The notes below the pieces were generated by a model that saw only the letters and a list, made by a program, of their open reading frames with translations, made no database searches and had not been told where the DNA came from. The translations under genes were made by a program, and so were the position numbers. From Flavobacterium gelidicaeli (GTDB lineage: Bacteria > Bacteroidota > Bacteroidia > Flavobacteriales > Flavobacteriaceae), in contig NZ_JABSNK010000003.1 of assembly GCF_013294005.1 (NCBI RefSeq), positions 1-64,000 of the forward strand: a stretch of DNA of 64,000 nucleotides, in the 5' to 3' direction. Below, piece by piece: positions 1-64,000 of the stretch (positions are counted from its first letter, which is position 1; each line of letters starts with the position of its first letter).

Positions 1-1230
1 TTTACCCATCGTTATTTGAATTTTGCAACTCTAAATTACGATTATTTTAAGAAGCCATTAATTTGGCTTCTTTTTTTATCGGACAACAATGATTCTAAAT
101 ATGATTTTGAGTTGTATTCTAATTTTACTTTTTTTTTGGATGATCCTATTAATGGTGATCAGATAAAGCAAAAGGAAAACCGTTCAATATATGGCATGAA
201 TGCCGAGTTAAATAAAAGTATAAAAAACAATAATTGGGATGTATTGTTCCAGTTGGGCGTTGGTTTTCGCTCTGATGCTGCTGTAGATACAGAGTTATCA
301 CATACTTTAAATAGAACTACCGTTCTTGAAAATTTAAAATTAGGGGATATTGATCAAACAAATGGTTTTACGTATCTAAACACCGAGTTTAAATTTGGAA
401 AACTACTTATTAATCCAGCAGTAAGAGTGGATTATTTTAAATTTAATTATCAAGATAAATTACAAACGGCTTACAAAACGCAAACAGAAACTGAAGTGAA
501 AGTTTCGCCAAAGCTGAATTTTATTTATTCTCAAAATAATGACTTACAATTTTATCTAAAGTCAGGAATTGGTTTCCATTCAAATGATACGAGAGTGGTG
601 GTGCAAAACGATGGTAAACAAGTCTTACCCACTGCAATTGGCACTGACTTAGGGACGATTTGGAAACCTTTTCCTAAATTATTAGTTAACTCAGCGCTGT
701 GGTATTTGTACTTAGAGCAAGAGTTTGTATATGTAGGTGATGCAGGAATTATTGAGCCTAGCGGAAAAACTAGAAGAATGGGAGTGGATTTAGGATTGCG
801 TTATCAGTTAAATAACTGGTTGTATTTTGACGCTGACGCAAATTATACTTATGCACGTAGTATTGACGAAGCTAAAGGCGAAGATTACATTCCGCTTGCA
901 CCAGACTTTACTTCGACTGCTGGATTGAGCTTTCAAAAATGGAAAGGATTCTCTGGAGGGTTGCGTTACCGTTATTTAAAAAGCCGTCCCGCTAATGAAG
1001 ATAATTCGATTGTTGCAAAAGGGTATGCAATAGCCGACTTTAATATTAACTACCAATATAAAAGTGTGACGTTTGGGGTATCAATTGAAAACCTTTTTGA
1101 CACAGAGTGGAATGAAACACAATTCGCAACCGAATCAAGATTGCAAAACGAACCCAATAGTGTTGAAGAAATACACTTTACCCCAGGAACACCGTTTTTT
1201 ATGAAAGGAAAAATTACCTATACTTTTTAG
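1..1230 (+). CDS. TonB-dependent receptor, C-terminal part (5' truncated by window edge)
   Basis: The frame is open from base 1, so this is the 3' part of a longer gene and its start lies outside the window. About 409 residues are visible. They consist of alternating amphipathic strands such as those around FNINYQYKSVTFGVSIENLF, the usual C-terminal strands of an outer membrane TonB-dependent receptor barrel. The protein ends in an aromatic residue (KITYTF), which is typical of the barrel insertion signal. Such receptors import siderophores, cobalamin or oligosaccharides across the outer membrane using TonB energy. The substrate cannot be told because the plug domain is missing. A strong terminator follows. 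Confidence 0.85.
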   Translation, partial: FTHRYLNFATLNYDYFKKPLIWLLFLSDNNDSKYDFELYSNFTFFLDDPINGDQIKQKENRSIYGMNAELNKSIKNNNWDVLFQLGVGFRSDAAVDTELSHTLNRTTVLENLKLGDIDQTNGFTYLNTEFKFGKLLINPAVRVDYFKFNYQDKLQTAYKTQTETEVKVSPKLNFIYSQNNDLQFYLKSGIGFHSNDTRVVVQNDGKQVLPTAIGTDLGTIWKPFPKLLVNSALWYLYLEQEFVYVGDAGIIEPSGKTRRMGVDLGLRYQLNNWLYFDADANYTYARSIDEAKGEDYIPLAPDFTSTAGLSFQKWKGFSGGLRYRYLKSRPANEDNSIVAKGYAIADFNINYQYKSVTFGVSIENLFDTEWNETQFATESRLQNEPNSVEEIHFTPGTPFFMKGKITYTF

Positions 1231-1264
1231 GCAAAGAATTTATAATTTGTTTGTTTTTGTTACT

Positions 1265-1298
1265 AAGCCCAGCTTTGTTTGTTTTGCTGGGCTTTTTT
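1265..1298 (+). terminator. Intrinsic terminator after TonB receptor gene
   Basis: A 9 bp perfect stem, AAGCCCAGC (1265-1273) with GCTGGGCTT (1286-1294), is followed by a T run. It lies 35 bp after the receptor stop codon. Confidence 0.85.
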
Positions 1299-1371
1299 AT
1301 GTCCATTAATTAATGAGAACAATGGAGGTATTATCATGCTAATTACTTAATTTTATAACGAAATAGAAACC

Positions 1372-1959
1372 ATGAAAAAATTAGTCTTGATTACTTGCAG
1401 TGCATTACTCTTAATGGCTCATTACACACAAGCACAAAATAAAAAGCACCTAAAAATAAATTCAGAAAAAACAATGATAAAACAAAATATATATCAGTTT
1501 AAAGTAACCGATTTATCAGGTGAAATATTTGACTTCGCAAGTCTAAAAGGTAAAAAAGTCATGATTGTTAATACAGCTTCAAAATGCGGGTTAACACCAC
1601 AATACAAAGATCTGGAAGCAATTTACAAAGTATACGGAACTAAAGATTTTGTTATAATAGGTTTCCCAGCTAATAATTTTGCATCACAAGAACCAGGAAC
1701 TAACGAGGAGATCGCTACTTTTTGTCAAATGAATTACGGAGTTACTTTTCCTATGATGGATAAAGTATCTGTAAAAGGTGATGATATGTGCGCGGTTTAT
1801 GAGTTTTTAACTCAAAAAGAAAAAAATGGTTTTCAAGATTCTGATGTGGAGTGGAACTTCCAGAAATACTTGATTAATAAAAACGGAGAACTAGAAAAAG
1901 TAATATCTCCAAAAACATTACCTACAGATCCATCAGTTATTGACTGGATTAAAGCATAA
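1372..1959 (+). CDS. Secreted glutathione peroxidase (thioredoxin-type, Cys)
   Basis: This is a peroxide-reducing enzyme of the glutathione peroxidase family, 195 residues long. The first 22 residues form a signal peptide ending in AQ, so it acts in the periplasm or at the envelope. Family motifs are clear: NTASKCG with peroxidatic Cys72 (cysteine, not selenocysteine), FPANNF, Gln106, FCQMNYGVTFP with a likely resolving Cys118, and WNF with Trp161 and Asn162. The presence of Cys118 suggests recycling by thioredoxin rather than glutathione, as in other bacterial members. It is a single gene between terminators. ATG was chosen because it gives a full signal peptide. Confidence 0.93.
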   Translation: MKKLVLITCSALLLMAHYTQAQNKKHLKINSEKTMIKQNIYQFKVTDLSGEIFDFASLKGKKVMIVNTASKCGLTPQYKDLEAIYKVYGTKDFVIIGFPANNFASQEPGTNEEIATFCQMNYGVTFPMMDKVSVKGDDMCAVYEFLTQKEKNGFQDSDVEWNFQKYLINKNGELEKVISPKTLPTDPSVIDWIKA

Positions 1960-1967
1960 AAATAGTG

Positions 1968-2020
1968 AAAAATGCTAATTCCTACTCCTAATTAATTTAA
2001 GAGAAGGAATTAGCATTTTT
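1968..2020. terminator. Bidirectional terminator between convergent genes
   Basis: A 15 bp perfect inverted repeat (1968-1982 with 2006-2020) has an A run on the left and a T run on the right. It can stop both the peroxidase transcript and the converging acetyltransferase transcript, whose stop codon starts at 2021. Confidence 0.85.
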
Positions 2021-2518
2021 CTATTTCAAAATCAGTTGCATAAAAACCGAGTGCAACCAGCGCTCAAATTTCCATCCTGATTCTTTGATTAATCCTACCG
2101 TTTCAAAGCCGTATTTTTCATGAAAATCAACACTACTTTGATTTTCAGAATCTATCACTGCAATCATGGTGTGTATGCCTTGTTTTTTTGCAATAGCAAT
2201 CAATTCTAACAATAAAAGTTTGCCTATCCCTTTACCATGAATATCATTATTCACATAAACGGAATGCTCTACAGTAAATTTATAAGCTTCTTTAAATCTA
2301 AACTCACCGTACATTCCAAAACCAACAACAACACCGTCTAGCTCAGCTATAATAACAGGAAAACCTTTTTTGACTTTGTCTTCTAGCATTTCAAGTTGCG
2401 TTGCGTAACTTCTAATGTTGTAATCATAAAGCGCTGTAGAGTGTATGATATTATAATTTATAATGTCAAGTATGGCTTGAGTGTCTTCCGTTTTATAGTT
2501 TCTTAACTGGATATTCAT
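2021..2518 (-). CDS. GNAT-family N-acetyltransferase (phosphinothricin acetyltransferase-like)
   Basis: An acetyl-CoA dependent N-acetyltransferase of about 165 residues. The acetyl-CoA binding loop HGKGIGK (motif A) is followed by a long helix. An upstream EHSVYV strand and the C-terminal FHEKYGFETVG segment match the Pat/YncA-type subgroup, which acetylates small amines or amino acid analogues. The actual substrate is unknown. I start at the ATG at 2518 (MNIQLRNYK). The frame stays open upstream, but the only earlier candidate is a TTG seven codons further up. The gene converges on the peroxidase gene and shares its terminator. Confidence 0.88.
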   Translation of the reverse strand: MNIQLRNYKTEDTQAILDIINYNIIHSTALYDYNIRSYATQLEMLEDKVKKGFPVIIAELDGVVVGFGMYGEFRFKEAYKFTVEHSVYVNNDIHGKGIGKLLLLELIAIAKKQGIHTMIAVIDSENQSSVDFHEKYGFETVGLIKESGWKFERWLHSVFMQLILK

Positions 2519-2587
2519 AATAGTATTATTTGTTTCCAAAATTAAGAAAATTCAGTTAAAATAAAACGAAATGAGGATGCAAGTTTG

Positions 2588-2595
2588 TAACTTTG
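2588..2595 (+). promoter_or_regulatory. Candidate -7 promoter box for menD
   Basis: TAACTTTG fits the Bacteroidota -7 consensus TAnnTTTG and lies 61 bp before the menD ATG. No convincing -33 TTG was seen at the usual spacing, so this is a partial match. Confidence 0.45.
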
Positions 2596-2656
2596 CTTGG
2601 ATTAAGATTTCCAGTAGTTTTAAACTCGAAATCCTTAAAATTAAACTAAAAAAGGA

Positions 2657-4321
2657 ATGATTTACCCAAAAATACCCTTAGCGCAAAGCATTATCGAAAT
2701 TTGTCGTGCAAAAGGAATCACCACCATAGTAATCTCTCCAGGTTCTAGAAATGCACCGCTTACATTAGGATTTTCTACAAATACTAATTTTGAATGTTTT
2801 AGTATTGCTGATGAACGTTCGGCAGCATTTTTTGCGTTAGGAATAGCACAACAAAAAAAAGTACCAGTTGCCTTAGTTTGTAGTTCTGGCTCTGCTTTAT
2901 TAAATTATTACCCCGCTTTTGCCGAAGCATTCTACAGTCAAATTCCGCTAATTGTGATATCTGCTGATCGACCACAAAGTAAAATAGATATAGGGGATGG
3001 ACAAACCATTCGTCAAGAAAATGTTTATGCAAATCATTGTTTGTATAATGCCAATCTAACCGAAGAAGCTTCAGTTGTAAATGATCAATTAATTTGTGAA
3101 GCCATTGATACCGCCATTCAAGAAAGTGGACCCGTACACATCAATGCGCCTTTTGAAGAGCCATTGTATGAGACGGTTACTGCACTTTCGGTTTCGCCTG
3201 TAGTTACCGCTTCCGCAAAATTTACTCCTGCAATCACAACGAATGAATTGGCTCCATTTGGAGATATTTGGAACAAAGCAAGCAAGAAGATGATTCTAGT
3301 AGGAGTGAATCCACCTGAATTTGTAGAGCAAGCCATTATGGATCATCTAGCCACAGATCCTTCAATTATTGTAATGACAGAAACAACTTCTAATTTACAT
3401 CACCCTACATTTATTAATAACATAGACACCATAATTACGCCTTTTACACCAACAGATTTCGAGGATTTTTGTCCTGATATATTGCTAACTTTTGGAGGAA
3501 TGATTGTTTCTAAAAGAATCAAGGCTTTTCTACGTAAGTACAAACCAACTAATCACTGGCATATTGATACTTTAAGAGGTTACGATACCTTTGGTGCATT
3601 GACACATCATTTTAAAGTATGTCCTAACGTTTTCTTTAATGCTTTTATACCTTTGGTTGATACCAAAATAAAAAGTGATTATTTCCATAAAATGGATGCA
3701 ATAGTACAATTACGCAAGTTAAAAACAGAAGAATATTTAGCTCAAATTCCATTCTCCGACTTTAAAGTCTTTGAAAAGGTCATTCAGTCATTACCTAAAA
3801 ATTCCCAATTACAAGTCAGTAATAGTTCCGCCATTAGGTATGCGCAGTTAATTGATATTGATCCTTCAATTGAAGTATTTTGTAATCGAGGAACAAGTGG
3901 TATTGATGGAAGCACGTCTACGGCAATTGGTGCAGCTGTTGCCAATAAAAAGCAAACAGTATTCATTACCGGAGACATTGGTTTTTTATACGATAGTAAC
4001 GGCTTGTGGAATAATTATATTCCGAGAAATTTTAAAATTGTTTTGATCAATAATGGAGGAGGGGGAATATTTAGAATTCTGCCTGGTCATGAAGAAACAG
4101 AAGTATTTAATACTTTCTTTGAAACAGCACATGATCTAACTGCTGCGCATTTATCTAAAATGTACAATATGAATTACCATGCTGTAGCTAATGAAACTGA
4201 TTTAGTAGCATTGTTACCTGCATTTTTTGAAAATAATGAGAAACCAGCAATTTTAGAAGTGTTTACACCTACATTAATTAATGATAAGATATTGCTTCAA
4301 TTTTTTAAGGAATTGATCTAA
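2657..4321 (+). CDS. menD: 2-succinyl-5-enolpyruvyl-6-hydroxy-3-cyclohexene-1-carboxylate synthase
   Basis: MenD is a thiamine diphosphate enzyme that joins 2-oxoglutarate (after decarboxylation) to isochorismate in menaquinone synthesis. The length of 554 residues is normal for the family. The N-terminal pyrimidine-binding part has ISPGSRNAPL (27-36) and the activating Glu53 in ADERSAAFFALG. The C-terminal part has the diphosphate motif starting at TGDIGFLYDSNGLW and ending with NNGGGGIF, which is highly typical of MenD. It is a cytosolic enzyme. menB, menA and menC lie 4-12 kb downstream on the same strand but with other genes between, so they are not one simple operon. The start is ATG close behind an AAAGGA sequence. 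Confidence 0.96.
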   Translation: MIYPKIPLAQSIIEICRAKGITTIVISPGSRNAPLTLGFSTNTNFECFSIADERSAAFFALGIAQQKKVPVALVCSSGSALLNYYPAFAEAFYSQIPLIVISADRPQSKIDIGDGQTIRQENVYANHCLYNANLTEEASVVNDQLICEAIDTAIQESGPVHINAPFEEPLYETVTALSVSPVVTASAKFTPAITTNELAPFGDIWNKASKKMILVGVNPPEFVEQAIMDHLATDPSIIVMTETTSNLHHPTFINNIDTIITPFTPTDFEDFCPDILLTFGGMIVSKRIKAFLRKYKPTNHWHIDTLRGYDTFGALTHHFKVCPNVFFNAFIPLVDTKIKSDYFHKMDAIVQLRKLKTEEYLAQIPFSDFKVFEKVIQSLPKNSQLQVSNSSAIRYAQLIDIDPSIEVFCNRGTSGIDGSTSTAIGAAVANKKQTVFITGDIGFLYDSNGLWNNYIPRNFKIVLINNGGGGIFRILPGHEETEVFNTFFETAHDLTAAHLSKMYNMNYHAVANETDLVALLPAFFENNEKPAILEVFTPTLINDKILLQFFKELI

Positions 4322-4555
4322 AATCAAGAAATCATGTTTGGTAGAATACCTTTATTATGCTTTTGTTTTAACGAGAAATACCTCTTTGTTTTGTGTTTTA
4401 ATCTTTAAAAGCTTTGTTTTTATGTTTTTTATCGGATTTTTTAACTTATTATCTTTATTTTAAATAATTTTTGGTAAAATTATAGCTACTTTTTGAATAA
4501 ATCCTTAAATTTGAGATAATAAAAACCATTAACCTTAATTATTAAATATATTTTT

Positions 4556-4900
4556 ATGAGCAAGAGAGACGAATTAATTGTAAAATACGCAGCAGATTTA
4601 AAAGACAAATGTGGAGTAACTCCGGATATGGATTTATTGACCAAAGTAACTATTGGTTGTGGACCATCGATTTATAATGCTGATTCATCAACTGTTGCTG
4701 GTAGCCAACAATCAGAATTGGATACGGTTAAAAATAATTTTTTAATTAAAAAATTAGGATTAAAAGATGGACCTGATTTAGACGCAGCTATTGATGCAGT
4801 AATTGAAAAATACGGTCGTTCAAACAAAACAAAACATAGAGCTGTAGTTTACTACTTATTAGCTGTTCACTTTAAAAAAGAAAGTGTTTACAATAAATAA
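4556..4900 (+). CDS. DUF2853 family protein
   Basis: A soluble protein of 114 residues with no signal peptide or membrane segment. Its sequence (SKRDELIVKYAADLKDKCG at the N-terminus, KHRAVVYYLLAVHF near the C-terminus) matches the DUF2853 family as I know it from Bacteroidota and Proteobacteria. That family is small, mostly helical and without known function. A TAAATTTG box at 4506-4513 could be its -7 promoter element, and a terminator follows directly, so it is probably transcribed alone. Confidence 0.85.
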   Translation: MSKRDELIVKYAADLKDKCGVTPDMDLLTKVTIGCGPSIYNADSSTVAGSQQSELDTVKNNFLIKKLGLKDGPDLDAAIDAVIEKYGRSNKTKHRAVVYYLLAVHFKKESVYNK

Positions 4901-4920
4901 TACAAACCACATATAAATAA

Positions 4921-4947
4921 AAAAGCGCCTTAATGGCGCTTTTTTTT
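4921..4947. terminator. Bidirectional terminator
   Basis: AAAAGCGCC (4921-4929) pairs with GGCGCTTTT (4935-4943), with an A run before and a T run after. It separates the converging DUF2853 and M28 peptidase genes. Confidence 0.9.
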
Positions 4948-4964
4948 ATGGGTAAACTTTAAAT

Positions 4965-6317
4965 TTATCGTACAGGTATGGGAAAAATAGGCAAACTTGC
5001 ATGTCCTAACTCATCTACTGCTTGCACTGCAAAAAGAAAGTTATCTTTAGAATAAGGAATAGTTGCTCGAGTATCAGTTACAAAAACACTTTTCTGCCAG
5101 TTGGCATCAGAGGTTTCTCTAATTAATATTTGATAGCCATGAACTTTTTTATCATTTGCAGGTTTCCACGCTAAAGTAGAGAAATTAGTTAAATCTTTTA
5201 CTTCTATAACCACATTTGTAGGTGATTTAGGTGCCCAAGCTAAGTTAGCTAATGTAACTAAATTTGAAGCTGTAATTTTTCTGAGGTATTCAAAATCCAT
5301 GAATTCAGGAAGATCTCCATATTTAATTGCATTTTCTGTACGCAAATCTTGGTGTTGGTGGTCAAAATTTTCATTCATTTCACAAAAACGAACGGCTGTA
5401 AATCCATTTTGACTAAAAGGAGTGTGATCACCACCGCGTAAAAAACGGTCGTTTCTATACACAAGATTCACTTCAAGCTGTTCTACATATTGTTCAGTTA
5501 CGGTTTTAATATAGCGTGCTAATAATCTAGACGGACTATCATTGTCTCTATTTGTTAGTTTGCGCATTTTAGCTTCGTCCTCAGTTTCTAAATAGGGTGT
5601 TGCTTCACTAAAAACACGAAATTTAGTATTGTCTCTTAAGTTTGTTCCACTAGACAAACTATTTCCTATCATGTCATTATTAAGCATGGCAACAATATTC
5701 CATTTTTCTTGTTTGGCGACTTCGGCTAAATGTTTTGCACCGTACAAACCTTGTTCTTCTCCTGTAACAGCTACAAAAATTATTGTATAAGGAAAAGCTC
5801 TTTTACTCATAATTTTAGCAAGCTCCATCATAGCCGCTACACCTGAACCATCATCGTTAGCTCCTGGTGCGTCTGCTTTTGCATCCATAACATCAGTAAC
5901 TCTAGAGTCTATATGTCCACTAACAATAAGTACACGGTCATCTGCAGGATCAGTTCCTTTTAAGGTAGCCATTACATTAGCAAGTTGGCTGTCTTTTGCA
6001 ATGCGTTTGCCATCGGCTTTTACATCAAAAAAATCCATAGTAGTGGTTAATCTTCCATTTGAAGCCAACGCATATTTTTCAAACTCCAACTTTACCCAGC
6101 GTTGTGCTGCTCCAATTCCGCGACTGTTACTTTTAGTGTCGCTTAGGGTATGGCGGGTTCCAAAAGAAACGAGCTTTTTTACAGTGGCTTCAAGGTTATC
6201 TGCTTTGATCTCAGTAACCATTTTTTTTATTTCAGGATCATCAACAGTAATTTGGGCTATAGTTATTTGCGTAAAGAAGAGCAATGCAAAAAGATAGAAA
6301 ATAGGTTTTGGATTCAT
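4965..6317 (-). CDS. Secreted M28-family zinc aminopeptidase
   Basis: An exported metallopeptidase of 450 residues. It has a signal peptide (1-22, ending IAQ) and an M28 catalytic domain in which all expected ligands are visible: His135 in SGHIDSR, Asp155 in GANDDGSG, catalytic Glu187 and metal-binding Glu188 in TGEEQG, Asp215 in NNDMIGNS and His298 in GGDHTPF. The last 90 residues (from about 362) look like a fibronectin type III-like domain. M28 enzymes with this layout cleave N-terminal amino acids from peptides in the periplasm or outside the cell. The substrate is not known. An 80-105 bp structured repeat lies upstream (6458-6561). Confidence 0.92.
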   Translation of the reverse strand: MNPKPIFYLFALLFFTQITIAQITVDDPEIKKMVTEIKADNLEATVKKLVSFGTRHTLSDTKSNSRGIGAAQRWVKLEFEKYALASNGRLTTTMDFFDVKADGKRIAKDSQLANVMATLKGTDPADDRVLIVSGHIDSRVTDVMDAKADAPGANDDGSGVAAMMELAKIMSKRAFPYTIIFVAVTGEEQGLYGAKHLAEVAKQEKWNIVAMLNNDMIGNSLSSGTNLRDNTKFRVFSEATPYLETEDEAKMRKLTNRDNDSPSRLLARYIKTVTEQYVEQLEVNLVYRNDRFLRGGDHTPFSQNGFTAVRFCEMNENFDHQHQDLRTENAIKYGDLPEFMDFEYLRKITASNLVTLANLAWAPKSPTNVVIEVKDLTNFSTLAWKPANDKKVHGYQILIRETSDANWQKSVFVTDTRATIPYSKDNFLFAVQAVDELGHASLPIFPIPVR

Positions 6318-6457
6318 TTGTTTAGGGTATTTGTGTTTGAAAATTTAAAAATAAGTAAAAAATTAAGGTTTATAAGCAGTAAAAATAAATTTAATAGTTG
6401 TTTAAGCTTTTGGGGAGTTGTTTGTGTTCGTTATTCAATAAAAAAGGAGTTGTTAAT

Positions 6458-6561
6458 TAGCCCTGATGGGAGCAAGTATCCTTTTTTGGCTGGTGTTCAG
6501 CCAAAAAGATACTGCGTACAGCAGGACAAATCGTGTTTTTGAAAAGGATAGTTGCTGCTCC
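6458..6561 (-). repeat. Structured intergenic element, copy A
   Basis: Read on the - strand, this runs from GGAGCAGCAAC to ATCAGGGCTA. Between these ends it has a variable palindrome in which AGTATCTTTTTGGCTG can pair with CAGCCAAAAAAGGATACT. The same end boxes occur at 12845, 40890 and, more divergent, at 60648. It sits upstream of the M28 peptidase gene. Function is unknown. Confidence 0.75.
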
Positions 6562-6597
6562 TATATAAAATAACTAGTAATTATGGGCTAGTGTGGG

Positions 6598-6625
6598 TTT
6601 GTTATTTTCAAACTTCGTACCTTTG
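6598..6625 (+). promoter_or_regulatory. Candidate promoter for the CvfB-like gene
   Basis: TTTG at 6598-6601 and TACCTTTG at 6618-6625 match the Bacteroidota -33 and -7 boxes. The spacer is 16 bp, slightly shorter than usual. The -7 box lies 21 bp before the ATG, so the leader would be very short. Confidence 0.55.
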
Positions 6626-6646
6626 CGCTTTAGAAATTGAAAGAAT

Positions 6647-7501
6647 ATGATTGAAATAGGAAAATACAATACGCTTACCATTTTACGAGATACCAAAGTG
6701 GGATTATTTTTAGGGAATCCTGAAGAAGATCCTGAAGGAATACATGACATTTTGTTGCCTAATAAATACGTTCCAAACGAATTTGAAATAGGGGAAGAGC
6801 TCATTGTTTTTGTTTATTTGGATCATGAAGAACGTCCCGTTTCTACTACATTAGAACCGTATATTTTGTTGAATGAATTTGCGCTTTTACGTGTGAATTA
6901 TGTCAACCAAATAGGTGCTTTTATGGATTGGGGAATGGAAAAAGATATTTTAGTTCCGTTTAAAGAGCAAGCACGTCCTATGGAAAAAGGAAAACGTTAC
7001 TTGGTTTACCTTTATATGGATGAAAAAACTAACCGTCTTGTTGCTTCAAGTAAGACCAACCAGTTCTTAAAAAATGAAGAGCTTACGGTAGAAAAAGGAG
7101 AAGAAGTAGAGTTGATTGTTTCGCATATTACTGAAATTGGAATTAATGTTATTATCAATGAGCGTCACAAAGGATTGCTTTATAAAGATGAGGTTTATGA
7201 TGATGCAATTCGTACAGGAGACCGTATGCGTGGCTACATCAAGAACATTCGTCCTGATAATAAAATTGATGTTGCATTGCAAATTCAAGGTTATGAAAGC
7301 ATTGAGCCTAATGCCGACTTGATTTTAGATGAATTGAGAGCGAGCCGTGGTTTTTTACGCCTTACAGATAGTTCTCACCCTGAAGATATTAAAACTGTGT
7401 TGAAAATGAGCAAGAAAACGTTCAAGAAAGCGATAGGTGCTTTATATAGAGAAAAATTAATTGAAATTAAAGAAGACGGAATTTACTTGATTAAGGAGTA
7501 A
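6647..7501 (+). CDS. CvfB-like S1-domain RNA-binding protein
   Basis: A cytosolic protein of 284 residues built of repeated S1-like beta barrels and ending in a winged-helix-like segment (KTVLKMSKKTFKKAIGALY). The order of elements and motifs such as GLFLGN, VNQIGAFMDWG and ERHKGLLYKDEV match the CvfB/YitL family, named for conserved virulence factor B of Staphylococcus. Family members bind RNA. No catalytic residues are expected. A terminator hairpin follows within 30 bp. The start is ATG behind a candidate promoter. Confidence 0.88.
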   Translation: MIEIGKYNTLTILRDTKVGLFLGNPEEDPEGIHDILLPNKYVPNEFEIGEELIVFVYLDHEERPVSTTLEPYILLNEFALLRVNYVNQIGAFMDWGMEKDILVPFKEQARPMEKGKRYLVYLYMDEKTNRLVASSKTNQFLKNEELTVEKGEEVELIVSHITEIGINVIINERHKGLLYKDEVYDDAIRTGDRMRGYIKNIRPDNKIDVALQIQGYESIEPNADLILDELRASRGFLRLTDSSHPEDIKTVLKMSKKTFKKAIGALYREKLIEIKEDGIYLIKE

Positions 7502-7528
7502 TTAAATCTTAGAATTGATATAAAAAAA

Positions 7529-7560
7529 AGAAAGACTAATCGTTGCCGGTTAGTCTTTCT
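7529..7560 (+). terminator. Intrinsic terminator after the CvfB-like gene
   Basis: AGAAAGACTAA (7529-7539) pairs with TTAGTCTTTCT (7550-7560), an 11 bp perfect stem. The following T run is weak. Confidence 0.7.
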
Positions 7561-8093
7561 ATTTATAACACCTTATGAATTGCGTGTTATAGTTGCATTT
7601 TGCAAAGCCATTACTTTATAATGTCTTACTTTTAAGTCTTTACCTTTTTTTACTTATTAAATAAAATTGAGGCTCAAATTCACATTATTGCCATCTGGTT
7701 GCTATTATTACGAGTAGATTTTACTTTTTCATTTTATTGATTAGTGTATAATCAAAGTATAGTAATCTACTTTTTAACCTTAGGGGTTACTATTGAAATA
7801 TCCTTATTTCGTTTAATAAGTTCCTATTGGGCTCTTTTTCTTCGATTTTTAATTTGAGTACCGTGCAAAAAAGAGTGGTAAAGCAATTTGAATTTTTCAA
7901 AAGCATTCTTTTTTTTAGGTTAATAAATCAGTTAAAATAAAATAACCAACTGTATTGTGTTGATTAACAGTTATAAAATTAGTGAAAAATACAATTGCAA
8001 ACTGTTAAAAGTATATTTTTTTTTCTAATTTTTTTTTATTAGAAAATGGAATGAGCGATTTAGTTCAGCTTTAGCTATTGTTGAATGTTGTAA
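7561..8093. other. Gene-free stretch before menB
   Basis: About 530 bp of very AT-rich DNA with stops in all frames. I see no RNA gene or repeat here. It is long for an intergenic gap in this window. Confidence 0.5.
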
Positions 8094-8121
8094 AGTGTAA
8101 AAAATGATTTAATTTTACACT
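8094..8121. promoter_or_regulatory. Inverted repeat in the menB leader
   Basis: AGTGTAAAA (8094-8102) and TTTTACACT (8113-8121) form a perfect 9 bp inverted repeat with a 10 bp centre, ending 21 bp before the menB ATG. It could be an operator or an RNA hairpin near the ribosome site. It is not a terminator because no T run follows. Confidence 0.5.
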
Positions 8122-8142
8122 ATAAAATTTAAAACTCATATA

Positions 8143-8973
8143 ATGGACTGGATAACTGCTAGAGAATTTGAAGATATAACCTATAAGAAATGTAATGGCG
8201 TTGCACGTATTGCATTTAATAGACCTGATGTGCGCAATGCTTTTAGACCTAAAACAACAGCGGAATTATACCAAGCTTTTTATGACGCTCAAGAGGACAC
8301 CTCGATAGGAGTGGTTTTACTTTCGGCAGAAGGGCCTTCGTCAAAAGATGGCGTTTATTCTTTTTGTAGTGGAGGAGATCAAAATGCAAGAGGACATCAA
8401 GGATATGTAGGTGAGGATGGACAACACCGTCTAAATATATTAGAGGTACAACGCTTAATTCGTTTTATGCCAAAAGTAGTTATTGCTGTAGTTCCAGGTT
8501 GGGCTGTAGGTGGTGGACATAGTTTGCATGTAGTGTGTGATATGACTCTTGCGAGTAAAGAACATGCCATTTTTAAACAAACAGATGCTGATGTAACTAG
8601 CTTTGACGGTGGTTATGGGTCGGCTTATTTAGCTAAAATGGTAGGGCAGAAGAAAGCCAGAGAAATTTTCTTTTTAGGTCGCAATTACAATGCTCAAGAA
8701 GCAATGGATATGGGGATGGTAAATGCCGTAATCCCGCATGCTGAATTAGAAGACACCGCTTATGAGTGGGCGCAAGAAATATTAGGAAAATCTCCTATGG
8801 CGATCAAAATGTTAAAATTTGCAATGAACCTTACTGATGATGGTATGGTTGGACAACAAGTTTTTGCTGGTGAGGCAACTCGTTTAGCGTATATGACTGA
8901 AGAGGCTAAGGAAGGTAGAAACGCATTTCTTGAAAAACGCAAGCCAAACTTTGAGAAAAAATGGTTGCCATAA
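8143..8973 (+). CDS. menB: 1,4-dihydroxy-2-naphthoyl-CoA synthase
   Basis: MenB is a crotonase-fold enzyme that closes the second ring of the naphthoquinone from o-succinylbenzoyl-CoA. The protein has 276 residues, normal for the family. Diagnostic parts are FNRPDVRNAFRP near the N-terminus, the oxyanion segment FCSGGDQ, PGWAVGGGHSLHVVCD, and the C-terminal RNAFLEKRKPNF. The GGDQ motif separates MenB from fatty acid enoyl-CoA hydratases. It is cytosolic. The next gene starts 33 bp later on the same strand. Confidence 0.96.
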   Translation: MDWITAREFEDITYKKCNGVARIAFNRPDVRNAFRPKTTAELYQAFYDAQEDTSIGVVLLSAEGPSSKDGVYSFCSGGDQNARGHQGYVGEDGQHRLNILEVQRLIRFMPKVVIAVVPGWAVGGGHSLHVVCDMTLASKEHAIFKQTDADVTSFDGGYGSAYLAKMVGQKKAREIFFLGRNYNAQEAMDMGMVNAVIPHAELEDTAYEWAQEILGKSPMAIKMLKFAMNLTDDGMVGQQVFAGEATRLAYMTEEAKEGRNAFLEKRKPNFEKKWLP

Positions 8974-9006
8974 AACTTTCAATATTTTAAAATTTAAATA
9001 ATTTAC

Positions 9007-9522
9007 ATGGAGCATTTTACAAATGAAGTAATTGACACCACAAAGCTTCCTCGATTTGAAACTGTGGCGTTGTCTAAGTTGGATTCTAATTATTGGAAAG
9101 TTATTGGACTTAATATTCTGATTACTTTTTTGATTTTAGGAATCGGACTTGGTGCTCTATTGTTTTTTAACCCAGGTTTAAAAGAATTCTGGATGCCGTT
9201 ATTGGGGCTTTTTGGGTTGTTTTTTGGATTTGTTATTTTGTTTGCAGCCTTAAGCGTAAAGAAAAAAGCCTTTGCATTTAGAACTCATGATGTTATTTTT
9301 CAGAGCGGTGTTATCGCGACAAATACTATTGTAATTCCGTATAACAGAGTTCAACACGTGGCTTTACATGAAGGATTTATTGCTAGAATTTTTGGGCTAG
9401 CCAAAGTAGAAATATTCACAGCAGGAGGAAGCGCGAGTGATATTGCTATTCCAGGAATTGCTTTGGCGCAAGCCGAAGATATCAAACAGCTGTTGATGGG
9501 TAAAATTCAAAAGAAACTCTAA
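9007..9522 (+). CDS. Bacterial PH-domain membrane protein (YdbS-like)
   Basis: A 171-residue protein with two neighbouring membrane segments (about 33-55 and 59-80), followed by a bacterial PH-like domain of the bPH2 type with PYNRVQHVALHEGFIARIFGLAKVEIFTA. This matches the YdbS half of the YdbS/YdbT pair. Its stop overlaps the next ATG by one base, so the two are translated together and probably form one membrane complex. The role of the family is unknown. Confidence 0.85.
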   Translation: MEHFTNEVIDTTKLPRFETVALSKLDSNYWKVIGLNILITFLILGIGLGALLFFNPGLKEFWMPLLGLFGLFFGFVILFAALSVKKKAFAFRTHDVIFQSGVIATNTIVIPYNRVQHVALHEGFIARIFGLAKVEIFTAGGSASDIAIPGIALAQAEDIKQLLMGKIQKKL

Positions 9523-11027
9523 TGGAGGAACAATTTGGACAACCACAAAGGCAATCCTCAGTAGGGATTTTGATTATGTTTATAAATACGCTGCAAAAAT
9601 GGTTGCGTGCTTTAGGACCTGTTGTGTTAATCTATTTTATTAGATTCAAAGACTTAGATAAAGTATACTTAATTTTAGGTGTTTTGGTTTTTTTAGTATT
9701 GATTGCGGGAATTGCTTCTTTAAAATATAAAAATTTCACCTTTTATCTGGATATAGATAATAAGGAGTTTGTGATTCAAGAGGGTATTTTGAATAAAACA
9801 AAAACTATTATCCAACTGGATAAAATCCAACAAGTAAATATCAATCAGTCGTTTATTCAGCGGTTGATCAATGTTTATGAAATTAATGTAGACACAGCTG
9901 GAAGCGCTGAAAAAGAAGGGCAAATTAAGGCCATCACTCATTTATTAGCATTAGCCTTAAAAGCGAGACTTTTAGAAAAGGAAAATAATGAAGTTGTTGA
10001 AAATGAAGGGATTTTTAATGTAGAAACGATACAAGAAAAAACGGCTGAGGAATCGTTTATCAAAATTAGTTTTTTGAGTTTGTTAAAAGTTGGAATCACA
10101 TCAAATTACGTAAAAACGTTCAGTTTGATTTTAGCTTTTTTTATTACAATTTACGAAAACACTAAGAACATATTATCAGAGTCGGATTTTGAAGTTCAAA
10201 ATCAAAACATTGATAGTTTTTTTGAACAGAGTACCTTTATAATACCAATAGTGTTGGTAATGCTTTGTTTGATTTTAATTATTAATTTGATTCGTGTAAT
10301 TTTTAAATATTTCGATTATAAAATAGTAAAGCAAAACGGATCGTTACTGTTATCATTTGGATTGCTGAGTACAAAAAGTACCATCATCAAGTCAGATAAA
10401 GTGCAGTTAGTTACCATTACTAGTAATTATTTTCAGAAGAAAATGAATATTCTGGAACTTAAAATTAAGCAAGCTACCAGCGGCGAAAAACAAGAGAAGA
10501 AAGCGTTTATTGAGATTCCAGGATGTAATAAGGAGGAAAAAGACGCGATTTTAGCGCTTTTATACAATACAATACCTGAGAAAGGATTGGCTTTAAAACC
10601 AAATTATAGGAAGTTAGTATTCTCAATATTTTTGTCCATTGTATTGCCTTTTAGTGGGTATATGGCTTTTGCATATTATATTGAGCCACAATTTTTTCAA
10701 TATTTTATAGGAGCAGTTTGCTATGTATTGTTTGTAGGAACGATATTGGTTTTTGGATTTAGAAACAACCGTTTATTTATCACAAATGATTTTATCATAA
10801 AGCAAAGTGGCGCTTGGGATATTGATAATACCATTGTTGAAACAGGAAAAATACAAGCCATTACCACATCGCAATTATTTTGGCACAAAAGAGCTAATAT
10901 TGGATCAGTTACAATCCATACCGCAGGCGGAAACCTGTCTTTTCAGTTAGGAAATTTTTCGACTATTAAAGACTATGTTAATTTATGGCTGTATAAAATA
11001 GAAGTTTCTAATAGCAATTGGATGTGA
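9522..11027 (+). CDS. Bacterial PH-domain membrane protein (YdbT-like)
   Basis: A 501-residue membrane protein with three units, each made of a membrane hairpin followed by a bPH2 domain. The units can be seen at IIQLDKIQQVNINQSFIQRL, IIKSDKVQLVTITSNYFQKK and IVETGKIQAITTSQLFWHKR, which are three versions of the same motif. This is the YdbT architecture. It overlaps the preceding YdbS-like gene by one base and is clearly its partner. Function is unknown; an envelope role is an inference. Confidence 0.85.
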   Translation: MEEQFGQPQRQSSVGILIMFINTLQKWLRALGPVVLIYFIRFKDLDKVYLILGVLVFLVLIAGIASLKYKNFTFYLDIDNKEFVIQEGILNKTKTIIQLDKIQQVNINQSFIQRLINVYEINVDTAGSAEKEGQIKAITHLLALALKARLLEKENNEVVENEGIFNVETIQEKTAEESFIKISFLSLLKVGITSNYVKTFSLILAFFITIYENTKNILSESDFEVQNQNIDSFFEQSTFIIPIVLVMLCLILIINLIRVIFKYFDYKIVKQNGSLLLSFGLLSTKSTIIKSDKVQLVTITSNYFQKKMNILELKIKQATSGEKQEKKAFIEIPGCNKEEKDAILALLYNTIPEKGLALKPNYRKLVFSIFLSIVLPFSGYMAFAYYIEPQFFQYFIGAVCYVLFVGTILVFGFRNNRLFITNDFIIKQSGAWDIDNTIVETGKIQAITTSQLFWHKRANIGSVTIHTAGGNLSFQLGNFSTIKDYVNLWLYKIEVSNSNWM

Positions 11028-11098
11028 GTTTTGTAAGGTTACAGAATAAATATAAATAGAGAATAGAATAAAAAGAATAATAAATAAATAAAATAAAA

Positions 11099-12061
11099 AT
11101 GAAACATTGGATTGAAGCTGCACGACTACGAACATTACCCTTGTCCGTTTCTGGTATAATAGTAGGAAGCATCTATGCATTGGCACACCCAACAGATAAT
11201 ATCTTGACACCAACTGATGTTTTCAACTGGAAAATATTTGGTTTTGCTATTTTGACAACTTTAGGATTACAAATATTATCTAATTTTGCTAACGATTATG
11301 GTGATGGAGTCAAAGGAACTGATAATGCAGATCGAGTAGGACCGATGCGCGCAATTCAAAGCGGAGTCATTACTCCAGCAGCTATGAAGCGGGCTATAAT
11401 TATTACGTCACTGTTGACCTTAGTATCGGCAATATTGCTAATTTTTTATGCTTTCGCAGATACGAATTTGTATTACTCCCTGTTTTACCTAGTTTTAGGA
11501 ATAGTAGCAATTGCATCAGCAATTCGATACACTGTAGGGAATTCAGCTTACGGCTACAAAGGATTTGGTGATTTATTTGTGTTTGTATTTTTTGGACTTG
11601 TAAGTACTTTGGGAGTGAATTTTTTATATTCTCAGGAACTAGATTTTAAACTTTTTTTACCAGCAACAGCAATAGGTTTATTGAGTGTAGGTGTTTTAAA
11701 TTTAAACAACATGCGCGACGAAGCTTCAGATAAAGCTGCAGGAAAAAATACAGTTGTAGTGAAAATGGGAGGGAAAAATGCTAAAAAATACCACTATTTC
11801 TTGGTTATTACCGCTATGGTTTTAGTGGTCGTTTTTGCTATAATAAGCGATTTTCAGTTTGACCAATACCTATTTTTACTAGCTTACATACCTTTGACTA
11901 AACATTTAATCAACGTATATAAAAACCAAGAACCAAAAGCTTTAGACCCAGAATTAAAAAAATTAGCCCTTAGCACTTTTGCACTTTCTATATTGCTAGC
12001 GTTGAGCATGATTTATTTTGTTTCGGATGTTATTGTCAATACGTTCTTAGGAGGTAGATAA
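11099..12061 (+). CDS. menA: 1,4-dihydroxy-2-naphthoate polyprenyltransferase
   Basis: MenA is an integral membrane prenyltransferase of the UbiA superfamily that attaches the polyprenyl chain to dihydroxynaphthoate. The 320 residues contain about eight to nine membrane segments. The first Asp-rich motif is in NDYGDGVKGTDNADRVGP and the second in NLNNMRDEASDKAAGKNT. Both fit MenA. The start is ATG after an A-rich leader. A UPF0173 hydrolase gene follows 24 bp later, so the two are likely co-transcribed. Confidence 0.95.
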   Translation: MKHWIEAARLRTLPLSVSGIIVGSIYALAHPTDNILTPTDVFNWKIFGFAILTTLGLQILSNFANDYGDGVKGTDNADRVGPMRAIQSGVITPAAMKRAIIITSLLTLVSAILLIFYAFADTNLYYSLFYLVLGIVAIASAIRYTVGNSAYGYKGFGDLFVFVFFGLVSTLGVNFLYSQELDFKLFLPATAIGLLSVGVLNLNNMRDEASDKAAGKNTVVVKMGGKNAKKYHYFLVITAMVLVVVFAIISDFQFDQYLFLLAYIPLTKHLINVYKNQEPKALDPELKKLALSTFALSILLALSMIYFVSDVIVNTFLGGR

Positions 12062-12085
12062 TTATAAATTTTTAAATTTCACATA

Positions 12086-12763
12086 ATGAAAATTACATTT
12101 TACGGACACGCTTCTTTGGGTATCCAAGTAGGAGGCAAACATATTTTAGTGGATCCATTTATTTCAGGAAATCCACTAGCAGCACACATTGATATTAACG
12201 CTTTAAAAGCCGACTATATCCTAGTTACTCATGCACACGGTGATCATGTCTTAGATGTAGAAACTATTGCTAAAAGAACGAATGCCGTTATCGTGTCTAA
12301 TGCCGAAATCGCAGGTCATTACGCAGCTAAAGGACTTACGGCACACCCTATGAATCACGGTGGGAGTTGGAATTTTGACTTCGGGAAAGTAAAGTATGTC
12401 AATGCAATCCATTCAAGTTCTTTTCCTGATGGTTCTTATGGAGGTAATCCTGGAGGTTTTGTAATTGAAGGAGAACATAAAAATATTTATGTTGCCGGTG
12501 ACACTGCTTTAACAATGGACATGCAGCTAATTCCTATGCGTACCAAGTTAGATTTGGCTATTCTACCTATTGGTGATAATTTTACTATGGATGTTGAGGA
12601 TGCTATTATCGCTTCTAATTTTGTAGGTTGTGATAAAATTTTAGGATATCATTACGATACTTTTGGATACATCGAAATCAATCATAAAGAAGCCATTCAA
12701 AAGTTTTTTGATGCAGGCAAAGATTTAATGTTGCTCGACATTGGACAAAGTATCGATTTATAA
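12086..12763 (+). CDS. UPF0173 metal-dependent hydrolase
   Basis: A 225-residue cytosolic protein of the metallo-beta-lactamase fold. The metal motif THAHGDHVLD, a downstream NHGGSW and the late AGDTALTMDM and GYHYDTFGYI segments fit the UPF0173 (UlaG/YtkL-like) group. The substrate is unknown. It is close behind menA, and UPF0173 genes are commonly seen near men genes in flavobacteria, which is recall and not proof of a role in the pathway. A strong terminator follows. Confidence 0.9.
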   Translation: MKITFYGHASLGIQVGGKHILVDPFISGNPLAAHIDINALKADYILVTHAHGDHVLDVETIAKRTNAVIVSNAEIAGHYAAKGLTAHPMNHGGSWNFDFGKVKYVNAIHSSSFPDGSYGGNPGGFVIEGEHKNIYVAGDTALTMDMQLIPMRTKLDLAILPIGDNFTMDVEDAIIASNFVGCDKILGYHYDTFGYIEINHKEAIQKFFDAGKDLMLLDIGQSIDL

Positions 12764-12775
12764 ATAATTCATTTT

Positions 12776-12826
12776 ATACCATTAAGCAACCGGAGAAATA
12801 CTTTGGTCTTAATGGTATATTTTTTT
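12776..12826 (+). terminator. Intrinsic terminator after menA and UPF0173 gene
   Basis: ATACCATTAAG (12776-12786) pairs with CTTAATGGTAT (12808-12818), an 11 bp stem followed by a run of T. Confidence 0.85.
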
Positions 12827-12844
12827 AAAGTTGTTTCGTTTTTA

Positions 12845-12933
12845 GGAGCTATTTCCAGCTGTACGTTGCAATCTTTGTTGCCTTCCTTAAAAATCGGGAA
12901 GGCCGCAAAGGATTTCCACTTCCATCTGGGCTA
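12845..12933 (+). repeat. Structured intergenic element, copy B
   Basis: Starts GGAGCTATTTCCAGCTGTACG and ends CCATCTGGGCTA, with CAATCTTTG and CAAAGGATT flanking a variable inner hairpin that includes CCTTCC and GGAAGG. It belongs to the same family as copies A, C and D. It ends 28 bp before the TPR protein gene on the same strand. Confidence 0.75.
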
Positions 12934-12961
12934 GGGCTTATTGTTATTAAAATACATACCA

Positions 12962-14161
12962 GTGAAAAAAATACTTTCTGTGCTATTCATTAGCATTATT
13001 TATCAAGCAGCTTCTGCGCAACAAGATGGTTTTTGGGACCAGCAACGATCCATAACTAAAGAACTAATTGTTTCTGCTGGAGAGCGCACAATTTTCAAAG
13101 CCGATGATTTTCCCATAGGAACAACAGAGCTAATTTACCGCATTACCATTCTAGATGATAATCAGCAATTAGCAACGAGTCTAATATCGCTTTTAAAAGC
13201 CATTCCTGATCCTACAGGAATAAGTCAAGGATCTGCAGGTGCTGTTTTCTTGATGTCAAAAATCTCCGGAGATGATAAATGCAATTACGTAATTTTTACT
13301 AGTAATGATTTGGCTACAGCCTATCAAAAAACGGGTAAAACTGATAATGCCTGCTTTATTCAAAACATGCCGTTAAGTAAGGATGCCAAACGCCTTACGA
13401 TTGATAAATCGAGCTGCATGCAATCAAGTAGCAGTAGTTTGTGGTTTGGTTTTCAAAGTTCAAATTGGATTATGAAACAAAAAATCGTACTCGAAATTGT
13501 ACCTTGGGTAGATAATAAGCTTAGCCGTGGCTGGACATTAGCCAACCGAAAAACGGTAATTAATCAATGTAAAACATCCTCGTTAGCCAGAAAAATGGTC
13601 AATTCAGATGATTTTTGTATTTGTGTAGAAGAAAAAATTCAAAAAAAATACAAGTTCCAAGAGTTTCAAAAAATGCTAGCGATAGAACAAGCTAAGGATT
13701 ATAAAGATTTTGGTGACCTATGCTTCGTTGAAACAGGGGCTTCTAAGATGCAAAATGAAGCGTTTAGGACTAGAGCTATAGATTTTGAGAAAAGAGGCGA
13801 TTACAGCAACGCAATTGCGCAATATAACTTGATAATAGCAGATAGGAAAGCTACCGTAAAGGATTATAGTGCTATTGGTTTTGATTACATTTTGACAAAG
13901 CAATATGCAAAAGCCATAAAGTTTTTAAAAGAAGGTGAAAAACTAGATGAAACAGAGTTATTGATTAAACTCCGTTTAGCGCACGCCTATTTACTAAACG
14001 ACGATTATAAAAACGCAAAAGCAATTTATAAAGAGTACCAATCTCAAAACGTTACCGATACCGTGAGCTGGGTTGAAAAGATGAAGCAAGATTTTCAAGT
14101 ATTCAAAACAGCGGGATTAAATTCGGATGATTTTGATAAGGTATTGAAGTTGGTGAAATAG
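12962..14161 (+). CDS. Secreted TPR-repeat protein
   Basis: About 399 residues. I place the start at GTG 12962 because it gives a clean signal peptide (KKILSVLFISIIYQAASAQ). A TTG seven codons upstream is possible but would put extra residues before it. The middle has several cysteines, including FCICVEE, and a short helical stretch. The last third contains tetratricopeptide-like helices, for example RGDYSNAIAQYNLIIADRKA and LLNDDYKNAKAIYKEY. It is likely periplasmic and involved in protein contacts. I do not recognise a specific family for the N-terminal 200 residues. Confidence 0.75.
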   Translation: MKKILSVLFISIIYQAASAQQDGFWDQQRSITKELIVSAGERTIFKADDFPIGTTELIYRITILDDNQQLATSLISLLKAIPDPTGISQGSAGAVFLMSKISGDDKCNYVIFTSNDLATAYQKTGKTDNACFIQNMPLSKDAKRLTIDKSSCMQSSSSSLWFGFQSSNWIMKQKIVLEIVPWVDNKLSRGWTLANRKTVINQCKTSSLARKMVNSDDFCICVEEKIQKKYKFQEFQKMLAIEQAKDYKDFGDLCFVETGASKMQNEAFRTRAIDFEKRGDYSNAIAQYNLIIADRKATVKDYSAIGFDYILTKQYAKAIKFLKEGEKLDETELLIKLRLAHAYLLNDDYKNAKAIYKEYQSQNVTDTVSWVEKMKQDFQVFKTAGLNSDDFDKVLKLVK

Positions 14162-14172
14162 GCGATTTATTT

Positions 14173-14459
14173 TGTCAAATCGAGCGGAGCTGATATTGAT
14201 TTTTTGGAATTGTAAACGAGTTCTCGACTCCGCTCGAAGTGACAGTAGGTTTTGCACAAGAGGATAATTAGTGTCAAATCGAGTTCTCGACTCCGCTCGA
14301 ATTAGCGGTAGGTTTTATTCAAGATGTTAAGTAATTGTCAAATCGAGCGTAGTCGAGATTGATTTTGAAATTGTAAAACGAGTTCTTGACTCTGTTCGTA
14401 TTGACAGTAGGTTTTTTTCAAGATGATAAGAAATTATCAAATCGAGCGTAGTCGAGATT
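14173..14459. repeat. Tandem copies of a Bacteroidota palindromic repeat
   Basis: Four units start with TGTCAAATCGAG or TATCAAATCGAG, at 14173, 14272, 14336 and 14435. The full unit is 99 bp and contains an inverted pair (CGAGCGGAG or CGAGCGTAG against CTCCGCTCG) followed by TGACAGTAGGTTTT. The second unit lacks its left arm region (64 bp) and the fourth is cut short. The array fills the gap between the TPR gene and menC. Function is unknown. Confidence 0.85.
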
Positions 14460-14532
14460 AATTAAAATAAAACTTAGCGAACCTTTGTGAAAAATATTTA
14501 CGCTCTTTTGCAATTAAAAAAAACATTATAAA

Positions 14533-15585
14533 ATGAAAGCAACTTACCATAAATATATTTTAGACTTCAAGCGTCCTTCAGGAACTTCTCGAGGGGTTTT
14601 AACCCAAAAAGAAACTTGGTTTATTGTACTTGAAAAAGACGGTAAAAAAGGAATAGGAGAGTGCGGAATTTTACGTGGCTTGAGTATTGATGATCGACCT
14701 GATTATGAATCAAAATTGCAGTGGACTTGCAATAATATTCATTTGGGTGAAAACCAACTTTGGGAAGCGTTAATTGAGTTTCCTTCAATACAGTTTGGTG
14801 TTGAAATGGCATTTCAATCTTTGCTTAGTGAAAATCCTTTTTTACTGTTTCCATCACCGTTTACTGAAGGTAGTAAATCGATTCCAATTAATGGCTTAGT
14901 TTGGATGGGGGAACCGTTGTTTATGAAGCAGCAAATAGAAGAGAAACTAGCACAAGGATTTCATTGTATCAAGTTAAAAATTGGTGCTATCGATTTTGAT
15001 AAAGAATTGAAATTATTGAGTTATATTCGGGAGAATTTCACAGCCGAAGAGGTTGAAATAAGGGTAGATGCAAACGGTGCGTTTGATATAAATAAAGCTT
15101 TAAGTAAAATAACACAATTAACTGAATTTAAAATACATAGCATTGAGCAGCCTATTCAAAAAAACAATACTGACAGTATGGCAGAGTTGTGCAAAATCAC
15201 TCCTTTGCCCATTGCATTAGATGAAGAGCTGATAGGTGTGTTTAATTATGATGAAAAGGAGGCGTTATTAGTCAAAATCAAACCACAATTCATCATTTTA
15301 AAACCGAGTTTTATAGGTGGTTATAAAGGAACTCAAGAATGGATTTCGCTAGCTGAAAAGCATGATGTTGGCTGGTGGATTACCTCTGCTTTAGAGAGTA
15401 ATATTGGGTTAAATGCTATTGCACAATGGACGTATTTAAAGCAAAATAAAATGCCTCAAGGTTTAGGAACTGGAGCGCTTTATACTAATAATTTTGATTG
15501 CCCCTTGCTAGTTTCTGAAGGGCAATTGTGGTATAAAAAAGATGTTAATTGGTCATTTAATTTTGATGATTTAGCAGCTCTATAA
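14533..15585 (+). CDS. menC: o-Succinylbenzoate synthase
   Basis: MenC is an enolase-superfamily enzyme that dehydrates SHCHC to o-succinylbenzoate in menaquinone synthesis. All superfamily residues are visible in the 350-residue protein: Lys147 and Lys149 in the KxK motif, metal ligands Asp179 (RVDANGAF), Glu205 (IEQP) and Asp230 (ALDEE), and Lys257 (LKPSF). Identity as MenC rather than a dipeptide epimerase rests on these motifs plus menD, menB and menA nearby. It is cytosolic. A terminator follows and menE is not next to it. Confidence 0.92.
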   Translation: MKATYHKYILDFKRPSGTSRGVLTQKETWFIVLEKDGKKGIGECGILRGLSIDDRPDYESKLQWTCNNIHLGENQLWEALIEFPSIQFGVEMAFQSLLSENPFLLFPSPFTEGSKSIPINGLVWMGEPLFMKQQIEEKLAQGFHCIKLKIGAIDFDKELKLLSYIRENFTAEEVEIRVDANGAFDINKALSKITQLTEFKIHSIEQPIQKNNTDSMAELCKITPLPIALDEELIGVFNYDEKEALLVKIKPQFIILKPSFIGGYKGTQEWISLAEKHDVGWWITSALESNIGLNAIAQWTYLKQNKMPQGLGTGALYTNNFDCPLLVSEGQLWYKKDVNWSFNFDDLAAL

Positions 15586-15614
15586 GGTTTGATTCTAACT
15601 TTAAACTTCACAAA

Positions 15615-15654
15615 AAAAAAGCGATTCTCACAAGGTTGTAAGAATCGCTTTTTT
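15615..15654. terminator. Bidirectional terminator after menC
   Basis: AAAAAAGCGATTCT (15615-15628) pairs with AGAATCGCTTTTTT (15641-15654). It separates menC from the converging outer membrane protein gene. Confidence 0.9.
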
Positions 15655-15691
15655 ATTGTAAAAACTGGGTTGTTTTTTTTCTTAAATAGGT

Positions 15692-16510
15692 TTATAATTT
15701 AGCGTATACTGCAAAGTTAATTGATGGGGCAAGTGGTGCATTATCGTTTCCAAAAGCGCCAAATGTTGCTATATTAGCACCGTATTTGTCTTTGGAAAAC
15801 TCATAATTAAATTTTAAACCAAATGCATTATAAGTTTGACGGTCCAAATAAGAAGGCCATTTTGAAGTATTATTTTCAAAAGCACTTTCTTTAGCTACGG
15901 GATTTTTAGTATCCAAGGCCAGTATAAGGTGTCCTTTTGGGATGATGTTATACCCTAATTCAGCAGCGAATTTTAAGTAATCAGAGTAGTCATTTGTCAT
16001 GTAACCATACCCTATATTTCCAAAATAATACCATTTACCACTACTACTTCCTACACTTAAGTAAGGAATAAATGTTGCGGCATTAAAGTCGGTACTTAAG
16101 CTGTTTGTTACATCTTTTTTAGAAGTATTAGCTTGAAATTGTAATCCAGTACTGATCTTCCATTTATGATCATAAACCTTGTATTTAAGCCCAAAAGTTA
16201 GGTTTCCTAATCCAGAAATACTTCCGGAAGCATTTGTTAGCTTAGATTCAAAGCTAGCAAATTTTACAGGAACAATAAGCAAAGCTTCTAGGTTATTTGT
16301 AATTCCGTACTCGGTATATAGTTGTGTAGTGACATCAGTGTAATCAGCTCCGAGAGTAATTTTTTCACCATCAATTTGTGCTTTATCATAAAAAAGGCCT
16401 GACACACCTAGTTGAACGTAAGCCTTTCCTTTTTCTTTAGTCCATGGACTTTGCGCTTGGATAAGCTGAGCGGATACAGCTATAAATAATACTAAAATAC
16501 TCTTTTTCAT
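15692..16510 (-). CDS. Outer membrane beta-barrel protein of unknown function
   Basis: The 272-residue protein has a signal peptide (1-20, ending QAQ) and then regular short amphipathic strands, for example NLTFGLKYKVYDHKWKISTG, ending with FAVYAKL. This pattern indicates a small outer membrane barrel of roughly 10-12 strands. I cannot assign a substrate or family with certainty. Isolated barrels like this are often annotated only as hypothetical or as transporters. It is monocistronic and is followed on the - strand by the menC-side terminator. Confidence 0.75.
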   Translation of the reverse strand: MKKSILVLFIAVSAQLIQAQSPWTKEKGKAYVQLGVSGLFYDKAQIDGEKITLGADYTDVTTQLYTEYGITNNLEALLIVPVKFASFESKLTNASGSISGLGNLTFGLKYKVYDHKWKISTGLQFQANTSKKDVTNSLSTDFNAATFIPYLSVGSSSGKWYYFGNIGYGYMTNDYSDYLKFAAELGYNIIPKGHLILALDTKNPVAKESAFENNTSKWPSYLDRQTYNAFGLKFNYEFSKDKYGANIATFGAFGNDNAPLAPSINFAVYAKL

Positions 16511-16570
16511 ATATTTATTGGTTTATTATTTAGACGGTAAACATGATTTTTCCTGACAAAAAAACAAAAA

Positions 16571-16599
16571 AAATCCGTTTTTATTTAAAAAACGGATTT
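16571..16599 (-). terminator. Terminator of the antiporter operon
   Basis: AAATCCGTTTTT (16571-16582) pairs with AAAAAACGGATTT (16587-16599). On the - strand a T run follows, about 29 bp after the antiporter stop codon. Confidence 0.85.
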
Positions 16600-16627
16600 G
16601 ATATGCTATAAATAATGTATTGTGATT

Positions 16628-17863
16628 TTATTTTGATTGCATTTTTTTAGCAAATTTTCCTATTGTCATTCCTTGAACTAAAATAGAGAAACAAACAATA
16701 ACATAAGTAATGGTTACCCAGATATCTTTGTTATATTCTGGTGCAATAGATAATGCAAGCGCTATAGAAATACCACCTCTCAGTCCACCCCAAGTAAGGA
16801 TAAGAATCGTTTTTTGAGTAATTCTTTCTTTTAAACGTACCGCAATTGACGGAATGTAAACAGAAATATATCTTGTAATTAATGTTATAAATAATAGGAT
16901 TACTGCAGCGATAATAATCTTTTGATTAGTTTGTATAATTAGTAATTCTAAACCAATTAAAACGAACAATACTGCATTTAGGATTTCATCAATTAATTCC
17001 CAGAATTTATCAATATATTCCGCAGTAATATCAGACATACCTTTACTTTTCCCTTGATTTCCGGTAATTAATCCAGCAGCAACCATTGCTAGAGGTCCAG
17101 AAACATGTGTGTAGTGCGCAAATGTGTAGCCACCCATTACAATAGCTAGTGTGATTAAAACTTCTACTTGGTAGTTATCAATACTTGCAATAAGTTTGTA
17201 GCCTATATAACCTAGTGCGACTCCTAATAGTAATCCTCCAATTGCTTCTTGTCCAAACAACATCAAGATATTTGTTAAATCAAAATCAGTGCCTGGTTTT
17301 GCTAGTTTTAAGATGGTGATAAAAACCACAACTGCTACACCATCATTAAATAAGGACTCTCCTGCTATTTTAGTTTCTAATGACTTCGTCACTCCAGCTG
17401 TTTTTAAAATACTTAATACAGCAATAGGGTCAGTAGGGGATATTAAGGCTCCAAATAGCATGGCGTGAATCAGTTCTACTTTTATACCCATAAAGTTTAA
17501 CAAATAGAAACTAGCAAACCCAATAACAAAAGTACTGATCAGTACACTTATTGTTGAAAAAAGTAAAATACTCAGTTTTTCGTTATTTAAATCCTTGAAT
17601 TTAATATGTATAGCTCCTGCAAAAAGCATAAAACTCAACATACCTTCTAGAAGTAATTCACTAAAATTAATGTCCTCCATTTTGACAGCAATACTCTCCT
17701 TGAATGAAGGGAAGTAGTAACCAAGAATTAACATGATAAAAGAGAAAATTAAAGAAACAAACATCAATCCAATAGCATTGGGAAGTTTTAAAATTCTGAA
17801 ATTAATGTATGCAAAACCAGCAGACAGCACGATAAGCACTGAAAAAAGATGAAAGAAATCCAT
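16628..17863 (-). CDS. CPA1-type sodium/proton antiporter
   Basis: An inner membrane antiporter of 411 residues with about 12 membrane segments. The ion-binding core is present: Thr144-Asp145-Pro146 in ISPTDPIAVL, and Asn173-Asp174 in GESLFNDGVAVV. The ND pair points to electroneutral Na+/H+ exchange (NhaP/NHE group). Its start lies 3 bp after the upstream MscS gene, so it is the last gene of a four-gene - strand operon (permease, MscS, MscS, antiporter). The grouping suggests ion and osmotic balance. Confidence 0.92.
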   Translation of the reverse strand: MDFFHLFSVLIVLSAGFAYINFRILKLPNAIGLMFVSLIFSFIMLILGYYFPSFKESIAVKMEDINFSELLLEGMLSFMLFAGAIHIKFKDLNNEKLSILLFSTISVLISTFVIGFASFYLLNFMGIKVELIHAMLFGALISPTDPIAVLSILKTAGVTKSLETKIAGESLFNDGVAVVVFITILKLAKPGTDFDLTNILMLFGQEAIGGLLLGVALGYIGYKLIASIDNYQVEVLITLAIVMGGYTFAHYTHVSGPLAMVAAGLITGNQGKSKGMSDITAEYIDKFWELIDEILNAVLFVLIGLELLIIQTNQKIIIAAVILLFITLITRYISVYIPSIAVRLKERITQKTILILTWGGLRGGISIALALSIAPEYNKDIWVTITYVIVCFSILVQGMTIGKFAKKMQSK

Positions 17864-17866
17864 TTG

Positions 17867-18766
17867 TTATTTTTTAATATTAATGTTAAAATCGGGTGCT
17901 TGAACCAATTGAAATGTAGCAGAGGCCATTTTTACAAGACCATTTGTGGCTTCTATATCGGTCATTATTTTGGTAAATAATATTGTTTTAGTAGCCCTTC
18001 TTTTTTTATACCCCACAACATAACGCAGCGTGTATTCAGCCCAATTGTCATTTGCTACAAGCGACACCATTGGTTCAGTTTGAGCCTCTTCAAGACGGTA
18101 TTTGTTTTGGAGTTTATGCCATTTTTCTTTAGAAGCAGCTGTTAGGTCTTTGGCAACTAGATTTCCTGCATTTAAGATAATTTCTTGTGCTTTGTCATAA
18201 TTGCTTCCGTATTGAATAGGTATTTTAATTTCATCCCATAAAAACGGAAAATCGCCTGAGTAATTAAAAACGGGTTCTTTAAAAACATAACTATTAGCAA
18301 TAAGAACAATGCGGCCATTATATAAATCGCCATCAACCCATTGTCCTGTTTCCATGATAGTAGTTCGTAAGACGCCAATATCCATCACGTCACCTTTGAT
18401 TCCGCCTAATTGAACCCGATCTCCTGTGTTGTAAAAACCACCAAACATGATGGCTAGCCAACCTGCAAAAGAAGCGATTACTTCTTGCAAAGCAAAGGCT
18501 ATTCCTGCTCCTGCAACTCCTAAGGCAACTGTAAATCCACCTAGTTTATCGCTAAATACAATGGTTAGAAATACGATTGTTATTAGGTAACCTATAAAAG
18601 TGCTTATTTTTTTTGCCTTATAGCGGTTGTCGTTGTCTTGTATTTTAGTAAACAACTTTTTTTGAAGTAGATTTATTAAAACCCAGATAACGCCCACGCC
18701 AATAAGAAAAGTCACAATTTTTCCAACAGTGGGATTATATAGGTATTCTTGAATTTGCTCTTCCAT
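17867..18766 (-). CDS. MscS-family mechanosensitive channel
   Basis: The 299-residue protein has about three membrane segments and a MscS beta domain. The pore helix is recognisable as LGVAGAGIAFALQEVIASFAG, rich in Gly and Ala as in MscS, followed by the beta-domain part YNTGDRVQLGGIKGDV. Such channels release solutes when turgor rises. It has an unusual long C-terminal domain segment with many charged residues. It is 2-3 bp from both neighbours, which are a second MscS and an antiporter, so translation is coupled. Confidence 0.9.
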   Translation of the reverse strand: MEEQIQEYLYNPTVGKIVTFLIGVGVIWVLINLLQKKLFTKIQDNDNRYKAKKISTFIGYLITIVFLTIVFSDKLGGFTVALGVAGAGIAFALQEVIASFAGWLAIMFGGFYNTGDRVQLGGIKGDVMDIGVLRTTIMETGQWVDGDLYNGRIVLIANSYVFKEPVFNYSGDFPFLWDEIKIPIQYGSNYDKAQEIILNAGNLVAKDLTAASKEKWHKLQNKYRLEEAQTEPMVSLVANDNWAEYTLRYVVGYKKRRATKTILFTKIMTDIEATNGLVKMASATFQLVQAPDFNINIKK

Positions 18767-18768
18767 AT

Positions 18769-19578
18769 TTATTTACTGATATGTACAACGCGTTGTGGAA
18801 ATGGGATAGTGATGTTATGTTTTTTAAATAATTGAAATATCCGAACTCTTAGTTCGCTTTTTCTATTTTCGACTCTAAACACATCTTCAGACCAGAAGTA
18901 AATTCCGAAATCCAACGAAGAATCTCCAAAATCATTAAAACGTACAAAAGGTTTTGGTTCTTTTAAAACGCCTTCTTGCTCGTCAATTGCTTGTTTTAGT
19001 AATAGCATTACTTGGTCAACATCTGAAGTATAATCAACACCCACAGCTACATCAAATCTTGATGTAATGTCGCTATGTGTCCAGTTAATTAATTGGTTTC
19101 TTGTTAGATCAGAATTGGGTAAAATAATGAATTTATCATCACGGGTAAGTACTGTCGTGGTCCTCATATTGATTTCTTTTACAATACATACTAAGCCATT
19201 TGATTCTAAAACATCATTAACCTTTACAGAGGAGTCCACAAGAAGAATAATTCCTGATATAAAATCACTAAATAAATTTTGTAATCCTAAACCAACACCT
19301 ACAAGCAATGCTGCAGAACCTGCAACCAATACAGATAAGTTGAAACCAAACATTTCTAAACCAATGATTATGGCAACGACAGTTACTAAATATTTTATCA
19401 AATTGTAGATAGAGTATTTTTTACCAACATCAATCTTATCAATTCGATAAATTGCTTTTCTAATTACTTTTAAAGTTATTAGAATAATTAGTATAAAAGC
19501 TATAAGCTTAAGGATGCTTATAATTTGTAAGTTATAAGCACCTATTTTAATAAGCGTATAGTATAATATTTGTTCCAT
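18769..19578 (-). CDS. MscS-family mechanosensitive channel (second paralogue)
   Basis: A 269-residue MscS protein with about three membrane helices, a pore helix region LVAGSAALLVGVGLGLQNLF and the beta domain with KVNDVLESNGLVCIVKEINMRTTTV. It ends in the usual KKHNITIPFPQR motif of the MscS C-terminal domain. It differs strongly from the neighbouring paralogue, so this is not a recent tandem duplication. It lies in an operon with the amino acid permease (34 bp gap) and the other MscS (2 bp gap). Confidence 0.92.
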   Translation of the reverse strand: MEQILYYTLIKIGAYNLQIISILKLIAFILIILITLKVIRKAIYRIDKIDVGKKYSIYNLIKYLVTVVAIIIGLEMFGFNLSVLVAGSAALLVGVGLGLQNLFSDFISGIILLVDSSVKVNDVLESNGLVCIVKEINMRTTTVLTRDDKFIILPNSDLTRNQLINWTHSDITSRFDVAVGVDYTSDVDQVMLLLKQAIDEQEGVLKEPKPFVRFNDFGDSSLDFGIYFWSEDVFRVENRKSELRVRIFQLFKKHNITIPFPQRVVHISK

Positions 19579-19612
19579 GTATGGTTTAAATTAAGCGCTT
19601 GGTTGTTTAGAA

Positions 19613-21391
19613 TTACATAATTAAACGTACCCCACCAAGTTCAGAAACACGGTATGAAAAACGATCCCCAGGAGAACCAATGAACATAAAGTTTTTAGGA
19701 ATTCCCCATTTAATTGATAATTCATCAATGATTTTAGGTCCAAATTCCCCTTCTAATTCAATGAATTCAATGTCGATTTCAGGGTAAGCACGATCAAGTA
19801 CTTTTAAATCTTTAATCAATAATTGATTATCCTCTTGATCTTTATTAATATTTACAATTTTTAATTTCTTTGTAGTTTCGTTATTCTGAACGTACTGCAT
19901 TACTTTATTTATGATTGCAACATCGTCTCCTTTAGTAAAAAATACAAATTCTTGGGAATTTATCTTTAGATTCATTTTTAATAAATAACGGTTACTAAAG
20001 ATGACCATTTTACGTAACGGTTTGTAGAAATATTCTAAAGCTTCTATTAAAAGTCTAATGATTAGCGAACGGTTAAGCATAATGGCTACAAAACCAAAGG
20101 CAGGCACTAAATACTGTAAAAAAGTATAAAAAGAAGCAAGATTCAATTTCATATTTCCAATAAAAGCAGTGATAATTAACGCCACAGCAATTACAACAGA
20201 AATACCTCGTGCTTTCTCAGGTCTTGGTAATTTTTTTCGTTTAAATTTCAATAGTAAGTTTCCTATTCCAAATAATGCCATTACGGCTAAAAATGAAAAT
20301 GTGTAAACACCTGCTAGAGCTATGATATCTCCTTTTGTAACAAATAAAACCGATACACATAAAACTAAAAAGCTAATGATGATACGGTAATTAGAACCTC
20401 TTTTATTTTGTTTTAAAAAGTAATTAGGTAAAATTCTATCTAATGTCATACGGTTTAATAATCCAGAAACTCCAACAAATGAAGTCAGTACAGCTCCGCA
20501 TAATACTAAAACAGCATCAATAGATATTAAATAAGCTAACCAGGATCCGCCAGTTGTTTGCCCTAAAAAGGCAAGCAATGATTCTTGGTGTTCTCCCACT
20601 TGTGCTAGGGGAATGATACAAATAAGTAATAACGCAATTACGGGATTGAAAAAACTAACAATTGCCCACATGTTACGAAGTGTTTTTGGAAAAACACCAA
20701 CTTCTTGTTCTTCAACAAAGTTGGCCGAACTTTCAAAACCAGAAATTCCTAACATTGCCGCCGAAAATCCTAAAAACAAGGCGTTGACAATTGTTCCTGA
20801 TGTAATAGGCAGACTCCAGTTCATACTAAAAACTTCAAATCCGTTCATGAATATAAACCAAACTGAAGCAATTACTAATAAAGTTAATGTAGATAAGTGC
20901 GTGATAAAAATGACCACTGCAACAATTGCTGACTCTCCAATACCTATAATAGCTAAGGTGGTAAAAATCAATAAGATAATTACTGTAGCAATTGTAATAA
21001 AGCTGAACTCAATATAGAATAAACTAAATGTAGAATGTATTTGAGGAATTATATTACTTAAATAGTGCACTCCTTCAGAAGCTGAAATTACTGCAGTTGC
21101 CATATATGACAGTACCGTTAAGGTTGCCGCTACAGAAGCCAATCTTTTTGAAGAAGTATTTAAAAGTACGTTGTATGCTCCTCCATTTAAAGGTAAGGCA
21201 CCAACTACTTCGCCATATATTTTTCTAAATAAAAACAGTACTACAGCAACAAATAATAAAGAAATCCAAGCATATTGCCCTGCGTACATTATAGTAAGTG
21301 CAGAAACATACAAACAGGAGGAGCTAATGTCATTTCCGCAAATTGCTGTTGCTTGTAATTCATTCAGTTTTTTGTGCATTATTTTTTTCAT
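19613..21391 (-). CDS. APC-superfamily amino acid permease with C-terminal cytosolic domain
   Basis: An inner membrane transporter of 592 residues. The first 460 or so hold about 12 membrane segments with the APC signature GALPLNGGAYNVLLN. The last 130 residues are soluble and alternate strands and helices (LKIVNINKDQ, IDIEFIELEGEFGP), resembling a small nucleotide- or USP-like regulatory domain. The substrate is unknown. It is the first gene of the operon with two MscS channels and a Na+/H+ antiporter, so uptake of a compatible solute or amino acid under osmotic stress is a reasonable inference. Confidence 0.87.
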   Translation of the reverse strand: MKKIMHKKLNELQATAICGNDISSSCLYVSALTIMYAGQYAWISLLFVAVVLFLFRKIYGEVVGALPLNGGAYNVLLNTSSKRLASVAATLTVLSYMATAVISASEGVHYLSNIIPQIHSTFSLFYIEFSFITIATVIILLIFTTLAIIGIGESAIVAVVIFITHLSTLTLLVIASVWFIFMNGFEVFSMNWSLPITSGTIVNALFLGFSAAMLGISGFESSANFVEEQEVGVFPKTLRNMWAIVSFFNPVIALLLICIIPLAQVGEHQESLLAFLGQTTGGSWLAYLISIDAVLVLCGAVLTSFVGVSGLLNRMTLDRILPNYFLKQNKRGSNYRIIISFLVLCVSVLFVTKGDIIALAGVYTFSFLAVMALFGIGNLLLKFKRKKLPRPEKARGISVVIAVALIITAFIGNMKLNLASFYTFLQYLVPAFGFVAIMLNRSLIIRLLIEALEYFYKPLRKMVIFSNRYLLKMNLKINSQEFVFFTKGDDVAIINKVMQYVQNNETTKKLKIVNINKDQEDNQLLIKDLKVLDRAYPEIDIEFIELEGEFGPKIIDELSIKWGIPKNFMFIGSPGDRFSYRVSELGGVRLIM

Positions 21392-21630
21392 TTTAATATA
21401 ATAATTTATCGTTATTTTAACATTTATTTAGCATTGCAAGATACTAATTAGATCCTACAAACCCAAAAAGTATGTATTAGCTTATTGTTATACTGTGTTT
21501 TAGATTTTTATACTGTTACTAACTTTAATGATGTAGTTACTTAATTATTTGGAATCCAAGGATTTGTTTTTACTATTTTTAAGCTTTTAATCTAAAAGTA
21601 TTAATAAACAATGTAGAAAATTTTACTAAT

Positions 21631-22077
21631 TTAAGATGATAATAAGCGCCTGTGGTAATTAATTTGCCCCGTATGATAGCTAAGATGTGTCGTTAAATGG
21701 GTCAATATATACGCTATTGTAGTTTTTTTATCAAATACTAAAATAGGATAGTCGCACTCTAATGCTGTTGTGGTAATGGTGTCTAAAACCTGGTTTATCT
21801 CGATTATAACAGCATCAATTTGCTTTATTAATTGATTTCTAGAAATATTTATCTGAGAAAATTCTTCGGGTCTGTTTCTAGTATAATTGCTATTTGCTAA
21901 AGCGCCACCAATATAGGTTTTAAGGTTTCCTATGAGGTGTAAACATAAATTACCAGCCGAATTAGTTATTTCTTTATCGGTCAACCACAAGTCACTTTGA
22001 TTAGAATAAGCCATAAGTTCTAATTTGAGTTTGTTTAGATCTCGATTATAGCTGTCTTTTAATATATTGGCTAACAT
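21631..22077 (-). CDS. DinB-like (DUF1572-type) four-helix protein
   Basis: A 148-residue cytosolic protein with four predicted helices. His residues in CLHLIGN and in THLSYHTGQINYHRRLL are placed like the metal-binding triad of the DinB/YfiT superfamily. Members of this fold act as thiol-dependent S-transferases or have unknown roles. Its ATG overlaps the stop of the upstream NTF2-like gene (TAATG), so both are translationally coupled. Confidence 0.8.
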   Translation of the reverse strand: MLANILKDSYNRDLNKLKLELMAYSNQSDLWLTDKEITNSAGNLCLHLIGNLKTYIGGALANSNYTRNRPEEFSQINISRNQLIKQIDAVIIEINQVLDTITTTALECDYPILVFDKKTTIAYILTHLTTHLSYHTGQINYHRRLLSS

Positions 22078-22547
22078 TAGATTGTTTGTTCAAATTTTTT
22101 TAAAGACTGTTCTGCTGTAGTTTGAATTTTTTGTTGCATATAACCTGTCCATCCCAACAAATATCCAGGAATACCAAAGGCTTGTTTTGACCATTTCCAC
22201 AAATCAAAATTATCTTGATGCTTAATAATTAAGCCGTCTTTGAAGTTAAAGCTAGCATGAATTACATTGACAACCTTTCTATTTGTTTTACTAAAATTAT
22301 ACGTTGCTATCCATTGTGCGCTTCCGGTATAATCGTCAGCTTGTATGTTTGAAAATTCAATTTTTATATTTCCTTTACTTCGTTCCAATAGCATTTGCCA
22401 CATATTACTGACCTCTTTACCACTTAAAGATTTAAAAACGGGATCTCTAAATTGAATATCGTGATGATAACATGTTACCATTTCTTTGTAATTTGCTTTC
22501 GCAAAAGCGCTATAGAATTTATGGATTGTTTTTTCGTTTTCAGTCAT
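22077..22547 (-). CDS. NTF2-like / SnoaL-like protein
   Basis: A 156-residue soluble protein with the N-terminal pattern KFYSAFAKANYKEMVTCYHHDIQFRDPVF and a later VIHASFNFKDGLIIKHQDNFDLW. This is the NTF2-like (SnoaL) fold, a cone-shaped barrel used as small-molecule binding enzyme or accessory domain. No specific reaction can be given. It is first in a two-gene unit with the DinB-like gene, overlapping by one base. Confidence 0.85.
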   Translation of the reverse strand: MTENEKTIHKFYSAFAKANYKEMVTCYHHDIQFRDPVFKSLSGKEVSNMWQMLLERSKGNIKIEFSNIQADDYTGSAQWIATYNFSKTNRKVVNVIHASFNFKDGLIIKHQDNFDLWKWSKQAFGIPGYLLGWTGYMQQKIQTTAEQSLKKFEQTI

Positions 22548-22631
22548 AATTTTATAAAGTATCTAGTAAAAATACATTTTTTAAGATTACATTTTACTTT
22601 TATCAATAATTTAGGTCGCTTATTTATAAAA

Positions 22632-22661
22632 TAAAAAAAAATCGAGAAAATAATTTCTCGA
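22632..22661 (-). terminator. Terminator of the YtxH operon
   Basis: TCGAGAAA (22642-22649) pairs with TTTCTCGA (22654-22661) with a 4 bp loop, followed on the - strand by a long T run. Confidence 0.85.
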
Positions 22662-22727
22662 CTTTAAGTAAGTGTTGTTATAATAATTAAATACTATTTA
22701 ATTAAAAAAACATTGGTTTTAAGTAAT

Positions 22728-23072
22728 TTATAGTTTGTTCGTAATGCTATCACTATGTTTAGAAACAAAGTTGGTTATAAAAAACTGCGCAACGGTTCCT
22801 AATACTTTTTTGACAGGACCTTTAGCACCTCCAAACATGATTTTCTTTGATAAATAACCCGTTGATAAACCAATTAAATTATTGATCAAGTTATGTTTTA
22901 GGTTGGGTGTATTTACTATCTCATTAATAGTAGACTTGATTAAATTAGCAGGTTTAACACTATCATAAACATTTTGAAATTGTTCATTTAATACTACTAA
23001 TTCCTGCGTTTGCTTGATTTTTAAAACACGAATTGTTTCTTCTAATGTTGCTGTATGATTGCGCTCTTTCAT
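22728..23072 (-). CDS. Small protein in the YtxH/holin-like operon
   Basis: The 114-residue protein has a charged N-terminal helix (residues 8-50) and a more hydrophobic C-terminal half with NNLIGLSTGYLSKKIMFGG. I do not recognise a named family. It starts 1 bp after the stop of the holin-like membrane protein and so belongs to the same unit. A link to the envelope stress role of its neighbours is inferred only from position. Confidence 0.7.
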   Translation of the reverse strand: MKERNHTATLEETIRVLKIKQTQELVVLNEQFQNVYDSVKPANLIKSTINEIVNTPNLKHNLINNLIGLSTGYLSKKIMFGGAKGPVKKVLGTVAQFFITNFVSKHSDSITNKL

Positions 23073-23073
23073 C

Positions 23074-23421
23074 TTATTTATGTTTTAAAAGTTTAGCTAT
23101 AATTTTGTCACTTATAGGTTTTTTAATCCATTCACCTCTAAACAAGTATAGAATAATAGCAAGTAGTAAATAGAATGCAGCTACGATAAAGAAGCCCCAA
23201 TATATATTACCCATCATTTCGCCAATCATAAATGAAATTCCAAAGCTCAACAACAAAATAAACATTGCAACAGCAATAGAAACAACTATTCGGGTCATAA
23301 ATGACGATAAAACGTCTGTAGATTTTGCAATAGCGTTCAGCTTTGTTAGCTCTATAGTGGTCTTAGTGTAATCCTGTATTTTTTCAAATAGAACTTCTAT
23401 TGATGTTGCGTTGTTACTCAT
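23074..23421 (-). CDS. Holin-like (Holin-X/DUF1469-type) membrane protein
   Basis: A 115-residue protein with an N-terminal amphipathic helix, two close membrane segments (about 46-68 and 74-96) and a basic tail. This is the layout of the Actinobacterial Holin-X/phage holin superfamily III proteins, which in non-phage settings sit beside YtxH genes, as here. The name should not be taken as a sign of a prophage: no phage genes are nearby. Confidence 0.75.
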   Translation of the reverse strand: MSNNATSIEVLFEKIQDYTKTTIELTKLNAIAKSTDVLSSFMTRIVVSIAVAMFILLLSFGISFMIGEMMGNIYWGFFIVAAFYLLLAIILYLFRGEWIKKPISDKIIAKLLKHK

Positions 23422-23439
23422 AATTTAAGTTTTAAGCGA

Positions 23440-23736
23440 TTATACTTGTGCTTTTAAACGTTCCGTTTCTTTTTCTAACTCTTTCTTTGTATCCTCAAGT
23501 TGTGATTTTCCTTCAGCATACATACTTTTAGTTTCCGACTTTAATTCGTCGTATTTTTTTGAAATTGTATCTACAGCAGAGTTGAATTTACCTGATAAGT
23601 CATCAGCGTAATCAGTACTTTTATCTTTGATTTTCTTTCTTGTTTTTTCTCCTTTGTCTGGTGCAAATAATATTCCTAAAAGTGCTCCTGCAGCTATTCC
23701 ACCTAAAACTCCTAATATTGTGTTGTTCGTTTTCAT
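23440..23736 (-). CDS. YtxH domain-containing protein
   Basis: A 98-residue protein starting with a Gly/Ala-rich membrane segment (VLGGIAAGALLGILFAPDKG), followed by GEKTRKKIKDK and a long charged coiled coil. This is the YtxH family, known as general stress proteins in Bacillus. It is the first gene of a three-gene unit with the holin-like protein and the 114-residue protein. Confidence 0.9.
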   Translation of the reverse strand: MKTNNTILGVLGGIAAGALLGILFAPDKGEKTRKKIKDKSTDYADDLSGKFNSAVDTISKKYDELKSETKSMYAEGKSQLEDTKKELEKETERLKAQV

Positions 23737-23778
23737 AATAATTTTATTTATTTGTTATTAATATTTTTGTGCCTAAAA

Positions 23779-23931
23779 TTATAGGCGTTTTCCTTGTATC
23801 AGTCTTAATAGTATTGCAATAATTGCGATTACTAAAAGAATATGTATAATTGCTCCTGCGCTGTACGCAAAGAATCCGATTGCCCAAAAAATGATTAAGA
23901 TTACGGCTACTGTATATAATAGGTTACTCAT
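23779..23931 (-). CDS. Lmo0937-family small membrane protein
   Basis: A very short gene of 50 codons with ATG at 23931 and TAA at 23779. The product MSNLLYTVAVILIIFWAIGF continues with two hydrophobic segments separated by FAYSAGAIIH and ends in a basic tail. This matches the Lmo0937 family of two-helix membrane proteins common in Bacteroidota and Firmicutes, function unknown. It lies between the barrel protein and YtxH genes, all on the - strand. Confidence 0.85.
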   Translation of the reverse strand: MSNLLYTVAVILIIFWAIGFFAYSAGAIIHILLVIAIIAILLRLIQGKRL

Positions 23932-23971
23932 GATTTTGTATTTTAGTTATTAAATTTATTTTTGTTTTTTA

Positions 23972-24607
23972 TTAATTCAATGCAAATCCTACGTATACAT
24001 TAAGTACACTGTTTTTTGCATCTTGCGCGATAGTATTTTCTTTTCCTATTTTAGTTAAACCGTAGTTATATCTTACTCCGAAACTTAACAATTCAAAATC
24101 AACACCTACACCTGCAGCAATTCCTGCCTCAAATCTCTTAAAGTCATTAGTATCTAATTCATTTTCTGAATCAAAAAGACTAGAATTAGTACTTGTTTTT
24201 CCGCTTACCATATAAGCAGCGTAAGGACCCGCATGAACATTAAAATTTTCAGTAATATTGATCACTGCTAATACAGGAACCTCAACATAGTTTACTTTAA
24301 ATTTTGACTTTCCTGATATAAATGCATTGTCATAAGTTAGTTCAGCACCTTTTGTAGTGTAATACACCTCTGGTTGAATAGCAAATGAATTTGTAATTGG
24401 TAATTTAGCATATAAACCTGCATTGAAACCAGTTAAAACGTTGTTGTCATCTACACCATTGTCATTAGAATATAAGTTAGAGAAATTTACTCCCCCTTTA
24501 AAACCTATTGTTGCTGGTTTAGCGATTCCGTCTTGTGCATGAACACCTGTATATGCTAGACAACTAAATAAAAAACTTGCTAAGGCTATTTTTCTTGATT
24601 TTTTCAT
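23972..24607 (-). CDS. Outer membrane beta-barrel protein (PorT/OmpX-like)
   Basis: A 211-residue protein with a signal peptide (1-25, ending HAQ) and a small barrel. The strand set TIGFKGGVNFSNLYS, QPEVYYTTKGAEL and VDFELLSFGVRYNYGLTKIG is typical of the PorT-like outer membrane barrel family in Bacteroidota. It probably has eight strands. No ligand is known. It lies in a row of small stress and envelope genes. Confidence 0.85.
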   Translation of the reverse strand: MKKSRKIALASFLFSCLAYTGVHAQDGIAKPATIGFKGGVNFSNLYSNDNGVDDNNVLTGFNAGLYAKLPITNSFAIQPEVYYTTKGAELTYDNAFISGKSKFKVNYVEVPVLAVINITENFNVHAGPYAAYMVSGKTSTNSSLFDSENELDTNDFKRFEAGIAAGVGVDFELLSFGVRYNYGLTKIGKENTIAQDAKNSVLNVYVGFALN

Positions 24608-24779
24608 TTTAATTTTTGTTTGTTTGTTATTGATTGTTTTGATATTTCAAAGGTCGCACTCTTTGTGAGCGTTTGTGTTATACAACTTTAGGCAAAAGTT
24701 ATGTTATTTACATTTCTGCTTTAAGCAATGAAATTATTAGTATTTGACCTCTTATATTACTATGTAATTTCTAGTATTT

Positions 24780-25220
24780 TTATTTTTTATTATCCACTGT
24801 AAGGTCTTTTAATGCATTCCCTAATTCGTTCATATCGTAATTAAGTTCTGTTTTAAAAGAATCCCAATTTTCATTAGCATCATTTTTATAATTGTCTAGT
24901 TTCATTTTCATCTCTTGATTTTTTTCTTCAAGTTGAATCACTTTGTTTTGATAACTTGAATCAATAGTTTTTTTACTGTCTTTCATTCTGACTTTTAATT
25001 CAGCAATGCGCATTTCATTTCGATTGATAGTACTGTCAGTGCTAATTTTAAAAGCTTCCCATTCTTTATTTTGAGTAGTGCTTTTCACCATCACAGATGT
25101 TCCTTCTGATTCGTCAGTGTTAGCTTCTATTGTTTCTTCTTCTGTAGTTTGTTTACACGAAACTAAAGTCGTTCCAGTAATCAATAGCGCAAACGCTAGG
25201 GTATAGATTGCTCTTTTCAT
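24780..25220 (-). CDS. Lipoprotein with coiled coil
   Basis: The 146-residue protein begins with a lipoprotein signal peptide with lipobox LVSC at residues 19-22 (Cys22 lipidated). It continues with an acidic linker (EEETIEANTDESEG) and a charged helix region with MRIAELKVRMKDSKKTID and QLEEKNQEMKMKLDNYKND, likely a coiled coil. It is anchored in a membrane facing the periplasm. I know no named family. Position suggests membership in the envelope stress group. Confidence 0.75.
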   Translation of the reverse strand: MKRAIYTLAFALLITGTTLVSCKQTTEEETIEANTDESEGTSVMVKSTTQNKEWEAFKISTDSTINRNEMRIAELKVRMKDSKKTIDSSYQNKVIQLEEKNQEMKMKLDNYKNDANENWDSFKTELNYDMNELGNALKDLTVDNKK

Positions 25221-25350
25221 GTTGGTTGTGTTTAATTATTATTGTATTTTGTTACTACAAATATCCCCCAATAAACAATAATTTATATTACAATACTTTT
25301 ATCTATTATTGTGATATTTACATATTATAGTTTAAAGTATTACTTTATAT

Positions 25351-25387
25351 AAAAAATCACCCTCTACTTGTAAAAGCAAAGGGTGAT
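25351..25387 (-). terminator. Terminator downstream of the mla operon
   Basis: ATCACCCT (25356-25363) pairs with AGGGTGAT (25380-25387), followed on the - strand by TTTTTT. It lies about 190 bp after the mlaD stop. Nothing else was seen in the 354 bp gap 25221-25574. Confidence 0.7.
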
Positions 25388-25574
25388 GGATGTAATTATA
25401 ATGTAAAGTGTATTTTTTATTATTCTTAAATAGAGTTTAAAAAGATTCCTTTTTATATTACAGATTTAAATGATTTAATCAATGAGAATCAATTTAAAAT
25501 TAGCAAGTTTTGGTATTAAAAATTTTAAAAATTAAAGCTGTTTATTCAAATCTAGGTTTTCAATAACAAGTAGT

Positions 25575-26306
25575 TTATTTTTTCTTTTCTGCAGCTTCCT
25601 CTTTTGCTTTTTCAAGAGCTTCTTTTTTCTTTTCTTCTTCTCGTTGCTTTTTCTTAAAAAATCCTCTTAGTAAGAAATTGTGTTTTGCTGCTTCCATATT
25701 TTCACTCAAACCTTTGGTTCCTTTTTGCAAGTTATTCATAGTCTTATCTAAGCTGTTTGCAAAATCTTCATCGGTTAATAATTTTGATAAAGCACCATTT
25801 CCGTTGTTCATATCGTAGCTAAACTGAGCCAGTTCTTGAGTGATTACACTAGCGTTTTCCATTGTTACCTGTGCACTTTTCATGATTTCGTCCATTTCTA
25901 CAGAGGCAACAGAACCGATACGGCCATTTTCTGCAATCATTTTGTTAGAATGTGTTCCTGGAGAAATCGTTAAAACTTTATCTCCCATTAAACCATCTGA
26001 TCCAATACTAGCTTTAGCATCAGTTTTAATGAATTTTTGAACGTCTTTCTCAATTGACATTTTAACTACCACTGTTGAGTCGGATATTAATTGTACTTCA
26101 TCAACAGTTCCAATTGTTATTCCAGAAAAACGAACATTGTTTCCTACCATTAGACCGCTTACGTTTTTAAAGTTTGCTTGTAGGATGAAGGTGTTTCCAA
26201 AAAGGTTTTGTTGTTTTCCTATGAAGAATATTGTCGCTGCAAATACTACTAATGCACCAATGACGAACATTCCTAATTTCCAGATATGATTTGATTGCTT
26301 ATTCAT
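25575..26306 (-). CDS. mlaD: MlaD-type MCE-domain lipid-binding protein
   Basis: A periplasmic component of an Mla-type phospholipid transporter, 243 residues. It has one N-terminal membrane helix (about 10-30) and an MCE domain (about 38-115) with FKNVSGLMVGNNVRFSGI and DGLMGDKVLTISPG. A helical middle follows. The C-terminal 35 residues are almost all Lys, Glu and Ala, which is unusual for MlaD. It forms an operon with the ATPase (24 bp gap) and the permease. Confidence 0.9.
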   Translation of the reverse strand: MNKQSNHIWKLGMFVIGALVVFAATIFFIGKQQNLFGNTFILQANFKNVSGLMVGNNVRFSGITIGTVDEVQLISDSTVVVKMSIEKDVQKFIKTDAKASIGSDGLMGDKVLTISPGTHSNKMIAENGRIGSVASVEMDEIMKSAQVTMENASVITQELAQFSYDMNNGNGALSKLLTDEDFANSLDKTMNNLQKGTKGLSENMEAAKHNFLLRGFFKKKQREEEKKKEALEKAKEEAAEKKK

Positions 26307-26330
26307 TGTTAATTGCTTTTGGTTTATTAT

Positions 26331-27101
26331 TTATATAAAAAAAGAACGAACCCATTCTTCTTCACTGTTTTCTAATTCTTGATAGGTTCCTTCGGCATGG
26401 ATAACACCATCTTTTAAAATCATAATACGGTCTGCAGTCATTTTGGCGCAAGCCATATCATGGGTAATAATTATTGAGGATGTTTTACGTTCCTCTTGAA
26501 TACTTATAATTAATTCACTGATTTCCTTTGATGTGATCGTGTCTAACCCAGTAGTAGGTTCATCATAAAGTATAATTTCAGGTTTTAAAATTAAGGTTCT
26601 GGCTAAACCAATGCGTTTACGCATTCCTCCAGAAAGTTCTGAGGGCATTTTATCAATTGCTTCCGCAAGACCTACGCTTTCAAGAACTTCTTTTATTTCG
26701 CTTTCAATTTCTGCTTCAGTAAGGGAGTCAAAATGCCTACGAAGAGTAAAATCTAAATTTTCTCGAACCGACATAGAATCATATAACGCAGCATTTTGGA
26801 AAAGAAAACCCACTTTAACCCTGATTTTATTGAGTTCTTGCGTATTGAGTTTGGTGATGTCTTCTCCTAAGACTTTTATTTCTCCCTCGTCAGCTTTTAT
26901 CAATCCTACAATACATTTAATTGTTATGGATTTACCAGTACCTGATTTTCCTAGGATAACTAAATCTTCACCTTTATTTACTGTAAGGTTAATACCTTTA
27001 AGAACATGATTGTCTTCGCCAAAGGTTTTGTGCAAATTTTTAATTTCAATTGCAGCAACGTTATTGTTTGAATTATTGTTTAGAGTTTGTTGTTGAGTCA
27101 T
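26331..27101 (-). CDS. mlaF: Mla-type ABC transporter ATPase
   Basis: The 256-residue cytosolic ATPase has Walker A GKSGTGKS, signature LSGGMRKRIGLA and Walker B IILYDEPTTGLD followed by the H-loop in IIITHDMA. The GGMRKR signature is typical for MlaF. It powers lipid movement between the membranes with the MlaE permease and MlaD. It starts 1 bp after the permease stop codon. Confidence 0.93.
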   Translation of the reverse strand: MTQQQTLNNNSNNNVAAIEIKNLHKTFGEDNHVLKGINLTVNKGEDLVILGKSGTGKSITIKCIVGLIKADEGEIKVLGEDITKLNTQELNKIRVKVGFLFQNAALYDSMSVRENLDFTLRRHFDSLTEAEIESEIKEVLESVGLAEAIDKMPSELSGGMRKRIGLARTLILKPEIILYDEPTTGLDTITSKEISELIISIQEERKTSSIIITHDMACAKMTADRIMILKDGVIHAEGTYQELENSEEEWVRSFFI

Positions 27102-27102
27102 A

Positions 27103-27861
27103 TTAAAAGAATAAATCGGTTATTTGAACGGCTAACATGTCAATTATAAATATGGTCAGAGAAGCAGTAACTACGGCAGAATTTGCTGCTTTACCAACGC
27201 TTTCCGTTCCGTGATCAGCAGTAAATCCTTTATAACAACCTATGATTCCAATAAAAAATCCAAAGAAGATGGTTTTAATTGTTGCAGGAAATATATCTGA
27301 AAAGGTTAATATTTCGAAAACTTTAGCGATATATAAATACAAGCTAGTATCCCCGTGAATGTTGACACCAATATAACCACCTAAAATTCCAATTACATCA
27401 GCCAATATTACTAATAATGGAACCATAAAAGTTGTAGCTAGTACGCGGGTAACCACCAAGTATTTAAAGGGGTTTATAGCTGCAACTTCCATAGCGTCTA
27501 TTTGCTCTGTTACTTTCATAGAACCAAGTTCGGCTCCAATTCCAGAAGCTATTTTTCCAGCACATATTAATGCTGTAATTACAGGTGCTATTTCTCTAAT
27601 TAAAGATAATGCTACCATACCAGGCAACCATGATTCTGCACCAAAACTAACTAGAGTAGGGCGGGATTGTAATGTTAGTACAAGTCCCATTATAAATCCA
27701 GTAATAGCCACTAAGGGTATTGATTTATAGCCTATTTTATAACATTGTACTAAGCACTCTTTAAATTCATAGCGAGGGGTTAAAACCTCTTTAAAAAATC
27801 TCGTGATAAATAGCGTAATGTCACCCACATCGCTAAAAGTGTTTTTTATATATGTAGTCAA
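27103..27861 (-). CDS. mlaE: Mla-type ABC transporter permease
   Basis: An inner membrane permease of 252 residues with about five membrane segments and the family motif region GSMKVTEQIDAMEVAAINP, where the DAMEVM-like element contacts the ATPase. It is the first gene of the three-gene mla operon. The start is TTG at 27861: no in-frame ATG or GTG exists between the upstream stop and the conserved part, so a TTG start is the best reading. Confidence 0.9.
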   Translation of the reverse strand: MTTYIKNTFSDVGDITLFITRFFKEVLTPRYEFKECLVQCYKIGYKSIPLVAITGFIMGLVLTLQSRPTLVSFGAESWLPGMVALSLIREIAPVITALICAGKIASGIGAELGSMKVTEQIDAMEVAAINPFKYLVVTRVLATTFMVPLLVILADVIGILGGYIGVNIHGDTSLYLYIAKVFEILTFSDIFPATIKTIFFGFFIGIIGCYKGFTADHGTESVGKAANSAVVTASLTIFIIDMLAVQITDLFF

Positions 27862-27958
27862 AACGATCCGTTTTTAATATTAATAATGGAGTAGGAATGC
27901 GCGGTCTCAAACACTATTTTTGCGCTATTAAAATTGCGTACTAATTTTAATCTAAAAT

Positions 27959-28423
27959 TTATACAGCACTAATAAAAAAATTGTCTTTAAACGACTTGAT
28001 TTCATAATGTTCTGTATTGATAGAAAAATATTGTTCACTCAACATAAGTTGTTGATTGTCTGTCAATAAATCACGATTACTATAAATTGTATCGTAATAC
28101 GTTTTCATTACTTCATTTTCATTGATCTCACAGCTAGAAATCAATTTTTTAATGTCTTTATAGATAAAGTTGTTTTTTACAGCGAGCCAGAACTTACTAA
28201 CCGAATTAAAACTGCTTTTATCTTGCAATGGAGTTCCGCCAAGTTTTATAATTTCTTTGCTAAGTTCCATTTTACATTTTTGGCTTGTTTTTTGAAAATT
28301 TTCAAAAGCCTTTTTTAAACTGTAGTTAGTAATATCTCTTGAAGCAACTTTGTATCTTTCTATACGATCATTGTTGATTATTATAAATGAATTTAATACG
28401 TTTATGGCTATTTCTGGATTCAT
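27959..28423 (-). CDS. PA2169-family four-helix-bundle protein
   Basis: A 154-residue protein, all helical, with LNSFIIINNDRIERYKVAS, FENFQKTSQKCKMELSKEI and the Gly-Gly turn KLGGTP before the third helix. This pattern fits the DUF2383/PA2169 family of ferritin-like four-helix proteins, often found near stress genes such as dps. It is alone on the - strand, about 230 bp from the BrkB gene. Function is unknown. Confidence 0.8.
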   Translation of the reverse strand: MNPEIAINVLNSFIIINNDRIERYKVASRDITNYSLKKAFENFQKTSQKCKMELSKEIIKLGGTPLQDKSSFNSVSKFWLAVKNNFIYKDIKKLISSCEINENEVMKTYYDTIYSNRDLLTDNQQLMLSEQYFSINTEHYEIKSFKDNFFISAV

Positions 28424-28657
28424 ATTTTTACTATTAAAGAGTTTAACTTCCTTTATTTTTGATACTGTAAAGTTCTTTAATTAGTAGGGCAAAGCTGTTG
28501 CAATACTTTATGATAAAATTATAATATTAACACTTTTTATGATAAAAGGCCTGTGTTTAAATATTTGTTAGTTAGTGAGTTATGCCTGTTTTTTAATTTA
28601 AATCCCGAATAATATTATAATTATATTTATAATTATATTTGGTTATCCTTTACCTGT

Positions 28658-29560
28658 TTAAGTTCTTGAAATACAATTAGGGTCTTGTTCTGCAATATCA
28701 GTAGGAGGGATTTCTCCCGAATAAGTTCGGGTATAAACTGCTGTAAACTCAGCACCAAAAAATAATATCATTGAAGAGTAAGAAACCCATAAAAGTATTA
28801 AAACAATTGATCCTGCTACTCCATAAATAGATCCAGGTTCAGCAGTACTGAAATAATAAGCTAAAAGTGTTTTACCAATCGTAAACAAAATTCCTGTTAC
28901 AAATGCGCCTAGCCATACGTGTTTCCATCTAATTTTAGCATCAGGTAAGATTTTAAACATTAATGCAAAAAGCGCTGAAATAATGGCAAGTGAGAAAATG
29001 AAGTTAATAATGTTATATAGAAAAATAGTAGAATCGTGGGTGTAGACTTTAAGCCAAGTTCCCATACTAGAAAGTAATGTTGATACCACTAAGGATACCG
29101 TTAGTAAAAAAGCAATGGCTAGGATTAATCCAAATGAGAATAAACGTGCTTTTATAATATGTCTAAAGCCTTTTTGGGTTTTGAGTTTTACTTTCCAAAT
29201 CAAATTTAATGTTTTTTGTAATTCTACAAATACTGCTGTAGCACCAAATAGCAAAACGGCAACACCTATTATACTTCCCCAAACAGTTGATTTTTCTTCG
29301 GTAGATTTGCTTAAAATCTGACTGACTTGTTTTGCAGTCTCAGAGCCCATTGTACTGGATATTTGACCCATAATATTCTCATTAACACTAGCTGCACCAA
29401 AGAAATATCCAGAAATAGAAATTACCAAGACTAATAAGCCAGGAATACTAAAAATAGCATAGTATGCAATTACAGCACTTTGTCTAAACGGATCTTTATC
29501 ATTCCACTCTGTAAATGTTGTTTTTAAAAGCTGAAAAATATGTTTTATATTGAATTTCAT
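28658..29560 (-). CDS. YihY/BrkB-family membrane protein
   Basis: A 300-residue inner membrane protein with six membrane segments. It has QSAVIAYYAIFSIPGLLVL near the N-terminus and GSIVLILLWVSYSSMILFFGAEF at the end, both strongly conserved in the YihY/BrkB family. The family was once called ribonuclease BN in error. Its function is not established. It is a single gene between longer gaps. Confidence 0.92.
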   Translation of the reverse strand: MKFNIKHIFQLLKTTFTEWNDKDPFRQSAVIAYYAIFSIPGLLVLVISISGYFFGAASVNENIMGQISSTMGSETAKQVSQILSKSTEEKSTVWGSIIGVAVLLFGATAVFVELQKTLNLIWKVKLKTQKGFRHIIKARLFSFGLILAIAFLLTVSLVVSTLLSSMGTWLKVYTHDSTIFLYNIINFIFSLAIISALFALMFKILPDAKIRWKHVWLGAFVTGILFTIGKTLLAYYFSTAEPGSIYGVAGSIVLILLWVSYSSMILFFGAEFTAVYTRTYSGEIPPTDIAEQDPNCISRT

Positions 29561-29733
29561 GGGGAGGTTTTTTTAGAATTACTAGGTGATAAAATGTTGC
29601 GTAAGTATTTCTATTGATTATTAACTAGTTTCGATTAACGATAATACAAAATTCTATATTTAGGATACAAATAAGTTACAGGCAAAATTTATTTTATTAT
29701 AATATTCTCATTTTTAGTGATTATAGGTCGTAA

Positions 29734-29766
29734 AAAAGGGCTGTTTTGAAACAAAACAGCCCTTTT
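29734..29766 (-). terminator. Terminator after dps
   Basis: AAAAGGGCTGTTTT (29734-29747) pairs with AAAACAGCCCTTTT (29753-29766), a 14 bp perfect stem with a short loop and a T run on the - strand. Confidence 0.85.
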
Positions 29767-29846
29767 ACCAAACCAAAAAACCAATTTATAAAATGCAGCA
29801 CTACTAATTATATGAAGTCATTAGTAGCTACACTGCATTACCTTTA

Positions 29847-30320
29847 CTAGTTTAGATACCTTCTAAGTTTCCAAGCTGTAGATTCGTGTTGTAATAATGA
29901 TGAAGTTAGGAAATCAGCAGTACCTGCGTCGCTATTTTCTTCCTCTGATGTAGTTATATCTTTTCGTAATTGCACTGCAATTGCTTCGTGGTCACTTAAT
30001 AATTCTTTAACCATATCTTTTTGAGCAGGATAAACATTTGGAGATTCTTTTAGTCTCGTCATTTCAGCAAACTCAGTCATTGTTCCTATTGTTTTTCCTC
30101 CTAATTTGCCTATTCTTTCAGCAATTTCGTCAATATTCACTTCTAATACTTTGTATTGATTTTCAAAAAGCACGTGCATTTCCATAAAACTTTCTCCAGA
30201 TACATTCCAGTGAAATTTTCTAGTTTTGGTATATAACGTCATTGCATCAGCAAGTGTTAATGAAAGTAAATCAATGCTGTTTTTTAAATTTTTATCTGTA
30301 ATTCCAATGTGTGGTTTCAT
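29847..30320 (-). CDS. dps: Dps-family ferritin-like DNA protection protein
   Basis: A 157-residue protein of the Dps family, which stores iron and shields DNA in stationary phase or peroxide stress. The ferroxidase ligands have the exact family spacing: His37, His49, Asp64 and Glu68 (FHWNV, MHVLF, NIDEIAER). It should form a dodecamer in the cytosol. A small membrane protein gene lies 45 bp upstream on the same strand. Confidence 0.95.
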   Translation of the reverse strand: MKPHIGITDKNLKNSIDLLSLTLADAMTLYTKTRKFHWNVSGESFMEMHVLFENQYKVLEVNIDEIAERIGKLGGKTIGTMTEFAEMTRLKESPNVYPAQKDMVKELLSDHEAIAVQLRKDITTSEEENSDAGTADFLTSSLLQHESTAWKLRRYLN

Positions 30321-30365
30321 AATAATTGTTTTTATTTATATTAATATAATCTGTTTATGATAATC

Positions 30366-30581
30366 TTATCTTTTTTTGTCGGCAACAACTAGTAAAATTC
30401 CGCCTACTACGAGTACAATTCCTACTACTGGAGACCATTGTACAGGATGATTTTCTTCTTTATTGATTTCGATAGGACCAATATCAACTACTTTCTTTTT
30501 AGTAACATAATTAAACCCGGTATAGAATACCATTATTGCTCCTATTACTATTATTGCGATTCCTATTGATTTTGATTTCAT
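30366..30581 (-). CDS. Small two-helix membrane protein
   Basis: The 71-residue protein has a membrane segment at each end (about 5-25 and 48-66), with a charged loop KKKVVDIGPIEINKEENHP between. It ends in DKKR. Similar small proteins near stress genes are common in flavobacteria, but I cannot name the family with certainty. It may share a transcript with dps. Confidence 0.7.
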   Translation of the reverse strand: MKSKSIGIAIIVIGAIMVFYTGFNYVTKKKVVDIGPIEINKEENHPVQWSPVVGIVLVVGGILLVVADKKR

Positions 30582-31022
30582 CTTTAAATGGTTCTTTTTG
30601 GTTCATAAATTCTTAATAAACAACAATCATTTCGTTACTTAAAGGCAGTAAAATTATAATAATGATTAAAAATTTTTGCCCTTTTAAAAAATAGTAAGCT
30701 ATCTATTTATGCTAAATAAAGTAACTTATTTGTTGTTCGTTATTGCTTTAACAAAGGTAGTTAACAAGCTAAGAATAGGCTTTATACTATTACTTTCAAA
30801 AGTTATAGTATTTACTGATTTGTATTTTTAAATACATAGACCTTATAAATAACTTAATTATATATCCAAAATTAAGTAGAGATGAAATTGTATTTCGACT
30901 TGGCGACAAATAAGAAAAATGAGTTCAAATAGCATTGTATTTGTTTTACTGTAATAAATCGAAAGAGCGGTACCCATCAAATGATGAATACCGCTCTTTT
31001 ACCAACCAATATAATAAACTAT
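30582..31022. other. Gap with hairpin between aldehyde dehydrogenase and small membrane protein
   Basis: This 441 bp gap has no credible gene. Near the right end AAAGAGCGGTA (30962-30972) pairs with TACCGCTCTTT (30989-30999), probably the terminator of the aldehyde dehydrogenase gene, although the T run on the - strand is weak. The rest shows no structure that I can name. Confidence 0.6.
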
Positions 31023-32387
31023 TTAACTAACTCTAATCAATTTTTTATTTACAAACTCTTGAATTCCTTGCTCAGACAATTCACGACCGTAACCAGAACG
31101 TTTAGTTCCTCCAAATGGTAAATCAGCTTGTGTCCAAGTAGGGGAGTTAATAAATACCATTCCTGAGTCTATTTGATCAGCAATTTTAATGGCATTTTTA
31201 ATATCTTTAGTATAGATTGATCCTCCCAATCCAAAGGGAGAGTCATTAGCTAAATCAATTGCTTCCAGCTCATCTTTAACTTTATAAAAAGATGCTACAG
31301 GTCCAAATAATTCTTCGTAGAAAGTCGGTTCGCCTCTTTTTAAATTAGTCAATAAAGTAGGTTGCATATAAGCCCCTTCTTTAGATGCTCTTTTTCCACC
31401 CACAACTACGGTTGCTCCAGCAGCTTCGAATTTTTTCACTTGCTCTAATAAACCTTGTAATGCTTCTTCACTGCTCAAAGGACCAACATCAGTACTTGGA
31501 TCCATTGGGTCTCCTACTTTTAAAGCAGCAACTTTAGCAGTAAATTTTTCTAAAAATTCATCGGCTATAGCTTCAACTGCAATAAATCTTTTTGAAGCTA
31601 CACAACTTTGACCGTTGTTATTCATCCTTCCAAAAATTGCTAAATCAACTGTTTTATCAATGTCTGCATCGGCTAAGATGATAAAAGCATCACTTCCTCC
31701 TAATTCTAGAACGGAACGTTTAAGGTTTTTACCAGCAGCTTCGGCCATACTAGCACCAGCACCTTCACTACCTGTTAAGGATATTCCCTTGATTCTTACA
31801 TCTTCAACTAATGCGGTACTTCTTTTACCCGAGATCATTAAATTAGTGTACAAGCCTTCTGGTGCCCCCGCTTCTTTAAACAACTCGTCTATTGCAATTG
31901 CACACTGCGGAACAATTGAAGCATGTTTTAATAAAATAGTATTTCCTACCATTATATTAGGAGCAGCAAAACGTACTACTTGGTAGAAAGGAAAATTCCA
32001 TGGCATAACGCCAAATAATACTCCAATTGGACTGCTTCTTACAAAAGCTTCTCCTTGTTCAGGGCTTAATTTTTTATCAGCCAAAAAGGTTTCGGCATTG
32101 CCAGCGTAATAATCTAATATGCTCGCACTAAGATCAATTTCCCCTTCTGATTGAGCAAAAACTTTACCCATTTCTAAAGTAATTAGTTTGGCAAGTTCTG
32201 TTTTTTTAGCACGCATTAATTTTGCTACTTTATGAAGTATCGTAGCACGTTCTTTATAGCTGGTTTTTTTCCAGTCTTTAAAAGTAGTATTTGAAAGTGC
32301 AATAGCATCTTCAACTTGCTTGTCAGTCATTTCATCAAATGATTTTATGACTTTATTTGTAGCGGGGTTTGTTGTTTGAATAGACAT
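31023..32387 (-). CDS. NAD(P)-dependent succinate-semialdehyde dehydrogenase-type enzyme
   Basis: A cytosolic aldehyde dehydrogenase of about 454 residues. Motifs are the cofactor-site PWNFPFYQ, the general base Glu in LELGGSDAF, the nucleophile Cys in NGQSCVASKR, and FGPVASFY near the C-terminus. The short length and GGTKRSGYGRELS ending match the Sad/GabD-like subgroup that oxidises succinate semialdehyde. Substrate choice is inferred. I start at the ATG at 32387 (MSIQTTNPATNK). The frame opens further up to a TTG, but that adds a non-conserved tail. Confidence 0.88.
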   Translation of the reverse strand: MSIQTTNPATNKVIKSFDEMTDKQVEDAIALSNTTFKDWKKTSYKERATILHKVAKLMRAKKTELAKLITLEMGKVFAQSEGEIDLSASILDYYAGNAETFLADKKLSPEQGEAFVRSSPIGVLFGVMPWNFPFYQVVRFAAPNIMVGNTILLKHASIVPQCAIAIDELFKEAGAPEGLYTNLMISGKRSTALVEDVRIKGISLTGSEGAGASMAEAAGKNLKRSVLELGGSDAFIILADADIDKTVDLAIFGRMNNNGQSCVASKRFIAVEAIADEFLEKFTAKVAALKVGDPMDPSTDVGPLSSEEALQGLLEQVKKFEAAGATVVVGGKRASKEGAYMQPTLLTNLKRGEPTFYEELFGPVASFYKVKDELEAIDLANDSPFGLGGSIYTKDIKNAIKIADQIDSGMVFINSPTWTQADLPFGGTKRSGYGRELSEQGIQEFVNKKLIRVS

Positions 32388-32724
32388 ATAATTGTAAATT
32401 TTAATTAATAAAATATTCAACTACGGGATTCTGATTTTTAACACTACCTAAAGTAGTAGTTTCTCATTATATAACCAGAAAATAATGCGGTTGAATTCTG
32501 TTTTATAAAATTACAGCTATCTGAGGTAAACGAGTTTGAAAATAAAGTTAAATCTCGTTGGAATTAATATTAATAATAATACAAAATTTAACATTAGGTA
32601 ATAATATTTGTCTTTCTTATTGAGTCTTAATGACTGATTTACAATTGTTTATTTGTTTTTATTGCTAATAATACTGCGTTAAAATGGTTTTTGGTTTTTA
32701 TCGAATGTGTGGTGTTTTCGAATA

Positions 32725-32775
32725 AAAAAGACCAATTACCACTTATAAAACGGATTTTATTAGTGGTAATTGGTC
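32725..32775 (-). terminator. Terminator after the M23 peptidase and lipoprotein genes
   Basis: GACCAATTACCACT (32730-32743) pairs perfectly with AGTGGTAATTGGTC (32762-32775), with a T run on the - strand. The rest of the 408 bp gap 32388-32795 shows no gene. Confidence 0.9.
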
Positions 32776-32795
32776 AATTATATAAGGAATGAAAA

Positions 32796-33281
32796 TTATT
32801 TCTTTCTTTCAAATGTAGTTTCCCAATCCATTGATTTGATTCCAGAGACTTTGTTTTCTTCATTCATGTAAACTCTAAGCTCTTTATTTGCTACTTCTTT
32901 AGTGTACAAAGCTTTGTATCTAAATATGGTTGTTGCATCATCGTAGTCTTTATAGATTTCAGTTAATTCAATATCTTTAAAATCACCATAATATTGTCGG
33001 TAACGGTTGCAGGTTTTTGAAAGCTTTTCTAAAGTAATATTATTGATAATACTTTGTGTAGCTTCATCAGTACTAAAAGGTTTGAATTTTGATGTGTTAC
33101 AAGTCATTAGAATCCTTTTTCCTAATTCATAAGCTCTTGCTTTTTGTACATTATCAATTGCTGATAGTGCAAGCTTGTTTAAACCCTTTTTTTCAGGTTC
33201 AGTGGCTCTAGTTGTTTTAATTGTTGTCGATTTACATCCTGCTAACAGAATTAAGCTTAGGATAATGATAATTTTTTTCAT
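32796..33281 (-). CDS. Lipoprotein paired with M23 peptidase
   Basis: The 161-residue protein has a lipoprotein signal peptide with lipobox LAGC (Cys16) and a compact alpha/beta domain containing KPFSTDEATQSIINNITLEK and ELRVYMNEENKVSGIKSMDW. It is probably anchored in the inner or outer membrane. I know no named family. It starts 1 bp after the stop of the M23-like peptidase gene, so both proteins probably act together at the envelope. Confidence 0.8.
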   Translation of the reverse strand: MKKIIIILSLILLAGCKSTTIKTTRATEPEKKGLNKLALSAIDNVQKARAYELGKRILMTCNTSKFKPFSTDEATQSIINNITLEKLSKTCNRYRQYYGDFKDIELTEIYKDYDDATTIFRYKALYTKEVANKELRVYMNEENKVSGIKSMDWETTFERKK

Positions 33282-33282
33282 C

Positions 33283-33966
33283 TTATTTCGCTTTAATTTT
33301 TAATAATATATTGGGATCGGGACAATTGTCTAAATAGTAAGCCAATTCCTTTTTACTACAAACTCCAGGATAATCGCCTGAGTACTTTTGAATATCATGA
33401 ATAACTTGAAAATGCAAGTGAGATGCATAATCTCCGTTTACTACTGCAGCTCCTAAAGTCGCAATTTGCTCTCCTTTTTTGAAATTAACTCCTACCGATA
33501 ATCCTTCAAGGCTTTCCATCGATAAATGTCCGTATAAGGTATAAAAAATATGTTCTTGTGACTGATGTTTCAAAATAATAGTTGGTCCGTAATCTCCAAA
33601 ACCCGAATTATATTGAAAACTATGTACTGTACCCTCCAAAGCCGCTAGGATAGGAGTGCCTGCTTTTATCCAAAGGTCCAAACCAATGTGCATGTTACGC
33701 TCCTCCGTTTGTTCGTCCTTAAAGATAGTACTTCTTTTGTAAATATTACGCTCTTCATTATAACCACCATAAGCAACTTTAGCATGATTAGTTGCTAATT
33801 GCTTCTCTATGTAATTTTCAAAATCAGTAGCATTGCCAAGAGATTCGTTTTCTAACGATTTATTAGTAACCGATAAATCAAGCGGAGTATAGTTATTCTC
33901 AGAGATGCTTTCTGGAATTACGGCAACGTCTAAGGTATTATGTAATATCGTTTCAAAAATGGTCAT
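33283..33966 (-). CDS. M23-family peptidase (LytM domain) without signal peptide
   Basis: A 227-residue protein with a LytM-type metallopeptidase domain. The metal and catalytic motifs are present: HIGLDLW (His and Asp ligands), YGHLS and HLHFQV. M23 enzymes usually cut peptide cross-links of cell wall. Here the first 80 residues hold no signal peptide or membrane helix, which is unusual for a wall enzyme. The start ATG at 33966 is the only good one. It is followed by a lipoprotein gene with 1 bp spacing. Confidence 0.87.
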   Translation of the reverse strand: MTIFETILHNTLDVAVIPESISENNYTPLDLSVTNKSLENESLGNATDFENYIEKQLATNHAKVAYGGYNEERNIYKRSTIFKDEQTEERNMHIGLDLWIKAGTPILAALEGTVHSFQYNSGFGDYGPTIILKHQSQEHIFYTLYGHLSMESLEGLSVGVNFKKGEQIATLGAAVVNGDYASHLHFQVIHDIQKYSGDYPGVCSKKELAYYLDNCPDPNILLKIKAK

Positions 33967-34003
33967 GGATAGTGTTTTAATTAGAGTGCTAAAATAAAAA
34001 AAT

Positions 34004-34036
34004 TAAAGCCAACATAAAAGATATAGGTTGGCTTTA
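34004..34036 (-). terminator. Terminator after the ABM-domain gene
   Basis: TAAAGCCAAC (34004-34013) pairs with GTTGGCTTTA (34027-34036) with a T-rich tail on the - strand. Confidence 0.8.
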
Positions 34037-34129
34037 AAGGGTATAATTTGTTTTACAGCGATTAAAATGAGCTATAAGTAACTTTTTGGCTATCTCTAGC
34101 AATCAATAAGTAAAGGAATTACTTTTTAA

Positions 34130-34423
34130 TTATTTGACAGCAATTAAATCTACCATTTCAATTACTGGGTCTTTTGAAAGTAATGATCCTGCGTTAGCCA
34201 TCAAGGCCTCGGCAATTTTTCCTTCAAGATGTGCTTTTCTTCCAGCTTCAGTTTCAAAAGTATCAAAAATACCAAAAGTTGATGGTCCTAATTGCAAACC
34301 GTACCAGTTAACAGTATCTGGTTCGTCTAATACTAACGGTAAAGCACTTTTTAAAAATGCAGCAACTTCTTCTTCTTTTCCTGGTTTAGCTTCTAATCGT
34401 GCTAATAATGCATATTTTTCCAT
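34130..34423 (-). CDS. ABM-domain (antibiotic biosynthesis monooxygenase-like) protein
   Basis: A 97-residue cytosolic protein that is a single ABM ferredoxin-like domain: ALLARLEAKPGKEEEVAAFL at the start, then FGIFDTFETEAGRKAHLEGK. Members include quinol monooxygenases such as YgiN and many with unknown substrates. The domain usually works as a dimer without cofactor. It is monocistronic with its own terminator. Confidence 0.88.
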   Translation of the reverse strand: MEKYALLARLEAKPGKEEEVAAFLKSALPLVLDEPDTVNWYGLQLGPSTFGIFDTFETEAGRKAHLEGKIAEALMANAGSLLSKDPVIEMVDLIAVK

Positions 34424-34552
34424 GATGATCTATTTTATTTAGACAATAAAAGTACTACTAATGACTTTTACATTTATATAGTTTAACTATTGTTCAATCT
34501 AAAATTTAACAACTAGCCATTCTAAATGGTTTAATGAGTAATTTATAAAAAC

Positions 34553-34584
34553 AAAAAAATCCCAAACTAAATAGCTTGGGATTT
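34553..34584 (-). terminator. Terminator after the E1 dehydrogenase gene
   Basis: AAATCCCAA (34557-34565) pairs with TTGGGATTT (34576-34584); a T run follows on the - strand. Confidence 0.85.
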
Positions 34585-34605
34585 GAATTATATAATTAAC
34601 AATGC

Positions 34606-37014
34606 TTAGTATAAATTAGGAAACTTAGCAGGATTTACCTCGCTCATCATTGCATAGACTTTTTCGTAAATATCTTCAGTAGAAGGTTTAGAGAAATAAT
34701 CTCCATCAGTACCGTAAGAGGGTCTATGTGCTTTTGCAGTTAATGTTTGTGGTTTGCTGTCTAAAAAGTTGTAACCATCTTGTTGTTCAATGATTTGTTG
34801 CATGATGTAAGCCGAAGCTCCTCCTGGAACATCTTCATCAATTACTAATAAACGATTTGTTTTTTTTATACTTTCTACTAAGTCTTTATTGACATCAAAT
34901 GGGAGTAAAGACTGTAAATCGATAATTTCACAATCAATTCCTATTTCAAGAAGTTCTCTAGCGGCTTGCTCTACTAATCTTAATGTAGATCCATAAGAAA
35001 CTAAAGTAATATCAACACCTTCTTTTATTGTTTCTACAACACCAATTGGGGTTTTAAATGCTCCGTAATTGGTAGGAGTTTGTTCTTTTAATCGGTAACC
35101 ATTTAAACATTCGATCACTAAAGCAGGTTCGTCACACTCTAATAAAGTATTGTAAAAACCAGCAGCTTTAGTCATGTTTCTAGGAACAAGTACATGAATT
35201 CCTCTAACGGCATTTATGATCATTCCCATAGGAGAACCAGAATGCCAGATTCCTTCTAAGCGGTGTCCACGAGTACGTATAATTAGTGGTGCTTTTTGCT
35301 TTCCTACTGTTCTATATTGTAGTGTCGCTAAATCATCACTCATGATTTGAATTGCGTATAACAAGTAATCTAAGTATTGTATTTCGGCAATAGGGCGTAA
35401 ACCACGCATGGCCATTCCAATTCCTTGTCCTAATATAGTGGCTTCACGAATACCAACATCGGCAACACGAAGTTCTCCATATTTTTCTTGCATTCCTTCT
35501 AAACCTTGGTTAACATCACCAATAGTTCCAGCATCTTCACCAAAAATAAGCGCTTCAGGATATTTTGTAAAAATAGCATCAAAGTTATCACGTAAGATCA
35601 TTCTTCCGTCAGCTTCTTCTTTGTTACTTTCATTATAAGTTGGCAACACTTCTGCTACTGAGAATACATTCAAATCAGAGTTGGAGTGCAAGTGACTGCT
35701 AAAATTGGGTTGTGTTTTTACAGTATAATCGGTGATCCATTGTGATAATTTGGCTTGACCACCTTCATTAATCAACAGTCTCAACGTTTTACGCGCAGCA
35801 ATTAAAATCTCTTTTTTCAAAGGATCCTTAGTGGTTTTTAATTGTGCAACTAGTTTTAAAATTGCTTCTTGCTTTGTGCTGTTAGCCGCTAGTTCCTCTA
35901 ATAAACTAACTAGCTCTTTTTGCTCTTCAACAATAGGATTGATAAAAGCTGCCCAAGCTGCTTTTTTACCTTCTAATACTTGTTTTTTAGCATTGGTATC
36001 AATTTCATTCAATTCCTCTACAGATGCAATATTGATGGCAATCATCCATAAACGCATTTGTCTAATACAATCAAACTCTTTTTCCCAAGCTAAACGGTTG
36101 GCGTCTTTATATCTTTCATGAGATCCTGATGTAGAGTGTCCTTGCGGTTGTGTCAACTCATTTACATGAACTAAAACCGGAACGTGCTTTTCACGAGCAA
36201 CAGCCGAAGCTTTCTCATAAGTAGCAATCAAATCAGTATAATCCCAACCTTTTACTCTTAAAACTTCATAACCATCAGCGTTAGTATCGCGTTGGTATCC
36301 TTTTAATATTTCTGAGATGTTTTCTTTTGTAGTTTGGTGCTTAGCGTGTACTGAGATTCCGTATTCATCATCCCAAACACTAATAAGCATAGGTACTTGT
36401 AATACTCCAGCAGCATTTATTGTTTCAAAGAATAATCCTTCTGAGGTACTTGCGTTTCCTATGGTTCCCCAAGCAATTTCATTACCATCTATGGAGAAAT
36501 TAGCTTTGTTTTTGATTCCGCTAACTTTTCTATATATTTTAGATGCTTGCGCCAATCCTAATAAACGAGGCATTTGCCCGGCGGTAGGAGAGATATCAGC
36601 ACTTGAATTTTTTTGTTTTGTTAAGTTTTTCCAAGAACCGTCTTCGTTTAAACTATGGGTAGAAAAATGTCCGCCCATTTGTCTTCCTCCTGACATAGGT
36701 TCTTTTTCAATACTTGTATTTCCATACAAACCAGCAAAAAACTGTTCAACAGTTAATTCGCCTATTGCCATCATAAAAGTTTGATCACGATAATATCCAG
36801 AACGGAAGTCACCATTTTTGAAAAATTTAGCCATTGCTAGCTGTGGCACTTCTTTACCATCTCCAAAAATTCCAAACTTTGCTTTTCCAGTTAAAACCTC
36901 TCTTCGTCCTAATAAACTACATTCTCTACTAATCATAGCAGTCTTGTAATCGTTCAAAACTTCAGTTTTAAAATCTTCGAAAGTCAAAGTAGTATTAGCT
37001 TTTTCTTTTATCAT
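34606..37014 (-). CDS. Fused alpha/beta 2-oxoacid dehydrogenase E1 (branched-chain type)
   Basis: The 802-residue protein joins the E1 alpha part (about 1-430) and the E1 beta part (about 470-802), which are separate genes in most bacteria. The alpha half has SGGRQMGGHFS and the thiamine diphosphate segment GTIGNASTSEGLFFE. The beta half has FGEDAGTIGDVNQGLEGMQEKYG and DIQYLDYLL-like cofactor contacts, and ends with a transketolase C-terminal domain. Fused E1 proteins of this kind occur across Bacteroidota and serve branched-chain or mixed oxoacids together with E2 and E3, which are not in this window. Confidence 0.92.
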   Translation of the reverse strand: MIKEKANTTLTFEDFKTEVLNDYKTAMISRECSLLGRREVLTGKAKFGIFGDGKEVPQLAMAKFFKNGDFRSGYYRDQTFMMAIGELTVEQFFAGLYGNTSIEKEPMSGGRQMGGHFSTHSLNEDGSWKNLTKQKNSSADISPTAGQMPRLLGLAQASKIYRKVSGIKNKANFSIDGNEIAWGTIGNASTSEGLFFETINAAGVLQVPMLISVWDDEYGISVHAKHQTTKENISEILKGYQRDTNADGYEVLRVKGWDYTDLIATYEKASAVAREKHVPVLVHVNELTQPQGHSTSGSHERYKDANRLAWEKEFDCIRQMRLWMIAINIASVEELNEIDTNAKKQVLEGKKAAWAAFINPIVEEQKELVSLLEELAANSTKQEAILKLVAQLKTTKDPLKKEILIAARKTLRLLINEGGQAKLSQWITDYTVKTQPNFSSHLHSNSDLNVFSVAEVLPTYNESNKEEADGRMILRDNFDAIFTKYPEALIFGEDAGTIGDVNQGLEGMQEKYGELRVADVGIREATILGQGIGMAMRGLRPIAEIQYLDYLLYAIQIMSDDLATLQYRTVGKQKAPLIIRTRGHRLEGIWHSGSPMGMIINAVRGIHVLVPRNMTKAAGFYNTLLECDEPALVIECLNGYRLKEQTPTNYGAFKTPIGVVETIKEGVDITLVSYGSTLRLVEQAARELLEIGIDCEIIDLQSLLPFDVNKDLVESIKKTNRLLVIDEDVPGGASAYIMQQIIEQQDGYNFLDSKPQTLTAKAHRPSYGTDGDYFSKPSTEDIYEKVYAMMSEVNPAKFPNLY

Positions 37015-37201
37015 AATTGCAAAGTATAACTTAGTGGTGCAAATTTACTTAAAAAGTGTTGATTTTCATAATTGATTAAAGGAAATATAATTTAATATTT
37101 GCTATATAATTTTCAGTATAAATATTATTTTTTTTGATATGTGTAATTTAATAGTGCTTTTACTGATGATAATTTAATTTAATGGTGCTAAAAATATCAT
37201 T

Positions 37202-40030
37202 TTAAAACCATTTTCGGTTAAATAAATTGATTAAAATTTTTGGAGATAATGTAATAATAAACCTGATTTTTTCATTGTATTTGTTTTGCCCTATTTCCCA
37301 ACCATTTGAAGAGTATACCGGAAGGTAGATTTCAAAATAATCAGGAACCAAATTAAGCCGTACGCCACTGTCAAATAAAAACTGTTCTTTTAGAGTTTTA
37401 TTCTTGATGAATCCTGCATCACCGTAAATTTCGAACCAATTAAAAAGAGCATAACTCCCGTTTAGTGTTGTAATCCATTGGTTTGCGTAAGCTGTGTTTA
37501 ATTTCGATTTAAAACCTCCCTCGGCTACAATTAATTGCTGACTAAAAAATCCCGTACTTTCTGAACGGCCGTAGTAATTGTAATCAAACAAGTAATCAGT
37601 AGGCCTGTCTAAAGCAAAACTGTAGTAATCAGAATTGGTTTTGTTGTATAAAAAACTTCCCGCATACAAACGCAAGCTAATTTGATGGTTGTTCTCAAAA
37701 AGTTTTCGGTATTCAATCTCTGCTGCTAGTTTTCCAAATTGGCTTGCAAGTTGCAAATCAGTCATGAAACTAAGGTGGTTAGTCACTTCGGTTTTCGTAT
37801 TGAAATACTTGGCGTTAAAAACAGAATAATTTTCGGCTGGTTGATTGGCTAATAGTAAACTTTTTTCTTTATTGACTAAAACTTGCCTTACATGAATGAG
37901 TTGCTTTCTATTGTCTCTATAATCTTCCTGCCTAATTCGCAGCTGTACAGTAGGGGTTATTCTTAAGTATGTGGCATCTGGTGCGTAATGAAAATAAGAT
38001 CCTCCAATGGAATAACGCACATTATATAGTTTACTTTCCCGATAATTTTGATTCACCACAAATGAAGCCGAACCTGAAAAAGACCTCGCCTTTGTAGAAT
38101 AAGCAGGATTAACATCAAATAGAAAGGGTTTTTCAAGAATGGTTTTATTATGCAGCCGCAATCCAGGTGATAAACCATCGTAGAGGTTATAGGAGATTGA
38201 AGGGACATATAAAATTTGGTTGTAATACGGATCCTCTAAATCCTTCATAAAGACAAATTTTATAGGGCGATTATTGGGAAAAAAACCCTTTAAAGTCTTC
38301 CAGTTGTTTCTTAAGTTGTATTCCGGAACTTCATTTTTATAGTTTAAAACTAGTTTATCGGCTGCTTTTCGTTCAATAGTAAAAATAGTATCGCTACTCT
38401 TTGGCTCCAGCCATTTTTTAAAGACAATGCCGCTTTTATTGATGCCATAAATAGGTACTGGAACCACAACTCCTGTTCTGTTTTTAATGGTAAAGGACAC
38501 GCTATCTTTGGTTTTTGTAGCAGGGCCAAATTTATAATCAACTAAATCTCTTGAGTTGATAATGGTCTTGAAAAACCAATTGATATCCTTAGTAGTATTC
38601 GATTTTAATAAACTTTCAAAATCGTGACTGTTTTGCTGCTTGAAAGCATTGTTTTTATAAAATGTTTGAATACTATTGCCCACAATGTTGTTGCCTAAAT
38701 AATTATCTAAGAAACGTAAACTGAGACCGGCGCGGTATTTACTAGCAATTTGTTCATTAAATTTGACCAAAGCATTTTTAGAACTTGCCAGCGGTTGGTC
38801 CAGGTTTTTTCGAGCCATTAACATATAGAAATAACTGTATTGCTCGTTAAAGTCAAGATTGGTCAGGTTATAACTTTTTAATATTTTAAAGCGAGAGGTG
38901 CTCCCCAGCATTTTACTCTTTGGATGATTGATTTCTATGTATTTCATCATCGCATAAACTTGAATTCCGTCATAAATCCAACTGTCTTGACGGTTATCAA
39001 GACGCAAACTGTTTTTTAAATACGCATTCAAATAGGTCTTTAAAAACTTAATCTCATAAGTGAATTCATTCGTAAACGGACTAATAAATGCCGGTAATTG
39101 ATTCAGTCCATAAAACGGATTTCGATCATAATCCGTTTGCGAAACGATTATTTTGTCCTCAGGATATTTTCCTATAAAATCAGTAGTAAAACTTACCACA
39201 CGGTCAATAAGTAAAGCTTGCTGAATGGTACTAATTTTAGTTTCTTTAATATTAGTAAGGACTTCTAGCGCATCATTTTTAAAACTATAAAACGAGGATT
39301 TGGGCGCTATAAAAAGACCAAAATTGATGTTGTTTTTTCCGCTAAGGCTATAAGTCGAATATTGAACATCCTGAGATAATAATTCCGTTTTTAAATCAGA
39401 GGTTACTTCTTGACCCAGCGGAACCTTTAAAGTAATCTCTAAATCAGTAGCGCCATTAACAATATCGTCTAGATTTTCATTGCTATAGAGTACAAAATCA
39501 TGATTCTCATAGCGGGCAGGAGTGAGGTACCAGTTTTTTAAAACCAGAGCACCCGACTCTTCATAACCAAATTTAGTAAACTGAGCACTAGGGATCTTGA
39601 CGGTATAAGCAATCTTTAGTGTAATATTTTCATGTGGAAGTAAAGGTTGTCTTAAAGTAATAGATACTACATCAGGATTTTTATCAGTTCTATTCCAGTT
39701 GTAATAGAATTTACCAGTATCCACAATACTTATAATTGTTGTTTTGCCTCTTTCGGCTTCTTGAGCCAAATGGAAACCACGATAAAACTCATCCGAAAAA
39801 CGTTTAGCCAGCGGCGTATTCACATCTGCATACGCGTTATTCCAATCGTTTAAAACCAATTGGTATAGCGTATCATTAGAATCATTTACAAAAGTAAGTT
39901 CCTGATCAATTGTTAGGGTTTTAGTATCCATATTTGCCGTTACAACCATCGCAGTGTGATGTTGTGCATACTGTTTCATGGGAAGGCATAAAACAAAAAA
40001 GGAAAGCAAAAATAAATAATGTGATTTCAA
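37202..40030 (-). CDS. M1 aminopeptidase-like protein with lost zinc site and C-terminal outer membrane barrel
   Basis: A 942-residue protein. It has a signal peptide (1-22), an M1-like beta saddle domain (about 25-240) and an M1-like helical domain (about 250-500). The last 340 residues alternate strands and end NRKWF, which fits an outer membrane barrel of the surface antigen type. The M1 layout is clear, but HExxH is replaced in LKTYLNAYLKN, and the downstream WLNEGFA-like element reads WIYDGIQVYA. All zinc ligands are thus missing, so it is likely an inactive peptidase used for binding. The start is TTG at 40030: it is the only start codon before the signal peptide. Confidence 0.75.
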   Translation of the reverse strand: MKSHYLFLLSFFVLCLPMKQYAQHHTAMVVTANMDTKTLTIDQELTFVNDSNDTLYQLVLNDWNNAYADVNTPLAKRFSDEFYRGFHLAQEAERGKTTIISIVDTGKFYYNWNRTDKNPDVVSITLRQPLLPHENITLKIAYTVKIPSAQFTKFGYEESGALVLKNWYLTPARYENHDFVLYSNENLDDIVNGATDLEITLKVPLGQEVTSDLKTELLSQDVQYSTYSLSGKNNINFGLFIAPKSSFYSFKNDALEVLTNIKETKISTIQQALLIDRVVSFTTDFIGKYPEDKIIVSQTDYDRNPFYGLNQLPAFISPFTNEFTYEIKFLKTYLNAYLKNSLRLDNRQDSWIYDGIQVYAMMKYIEINHPKSKMLGSTSRFKILKSYNLTNLDFNEQYSYFYMLMARKNLDQPLASSKNALVKFNEQIASKYRAGLSLRFLDNYLGNNIVGNSIQTFYKNNAFKQQNSHDFESLLKSNTTKDINWFFKTIINSRDLVDYKFGPATKTKDSVSFTIKNRTGVVVPVPIYGINKSGIVFKKWLEPKSSDTIFTIERKAADKLVLNYKNEVPEYNLRNNWKTLKGFFPNNRPIKFVFMKDLEDPYYNQILYVPSISYNLYDGLSPGLRLHNKTILEKPFLFDVNPAYSTKARSFSGSASFVVNQNYRESKLYNVRYSIGGSYFHYAPDATYLRITPTVQLRIRQEDYRDNRKQLIHVRQVLVNKEKSLLLANQPAENYSVFNAKYFNTKTEVTNHLSFMTDLQLASQFGKLAAEIEYRKLFENNHQISLRLYAGSFLYNKTNSDYYSFALDRPTDYLFDYNYYGRSESTGFFSQQLIVAEGGFKSKLNTAYANQWITTLNGSYALFNWFEIYGDAGFIKNKTLKEQFLFDSGVRLNLVPDYFEIYLPVYSSNGWEIGQNKYNEKIRFIITLSPKILINLFNRKWF

Positions 40031-40094
40031 ATAGAGTGGGGTTAAAATGCTTTCCTAAGGTACATTTTTTTTACCACGCTTTTAAAAAAGGCCA

Positions 40095-40125
40095 AAAAAA
40101 AAGCTGTTTTATAAAAAAAACAGCT
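40095..40125 (-). terminator. Terminator after the LOG-family gene
   Basis: AGCTGTTTT (40102-40110) pairs with AAAACAGCT (40117-40125) and is followed on the - strand by nine T. Confidence 0.85.
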
Positions 40126-40131
40126 CTAAGC

Positions 40132-40860
40132 TTAAAAGTTAGGTTTCAAATTGTATTTCTTATAGAAATTATCTAAAACAGTGACCACTTCGTCCTCCGT
40201 ATCTACAATTTTTATTAGTTTTAAATCATCAGGACTAACCGTTTCAAAACGTTCAATTAACATTGTTTCTACCCATTGCATTAAACCCGACCAAAAACTA
40301 GTTCCTACTAATATGATAGGAAATTTAGCAATTTTCTTAGTTTGGATTAAGGTAATCGCTTCAAACAATTCATCCAAAGTTCCAAAACCTCCTGGCATAA
40401 CCACAAAACCTTGTGAGTACTTTACAAACATCACTTTACGAACAAAGAAATAATCAAAATTCAAGTTTTTATCTGCGTCAATATACGGGTTAAAATGTTG
40501 CTCAAACGGCAATACAATATTCAACCCCACCGAAGTACCACCACCAAGATGCGCTCCTTTATTACCAGCCTCCATAATTCCAGGCCCACCACCAGTAATC
40601 ACACCATAACCAGCCTTACTGATTTTATAGGCAATTTTCTCAGCTAATTTATATGAATCATGATCCGGTTTTGTTCTAGCCGACCCAAATATAGACACAC
40701 AAGGACCTATGCGCCCCATAGTTTCGTATCCATTAACAAACTCGGCCATAATTTTAAAAATAGCCCAACTATCATTTGTTCTAATTTCATTCCAAGTCTT
40801 CTGTTTCAATCGGTCTTGGATTATTTTATCCTCATCATTGTCAAAATCTTCTAATCTCAT
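40132..40860 (-). CDS. LOG-family (TIGR00730) nucleotide 5'-monophosphate phosphoribohydrolase
   Basis: A 242-residue cytosolic Rossmann-fold enzyme. The two signature motifs are GGGPGIMEAGNKGA and PGGFGTLDE, which hold the active-site Arg/Glu pair. Family members remove the base from cytokinin-type or other nucleotide monophosphates. In bacteria without plant contact the true substrate is often unclear. The gene reads away from the cassette array, which begins about 300 bp from its start on the opposite strand. Confidence 0.92.
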   Translation of the reverse strand: MRLEDFDNDEDKIIQDRLKQKTWNEIRTNDSWAIFKIMAEFVNGYETMGRIGPCVSIFGSARTKPDHDSYKLAEKIAYKISKAGYGVITGGGPGIMEAGNKGAHLGGGTSVGLNIVLPFEQHFNPYIDADKNLNFDYFFVRKVMFVKYSQGFVVMPGGFGTLDELFEAITLIQTKKIAKFPIILVGTSFWSGLMQWVETMLIERFETVSPDDLKLIKIVDTEDEVVTVLDNFYKKYNLKPNF

Positions 40861-40889
40861 TTCTTATTTATTTTTAACGATTATTATCT

Positions 40890-40970
40890 GGAGCTATTTC
40901 CTGCTGTCTACTGTATCTTTTTATTTTTATAAAGAAAAAAATAAAAAGGATGCCGTGACCATCAGGGCTA
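40890..40970 (+). repeat. Structured intergenic element, copy C
   Basis: Starts GGAGCTATTTCCTGCTGT and ends ACCATCAGGGCTA. The inner arms GTATCTTTTTATTTTT and AAAAATAAAAAGGAT pair strongly. It lies between the LOG-family gene and the first cassette. It is the same family as copies A, B and D. Confidence 0.75.
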
Positions 40971-41174
40971 AAAATCCAGAATACTAAAGTACTTCTTTTT
41001 TTAAAAAACTACGCGCAAACTCTTTTTTTATTTTAGAAAAAGCTTAGGTTTTGCTTTATAATTCTTCCATTAAATAATCAAAAACAATACCATTTAATGG
41101 AATTTAAACAAGAAAAAACTTAATATTTAATGTTGAGATGAGAAAAAGAGGTGTATATTTGATGATATATAGAA

Positions 41175-41183
41175 GTTGTGCGT
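41175..41183 (+). other. Left boundary of the cassette array (attI-like or first recombination core)
   Basis: GTTGTGCGT at this place is the reverse complement of ACGCACAAC at 41746-41754, which closes the first cassette. No palindromic arm stands to its left, unlike all other junctions. It is therefore the position where an attI site or the remains of one would be expected. No integrase gene is seen beside it. Confidence 0.6.
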
Positions 41184-41214
41184 CAGTTTAGCCAAACTAA
41201 ATCAATTAAAAAAG

Positions 41215-41739
41215 ATGAAGATAATATATAGTTTGTTTAATCTTAAAAAGTATGTTGACAGAGATTTTAATTTATTTTTAAACAATAATGAGTTTAAGAA
41301 ATTTATTAATAATGTTGAAGATATAACAATCAAATATAGTTCACTAGAATTTTTCAAACCAAATAATCTTAAAGAAGAACAAATTGGTTATCGATTTAAT
41401 CATTTGGGAAAATCATTATTAGGAACAAATAAAGGAGATTGGAAAAAAAATTGGGTTGCTATTGGTTATGATGGAATTGGAGATCCAATATTTGTAGATT
41501 TTGAAAAGCCAAATTTACCAGTTTTCACATCCGAACATGACGAAGACGAATGGAATGAAAAATATATTGCTATTTCTCTAGACAATTTTAAAAAAATTCT
41601 AGATGATTTAAGAATATTAAAGCAAAAAGCAGAAAATGGAATCTCCAAATTTGAAGTAAACACTTTTTTGGAAAAAACGAAAAATGAAAATAAATATATG
41701 GATGTGGAATATTGGAAAATGTTCCTAGATAGTGAATAA
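41215..41739 (+). CDS. Cassette 1: SUKH (SMI1/KNR4-like) protein
   Basis: A 174-residue soluble protein. WVAIGYDGIGDPIFVDFEKP, followed by PVFTSEHDEDEWNEKYIAIS, is the typical SUKH superfamily core. Many SUKH proteins neutralise toxins of contact-dependent or polymorphic systems, but no toxin gene is next to it. I use the ATG at 41215. The frame is open further to the TTG inside the recombination core at 41176, which would not be a sensible start. It is the first gene of the cassette array, 32 bp after the left core. Confidence 0.8.
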   Translation: MKIIYSLFNLKKYVDRDFNLFLNNNEFKKFINNVEDITIKYSSLEFFKPNNLKEEQIGYRFNHLGKSLLGTNKGDWKKNWVAIGYDGIGDPIFVDFEKPNLPVFTSEHDEDEWNEKYIAISLDNFKKILDDLRILKQKAENGISKFEVNTFLEKTKNENKYMDVEYWKMFLDSE

Positions 41740-41745
41740 AACCGA

Positions 41746-41881
41746 ACGCACAACAGCGGTTTGCATAAATGGCTAAATATGTGGTAAATTCACGTTTATC
41801 TTTCGCAAGAAATTATATCTTAGCCGAAAATAATCGGTTACGAAGTTCGCCACTTCTGCAAGCCGCGACACGTTGGCAGTA
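41746..41881 (+). repeat. attC-like site 1
   Basis: 136 bp. It opens with ACGCACAAC (partner of the GTTGTGCGT at 41175) and closes with GTTGGCAGTA. Arms AACAGCGGTTTGCA and TGCAAGCCGCGACACGTT pair with unpaired extra bases on one side, as in attC sites. The inner part holds CCGAAAATAATCGG, a small hairpin. Confidence 0.75.
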
Positions 41882-41921
41882 ACTTTAGCGCCGAAAAACG
41901 AGAAACAGAAATCATATAGAA

Positions 41922-42329
41922 ATGGGAAAACTAAATATCCAAAGAACAAACGAATTTAATAATAGAGTTAGACATTATCGAATTTATATTGACAATAAAA
42001 AAGTTGGAACAATTGAAAATGGCGAAAACAAAGACTTTGAAATTGAAGAAGGAAAACATGTAATTGAAGCCAAAATTGATTGGTGTGGAAGTCCAAAAGT
42101 ACATTTAGAAATTAAAAATGGAGAAATAAAAAGTTTAAAAGTTGGAGGTTTTAAATACGGAAAATGGTTAATACCAATTTCTTTAGTCTTTATTCTATTA
42201 TCTTTTTTGCTAGAATATTTATATGACTTTGAATATACTATTTTTCTAGTTTATCCTGTTTTGTTACTTATGGTTTATTATTTAACATTTGGTCGAAATA
42301 AATATCTGACCTTAACATCAGAAATCTAA
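41922..42329 (+). CDS. Cassette 2: PEGA-like domain membrane protein
   Basis: A 135-residue protein. The first 75 residues form a small beta domain (HYRIYIDNKKVGTIENGENK, then EIEEGKHVIEAKIDW), resembling PEGA-type or carbohydrate-binding-like sandwiches. Two membrane helices follow (about 83-98 and 105-122), with a short tail. No specific family is assigned. It is framed by GTTGGCAGTA and TACTGCCAAC, an exact 10 bp inverted pair. Confidence 0.7.
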   Translation: MGKLNIQRTNEFNNRVRHYRIYIDNKKVGTIENGENKDFEIEEGKHVIEAKIDWCGSPKVHLEIKNGEIKSLKVGGFKYGKWLIPISLVFILLSFLLEYLYDFEYTIFLVYPVLLLMVYYLTFGRNKYLTLTSEI

Positions 42330-42344
42330 AGTATTAAGAAAAGC

Positions 42345-42482
42345 TACTGCCAACAGCGGTTTGCAAAAATAGCGAAATATGTGGTAACATCATGTTTATC
42401 TTCCGCAAGATATTTTATCTTATCCGAAAATAATCGGTCACGAAGTTCGCCACCATTGTAAAGCCGCGAGACGTTATAGGCA
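42345..42482 (+). repeat. attC-like site 2
   Basis: 138 bp, from TACTGCCAAC to GTTATAGGCA. Same arm type as site 1 (AACAGCGGTTTGCA against AAGCCGCGAGACGTT), with several substitutions. Confidence 0.75.
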
Positions 42483-42504
42483 AGAACACACGCACGATTA
42501 AAAT

Positions 42505-43206
42505 ATGAAATACAAAATACTATTTTCACTCGCTTTGATTGTAATACTTGGTAGTTGTAAAAAGCAAACTATGGAAAAAAAATATTACGTAATTTCAAAT
42601 GCAGATTCGATTAGTGAAGCGTGGAAGAAATCAGCAAAAGTTCCGCCACCTTTTGTCCCATACAACTTAAAATGGTATTCAGACGTAGTTTTTATTTTGG
42701 ATTCAAGTAAAGTTTATGCTTATCAAACAGAAAAGACTCATACAGGTTCAGGAAATAATATGGATTTTGAATATCCAAATTTAATTGGTTTAAAACCAGA
42801 ATATTTACTAACGATTAACAGCGAAAATTTTGTTTCGTTTTTATTGAATAACAATGATATTTTTGGAATATTTCCCGACAATTCCGTTCAACCAATTATT
42901 TATTTAGCAAGCCAAACTGATACTGTAAAAAGTGTTGCACTAACTCAATTATGGAAAAGACTTGAAAATAATAAAAGTAGAACATTCTTCTCGGTTCGAA
43001 GAACAACTGAAGAAGAAAACATAGTACTTTTATACAAAAAGAATAACAAAGAGTTTTTACCTGAAAACGTAAAATGGACTTCCAACTTCTATAATGGAAA
43101 AGTAAAGCCTTTAACGACAGAATATAAAGAAATTGAGGAATCAAATCAACTTATAAGAAAAGCAAAAGAGAATTTTAAAAAAAAGAAAAGGGCAATTGAA
43201 ATGTAA
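42505..43206 (+). CDS. Cassette 3: lipoprotein of unknown function
   Basis: The 233-residue protein has a lipoprotein signal peptide with lipobox LGSC (Cys18). The rest is a mixed alpha/beta domain followed by a basic, helical tail (about 205-233). No known family was recognised. It is probably attached to a membrane facing the periplasm or outside. Its cassette runs from GTTATAGGCA at 42473 to TGCCTATAAC at 43223, a perfect 10 bp inverted pair. Confidence 0.75.
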   Translation: MKYKILFSLALIVILGSCKKQTMEKKYYVISNADSISEAWKKSAKVPPPFVPYNLKWYSDVVFILDSSKVYAYQTEKTHTGSGNNMDFEYPNLIGLKPEYLLTINSENFVSFLLNNNDIFGIFPDNSVQPIIYLASQTDTVKSVALTQLWKRLENNKSRTFFSVRRTTEEENIVLLYKKNNKEFLPENVKWTSNFYNGKVKPLTTEYKEIEESNQLIRKAKENFKKKKRAIEM

Positions 43207-43213
43207 CAGTTCC

Positions 43214-43344
43214 TGCCTATAACAGCAGTTACACAATACACAAGGCTTTGGTGGAATTATCGTTTCGCAAGACCTTTACGTTAAGCCGAAAACACTCTGA
43301 TTCCGAACCCTTGTGCATCGTGTAGCTGCAAAACGTTAGTGGCA
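43214..43344 (+). repeat. attC-like site 3 (different arm sequence)
   Basis: 131 bp, from TGCCTATAAC to GTTAGTGGCA. The arms have other bases than sites 1 and 2 (AACAGCAGTTACACAATACA against GTGCATCGTGTAGCTGCA), yet they still pair with each other. This change on both sides supports a folded structure as the conserved feature. Confidence 0.75.
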
Positions 43345-43377
43345 AGCTTCGGAAAAATCATCGTAAAAATCAACTTT

Positions 43378-44229
43378 ATGAATTCATCATATTATCAAAA
43401 TCAAATTAGCCGAATCGAGAAAGATGTTGCTGACTTACAGAAAAAAATCGCCGATGAAAATAAAAAGGAAAATGACAAGGTAAAACAAATAGATTCTGTT
43501 AATAGATCAATTAGTAAAAGTACTTCAATTTCAACTTTACAAAGTAAACAACGTCAAATTCAGGGTTATCAAAATGATATTTATAACTGTAAAAAGAAAA
43601 GCGCTGATTATCAAAAACAGATTGCGAATAAATCTGTTGAATTGGGGAAAAAGAAACAAGATCTGAGGAAATCAGAGGAAACCCAGCAGAAAAAATTTCA
43701 AAAAGAGCAACTTGATTTTCAGAAAAAACTTCAGAGAGATATTGATCAACAAAAAAATCAATTGGAATTTTTAGTTAATCAAAATTATTCTTCTAAAACT
43801 ACAATCAATCACGATGAAGAATCTGACAAAGAATTTGATTTTTTTATTTCTCATGCATCGGAAGATAAACAAGAAATTGTTCGAGATTTAGCAGACGCAT
43901 TAAAGGAAAACGGTTTTAAAGTTTGGTATGATGAATTTGAATTAAAAATTGGTGACAGTTTACGAAAGAAAATAGATAATGGACTTTCTAAATCGAGATT
44001 TGGAATTGTAATAATTTCACCATCTTTTGTGAAAAAGAACTGGACAGAATACGAGTTAAATGGAATGGTTGCTCGAGAAATGAATGGTCATCAAGTTATA
44101 TTACCTATCTGGCATAAGATTTCCAAAGATGAAGTTTTAAAATTTAGTCCATCGCTTGCCGATAAAATGGCTTTAAATACTTCAATTCATACGATTGAAG
44201 ATATTGTAAACTCATTAAAAGAACTTTAA
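43378..44229 (+). CDS. Cassette 4: coiled-coil TIR-domain protein
   Basis: A 283-residue soluble protein. Residues 8-135 are a long charged coiled coil. Residues 152-283 are a TIR domain: box 1 is FDFFISHASEDK, then FKVWYDEFELKIGDSL and FGIVIISPSFVKKNWTEYEL. By position, Glu226 (four residues after Trp222) fits the catalytic Glu of NAD-cleaving TIR domains. Bacterial TIR proteins often act in phage defence by consuming NAD or making signal molecules. No partner gene is beside it. I use ATG 43378. A GTG in frame at 43339 lies inside the recombination core and is rejected. Confidence 0.88.
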   Translation: MNSSYYQNQISRIEKDVADLQKKIADENKKENDKVKQIDSVNRSISKSTSISTLQSKQRQIQGYQNDIYNCKKKSADYQKQIANKSVELGKKKQDLRKSEETQQKKFQKEQLDFQKKLQRDIDQQKNQLEFLVNQNYSSKTTINHDEESDKEFDFFISHASEDKQEIVRDLADALKENGFKVWYDEFELKIGDSLRKKIDNGLSKSRFGIVIISPSFVKKNWTEYELNGMVAREMNGHQVILPIWHKISKDEVLKFSPSLADKMALNTSIHTIEDIVNSLKEL

Positions 44230-44234
44230 GCCAA

Positions 44235-44368
44235 CCACTAACAGCGGTTTGCAAAATGGCGAAATATGTGGTAAATTCACGTTTATCTTTCGCAAGAAAT
44301 TTTATGTTAGCCGAAAAATATCGGTTACGAAGTTCGCCACTTCTGCAAGCCGCGACACGTTGGTGGCA
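44235..44368 (+). repeat. attC-like site 4
   Basis: 134 bp, from CCACTAAC (partner of GTTAGTGG at 43335) to GTTGGTGGCA. Arms are nearly identical to site 1. Confidence 0.75.
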
Positions 44369-44403
44369 ATTATCTCGCAGATACCGAAAAATAAGACAAA
44401 TAA

Positions 44404-44895
44404 ATGAAATCTAAAATAAAAATAACTTCCTTTTTGCTTGTTCTAATTATAAATTTTCTTGTGGGAATTTTATTTTGGACGATTTTCATAAAAGCAGGTA
44501 ATCGAATATTTGAATATGGATTTTGGACTTACAAACCGTTTATTTTATTTCTCATAATTTTCCTTGAAATATTTGCTTTAAGTTTAGTTTTTCAACTAAA
44601 AAGAGTAATAATTGAAAAAGATAAAGTCATTTTTAAAAACTTAATATTCCCATTTTTGAAAACAGAAAGATTATTTACTTATTATGACTTTTCAAAAATT
44701 GTAGAGCGATATTCTAAATCAGGTTATCACGAATCTTTGTGGTTATTTAAAAACGGAAAATTAGAAAATCAAATCTCTAGTTTTTATTATTCAAATTATA
44801 CAAAACTCAAATTTGAAATGAAAGTCCAACATAAAGGAAAATTAAAAATAAATAGTTTTAAACAAATATATTATAAACTTGGTGGAAAATTATAA
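44404..44895 (+). CDS. Cassette 5: small membrane protein with PH-like tail
   Basis: The 163-residue protein has two membrane segments (about 8-30 and 44-66). A soluble part follows, with VIIEKDKVIFKNLIFPFLKTERLFTYYDF and FEMKVQHKGKLKIN, which looks like the beta strands of a bacterial PH-like domain. No family is assigned firmly. The cassette is bounded by GTTGGTGGCA (44359) and TGCCACCAAC (ends 44906), a perfect 10 bp inverted pair. Confidence 0.65.
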   Translation: MKSKIKITSFLLVLIINFLVGILFWTIFIKAGNRIFEYGFWTYKPFILFLIIFLEIFALSLVFQLKRVIIEKDKVIFKNLIFPFLKTERLFTYYDFSKIVERYSKSGYHESLWLFKNGKLENQISSFYYSNYTKLKFEMKVQHKGKLKINSFKQIYYKLGGKL

Positions 44896-44896
44896 C

Positions 44897-45031
44897 TGCC
44901 ACCAACAGCGGTTTGCAAAATTGGCGAAATATGTGGTAAATTCACATTTATCTTTCGCAAGAAATTTTATCTTAGCCGAAAATAATCGGTTACAAAGTTC
45001 GCCACTTCTGCTAGCCGCGACACGTTAGCGG
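44897..45031 (+). repeat. attC-like site 5
   Basis: 135 bp, from TGCCACCAAC to GTTAGCGG. Arms are as in site 1 (AACAGCGGTTTGCA against CTAGCCGCGACACGTT). Confidence 0.75.
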
Positions 45032-45101
45032 TCAGGCTATGACGACCGTGCAGACAACAAACAGAAGTGCAAAAAATAAACAAACGACAAATAAATAGAC
45101 A

Positions 45102-45686
45102 ATGAAAAAAATTCTAACAATTCTGACAGTAGTTTTATTTACAATGACTGCTTTTGGACAAGTTGACCAAACAATTTGGGACAGTTTAAAAACAGTTTCA
45201 ACCGACAATTATGAATTCAAAGTTCCTTACAAGTGGCGACAAATGCCAGCAGGCGGAAAAGGACCAGAACAACTTTTAGAAGCAAATGGACTTGCACTTC
45301 CAGTTTCATTTAATGGTTCGCCTGTTATGGTGACAATTTTTTTCGTGAAGCAAGACGGCAAAAATCTTGACGACTGCAAAGACAAATGTTTAAGCGGTTA
45401 CAGAGCAAACCCCGACAGAGAATTTCCTAAAAAATTCAAGGACGGTCAAGAAAAAATCAAACTTGCTTCGGGACAAGACGCATACTTTTTAAACACTCGT
45501 TTTTACAGAAAATCCAAAGGACTTAATCAAAGTCGTTTTGACTTAGTTGTTTATTCAGACAAAGCACAAAGCGGTTACATATACACTTTATCAATTCAGT
45601 ATTCTGACAATGACTATAAATTTGAAGCAGACAACAAACTTGCTGACTTTGCTAAACAAATCTATTCTTACTTGACACTAAAATGA
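45102..45686 (+). CDS. Cassette 6: secreted protein with deviant codon use
   Basis: A 194-residue protein with a signal peptide (1-20, ending FGQ) and a single alpha/beta domain with NYEFKVPYKWRQMP and YIYTLSIQYSDNDYKFEAD. The pattern resembles PsbP-like or DUF1795-type secreted domains, but I cannot confirm this. All 16 Asp codons are GAC, while neighbouring cassettes use GAT almost only. This points to a separate origin. The leader of 78 bp after the core is longer than in other cassettes. Confidence 0.72.
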   Translation: MKKILTILTVVLFTMTAFGQVDQTIWDSLKTVSTDNYEFKVPYKWRQMPAGGKGPEQLLEANGLALPVSFNGSPVMVTIFFVKQDGKNLDDCKDKCLSGYRANPDREFPKKFKDGQEKIKLASGQDAYFLNTRFYRKSKGLNQSRFDLVVYSDKAQSGYIYTLSIQYSDNDYKFEADNKLADFAKQIYSYLTLK

Positions 45687-45722
45687 GAGAGCTAAACGAC
45701 AACGGACGAAAAGAAGCCCAAA

Positions 45723-45858
45723 CCCCTAACAGGCGTTTGGCAAAAGTGGCGATTCGGTGCTCCGCAGACACATTTGTGGTTAAACAAAGTTTGGTTTTCC
45801 GCATCAACATTTGTGGTGAAAATCGCCACCTTCGCCAAGCGCCAAAACGTTAGCTGTA
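45723..45858 (+). repeat. attC-like site 6 (different arm sequence)
   Basis: 136 bp, from CCCCTAAC (7 of 8 bases match GTTAGCGG at 45024) to GTTAGCTGTA. The arms differ from site 1 (AACAGGCGTTTGGCAAAAG against CGCCAAGCGCCAAAACGTT) but pair well with each other, again a compensated change. Confidence 0.75.
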
Positions 45859-45917
45859 ATGCGCTCGCAGAACGAAAACCTCAAAAAATAAGAACCTACT
45901 TTTAATATTATTTATAA

Positions 45918-47249
45918 ATGAATATGCTTAACTTTTTCGGACTAAATAAACCTAATAAGGATCCTTATTGGGAACTTAACGAGTCACAACAATTTAGACC
46001 AAAATTAGATAAAGGCGATTTTTTCAAATTAACAGGTTTTGATTTTGGTTGGTTTGTTCTCGAACCAATTTCAGAATATATTCAAAATGCAAAAGGAGAG
46101 CTCACAAAAGGTAAAAATCTATCTTACGGTCAAAAAGCATTGTACTATTGGTGGTATGTTGATGCGCAGGTAAATAATGGTGGATTTACTCAATATTATT
46201 ATAATGATTATGGAAAATACACACCAACAATCATAAAAGGATTGAAATATATTGGAGACAATAAAATGGCGGAACTTGTGAACCGTTCTTACGAAATATA
46301 TCTAAAAGAAAATAGAAAAATTAAAGATGCTCGCCTTGGTGGTTGGGAAGATTTTAGTAACTTATATAAAGAAATAAAAGATTTTGACGATTTAGATTAT
46401 GAATATTATGATTTAAATAATCAAACGATGAAAAATATTGAGAACTATATTCGTAAAAATCCTAATGAAATATGTTTAGATGAAGAAGGTAATGAATTTG
46501 ATCTAAACTTTTCAGGAGAACTTAAAACCTATCATTCAAACAAGAATATTAAAGAGCTAATTCCACTTGAAAAAGGTGTCATTTCAGGAACATTTAAAAG
46601 TCATTTTGAAAATGGACAATTAAATGAAGAAATTCATTACTTAAAAGGTGAGCAAACTGGAGAAAGAATTGAATATTATGAAAATGGTAATAAAAAATAT
46701 ATTATAACTAAAAATTTATCGAAAAATCAATTTGAGCATTCATTGTATTATGAAAACGGAAATCAAAAAAAAATAGAGCACAAGCAATTAGATAAAGATG
46801 AAAGGATTGGAGAATATAAAGAATGGCACGAAAACAAACAATTAGCAGAATCGGGAAAATACATTTCAGATTATGAACGTGATGGCTCTTGGCTTAAATT
46901 TCATAAGAATGGAAGTAAAAAACTTGAAGCTGAATTCAAAAATGGAGAACTCTTATTACATAATTTTTGGGATGAAAATGGTGAACAAATTTTAACAAAC
47001 GGAACGGGGCTTTACATAACTGAATACTCTATTTATGATGGCAGAATTGACAGAAATGAACAAGAATACAAAAATTACAAAAGACACGGAAAGCAATTTT
47101 CTTACAGTAATGGAAAATTGACATTGTATCAAGAAATGACTGATGATAGAGAAAATGGAATAACAAAATCTTACGATGATGATGGAAATATTGAAGAAGA
47201 AACCATTTATCAAAACGGAAAAGAAATATCAAACAAAAAATACAAATAA
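45918..47249 (+). CDS. Cassette 7: DMP19-like domain plus MORN-type repeats
   Basis: A 443-residue protein without signal peptide. The N-terminal 200 residues contain ALYYWWYVDAQVNNGGFTQY, the hallmark of DMP19/DUF4375 domains. From about residue 225 there are repeats of the MORN_2/YwqK type, such as FENGQLNEEIHYLKGEQTG, YYENGNKKY and WHENKQLAESGKY. Repeats of this type occur in cell-surface or antitoxin-annotated proteins. No function can be given. The cassette is framed by GTTAGCTGTA and TACAGCTAAC, a perfect 10 bp inverted pair. Confidence 0.8.
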   Translation: MNMLNFFGLNKPNKDPYWELNESQQFRPKLDKGDFFKLTGFDFGWFVLEPISEYIQNAKGELTKGKNLSYGQKALYYWWYVDAQVNNGGFTQYYYNDYGKYTPTIIKGLKYIGDNKMAELVNRSYEIYLKENRKIKDARLGGWEDFSNLYKEIKDFDDLDYEYYDLNNQTMKNIENYIRKNPNEICLDEEGNEFDLNFSGELKTYHSNKNIKELIPLEKGVISGTFKSHFENGQLNEEIHYLKGEQTGERIEYYENGNKKYIITKNLSKNQFEHSLYYENGNQKKIEHKQLDKDERIGEYKEWHENKQLAESGKYISDYERDGSWLKFHKNGSKKLEAEFKNGELLLHNFWDENGEQILTNGTGLYITEYSIYDGRIDRNEQEYKNYKRHGKQFSYSNGKLTLYQEMTDDRENGITKSYDDDGNIEEETIYQNGKEISNKKYK

Positions 47250-47263
47250 TTTAGAATATGCAC

Positions 47264-47400
47264 TACAGCTAACAGCGGTTTGCATAAATGGCGAGATATG
47301 TGGTAAATTCACGTTTATCTTTCGCATTAAGTTTTCGTTAAGCCGAAAACTGAGCGGTTACAAACTTCCAGCCATCTCAAAGTGGCGAAACATTGTAAAA
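47264..47400 (+). repeat. attC-like site 7 (3' arm partly decayed)
   Basis: 137 bp, from TACAGCTAAC to ATTGTAAAA. The 5' arm is intact (AACAGCGGTTTGCATAAATG), but the 3' arm is altered (CATCTCAAAGTGGCGAAACATT) and the core GTT reads ATT. Confidence 0.65.
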
Positions 47401-47505
47401 CATTTGACTCAACCAACAGACCATTTTACTAAATCAAAGTAATTGATCGCTAAATTGAATTTTTATTCAAAACACAAAACGAATAAATTTAAATAAACAT
47501 CTAAT

Positions 47506-48171
47506 ATGAAATTGAAAACAATTTTACTTTTGACAATTCTTTTAATAAGTAAAAACTTTTACTCTCAAAAAAAAAATAGAGAAAAAATCTACTTTACACC
47601 TGACAGTTTATCTTTTATTCATTTATTGCCAAATCAAAAATTTGGTTTTATTTCATATATAGGAAATTCACCATTATCATACTATAATGATGAAAATCAA
47701 ACAAAAGGACATATAGATGGCCCATATTTTACAATTAATGAATTTGGTTCTGGAGAATATTTGATTGAAAACAAAAAAATGAAATTGAACTTCATTAAAC
47801 CGATACATTCAATTGACAGTATTTCAATTAAAGAAACTGAAAACTTAACTGATTCAATAAAAATTAAAATATCTTTCAAATCTTATTTGAATTCTGGAAA
47901 AGACGACGGAATTGGAATTGGAAGTACTATAAAATCACAGGATAGTTTAATAAACATAAATACGATGTTTGAAAGTTTTACATCATTCTCAGTTAAAAAA
48001 AATAAACTTCCTTTAAAATTAATAATCAACGAAAAGTATAATTTAGAAATAGTAAGCGACAGAAATCAAGACATTATTCTTTTTGTGAACGACTTTAAAA
48101 AATTCACGACTGATAATATTGAAAATAAAGTGTTTGAGTTTAATACTCTAACTGAACAAACGAATGAATAA
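47506..48171 (+). CDS. Cassette 8: secreted protein of unknown function
   Basis: The 221-residue protein has a signal peptide (1-20, ending FYSQ) and a beta-rich domain. I do not recognise a family. It is likely periplasmic or surface exposed. The cassette starts with ATTGTAAAA (47392) and ends with TTTTACAAC (48177-48185), an 8-9 bp inverted pair with one change in the core. Confidence 0.7.
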   Translation: MKLKTILLLTILLISKNFYSQKKNREKIYFTPDSLSFIHLLPNQKFGFISYIGNSPLSYYNDENQTKGHIDGPYFTINEFGSGEYLIENKKMKLNFIKPIHSIDSISIKETENLTDSIKIKISFKSYLNSGKDDGIGIGSTIKSQDSLININTMFESFTSFSVKKNKLPLKLIINEKYNLEIVSDRNQDIILFVNDFKKFTTDNIENKVFEFNTLTEQTNE

Positions 48172-48176
48172 AAATA

Positions 48177-48318
48177 TTTTACAACAACGTGTATAAAAAA
48201 TTGCGTAGTTTAGTGATTAACCAAAGGCAGTTGCATTTTTATTACGTCTGATTTTCCTTCGGAAAATCCTCGCATACAAACCCGAAACTATTCTTATACA
48301 TAAACGCTATGCGTAATG
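48177..48318 (+). repeat. attC-like site 8 (third arm type)
   Basis: 142 bp, from TTTTACAAC to about GCTATGCGTAATG. Arms with AACGTGTATAAAAAATTGCG and TTATACATAAACGC pair only in part. It is related in layout but not in sequence to sites 1-7. Confidence 0.5.
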
Positions 48319-48374
48319 TTTGAGCAAATAAGAGACTAAAAGAACTAAACCAAAAATAATTTACTAAAAGAAAA

Positions 48375-48809
48375 ATGAAAAAAATACTTCTAAAAATCAA
48401 TTTATTAACACTACTAACATTAGTCATTTCGTGTACAAAAAACGATGATAACTCTTCAAATGTGGATTCAATAATTGGAAAATGGGAATACTCAACTCAA
48501 TATGAAAATGACATTCAATTTACACAAAACGATTGTCAACCATCAACTATTGAGTTTACAAGTAATGGAAATAGAACCGACAAATATTATGATCAAAACC
48601 TAGCTAATGAATGTGTTTTAGTTGATAATATTAATCTTACTTGGACAAAAATTAATTATAACACTTATCAATTCAATCAGAATGGAGATATTTATACTGA
48701 AAATGTAACATTTGAAAACGGTAACAGTAAACTTATTTTAGAAAGTTCTGATAATGATGGAAATGGGAATGTTATAATTTATAAGTTTGTATATAATCGA
48801 ATAAATTAA
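48375..48809 (+). CDS. Cassette 9: lipocalin-like lipoprotein
   Basis: The 144-residue protein has a lipoprotein signal with lipobox VISC (Cys20) and a beta domain that starts with IIGKWEYSTQYEND and continues with STIEFTSNGNRTDKYY. The GKW start and the strand order resemble the lipocalin-like (DUF4488/DUF5004-type) lipoproteins common in Bacteroidota. The ligand is unknown. The cassette ends at CACTACTCACAAC (48810-48822), which matches its start GCTATGCGTAATG in 9 of 13 bases. Confidence 0.75.
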   Translation: MKKILLKINLLTLLTLVISCTKNDDNSSNVDSIIGKWEYSTQYENDIQFTQNDCQPSTIEFTSNGNRTDKYYDQNLANECVLVDNINLTWTKINYNTYQFNQNGDIYTENVTFENGNSKLILESSDNDGNGNVIIYKFVYNRIN

Positions 48810-48857
48810 CACTACTCACAACAGCAGTTTGCATAAATGGCGAAATATGTGGTAAAT
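48810..48857 (+). repeat. attC-like site 9, 5' half only
   Basis: CTCACAACAGCAGTTTGCATAAATGGCGAAATATGTGGTAAAT, split over 48816-48857, is the 5' half of the usual site. The similarity ends at about 48857, so the 3' half was lost or replaced. Confidence 0.6.
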
Positions 48858-49038
48858 AAGAATGTTGACGAGAGTAACTTAGAATCCATTTTTAAGAATA
48901 GCCTATTACTTAAAAACTATTTATTTTAGAAATTAAAAAAAATACGAAATTGAAAGTGTAATAACTGAAATGAACCACTACATAATGCCAATAACCAATA
49001 GAGTAATTGCTACTCTTGTGGAATCTAATAATTATTAA
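48858..49038 (+). pseudogene. Possible coding remnant inside broken attC-like site
   Basis: Directly after the broken site two short stretches look coding: KNVDESNLESIFKNSLLLKN, ending at a TAG, and, in another frame, YEIESVITEMNHYIMPITNR, ending at TAA 49036-49038. They may be pieces of one gene fragment with a frameshift that replaced the 3' half of site 9. No known family was recognised and the reading is weak. Confidence 0.3.
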
Positions 49039-49070
49039 ACCGTAATTTCAATTTATATAAAGTAAAAACT

Positions 49071-49373
49071 ATGAAAAAGATAATAATTTCTATTTTAACT
49101 ATTTTAACAATTATAATTAGTGTTTACTTTTTTTTAAAACATGAAGAAAATAATAGTTACGAACAAAAAGGGAATAAGATGGTTATGCAAATTTATGAAT
49201 TTAAAAAAAATCATAATAAATTACCAAATTCTATATCCGATTTTAAAGCTGATACAGAAATGGGAGAGGGACCTTACTATGAGAAATTAGATGATTCAAC
49301 ATTTATTGTGTTTTTTAATATAGGATTTGATGATAAAATCATTTTTAATTCAAACTATAAAAAATGGGAATAA
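49071..49373 (+). CDS. Small membrane-anchored protein in cassette region
   Basis: The 100-residue protein has an N-terminal membrane helix (about 3-22) and a soluble domain with MQIYEFKKNHNKLPNSISDF, a pattern seen in pseudopilin-like or small periplasmic proteins. I cannot name a family. It lies between a broken and a decayed attC-like site, so it is probably an old cassette. Confidence 0.65.
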   Translation: MKKIIISILTILTIIISVYFFLKHEENNSYEQKGNKMVMQIYEFKKNHNKLPNSISDFKADTEMGEGPYYEKLDDSTFIVFFNIGFDDKIIFNSNYKKWE

Positions 49374-49383
49374 AAAAAAAACC

Positions 49384-49500
49384 TCTTTCAACAGCCATTT
49401 TGAGGCAGCTGGATTTTAGTGGAATTACCGTTTTTTTTTATATATATTCTTAAAGTCAAAAATAATCGGTTTATAAGTTCCCCACCAAGCTAAGATATGA
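49384..49500 (+). repeat. attC-like site 10, decayed
   Basis: Begins CTTTCAACAGCC and retains AAAAATAATCGGTTTATAAG and CCCCACC of the usual inner part and 3' arm. Arms no longer pair well. Confidence 0.5.
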
Positions 49501-49576
49501 AATGCGTCACCAGACCAAATTAGAAATACCTTACGTTAAATTGAGCTATTATACACTAAAATATTGTAAAAATTTT

Positions 49577-50218
49577 ATGAAAACGCTTCAAACTACATTT
49601 TCCGTACTTTTTTTATTTTTTATAAGCCTATGCTACAGTCAAAATTATAAGTTTGATAAAATAGTAAAGCATAACTTATCTCCATATTCCGAACAGACTA
49701 CTTTCTTCAATTCTGAAGATGACTCATAATATATGAGCATATATTACCGTAACGATTCTCTTGTATCTGTAATATCTGATATAGATAAAAATCAAATGCA
49801 TTATTTTCATATTGAAAAATTAGATTCTTTAAAATTCTATTTTATAAAAACAAAAAAGTGGGTACAAAAAGATACTAAAAATGTCACCGAAAATAAATTT
49901 GAATTCTCTGAGATAAAAGAAGAAAAAGGAAATAAAGAGATTACTTTGAAAATTTTTAATAAAAGGGAAAAGAAAGTTGCGCAATACCAGTTTATCATAA
50001 GAGAAACAGATAAAAATTATTTTCCTATAATCAAATTCTCATTTTTTGAGACAGAAGTAAACAATAAAACAAAACCACCTTTTAATTTTATAATTTTAGA
50101 AGCAAATGGGAGAAATGAAAGTGGTAGAACTATAAAATACAAATTAAAATCAATCAACGATATTGACCTGAAATTTCAATACCGCATAACAACCATTTAT
50201 AACACTATATATAAATAA
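49577..50218 (+). pseudogene. Secreted protein gene interrupted by an in-frame TAA
   Basis: The frame from ATG 49577 gives a signal peptide (MKTLQTTFSVLFLFFISLCYS, cleaved after SQ-like residues) and runs to NSEDDS, then meets TAA at 49727-49729. It continues in the same frame as YMSIYYRNDSLVSVISDID for another 160 residues to 50218. The continuous frame on both sides of one stop shows a recently inactivated gene. An internal ATG at 49733 could restart but would lack a signal peptide. Family is unknown. Confidence 0.75.
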
Positions 50219-50634
50219 CTGTTTATTTCTAGTCTACTTCCTAAAATTATCATTGATTTTCATTAGCATAATTACGTAACTAATTACAAATAAAACTTTA
50301 TGAATCAGCAGATTGTAGCTCACATAAAAGAACGAATTTAAAACTTAAGTAGAAAACTTTATTTGCTAAAATATTTTACTCTTTTTTTCCTATTTTAAAG
50401 GTAAAAGCAAGATGCCTAACACATTAAATAAAAAATAAAAATAGAATAAATAAACTGCCAAACGCATAACAGTAGTTAAACGAGATTTGGGTATTTGGCT
50501 AAATTTAAAGATAGTTTTATACTTGGGAAATTTGTGGATAATGGAAAAAACACACATTTTTATCCCAAACCTCTTGTAACGCTAAGATATTGTAGGTAGT
50601 TTTACCAAATACCTATAATAACGAATAAAATATT
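50219..50634 (+). other. Gene-free stretch with a decayed attC-like site
   Basis: 416 bp without a credible gene. From about 50459 to 50597 it holds a palindrome with GAGATTTGGG and CCCAAACCTC arms, AACAGTAGTTAAACG on the left and GATATTGTAGGTAG on the right. This is the layout of an attC-like site of a different sequence type. Confidence 0.45.
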
Positions 50635-51825
50635 ATGAGACTATTATTTAACTTTATCTTCATTTTACTTTTTACCGTAAAAATAACAGCACAAATTAAA
50701 AAAGAAACTTATCAATTTTCTAAAGACATAGAAAATAAAATTGATGAAGATACTTTGGCTTGGAAATATCAAATAGGTGCAACAGATTATTCGATTAGCG
50801 AATATTATTTGCAAGCACTAAAAACGTGGGATAAAATTGGAAGTGGAATTAAAACAATTACAAAACAAGATAGTTTATATTTTAATTCATTCAAAAAAGT
50901 AGATGCAAAAGAGTACATAATTAATCGTTCAAAAAACGAAAAAATAATTATCATAAATGAAGCACATCATAATTCTCGACACAGAGTTTTTACAACATCA
51001 CTTTTACAAGGTTTGTATGATAATGGTTACCGTTTCTTTGGATTAGAAGCACTTTCAGTTTCAGACTCGTTGATAAATAAAAGAAAATTCCCAATAATAG
51101 AAAGTGGTTATTATACTAAAGAACCACAAATGGCAAATTTAATTCAAGACGCAATTAAAATTGGATTTAAATTGTTTGAATATGAAGTATCAGATGATTC
51201 AAATGGAAAAGAAAGAGAAATTATTCAAGCAAAGAACATTACTAAATTAATTAATGAAAATCCAAATTCTAAATTTTTAATACATTGCGGTTATGATCAC
51301 GTTATTGAAGGGACACCACAGAATAAAAGTTGGGGAAAAGCAATGGCAGGTAGATTGAAAGAATACACTAATTTAGATCCATTTACAATTGACCAAGTTG
51401 CTTATTCTGAAAAAGGCGATATAAAATTCATCAATCCATATATAAAAATCGTTAATTCAGATAAACCAATTATTATGGTAAATGAAAGCGGAAAACTTTT
51501 TAATGGAAGTGAAACTAATGACCAAACTGATTGTAAAATAATTCATCCATTAACAGAATATGTAAACGAAAGACCAAATTGGTTATTTTTAAATGGTGTA
51601 AGAAAGGAATACAGTATCCCAAAATCTAAAATTCCTGAATATCCTATCTTAGCTTTAGCATACAGAAAAAATGAATTTGAACAGAATGGAATTCCAGCAG
51701 ATTTAATTGAAATTTTCAATAATGAATCTAAAATAAATCTTATACTAGAAAAAGGAACATATAAAATAATCATTAAAGATAAAAATTATAAAATTATCAA
51801 TAAATTCGAAATAAAAATTAAGTAA
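50635..51825 (+). CDS. Secreted ChaN/erythromycin esterase-like fold protein
   Basis: A 396-residue protein with a signal peptide (1-19, ending TAQ). The core segment IIIINEAHHNSRHRVFTTSL followed by YDNGYRFFGLEAL resembles the E-H-H pattern of the ChaN, TraB/TIKI and erythromycin esterase (EreA-like) superfamily. A later FLIHCGYDHVIEG adds another His. Members bind haem or metals or hydrolyse lactones, but the substrate here is not known. The C-terminal 60 residues form strands with YKIIIKDKNYKIINK. Assignment rests on motif similarity only. Confidence 0.55.
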   Translation: MRLLFNFIFILLFTVKITAQIKKETYQFSKDIENKIDEDTLAWKYQIGATDYSISEYYLQALKTWDKIGSGIKTITKQDSLYFNSFKKVDAKEYIINRSKNEKIIIINEAHHNSRHRVFTTSLLQGLYDNGYRFFGLEALSVSDSLINKRKFPIIESGYYTKEPQMANLIQDAIKIGFKLFEYEVSDDSNGKEREIIQAKNITKLINENPNSKFLIHCGYDHVIEGTPQNKSWGKAMAGRLKEYTNLDPFTIDQVAYSEKGDIKFINPYIKIVNSDKPIIMVNESGKLFNGSETNDQTDCKIIHPLTEYVNERPNWLFLNGVRKEYSIPKSKIPEYPILALAYRKNEFEQNGIPADLIEIFNNESKINLILEKGTYKIIIKDKNYKIINKFEIKIK

Positions 51826-51952
51826 CTGCCACTGACTGCGGTTTGGATAAATGACGAAATATCTGATAAACTGAAGTTTATATTTCGTAATAAATTTTAT
51901 CTTTAACGGAAAATAATCGGTTTCAAAAGTCATTAACCTCGGCTAGTGCCTA
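51826..51952 (+). repeat. attC-like site, decayed
   Basis: Starts CTGCCACTGACTGCGGTTTGG, with GACGAAATATCTGATAAACTG and GGAAAATAATCGGTTTCAAA further on, which align with the inner part of sites 1-5. The 3' core is not recognisable. Confidence 0.5.
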
Positions 51953-51968
51953 GACAATACTATAAATT

Positions 51969-52112
51969 ATGAGAAAAACACTGTAAATAATTACGCTTCT
52001 ATTCTCAATCGCAAATTACGCCTGTATAGGTAACGACAAGAGCGTAACTGAAAAGTATATTCAATCTGAATTTGTTGCTAAAGTAAAAAGCATTAAAAAT
52101 AATAAACAATGA
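51969..52112 (+). pseudogene. Lipoprotein gene fragment with in-frame stop
   Basis: ATG at 51969 gives MRKTL and then TAA at 51984-51986. The same frame goes on with IITLLFSIANYACIGNDKSV and ends at TGA 52110-52112. The YAC sequence would be a lipobox, so this is the remains of a short lipoprotein gene. It overlaps the next ATG (52109). Confidence 0.55.
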
Positions 52113-53095
52113 ATTTAAAAAAAGCTATCGTATTATTTATTTTGAGTTTTAATTCAATTTTTGCACAAGAATTAATTTCTTATGATGATAATATTGAACA
52201 AGCTGAAGAATATTTAGAATCTAAAAATTATAGTAAAGCAGGTGAACACTATAAAAAGGCATTTAAAATAGTTAACGAAAATGTAATAACTTCTGATGTG
52301 CGCTTTGATGCAGCAATTGCATTCTCACTTTCCAATGATAAGAGCGCTACATACAAACAATTATTTAAAATTTCTAAAAAAGGAATATTCGATGATTATA
52401 CAAACTATGAGAACATAGTCGATGAAGAAGCATTTGAAATTTTTCACAATGAAAAAAAATGGAAAAATCTTATTAAAAAATTAAAAATTAAGAAAGTTGA
52501 AGCTAATAATAAAGTTAATGAGCCTTTAATTCAATCTCTGTTAGAACTTAAAAATAAAGACCAAAAGATATGAGAATTCTTTATGGAAACGCAACAAAAA
52601 TATGGTGATAATTCAGATGAATTTAAAGAATATGGAATAAAATTGAATGAAGTTGATTCCCTGAATTTTATCGAATTTGAAAAAATTATCAACAAGTATG
52701 GATGGCCAGGACCCGAAGTAATTGGAGAAGATGGTGTGAACACACTATTTATGTTAGTACAGCATAATAATAACTTAGATATCCAGAAAAAATATTTACC
52801 CTTAATAAAAAAAGCGGTTGATGATGGTAAACAATTTCCAAATGATTTGGTCTATTTAGAAGATCGGATTGCTATGTACAGTAATGAAATGCAAACATAT
52901 GGCACTCAATTAAAAATGGATGAAAACAAAGAATATTATGTTTGGCCAATCAAAAATCCCAAAGATGTAAATAAAAGAAGACTCAAAATAGGATTAGATA
53001 CTTTAGAAGAATACTTAAAAAGATTTGGTGTAGTTTGGGATGTTAAAAAGCACAAAGAAAAAACATTAAAGATATTTAACGAGATCAAGAAATAA
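52109..53095 (+). pseudogene. DUF6624-type secreted protein gene, interrupted by TGA
   Basis: The first part (154 residues) has a signal peptide ending IFAQ and TPR-like helices with YDDNIEQAEEYLESKNYSKA. It ends with KNKDQKI at TGA 52571-52573. The same frame continues with EFFMETQQKYGDNSDEFKEY and a DUF6624-like domain (IINKYGWPGPEVIGEDG, LVQHNN, YLEDRIAMYSNEMQTYGTQ) up to 53095. A CGA to TGA change would explain the stop. In the family the region DQK-R-EF is continuous, which supports a single broken gene. Confidence 0.8.
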
Positions 53096-53107
53096 GGTGT
53101 GGCAATA

Positions 53108-53223
53108 GTACTTTGGCTGGATTAATTTTTTGTGTGATTAGCATTTTTTTCCTATTCTAGTTAGTCCCAAAGCTGAGCGGTTACGATTTTACCACTATTT
53201 CAAAGCCGAAAAACATTAGCTAT
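53108..53223 (+). repeat. attC-like site, decayed
   Basis: GCTGAGCGGTTACGATTTTACC and CAAAGCCGAAAAACATTAGC (53171-53220) recall the 3' arm of sites 1-7. The 5' part is only loosely similar. Confidence 0.4.
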
Positions 53224-53275
53224 CAGTTGTAAGACTTAAAAATTAAAATATAGCCAATAAACAAGAAAATAATTT

Positions 53276-54163
53276 ATGAAACCAACGAATAAACTACATT
53301 ACTATTTATATACATTTTTCAGATATTTTGCAGGAACAATGATTTTAATTTATGCCTTTGCAAAAATTATTGGAACACAATTTACTACATCTTTACTAAC
53401 GTATGACACTCCCATTGGAGAATTAGATGGAATGGATTTAGTTTGGTTTTATTTTGGGTATTCTTATCAGTATGCTGTATTTATTGCCTTATCACAAATT
53501 GCTGTATCATTTTTATTGTTTTTCAGAAAAACAGTTCGTCTTGGTGCTGTGCTGTTCTTATGCATAATGGCTAATATTATCGCTGTTGATATTGCTTTTG
53601 ACGTTGATTTTGATGCCTTTATAATGGCAATTATTTTAACATTTATGGGATTATTTATATTTCTGTCAGAGTTTCCCTTGTTTATCCACTATTTTATTAC
53701 TGAGCCTAGCCTATACCAAAAAGACAATATGCCGAATTGGGTAAATAAAATTCATAGAATTAAATTTCTATACATTCCTATTGTCTTTTTTGGTTTTTTT
53801 GGTTTCTTATTTTATATCAATAATTTAGAAAAAAATGAAAATGATTTTTATGGTGTTTGGCAACTTGAAAAAGGAAACCCAAAATTCAATAAATTATATT
53901 TTGAACGAGATAGTTTTCAAACTGTTGAATTTGGAAAAACAAAAATGGACAGAAGAGGTCGTTTCACTTTTGACTTAACACATAAAAAAATCACATTAAA
54001 ATCTTATCCAAATGATTATATCAAAAAAATATATTCGCAAGCAAATTTTGTAATTGATACAACTAAAAGAGAGACTTTATTTAATGGAAATTTCGAATTA
54101 AGAAACAATATTTTAAAGTTAAAAAATGATAATATAGAACTTATCTTTAAAAAAATAAGATAA
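53276..54163 (+). CDS. Membrane protein with DoxX-like helices and lipocalin-like tail
   Basis: The 295-residue protein has five to six membrane segments in the first 190 residues (FFRYFAGTMILIYAFAKI at 13-30 opens a DoxX-like pattern). A soluble tail follows (about 195-295) with FYGVWQLEKGNPKFNKLYFE and LFNGNFELRNNILKLK, which looks like a small lipocalin-like barrel. No family is named. It sits between decayed attC-like sites. Confidence 0.68.
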   Translation: MKPTNKLHYYLYTFFRYFAGTMILIYAFAKIIGTQFTTSLLTYDTPIGELDGMDLVWFYFGYSYQYAVFIALSQIAVSFLLFFRKTVRLGAVLFLCIMANIIAVDIAFDVDFDAFIMAIILTFMGLFIFLSEFPLFIHYFITEPSLYQKDNMPNWVNKIHRIKFLYIPIVFFGFFGFLFYINNLEKNENDFYGVWQLEKGNPKFNKLYFERDSFQTVEFGKTKMDRRGRFTFDLTHKKITLKSYPNDYIKKIYSQANFVIDTTKRETLFNGNFELRNNILKLKNDNIELIFKKIR

Positions 54164-54167
54164 ATAA

Positions 54168-54298
54168 AACTTAGCAAACAGCAGCTATTTAGCCAGATTG
54201 GGTATTTAGTGTAATTAGTATTTCCATTTCTTATTTTTGGTATTATATACGTAGTTATAAACTCTCCAATCTTGTCAAGCGCGAAAATTGTAGCACTA
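54168..54298 (+). repeat. attC-like site, decayed
   Basis: TTAGCAAACAGCAGCTATTTAG on the left and CTCCAATCTTGTCAAGCGCG on the right pair over AGATTGG and CCAATCT. Layout agrees with an attC-like palindrome, sequence is far from site 1. Confidence 0.45.
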
Positions 54299-54342
54299 AT
54301 TTTAGTATATGTAAACTAGACAAACTTGATTATAATAAAAAA

Positions 54343-55491
54343 ATGAAAAAAATATTTGCCTTTTTATTGATTATTACAGCGACAAATACTTTTGCTCAAA
54401 GTATTACTTCCGACTCTCTTGATAAAAAAATTATTGCACATTTTGATGAGTTTAAACCTGAATTATATCGATTTAGTGGATTGAGTTTTTACGGAGAATC
54501 GAAAGCAACTTTTGAAAAAGAACAAATAATAAAAGAATTACAACTTTATAATGAAGTAAAAAAAGCTATCTTAATCAATAAGCCAACAAACAGCGTATTT
54601 GCATTGTGCCACAATCTTCTAATCCATAGTCCAGAAAAAGGCAAAGAGTTGTTAGCTCTTTTGAATAAGCCAACAGAAAACAATGAGACAATCGCTAATC
54701 TTTTCACAGAATTAATTTTTACTGCTGAATATGGTGAACAAATGGCTTTGGATAATTTAAAATCTAACAATATTGGATGGAGTAAAATTTGGGCTGGTTA
54801 TTTAAGTTCACTTGCGATCTATGAATCCTCAATTCCAATAATTGAAAAGATTTTTCAACAGACTAATGACACAGAAATTCAGCAAGACCTTATTGGTGCG
54901 TTAATGTATATAAGTAATCCAAAATCAATTGAATTTATAAAGCAAATAATTGAATCCACTAAGTATGACGAAGTGCAAACAAAAGCAATTTATGCATTAG
55001 CAGAACTTTCTGGAAACGATGGAATTAAATATTTGGAAAGTATCAAAACTATAGGTAAAAAATCTAAAGTAGAAAAAAAATCAAGTCTTGATTGGTTAAA
55101 AAATGATACAAGTCCTCAAAACAAATACGGTACATTGGTTACAAATGATATTGGTTTTATTGAAAGATTTGGAGATATTAAATCTCCAGTAATTATTTGG
55201 CTCGAAAATGAAGGTCTTCTAGAGTTAAAGAATGCACAGAATCCAAAATCTTTAATTAAAAATAAAAAGGACCAATTACTTGATATTATTATTGAATCAA
55301 AAGGTTTTGGACTTGAAGCTGTTAAAGCGCAATTATTTTTAAGTATTGAGTATACAGATATTGACAAGTTGCTAAAAATGAGACAGATTTGCTATTATTC
55401 ACCAAACAACTTTACAAAAAGTAGAATGAATACAATAGGAATATTTATTAGATATTTACGCAAGACAAGTAATATTAACGAGTTCAAATAA
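54343..55491 (+). CDS. Secreted HEAT-repeat-like protein
   Basis: A 382-residue protein with a signal peptide (1-19, ending FAQ). The middle contains helix pairs of the HEAT or PBS-lyase type, for example IQQDLIGALMYISNPKSIEFI and VQTKAIYALAELSGNDGIKYL. These form a curved solenoid used for protein binding in the periplasm. The remaining part is helical without known family. It is the last larger gene of the array. Confidence 0.72.
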   Translation: MKKIFAFLLIITATNTFAQSITSDSLDKKIIAHFDEFKPELYRFSGLSFYGESKATFEKEQIIKELQLYNEVKKAILINKPTNSVFALCHNLLIHSPEKGKELLALLNKPTENNETIANLFTELIFTAEYGEQMALDNLKSNNIGWSKIWAGYLSSLAIYESSIPIIEKIFQQTNDTEIQQDLIGALMYISNPKSIEFIKQIIESTKYDEVQTKAIYALAELSGNDGIKYLESIKTIGKKSKVEKKSSLDWLKNDTSPQNKYGTLVTNDIGFIERFGDIKSPVIIWLENEGLLELKNAQNPKSLIKNKKDQLLDIIIESKGFGLEAVKAQLFLSIEYTDIDKLLKMRQICYYSPNNFTKSRMNTIGIFIRYLRKTSNINEFK

Positions 55492-55500
55492 CCATTTCAA

Positions 55501-55521
55501 ATTAGCTAAACGTTAGTGGCA
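55501..55521 (+). repeat. Last recognisable cassette core
   Basis: TAGCTAAACGTTAGTGGCAATC contains GTTAGTGGCA at 55512-55521, the same core type as that at 43335, directly after the HEAT-repeat gene. The 5' arm is missing. It marks the right edge of the array. Confidence 0.55.
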
Positions 55522-55563
55522 ATCTTACCCAAAAAATTGAAATCTGAGTTTTAAGTTAAAATA

Positions 55564-55647
55564 ATGAAAAACATCTTAATTACATTATTTATCTAATACT
55601 TCTATATCAGTTATTGTAAAAAAAATCCCGCTTCCGCTATTAAATAA
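55564..55647 (+). pseudogene. Lipoprotein gene remnant with in-frame TAA
   Basis: MKNILITLFI is followed by TAA (55594-55596), then in the same frame YFYISYCKKNPASAIK and a stop at 55645-55647. The continuation looks like a lipoprotein signal peptide (SYC lipobox), cut soon after the Cys. Confidence 0.45.
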
Positions 55648-55718
55648 TTTTGGTTATATTTACAATTTTGGTAATTATTATTGCAATAAGTTATTAATTT
55701 AAAGAAGCAAACATTACC

Positions 55719-56126
55719 ATGAATCTAAGCATCAGTTTACCGTATCATTTTATTATTCCTACAATAATTTCAGTTTTGGTTTTAATAGCTGTTTTATATC
55801 AACGTAAGCGATTATTTACTTCTATAGACCAAAAATGGTTGTGGACAAGTCTAACAGTTTTTTTAATAGTGTATATTTTAATTATAGGAGGAGCTTGGTA
55901 TACCACTATTAACTCACAATTAGTGTTAGAAAAATTTGATTTGAATCAAGACGGATTCTTTACAGCAAACGAAATTACTGTAGCACAAAAAGAAGCTTTA
56001 GAAAAAGTGACAAGAGATACAGGAAGAAGTTTTTCATTCCTAACTGGATTATTTGTAGCAGGAGTAGTGGGGTGCATCGTTTTCGTTTTCGGAAAATTTA
56101 TTGTATTTATCAAAACAAAAAAATAA
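55719..56126 (+). CDS. Membrane protein with EF-hand loop
   Basis: A 135-residue protein with three membrane segments (about 13-27, 43-63 and 105-128). Between the second and third lies a perfect EF-hand loop, DLNQDGFFTANE (D-x-N-x-D-G then Glu at position 12), so it likely binds calcium on one side of the membrane. No family is known to me. It stands outside the last cassette core and may be the first gene of the normal chromosome on this side. Confidence 0.72.
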   Translation: MNLSISLPYHFIIPTIISVLVLIAVLYQRKRLFTSIDQKWLWTSLTVFLIVYILIIGGAWYTTINSQLVLEKFDLNQDGFFTANEITVAQKEALEKVTRDTGRSFSFLTGLFVAGVVGCIVFVFGKFIVFIKTKK

Positions 56127-56473
56127 TAAGGTTAATTGCTATACGTTACCAGATATCTACTTATAAAACCACGCAGATTTTAGAGATTTTCGCAGATTAA
56201 TCATAACTGCTCTACTAAAATATTCAAAATCTGCGTGCCTTTTTTTTCAGTACTCAAAGCGTAAAGTTATATATAGTAACTAGTGAGATTAGTGTTTATA
56301 AGCCAAGTCTAAGAATTAACTGGAAGAGATTGTTTTGTTCCTCACAATGTTAATTTAATGGTGATTTCAAGAAGTCAATTGGTATTAGTCTTATGAAAAG
56401 CTATTAATAAAAAACCACAAACCGACTGTGTTTAAATAGTGCTGTTTGTGGAATAATTATGTAGAAAGGTTTA
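56127..56473. other. Gap with two hairpins
   Basis: CACGCAGATTTT (56170-56181) and AAAATCTGCGTG (56226-56237) form a 12 bp inverted repeat followed by a T run on the + strand, a likely terminator of the EF-hand gene. CCACAAAC (56415-56422) and GTTTGTGG (56444-56451) form the terminator of the - strand DUF2167 gene. AGAGATTGTTTTGTTCCTC at 56325 recurs at 57561. Confidence 0.65.
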
Positions 56474-57388
56474 TTACTCAGGATTAGAATCAGTTTCTTC
56501 TATTTTTTCAATTGATTCTTCCTCCTTATTTTTCGAAAATAAATTTTTTATCTTATTTTTAAAAGCACCAAAGAAACCCAGTAATGCAAGAATAATAATT
56601 TTTCCAAATTTAGCAACTAGTGCAAAAATACCAACTTTAGTTAATATTTTACCCGCAACTAAACCTCCAATTGTCCACGCAGCAACATTATCTATTGAAC
56701 TATCGAATTCTTCATATTTATAACCATCATTAAATTGAACAATATCCAGTACTTTTTTAATATCTTTTTGAACTAAAGGCAATTCTGTTTCTGTTGCGAT
56801 GGCATTTAATACAATGACTCCTTTTCTACCTAGAATTCTAATATTATAATTTAGCGTATTTATTGGTTCGTTACCAAATTTTATTTTTTTAGCCCAGTGT
56901 AAAATTTTTCTATCTTCATCATAAAACGGTTTTGCTGCCCATCCTACGATACTTATAGATTCATAACCTTCTTTTTTTCTATCTACATTTTCTGTTTCGA
57001 CATCTTTTCTCATTTGAATCAATAAATCATCATAATCAATATCATCTGCATCATCATCTTTCACATATCCAATTTCATCGTATTGAAAGTTAAAAACATA
57101 GCCTTTTTGATCTAATACACCTTGGTTTTCAGGAAGTAAAAGTCCTAGTGTCATATTATCAGACTTTGGATTTCCCCACAATTCAAAAAGTACTCGCTCC
57201 ACTTGAGTAGAGTTTAGGTACTTAAATCCTTTTGGAATCGTAATACTCCCTACACCATTAGACAATTTTATTATTCCATGTTCATAGGTGAAAGTTTTTT
57301 CAATTGAATCAATTTTTGTAGTATAATCATTTTGTGATTAGCTAGAAAATGACATGATAAAAACTAAGCTGAGTAAAATTATTTTCAT
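56474..57388 (-). pseudogene. DUF2167-domain protein gene interrupted in its signal peptide
   Basis: The frame from ATG 57388 reads MKIILLSLVFIMSFSS, then TAA at 57338-57340, then SQNDYTTKIDSIEKTFTYEH and on without a break into a DUF2167 domain (GVGSITIPKGFKYLN, LLLPENQGV, DDLLIQMRK, SIVGWAAKPFYDEDRKILHW). It ends in a membrane helix (about 60 residues before the end) and a Lys/Glu-rich tail. The stop sits exactly in the signal peptide. A TTG at 57265 could restart translation, but without export. The intact family member would be a membrane protein of unknown function. Confidence 0.75.
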
Positions 57389-57560
57389 ATTAATTATTTA
57401 AGTTTTGGTTGTATTTTTAACTTTTCCTTTACTTCAAAAGTTATTTTAATCTTGTCAAATGTATAATAATAATCTTGTTAATGAAAATAAAAAATTCAAT
57501 TCAAAATACGCTGTATAAATTGTAAAATAGGACTTTTAAAGCCAATTTATTTGGATAAAT

Positions 57561-57655
57561 AGAGATTGCTTTGTTCCTCACAATGATAAATTAGTGAGAT
57601 AAGTGTTTAAAAAAACCACAAACAAGACAAAGTATAAAAGTCTTATTTGTGGTTG
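57561..57655 (-). terminator. uvrA terminator and short repeated segment
   Basis: ACCACAAACAAGAC (57615-57628) pairs with GTCTTATTTGTGGT (57640-57653) with one mismatch and a T run on the - strand. Beside it AGAGATTGCTTTGTTCCTC (57561) repeats the segment at 56325, and TAGTGAGATAAGTGTTTA (57592) repeats that at 56281. Confidence 0.75.
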
Positions 57656-57670
57656 CTGTATTTTTTAAAA

Positions 57671-60502
57671 CTATTTCAATTCCTTTTTCAAGAATTTTGC
57701 CGTATAGCTTTTTTTGTTTTTTGCAACTTCTTCAGGTGTACCTTTTGCAACTAACTGTCCGCCTCCTTTACCACCTTCAGGGCCTATGTCAATGATATAA
57801 TCAGCGAGTTTGATTACGTCCATATTATGCTCAATAATCAAGATAGTATTTCCTTTGTCTACTAACTTGTTAATCACTTCCATCAGTACTCTAATGTCTT
57901 CAAAATGCAAGCCTGTGGTAGGTTCATCCAAAATATAAAAAGTGTTTCCAGTATCTTTTTTAGACAATTCACCTGCTAATTTAATACGTTGCGCCTCACC
58001 GCCAGAAAGCGTGGTGCTTTGTTGTCCTAGTGTAATATAGCCCAAACCAACATCTTGAATCGTTTTTACTTTTCTATAGATTTTCGGAATCATTTCAAAA
58101 AAAGGTACTGCCTCATCTACGGTCATATTCAACACATCCGAAATTGATTTTCCTTTGAATCGTATCTCTAATGTCTCTCTATTAAAACGTTTTCCTTGGC
58201 AAGTTTCGCATTCAACGTAAACATCTGGTAAAAAGTTCATTTCTATAGTTCGCACACCTGATCCTTGACAAGTTTCACAGCGACCACCTTTTACATTAAA
58301 ACTAAAACGACCCGCTTTATATCCGCGAATCATGCTCTCAGATGTTTTTGTAAACAAAGCTCTTATTTCAGTAAAAACCTCAGTGTAAGTGGCAGGGTTA
58401 GAACGCGGTGTTCTCCCTATCGGACTCTGGTCTATCGCAATTACTTTGTCAATATGTTCTAAGCCTTCTATTTTTTTATACGGTTGTGGTTTTTTGACAC
58501 CATTAAAATAAAAAGCATTCAATATAGGGTAGAGGGTCTCATTTATTAAAGTAGATTTTCCACTACCAGAAACACCCGTCACACAAATCATTTTACCAAG
58601 AGGCAAATCAATTGTTACATTTTTTAAGTTGTTTCCAGTTGCTCCAGTTAATTTTAAAAATTTTCCGTTTCCTTCACGTCGCTTTTTCGGAATCTCAAAT
58701 TTCATTTTTCCGTTCAAGTATTGTGCTGTAATCGTATCTGAGGCTAATGTTTCGGCTGGAGTTCCTATACTGATAATCTCTCCACCAAATTTTCCTGCTT
58801 TTGGACCTATATCAATTATATAATCTGCTTGCTCAATCATGTCTTTATCGTGCTCCACGACAATAACCGAGTTCCCAAGATCGCGCAATTGCTCTAAGGA
58901 ATGAATTAGCTTTTCGTTGTCTCTTTGGTGTAAACCTATACTTGGCTCATCTAATATGTATAAAACACCCACTAATTGTGAGCCTATTTGGGTAGCCAAT
59001 CGAATACGTTGTGCCTCACCACCAGAAAGTGATTTTGAACTTCGGCTTAAAGCCAAATATTCTAAACCTACATTCATCAAGAAGTTCAATCTATCGTTGA
59101 TTTCTTTGACCACTTCAGTAGCAATTCGTTTTTGCTTATCAGATAAATGGTTGTCCAAATCCTTGAACCAAACCGTTAAATCAGCAATATCCATATCACA
59201 TAATTCGGATATGTTTTTCTCGTTTATTTTAAAAAATAAGGCTTCTTTTTTTAATCGTGAACCCTCACAAACCGGACATTTTATTTCATCCATGAATTCT
59301 TTTGCCCATCTTTTAATAGTTGTAGAACCACTTTCGTCGAATTGGTTTTTTATAAAATGGGAGATTCCTTCAAAGTCTATTTTATAGTCTCGAGCAACTC
59401 CTAAATCTTTAGAGTTGATCGTGAATTTTTCTTTTCCACCATTCAAAATCATTTCCATGGCTTCTTCTGGAATCGTTTCTATGGCATCAGTATTTTTAAA
59501 ACCATATTTTTCACCTATAATTTCCAATTGCTTAAAAATCCAAGACGATTTGTACTCGCCCAAAGGTGCAAAACCACCCGCTTTTATAGATAATTTAGGA
59601 TTCGGAATTATTTTTTTAATATTGATTTCGTTCACCGTTCCTAGTCCGTTACAATGATCACACGCCCCTTTAGGAGAGTTAAATGAAAATAAATTTGGCT
59701 CCGGATTTTGGTACGAAATTCCCGTTGTAGGACACATTAAATTTCTACTAAAATAACGCACTTCATTACTGTCTTGATCAAGAATCATCAATACATTTTC
59801 ACCGTGATGCATGGCCGTATTAATGCTTTCTGATAAACGCTTTTGATTGTCTGCAGTATCTTCAACCAGCATGCGATCAACTACAATTTCAATATCATGC
59901 GTTTTGTAACGGTCCAGTTTCATTCCAGATGTGATTTCGCGAACCTCGCCATTAACACGTACTTTCAAGAAACCTTGTTTGGCAATTTGCTGGAATAATT
60001 CGCCATAATGTCCCTTTCTCGCTCTAATAACTGGAGCAAGGATATTGATGCGTTTATTCAAAAAATCGTTGGTAATTAATTCCTTGATTTGCTCATCACT
60101 GTAACTCACCATTTTCTCGCCTGTATTGTAACTGTAAGCATCAGCAGCACGAGCAAATAGTAAACGCAAGAAATCGTATATCTCCGTGATTGTACCCACA
60201 GTGGAGCGCGGACTCTTACTGGTCGTTTTTTGTTCAATAGCAATCACAGGCGATAGTCCGTCAATTTTATCCACATCAGGACGCTCGAGTCCACCAAGAA
60301 ACTGCCTAGCATAAGCTGAAAAAGTTTCTACATAGCGGCGCTGTCCTTCGGCATAAATAGTGTCGAAAGCAAGTGATGATTTCCCAGAACCTGAAAGGCC
60401 AGTAATAACCACTAGTTTTTCGCGAGGAATGGAGATATCTATGTTTTTAAGGTTGTGCACACGGGCACCTTGAACTTCAATAGTATTGTCTTTGTCTAAC
60501 AT
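57671..60502 (-). CDS. uvrA: Excinuclease ABC subunit A
   Basis: UvrA is the damage-sensing ATPase of nucleotide excision repair. The 943-residue protein has two ABC modules: Walker [15 protein letters not shown] and [11 protein letters not shown], two LSGGEAQRI signatures, zinc-binding Cys pairs (CPVCEGSR and CETCQGSG with ECETCQGK) and DEPTTGLH. It is cytosolic and works with UvrB and UvrC, not in this window. I use ATG 60502 ([10 protein letters not shown]); a TTG four codons upstream is less likely. A good promoter lies right before it. Confidence 0.97.
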
Positions 60503-60519
60503 AATTTTTTGCAAAAAAG

Positions 60520-60549
60520 CAAAGTTAACCTTTTGATTTATTCTTTCAA
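60520..60549 (-). promoter_or_regulatory. Promoter of uvrA
   Basis: On the - strand TTG (60549-60547), a 19 bp spacer and TAACTTTG (60527-60520) match the Bacteroidota consensus TTG-N17-23-TAnnTTTG. The -7 box is 17 bp from the ATG, so the leader is nearly absent. Confidence 0.7.
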
Positions 60550-60647
60550 TAGAACAGTTTAGAACTTTGTGTTAAAATAGGACCTATCAATAATATAGAA
60601 TAGTAGTTTGTGTTTTTTTAAGAGCATAATAAGTTGGTGTTTCAATT

Positions 60648-60726
60648 GCGTTCCCTCCCGCTTTTCGTTACAATCTTGTGTGGCAAAACACTTACCCCAC
60701 AAGGATTTTCACTGCAATCGGGGCTA
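60648..60726 (+). repeat. Structured intergenic element, copy D (divergent)
   Basis: GCGTTCCCTCCCGCTTTTCG at the start, ACAATCTTGTG and CACAAGGATTTTCACTG inside, and CAATCGGGGCTA at the end. It has the same order of boxes as copies A-C (ATCTT, inner stem, AAGGAT, GGGCTA) with another 5' box. Confidence 0.65.
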
Positions 60727-60770
60727 TTTATAACTATTTGTGGTTTTTATTACGTTTAGGTATTGCGCAT

Positions 60771-60800
60771 AAAAAAACGCTAATTTGTGGTTAGCGTTTT
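60771..60800 (-). terminator. Terminator after the ClC channel gene
   Basis: AAAACGCTAA (60774-60783) pairs with TTAGCGTTTT (60791-60800) and is followed by seven T on the - strand. Confidence 0.85.
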
Positions 60801-60804
60801 GTAT

Positions 60805-62589
60805 TTATTCAATAGTCATTGCTTTTAACTTACTTCTGTAAGCCTCCAGAGCTACTGATTTAGAGATAAAACCAAAATATTTCTCGTCTTTTATAACTGG
60901 TAAGAAAGCCACTTTAGACCTTTCAAACTTATTCATTACAGTTTCCATGCTGTTAAAAGGGTAAATTACTTCCTGTGGCGTGGCCATAATATCTTTCACT
61001 AAAGTGTACTTAACACGGTAGCTATTAAAAATAATTTCGCGAATATTGTTAAAATGAACAACACCTAATAAATGCTTGTCTTTATCGACTACAGCAAATA
61101 TTACTTGATTAGAATGCGAAATTAAATCAACTAGTTTGTCTAAGTTTTCATCAGGTGAAAGCGTTAAATAATCCGTTTGAATGATAGAAGTAGTTTCTAA
61201 GGTAGAAAGTACATTAGTATCTTTGTTACTAGTAAAGGCATGTCCTTTTTGAGCCAAATCTTTTACATCCATAGAGTGCTTCTCAAAACGTTTAGAAATA
61301 GCAAAACTTATTGAGGCAACAATCATTAAAGGAAGCATTAAACTATAGCCACCTGTAATTTCAGCAATTAAGAATATTGCGGTCAATGGAGCGTGAAATA
61401 AACCACTTAAAATACCAGCCATTCCAACCATTGTAAAATTACTTACGGGCAAATGGGTTAAACCGGTTAGATTTATAATTTTTGAAAAAACAAAACCTAC
61501 GTACGATCCCACAAATAGGGAAGGAGCAAAATTTCCACCATTACCTCCTGCACCAAGCGTAATTCCAGAAGCAAAAACCTTTAACATCATTGTTAATCCT
61601 ACAAAGGCAATTAAAACATAGTTATTGTCGCTGTACTTACTAAATAAGGTGTTTTCTAATATTTTACCAGGATTACTGTCTGACAATACTTTGATGCTTT
61701 CATATCCTTCCCCAAAAAGGGTTGGGAATATAAAAATTAACACCGCCAACATACCTGCTCCCAGCAACGCTTTTTTATACGGATTCAGTTTTAGCTTGTG
61801 AAAAAAGTGCTCAGTTCTTTGAAAATTTCGAGTATAATAAATAGATAAAAAACCAGTGATTATTCCTAAGATAATGTAAAATGGAATTTTATGGTAATCA
61901 AAAACTTGTTGTTGTTTAAAGTTCAGTAAGATGGTTTCATCTAAAGCAATTACTGATACAAGTGCTCCTGTTGCAGCAGCAATCATGATAGGTGTAAATG
62001 CTGAGATGCTTACATCTACTAATAAAAATTCTATGGCAAAAAGTACTCCCGCTATAGGAGCATTAAAGGCAGCTGCAATACCTGCAGCTACTCCGCAGCC
62101 TATTAATAAGGTTCTGTCCTTGTAACTTAATTTATATTTTTGAGCATAATTAGAACCAAAAGCAGCTCCTGTAACCACAATAGGACTCTCTAAACCCGCT
62201 GATCCTCCTAAACCTACTGTTAAGGAACTAGTAAAGATTTGGGCATACATTTGTTTTTTCTGAATAATACTGGCCTTTTTTGCTACAGCATATAAAATTT
62301 GTGAGGTTCCTTTTTCAATAGATCCACCTAAAAAACGTTTGACAACAAATACTGTCAAAACTAAACCTGCAATAGGTAAAATACTGTTTATAAAACTTAA
62401 CTTTAGCATTCCGTTGATGTACGTAGCAAATGAAAATACCCAGTGCGCAAAAGTCTTTAAAACAATTACAGCAAAGGCAGATGTGATACCAACTAAAATA
62501 CTAGATAAGAAAATAAATTGTTTTTCTGTCAATATGGATTGTGACCAAGCAATGATACTTTCTAGTTTAGAAATATATTTTTTAAACAT
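60805..62589 (-). CDS. ClC-type chloride channel/transporter with CBS pair
   Basis: An inner membrane protein of 594 residues. The ClC core (about 15-430) has the gating segment GGSAGLESPIVVTGAA, in which Glu takes the place of the gating glutamate, and GAGGNGGNFAPSLFVGSYVG, a chloride-binding region. The C-terminus carries two CBS domains (QTDYLTLSPDENLDKLV and MATPQEVIYPFNSMETVMNKF) that probably bind adenine nucleotides and regulate transport. Bacterial ClC proteins exchange chloride for protons. It is a single gene with its own terminator. Confidence 0.92.
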   Translation of the reverse strand: MFKKYISKLESIIAWSQSILTEKQFIFLSSILVGITSAFAVIVLKTFAHWVFSFATYINGMLKLSFINSILPIAGLVLTVFVVKRFLGGSIEKGTSQILYAVAKKASIIQKKQMYAQIFTSSLTVGLGGSAGLESPIVVTGAAFGSNYAQKYKLSYKDRTLLIGCGVAAGIAAAFNAPIAGVLFAIEFLLVDVSISAFTPIMIAAATGALVSVIALDETILLNFKQQQVFDYHKIPFYIILGIITGFLSIYYTRNFQRTEHFFHKLKLNPYKKALLGAGMLAVLIFIFPTLFGEGYESIKVLSDSNPGKILENTLFSKYSDNNYVLIAFVGLTMMLKVFASGITLGAGGNGGNFAPSLFVGSYVGFVFSKIINLTGLTHLPVSNFTMVGMAGILSGLFHAPLTAIFLIAEITGGYSLMLPLMIVASISFAISKRFEKHSMDVKDLAQKGHAFTSNKDTNVLSTLETTSIIQTDYLTLSPDENLDKLVDLISHSNQVIFAVVDKDKHLLGVVHFNNIREIIFNSYRVKYTLVKDIMATPQEVIYPFNSMETVMNKFERSKVAFLPVIKDEKYFGFISKSVALEAYRSKLKAMTIE

Positions 62590-62741
62590 TTATTTTTTTT
62601 TGAAAGTGCTAAATTACTATTATTTTAAGCGCAAGTGAATTTTTTGAGCGCTTCTTTTTAACGAAATAATATAATATTACTAACGAAATCGTATTCTTAA
62701 ATCTTTATGAGGGCAATTCTCTTGTTTCAAATACGAAATTC

Positions 62742-64000
62742 TTAAAAACCAACCGCTTTATCGTCTCCTCTAAAATCAGCTCCTCCTTCTAATTTTCCAT
62801 TTGGTAAAACTAAAACAGCATCTACTTTTCCGATAACAGGAGTAGTTTTCTCATTGATTAAGTATCCTTTTGCTTTCAAAACATTTAGTGTATTGGTACT
62901 AAAAGTATTGGGTTCAAAAGTGATTATATCAGGCAACCATTGATGGTGAAAACGAGGGGCGTTTACCGCTTTTTGCATGTTAAAATTATACTCATAAACA
63001 TTTAAAATAGTTTGTAACACTGATGTGATAATTGTAGAACCACCTGGCGAACCTACCACCATATATAATTTTCCTTTTTTCTCAACAATTGTAGGTGTCA
63101 TAGAACTCAACATCCTTTTTCCTGGAGCAATACTATTTGCTTCATTTCCTACTAAACCAAACATATTAGGCACACCCGGTTTAGCACTAAAATCATCCAT
63201 TTCGTTGTTTAGAAAAAAGCCTAATTCCTCACAATAATATTTAGAACCATAACCCGCATTTAGCGTTGTAGTAGCTGATACAGCGTTTCCAAATTGATCT
63301 ACAATTGAATAATGTGTGGTTTCCATACTTTCATTATAAGTAATATTGCCTTCTTTTATACTACTTGAAAGAGTTGCTTTATCAATATTAAAATCATCCA
63401 TTCGGCTTTTTAAATAAGCAGGATTCATAAGTCCTTTTAACGGAATCTTGACAAAATCAGGATCCCCTAAAAAGTAACTTCTATCAGCGTAGGCTCTTCG
63501 TTCTGCTTCTACAATTACCTGAATGGCTTCAGGAGAATTGTGTCCCATTTGGCTAAGATTAAAAGGTTCAATCATATTGAATATTTGTGCTAAACAAATC
63601 CCGCCACTACTAGGTGGAGCCATGGAGATGATATTTAGATCTTTGTATTTAAATGTAAGTGGCGTACGCCATTTAGCTTCGTAAGTAGCTAAATCTTCTT
63701 TTGTGATTATTGCTCCTTTACTTTGCAGGTAAGCAATTAAAATTGTAGCCGATTCTCCTTTATAGAATTCGTCACGTCCATTTTTTGCAATCCGTTTTAA
63801 AGTAGCGGCTAATGCAGGATATTTAATAGTATCTTTTTCTTTATATGTGTGAGATAAAACACTGTTATCTCCATTGATTTTGTTCAATTGATCACGGTAA
63901 CTGGTTAGGCGTTCTTCTTGTTTTTTAGTAACAATTACTCCTTTTTCTGCTAATCGAATAACGGGTTCTAAAATAGTTTCAATAGGTAAAGAACCTAATT
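62742..64000 (-). CDS. ggt: Gamma-glutamyltransferase, N-terminus cut by window edge
   Basis: The frame is open to the right edge, so the 5' part with the signal peptide is missing. About 419 residues remain. They include the catalytic Thr in METTHYSIVDQFGNAVSATT (self-processing site before the small subunit), GYGSKYY and VGSPGGSTIITSVLQTI, all typical for gamma-glutamyltranspeptidase. The enzyme cleaves glutathione and other gamma-glutamyl compounds in the periplasm after cutting itself into two subunits. The C-terminus GGADFRGDDKAVGF is complete. Confidence 0.94.
   Translation of the reverse strand, partial: LGSLPIETILEPVIRLAEKGVIVTKKQEERLTSYRDQLNKINGDNSVLSHTYKEKDTIKYPALAATLKRIAKNGRDEFYKGESATILIAYLQSKGAIITKEDLATYEAKWRTPLTFKYKDLNIISMAPPSSGGICLAQIFNMIEPFNLSQMGHNSPEAIQVIVEAERRAYADRSYFLGDPDFVKIPLKGLMNPAYLKSRMDDFNIDKATLSSSIKEGNITYNESMETTHYSIVDQFGNAVSATTTLNAGYGSKYYCEELGFFLNNEMDDFSAKPGVPNMFGLVGNEANSIAPGKRMLSSMTPTIVEKKGKLYMVVGSPGGSTIITSVLQTILNVYEYNFNMQKAVNAPRFHHQWLPDIITFEPNTFSTNTLNVLKAKGYLINEKTTPVIGKVDAVLVLPNGKLEGGADFRGDDKAVGF

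Follow-up and report, generated by a model that had tools for sequence, protein, structure and literature searches.

A row of cassettes headed by an attI-like element occupies positions 41,145 to 55,521 of the window (the whole 64,000-nucleotide stretch of Flavobacterium gelidicaeli DNA analysed, on contig C3), and its features are collected in Table 1. Six sites are intact, at 41752-45851; the window sites are 117-124 nt long when measured from AAC to GTT, which with both unit-specific ends gives about the 131-142 bp stated in an earlier sequence-only reading of this DNA. Past the site at 47271-47394, which carries ATT instead of GTT, all sites up to 55.5 kb are decayed or truncated. By sequence similarity the cassette 4 protein is a putative ThsB-like member of PDC-S66, a candidate defence family of PADLOC.

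Table 1. Positions of the cassettes, sites and attI-like element in the window
Feature	Position	Strand	Details
attI-like element	41145..41177	+	homologue of the C17 element found 41 bp past the recombinase stop; cassette 1 starts at GTT 41175
cassette 1	41175..41871	+	ORF 41176-41739, sub-threshold SMI1/KNR4-like match in Pfam (E 0.0029, 18.6 bits; cut-off 25.4); site 41752-41874, R1 127.8 bits; ends complementary over 9 bp (41175/41754)
cassette 2	41872..42472	+	ORF 41922-42329, no Pfam family above cut-off; site 42352-42475, R1 129.1 bits, 3 mismatches in inner stem; ends 10 bp (41872/42354)
cassette 3	42473..43334	+	ORF 42505-43206, no match in Pfam; site 43221-43337; ends 10 bp (42473/43223)
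cassette 4	43335..44358	+	TIR-domain protein 43339-44229, TIR_2 E 6.8e-23 (Pfam), PDC-S66 E 4.9e-113 and ThsB 2.3e-44 (PADLOC); site 44240-44361; ends 8 bp (43335/44242)
cassette 5	44359..45023	+	ORF 44404-44895, no match in Pfam; site 44904-45026; ends 10 bp (44359/44906)
cassette 6	45024..45848	+	ORF 45102-45686, no Pfam family above cut-off; site 45728-45851, R1 83.3 bits; ends with one mismatch in first 8 bases (45024/45727)
cassette 7	45849..47391	+	ORF 45918-47249, DMP19-like domain (E 4e-27, Pfam) and MORN repeats; site 47271-47394, R1 101.8 bits; ends 10 bp (45849/47273)
truncated site	48803..48870	+	repeat family D3 at 48803-48857; from sequence
decayed site	49390..49506	+	R1 51.9 bits, E 6.3e-10
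possible decayed site (weak)	50468..50591	+	R1 17.1 bits, E 0.18
decayed site	51834..51958	+	R1 52.3 bits, E 5e-10
decayed site	53109..53217	+	R1 26 bits, E 0.0012
possible decayed site (weak)	54180..54289	+	R1 19.4 bits, E 0.05
truncated site end with GTTAGTGG, array end	55487..55521	+	from sequence only; models miss it

The start and end pairs listed in the sequence-only reading are all present, six of them exact; the pair at 45024/45727, absent from the exact-search list, was read from the sequence with its mismatch. Because an exact search of the AT-rich window also yields many chance pairs of 8-12 bp, it is their position at the sites that gives these pairs weight. Among 133 sites from this and related genomes, at least 7 exact complementary bases are found in 73 of 96 neighbouring pairs, against 4.6% of mismatched cassette combinations, and the complementarity is thus not due to chance. 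It extends over about 15 bp, with position 11 unpaired in 96/96 pairs, which refines the 10 bp given earlier. The same profile recurs at 13 loci, most of them in other families, where 26/31 pairs have at least 8 of 10 bases, and its absence from other arrays, which had been named as a refutation, is not what we found. The suggestion that more than 7 bp of complementarity is special to these sites did not survive: some canonical cassettes of the same phylum have complementary ends of 8-15 bp (examples only, from a loosened detector whose list has wrong-strand and repeated entries), and long complementary arms were dropped as a unique mark. The bases after GTT do break the RRRY rule, as had been noticed, GTTRRRY fitting 7/96 cassette starts and RYYYAAC 6/96 ends in counts that take GTT and AAC as given, since the search rule requires them.

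In 12 sites picked before the pairing rule was formulated, pairing holds in 102 of 108 stem cells, and all 12 have a one-to-one mismatch at the place of the L-box (T/G on the top strand, C/A on the bottom) with no extrahelical base, a check that did not systematically cover bulges deeper in the stem. The 28 input sites of the covariation test had been chosen by the pairing rule. When circular sites were modelled, the bottom strand folded more stably than the top in 6/6 cases; for the core site without its outer arms this held in just 5/10, so a strand choice based on stability is unclear.

The own genome was searched with the attI-like pattern, allowing up to 3 mismatches. It occurs at C3:41153-41177 (0 mismatches), C17:5499-5523 (1) and C6:82677-82701 (3), and the backwards control gave no match in this genome. 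The C6 copy also heads an array. On C17 a gene for a tyrosine recombinase is followed 41 bp downstream by the attI-like copy, which heads an array of the same sites, and the gene points toward this element and along the cassettes. The first cassette lies 41-155 bp after the recombinase stop, adjoining an AT-rich element, in 10 of 16 loci, and the first strict site is farther away in the remaining six. At 40 recombinase loci, 64/64 strict site matches are downstream on the same strand; with two mismatches allowed 65 fit, and two do not (one downstream and one upstream, both on the opposite strand). A site is present at 14 of the 15 loci, in one locus set, that have more than 3 kb available downstream. 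An exception on C17 is a ParDE cassette with its site, both situated on the opposite strand and upstream of the recombinase; models find this site, and the strict rule misses it because its GTT reads GTA. Locus L083 lacks any site within 11 kb. The 1.5-kb left flank in 11 relatives holds one site on the non-array side (G017) and none on the array side. A strict match beside a Pontibacter recombinase (L201) was discounted as AT-rich. Of the two enzymes that had earlier been suggested as targets for a genome search, an IntI-type recombinase was not found (no match to the integron-integrase model above cut-off in the genome, and none on contig C3 at E<=0.001), and the other, a non-IntI tyrosine recombinase, is the one on C17. 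The description of the array as lacking an integrase is hence correct locally, for contig C3, and fails for the genome, where C17 holds a dedicated recombinase, an attI-like element and an array of the same sites.

The C17 recombinase has an IntI-like catalytic part and an SPLD-type C terminus. Aligned with IntI1 it has no IntI insertion; its motif spacing is 64-65 in 30/30 relatives versus 106 in 23/23 IntI rows (those passing the motif filter among 30 IntI loci), and it falls outside the IntI clade in a quick tree with long branches, of which only the separation of that clade is relied on. Judged from its sequence, with extra N-terminal modules besides, the enzyme is not an IntI. The best plasmid match outside Bacteroidota is a Neorhizobium recombinase (37.7%, vs about 33% with IntI1), and neither it nor the Pontibacter plasmid recombinase showed an adjoining site. 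The N-terminal modules, of predicted ββαββα form, gave no Foldseek match at E<=0.001, and their two structure models have low pTM (0.42 and 0.35). A second structural comparison gave Z scores of about 6 with XPB N-terminal domains and eIF1, 4.3 with the SMARCAL1 HARP domain and about 4 with MutS, all under the meaningful level; DUF5710 matched weakly in 4/15 members (best E 0.02). The possibility that the modules sense distorted DNA is therefore only a lead.

It is also evident that whole units have been copied. A cassette on C28 is 97% identical over 571 nt to the C17 cassette beside the attI-like element, and the flanks of the two copies are unrelated (44% identity upstream and 54% downstream; random, 51%). 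Further copies cut at GTT occur within and between genomes, as the sequence-only reading had required, though in a comparison of species, not strains. For cassette 3, the homologue in G479 follows another site and aligns from base 1, and the one in G439 adjoins an attI-like element and aligns from base 24; cassette 5 has a homologue in G455 (84.9%, aligned from base 1) and cassette 7 has homologues in G584 and G016. Those of cassette 4, in five other genomes, have no scan-detected sites adjoining. In 67 of 79 cassettes the longest ORF has the orientation of the array, in 5 it has the opposite one, and 7 have no ORF of at least 60 aa, 17 of 96 stretches with a poor end match having been removed first. 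Candidate defence and toxin-antitoxin genes are among the cassette genes. The GTT-cut copies, the complementarity in other arrays and the attI-like start uphold the earlier inference that the cassettes form a mobile system, whether a relative or an analogue of integrons.

The site model matches 184 of 295 sampled Bacteroidia genomes (with up to 12 candidates per genome scored) and 0/10 genomes of other phyla. Within the genus, the median number of sites is 15 in genomes with the recombinase (n=31) and 3 in those without it (n=29; p 2.6e-4, counts limited to 35 per genome); some members have sites and no recombinase match at E<=1e-40. Of ten named Bacteroidota genomes that encode a relative of the recombinase, five lack a site match at E<=1e-4, so the tie between the sites and the wider recombinase clade is not uniform.

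These results suggest that the cassette array in the window is a secondary one, belonging to an integron-like system run by a non-IntI recombinase, a reading to which we give a probability of roughly 0.8. The units, their complementary ends, the site structure with its covariation, the recombinase linkage, the attI-like starts and the GTT-junction copies of whole units are documented at the level of sequence comparison; recombination was not observed, and the action of the C17 recombinase on these sites is inferred. In the proposed system, a cassette would consist of one gene, usually in one orientation, and a palindromic site of ~120 nt. In a circular cassette the bottom strand of the site could fold into a hairpin that opens with an outer arm of 15-16 bp, continues through a one-sided bulge of ~4 nt, a stem of 4 bp and a fixed C-A mismatch, and closes with a longer inner stem. 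The C17 recombinase would insert cassettes at A/GTT in attI-like targets, one of them the start of the window array, and would also excise and re-insert them. Three further points are likewise inferred: the folded single strand would be the substrate, the fixed mismatch would mark the strand, and recognition would rest on the N-terminal modules in place of the IntI-specific domain.

Gene modules bounded by short XerC/XerD sites (Xer-flanked or dif modules) are known. The cassettes could instead move as double-stranded circles by Xer-like recombination at short sites, the palindrome serving termination, RNA folding or the like. The recombinase is indeed close to the archaeal XerA, which IntI4 (2a3v) only narrowly precedes as the closest solved structure by sequence, and it lacks the IntI domain tied to folded single strands in the available part of PMC4792948. 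However, the complementarity and the internal stem are both kept as sequences change, the asymmetries stay at fixed places and insertion is directional; a double-stranded site needs neither kept pairing nor fixed asymmetries, which makes this explanation unlikely.

The layout of cassettes and palindromic sites, and the place of IntI4 just named, would also suit an ordinary CALIN, with canonical attC cassettes left or scattered by a canonical IntI. The canonical-IntI model is above cut-off in 84 of 296 phylum genomes (83 of other classes, one of the same class), but none of the 84 lies within the own genus, family or order, and 299 kb around canonical IntI genes contain no strict site match. 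With no IntI match in the own genome, an insertless recombinase of another clade and GTTRRRY so rare, we reject this explanation as very improbable, and the label CALIN given earlier is, strictly, unfit for a system whose recombinase is not IntI and whose sites depart from the canonical attC rules. One or two site-model matches occur in 4/15 canonical-IntI genomes; in two of these genomes (G194 and G376) an insertless recombinase lies upstream of a site on the same strand. Non-mobile hairpin repeats (RNA or REP-like) between unrelated genes would account for intergenic sites that fold well and that no Rfam family covers, but each site pairs with the far start of its own unit, not its neighbour's, and the copies of whole units have their junctions at GTT, so that this explanation was rejected as scarcely tenable.

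Flavobacteria and many relatives appear to carry integron-like cassette rows moved by a different enzyme, and a second large gene-shuffling system may therefore have been overlooked; we found no description of such a system in the literature. The definition of integrons, and the searches for them, rest on the IntI-specific domain and on attC sites of canonical type (available parts of PMC8352920 and PMC2426708). A non-IntI system with non-canonical sites meets neither and would escape such searches, yet its sites are found in most of the sampled Bacteroidia genomes. A large reservoir of mobile genes is indicated, the candidate defence and toxin-antitoxin cassettes among them. According to a proposal in the available part of PMC4792948, it was the 20-residue I2 domain that enabled an ancestral recombinase to use folded single strands, and a cassette system without this domain makes that proposal directly testable. 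More tentatively, and at somewhat less than even odds, the system could be an integron lineage of the Bacteroidia's own, in which insertless recombinases that never had the domain, or lost it, read folded hairpins through the N-terminal modules and the fixed mismatch; it would be an independent invention or a survivor of a stage before the IntI domain, present in the majority of sampled Bacteroidia genomes and coexisting with canonical IntI in some.

Like canonical integrons, the system has cassettes of one gene and one palindromic site with complementary ends and a GTT junction, arrays headed by an attI-like element with one insertion orientation, and a tyrosine recombinase of similar catalytic part and C terminus. 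Unlike them, its recombinase has no IntI-specific insertion, forms a separate clade and has extra N-terminal modules, its sites follow no GTTRRRY rule, and in them a fixed mismatch takes the place of the extrahelical base that canonical sites have according to the accessible portion of PMC2727003. In Treponema-type integrons intI points toward attI (PMC3607928, as far as its available text goes), as the recombinase here points toward the attI-like element and along the cassettes; theirs is an IntI, and the C17 enzyme is not. The window resembles CALIN elements as a cluster of sites without an adjoining recombinase gene, but it departs from them in having sites other than canonical attC and in lying in a genome with a linked non-IntI recombinase. 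PMC8138268 notes incomplete conservation of the insertion within its 'integron-like' subgroup of tyrosine recombinases, so insertless relatives had already been noticed as sequences; the part of that paper at hand ties the insertion to integron function and gives no cassette sites for insertless members. XerCD, in the case of CTX phi, shows that a folded single strand can be recombined by a recombinase without the IntI domain (same portion of PMC4792948); that system has no recombinase of its own and no cassettes, whereas here the recombinase is linked to arrays.

In the window, which covers positions 1-64000 of contig C3 in a 4.06-Mb assembly, palindromic sites alternate with + strand genes along the array (see the table). 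Six of the window sites are intact and one lacks its GTT, and the decayed or truncated ones all lie to the right. The pairs of unit starts and ends listed in the sequence-only reading were recovered by exact search, and the mismatched pair was confirmed from the sequence. The sites were described by the rule AAC-N-S4-T-S5 ... S5'-G-S4'-N5-GTT. In 12 sites picked before the rule was made, the stems pair in 102 of 108 cells and the constant T and G are kept in all 12. With one mismatch allowed, the rule recovered all but one of the six intact sites of the window. Thirty mononucleotide-shuffled copies of the window yielded 1 match (0.03 per 64 kb). All nine stem pairs vary on both sides among 28 sites from several genomes (covariation 0.75 vs 0.16 when shuffled), these sites having been preselected with the pairing rule. 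Where the top strand has this constant T-G wobble, the bottom strand has a C-A mismatch. The window also holds four matches to Flavo-1 RNA (RF01705), one of them just left of the array, and the TIR-domain gene of one cassette matches the PADLOC candidate defence family PDC-S66 (E 4.9e-113) and ThsB (2.3e-44).

Coordinates of features in the window, at the C17 recombinase locus (L007) and in a relative
Feature	Sequence	Positions	Strand
Cassette array	window	41175 to ~55.5 kb	+ (genes)
Intact site missed by the site rule	window	42352-42475	
TIR-domain cassette gene	window	43339-44229	
Flavo-1 RNA match	window	40893-40973	-
Flavo-1 RNA match	window	12848-12936	-
Flavo-1 RNA match	window	60650-60729	-
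Flavo-1 RNA match	window	6455-6532	+
ParD/ParE toxin-antitoxin cassette	L007 (C17)	7650-8436	opposite to recombinase
Cassette of the 440-570-nt family	L007 (C17)	5060-5500	
Recombinase locus without detectable site downstream (L083)	G022, contig C1	2196000-2212000	

Start/end complementarity was examined in 96 neighbouring pairs, obtained from 133 sites that come from the window, from further arrays of the genome and from relatives. Positions 1-10 are complementary in 58-100% of pairs and positions 12-15 in 67-84%. Position 11 is complementary in none, and beyond position 15 the level is that of chance. At position 11 the cassette start has A in 96 of 96 pairs, and the reverse complement of the cassette end has G (69), C (24) or T (3). 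At least seven exact complementary bases are present in 73 of the 96 pairs, compared with 4.6% in mismatched cassettes. The same pattern appears in 31 pairs of further genomes, mostly from other families of the class, with at least 8 of 10 positions complementary in 26 of them. Because some canonical Bacteroidota cassettes (loci L214-L227) also have 8-15 bp of start/end complementarity, past the 7-bp R box, arm length by itself is not diagnostic.

No match above the cut-off of the integron-integrase model was found in the whole genome. The best match to this model is a 585-aa tyrosine recombinase on contig C17, followed by five sites on the same strand within 5.5 kb to the contig end. Its catalytic part is nearly equally similar in sequence to IntI4 and archaeal XerA, its C terminus is an IntI-like SPLD motif, and the IntI-specific insertion is absent. 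Two catalytic motifs lie 64-65 residues apart in each of 30 relatives, compared with 106 in each of the 23 IntI rows examined. A quickly built tree (121 rows) has one clade (SH-aLRT 100) that comprises all 24 labelled IntI rows and a Nitrosomonas row that has the long motif spacing too, and all 30 relatives fall in a separate clade of 84 rows (SH-aLRT 99). Three ββαββα modules are predicted at the N terminus of the 585-aa form, and 350-aa forms align with one stretch similar to such a module. The resemblance of these predicted modules to DNA-distortion and HARP-like domains rests on weak fold matches and is only a lead.

A recombinase match at E ≤ 1e-40 was found in 39 of 100 relatives, and three relatives have the long form, besides F. 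gelidicaeli itself. Linkage to sites was scanned at 40 loci with a recombinase recognised by motif search (24 loci of relatives and 16 of 80 loci of named organisms), over 238 kb downstream and 167 kb upstream of the recombinases. All 64 strict site matches are downstream on the same strand; allowing two mismatches gave 65 downstream same-strand matches and 2 on the opposite strand. Among the 24 loci of relatives, a site is present at 14 of the 15 having >3 kb downstream. At one locus (L083) no site was detectable in the 11 kb downstream of a recombinase of the same kind, and that genome has 18 site matches elsewhere. Several contigs end 1-3 kb past the recombinase on the array side, as repeats would cause. 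Upstream of the C17 recombinase lies the ParD/ParE cassette, with complementary ends, its own site and GTA where GTT is expected.

When cassette starts were located from each first site's own end at 16 loci, the first cassette began 41-155 bp past the recombinase stop, next to an AT-rich element, in 10. With at most three mismatches, the pattern of the C17 element has three matches in its own genome, at the starts of the window array, the C17 array and, more weakly, the C6 array; a backwards control pattern has none there. The window array is therefore a platform that lacks an integrase and has an attI-like copy of its own at its start. Its left-flanking gene is kept in 59 of 60 relatives, and in the 11 relatives fetched no site lies within 1.5 kb on the array side of this gene.

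A 571-nt cassette within contig C28 is 97% identical to the attI-adjacent cassette of C17, and their flanks are 44% identical in the 100 nt before and 54% after (random pairs average 51%). Another genome (G045) carries a 732-nt cassette in three copies of 99.7-100% identity and shares a 926-nt cassette with G047 (83%). Across 299 genomes of the genus, 59 match window cassettes 1-7 at E ≤ 1e-40, many to sites only; the bodies of cassettes 2, 3, 4, 5 and 7 were matched, and none of the matches listed spans two cassette bodies. Junctions were inspected at 12 matched loci. Two alignments, of cassette 3 in G479 and of cassette 5 in G455, begin at base 1 of the cassette and follow another site. In G439, cassette 3 adjoins an attI-like element and aligns only from base 24, and cassette 7 aligns from bases 61 and 69 in G584 and G016, respectively. 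The scan detected no site adjacent to the five relatives of the TIR cassette. Several cassettes of the C17 and C26-C29 arrays (loci L007 and L099-L102) share similar repeats and make up a family whose members are 440-570 nt long. Overall, 7 of 79 cassettes lack an ORF of at least 60 aa.

The first site model gave 88 matches in this genome among 150 scored candidates, 80 of them at E < 0.001. Forty-one are on C17, C26-C29 and the start of C6, which are probably a single array split by the assembly. The second model matched 61 of 100 relatives and, at E ≤ 1e-4, 184 of 295 genomes (109 of 155 genera) drawn evenly across the class. At that threshold it also matched 4 of 15 genomes of the phylum that have a canonical IntI and 5 of 10 named Bacteroidota that encode a recombinase relative, and it matched none of 10 genomes of other phyla. 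Flavobacterium luminosum has 55 site matches, and strict sites adjoin the recombinase in Flavobacterium aciduliphilum, Flavobacterium sp. UBA7663, Algoriphagus ornithinivorans, a Cyclobacterium, a Sphingobacteriales MAG and a Bacteroidota MAG. The genomes of loci L147, L145, L173, L158 and L181 (Rufibacter, Seonamhaeicola, Algibacter, Adhaeribacter, Mediterranea) have a recombinase relative and no site match at E ≤ 1e-4; these relatives may have a different function or act on other sites. Of 296 genomes of the phylum, 84 have a canonical integron integrase above the cut-off; 83 of these belong to other classes and 1 to the same class. Because G194 and G376 each have a canonical IntI and an insertless recombinase of ~490-500 aa (L259 and L260) that is followed on its own strand by a site, both systems coexist there.

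In the full-text literature, which included few subscription papers and no bioRxiv preprints, no description of such a cassette system was found. The available parts of a tyrosine recombinase survey describe the insertion as incompletely conserved within the integron-like subgroup (PMC8138268). Insertless relatives are thus already known as sequences; no link to cassette sites was found in the literature examined, including the accessible portions of PMC8618304, PMC9668308, PMC8352920, PMC3607928 and PMC2426708. For Bacteroidetes, the excerpts seen of IntegronFinder 2.0 list In0 and one complete integron, in Salinibacter (PMC9024848).

As far as the consulted sections state, the attC bottom strand of integrons folds and the strand is chosen by the first extrahelical base (PMC2727003), and the IntI-specific helix contacts attC (PMC4792948). 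The bottom strand of the circular site is predicted to form a hairpin comparable to attC, its stability exceeding that of the top strand in six of six modelled cases; with the outer arms omitted, the bottom strand is the more stable one in only 5 of 10 sites. We infer that the fixed mismatch may mark the strand and that the N-terminal modules might help to read it. Compared with integrons, the system, in which recombination is inferred, belongs to the integron kind through function and layout and lies outside the IntI-based family.
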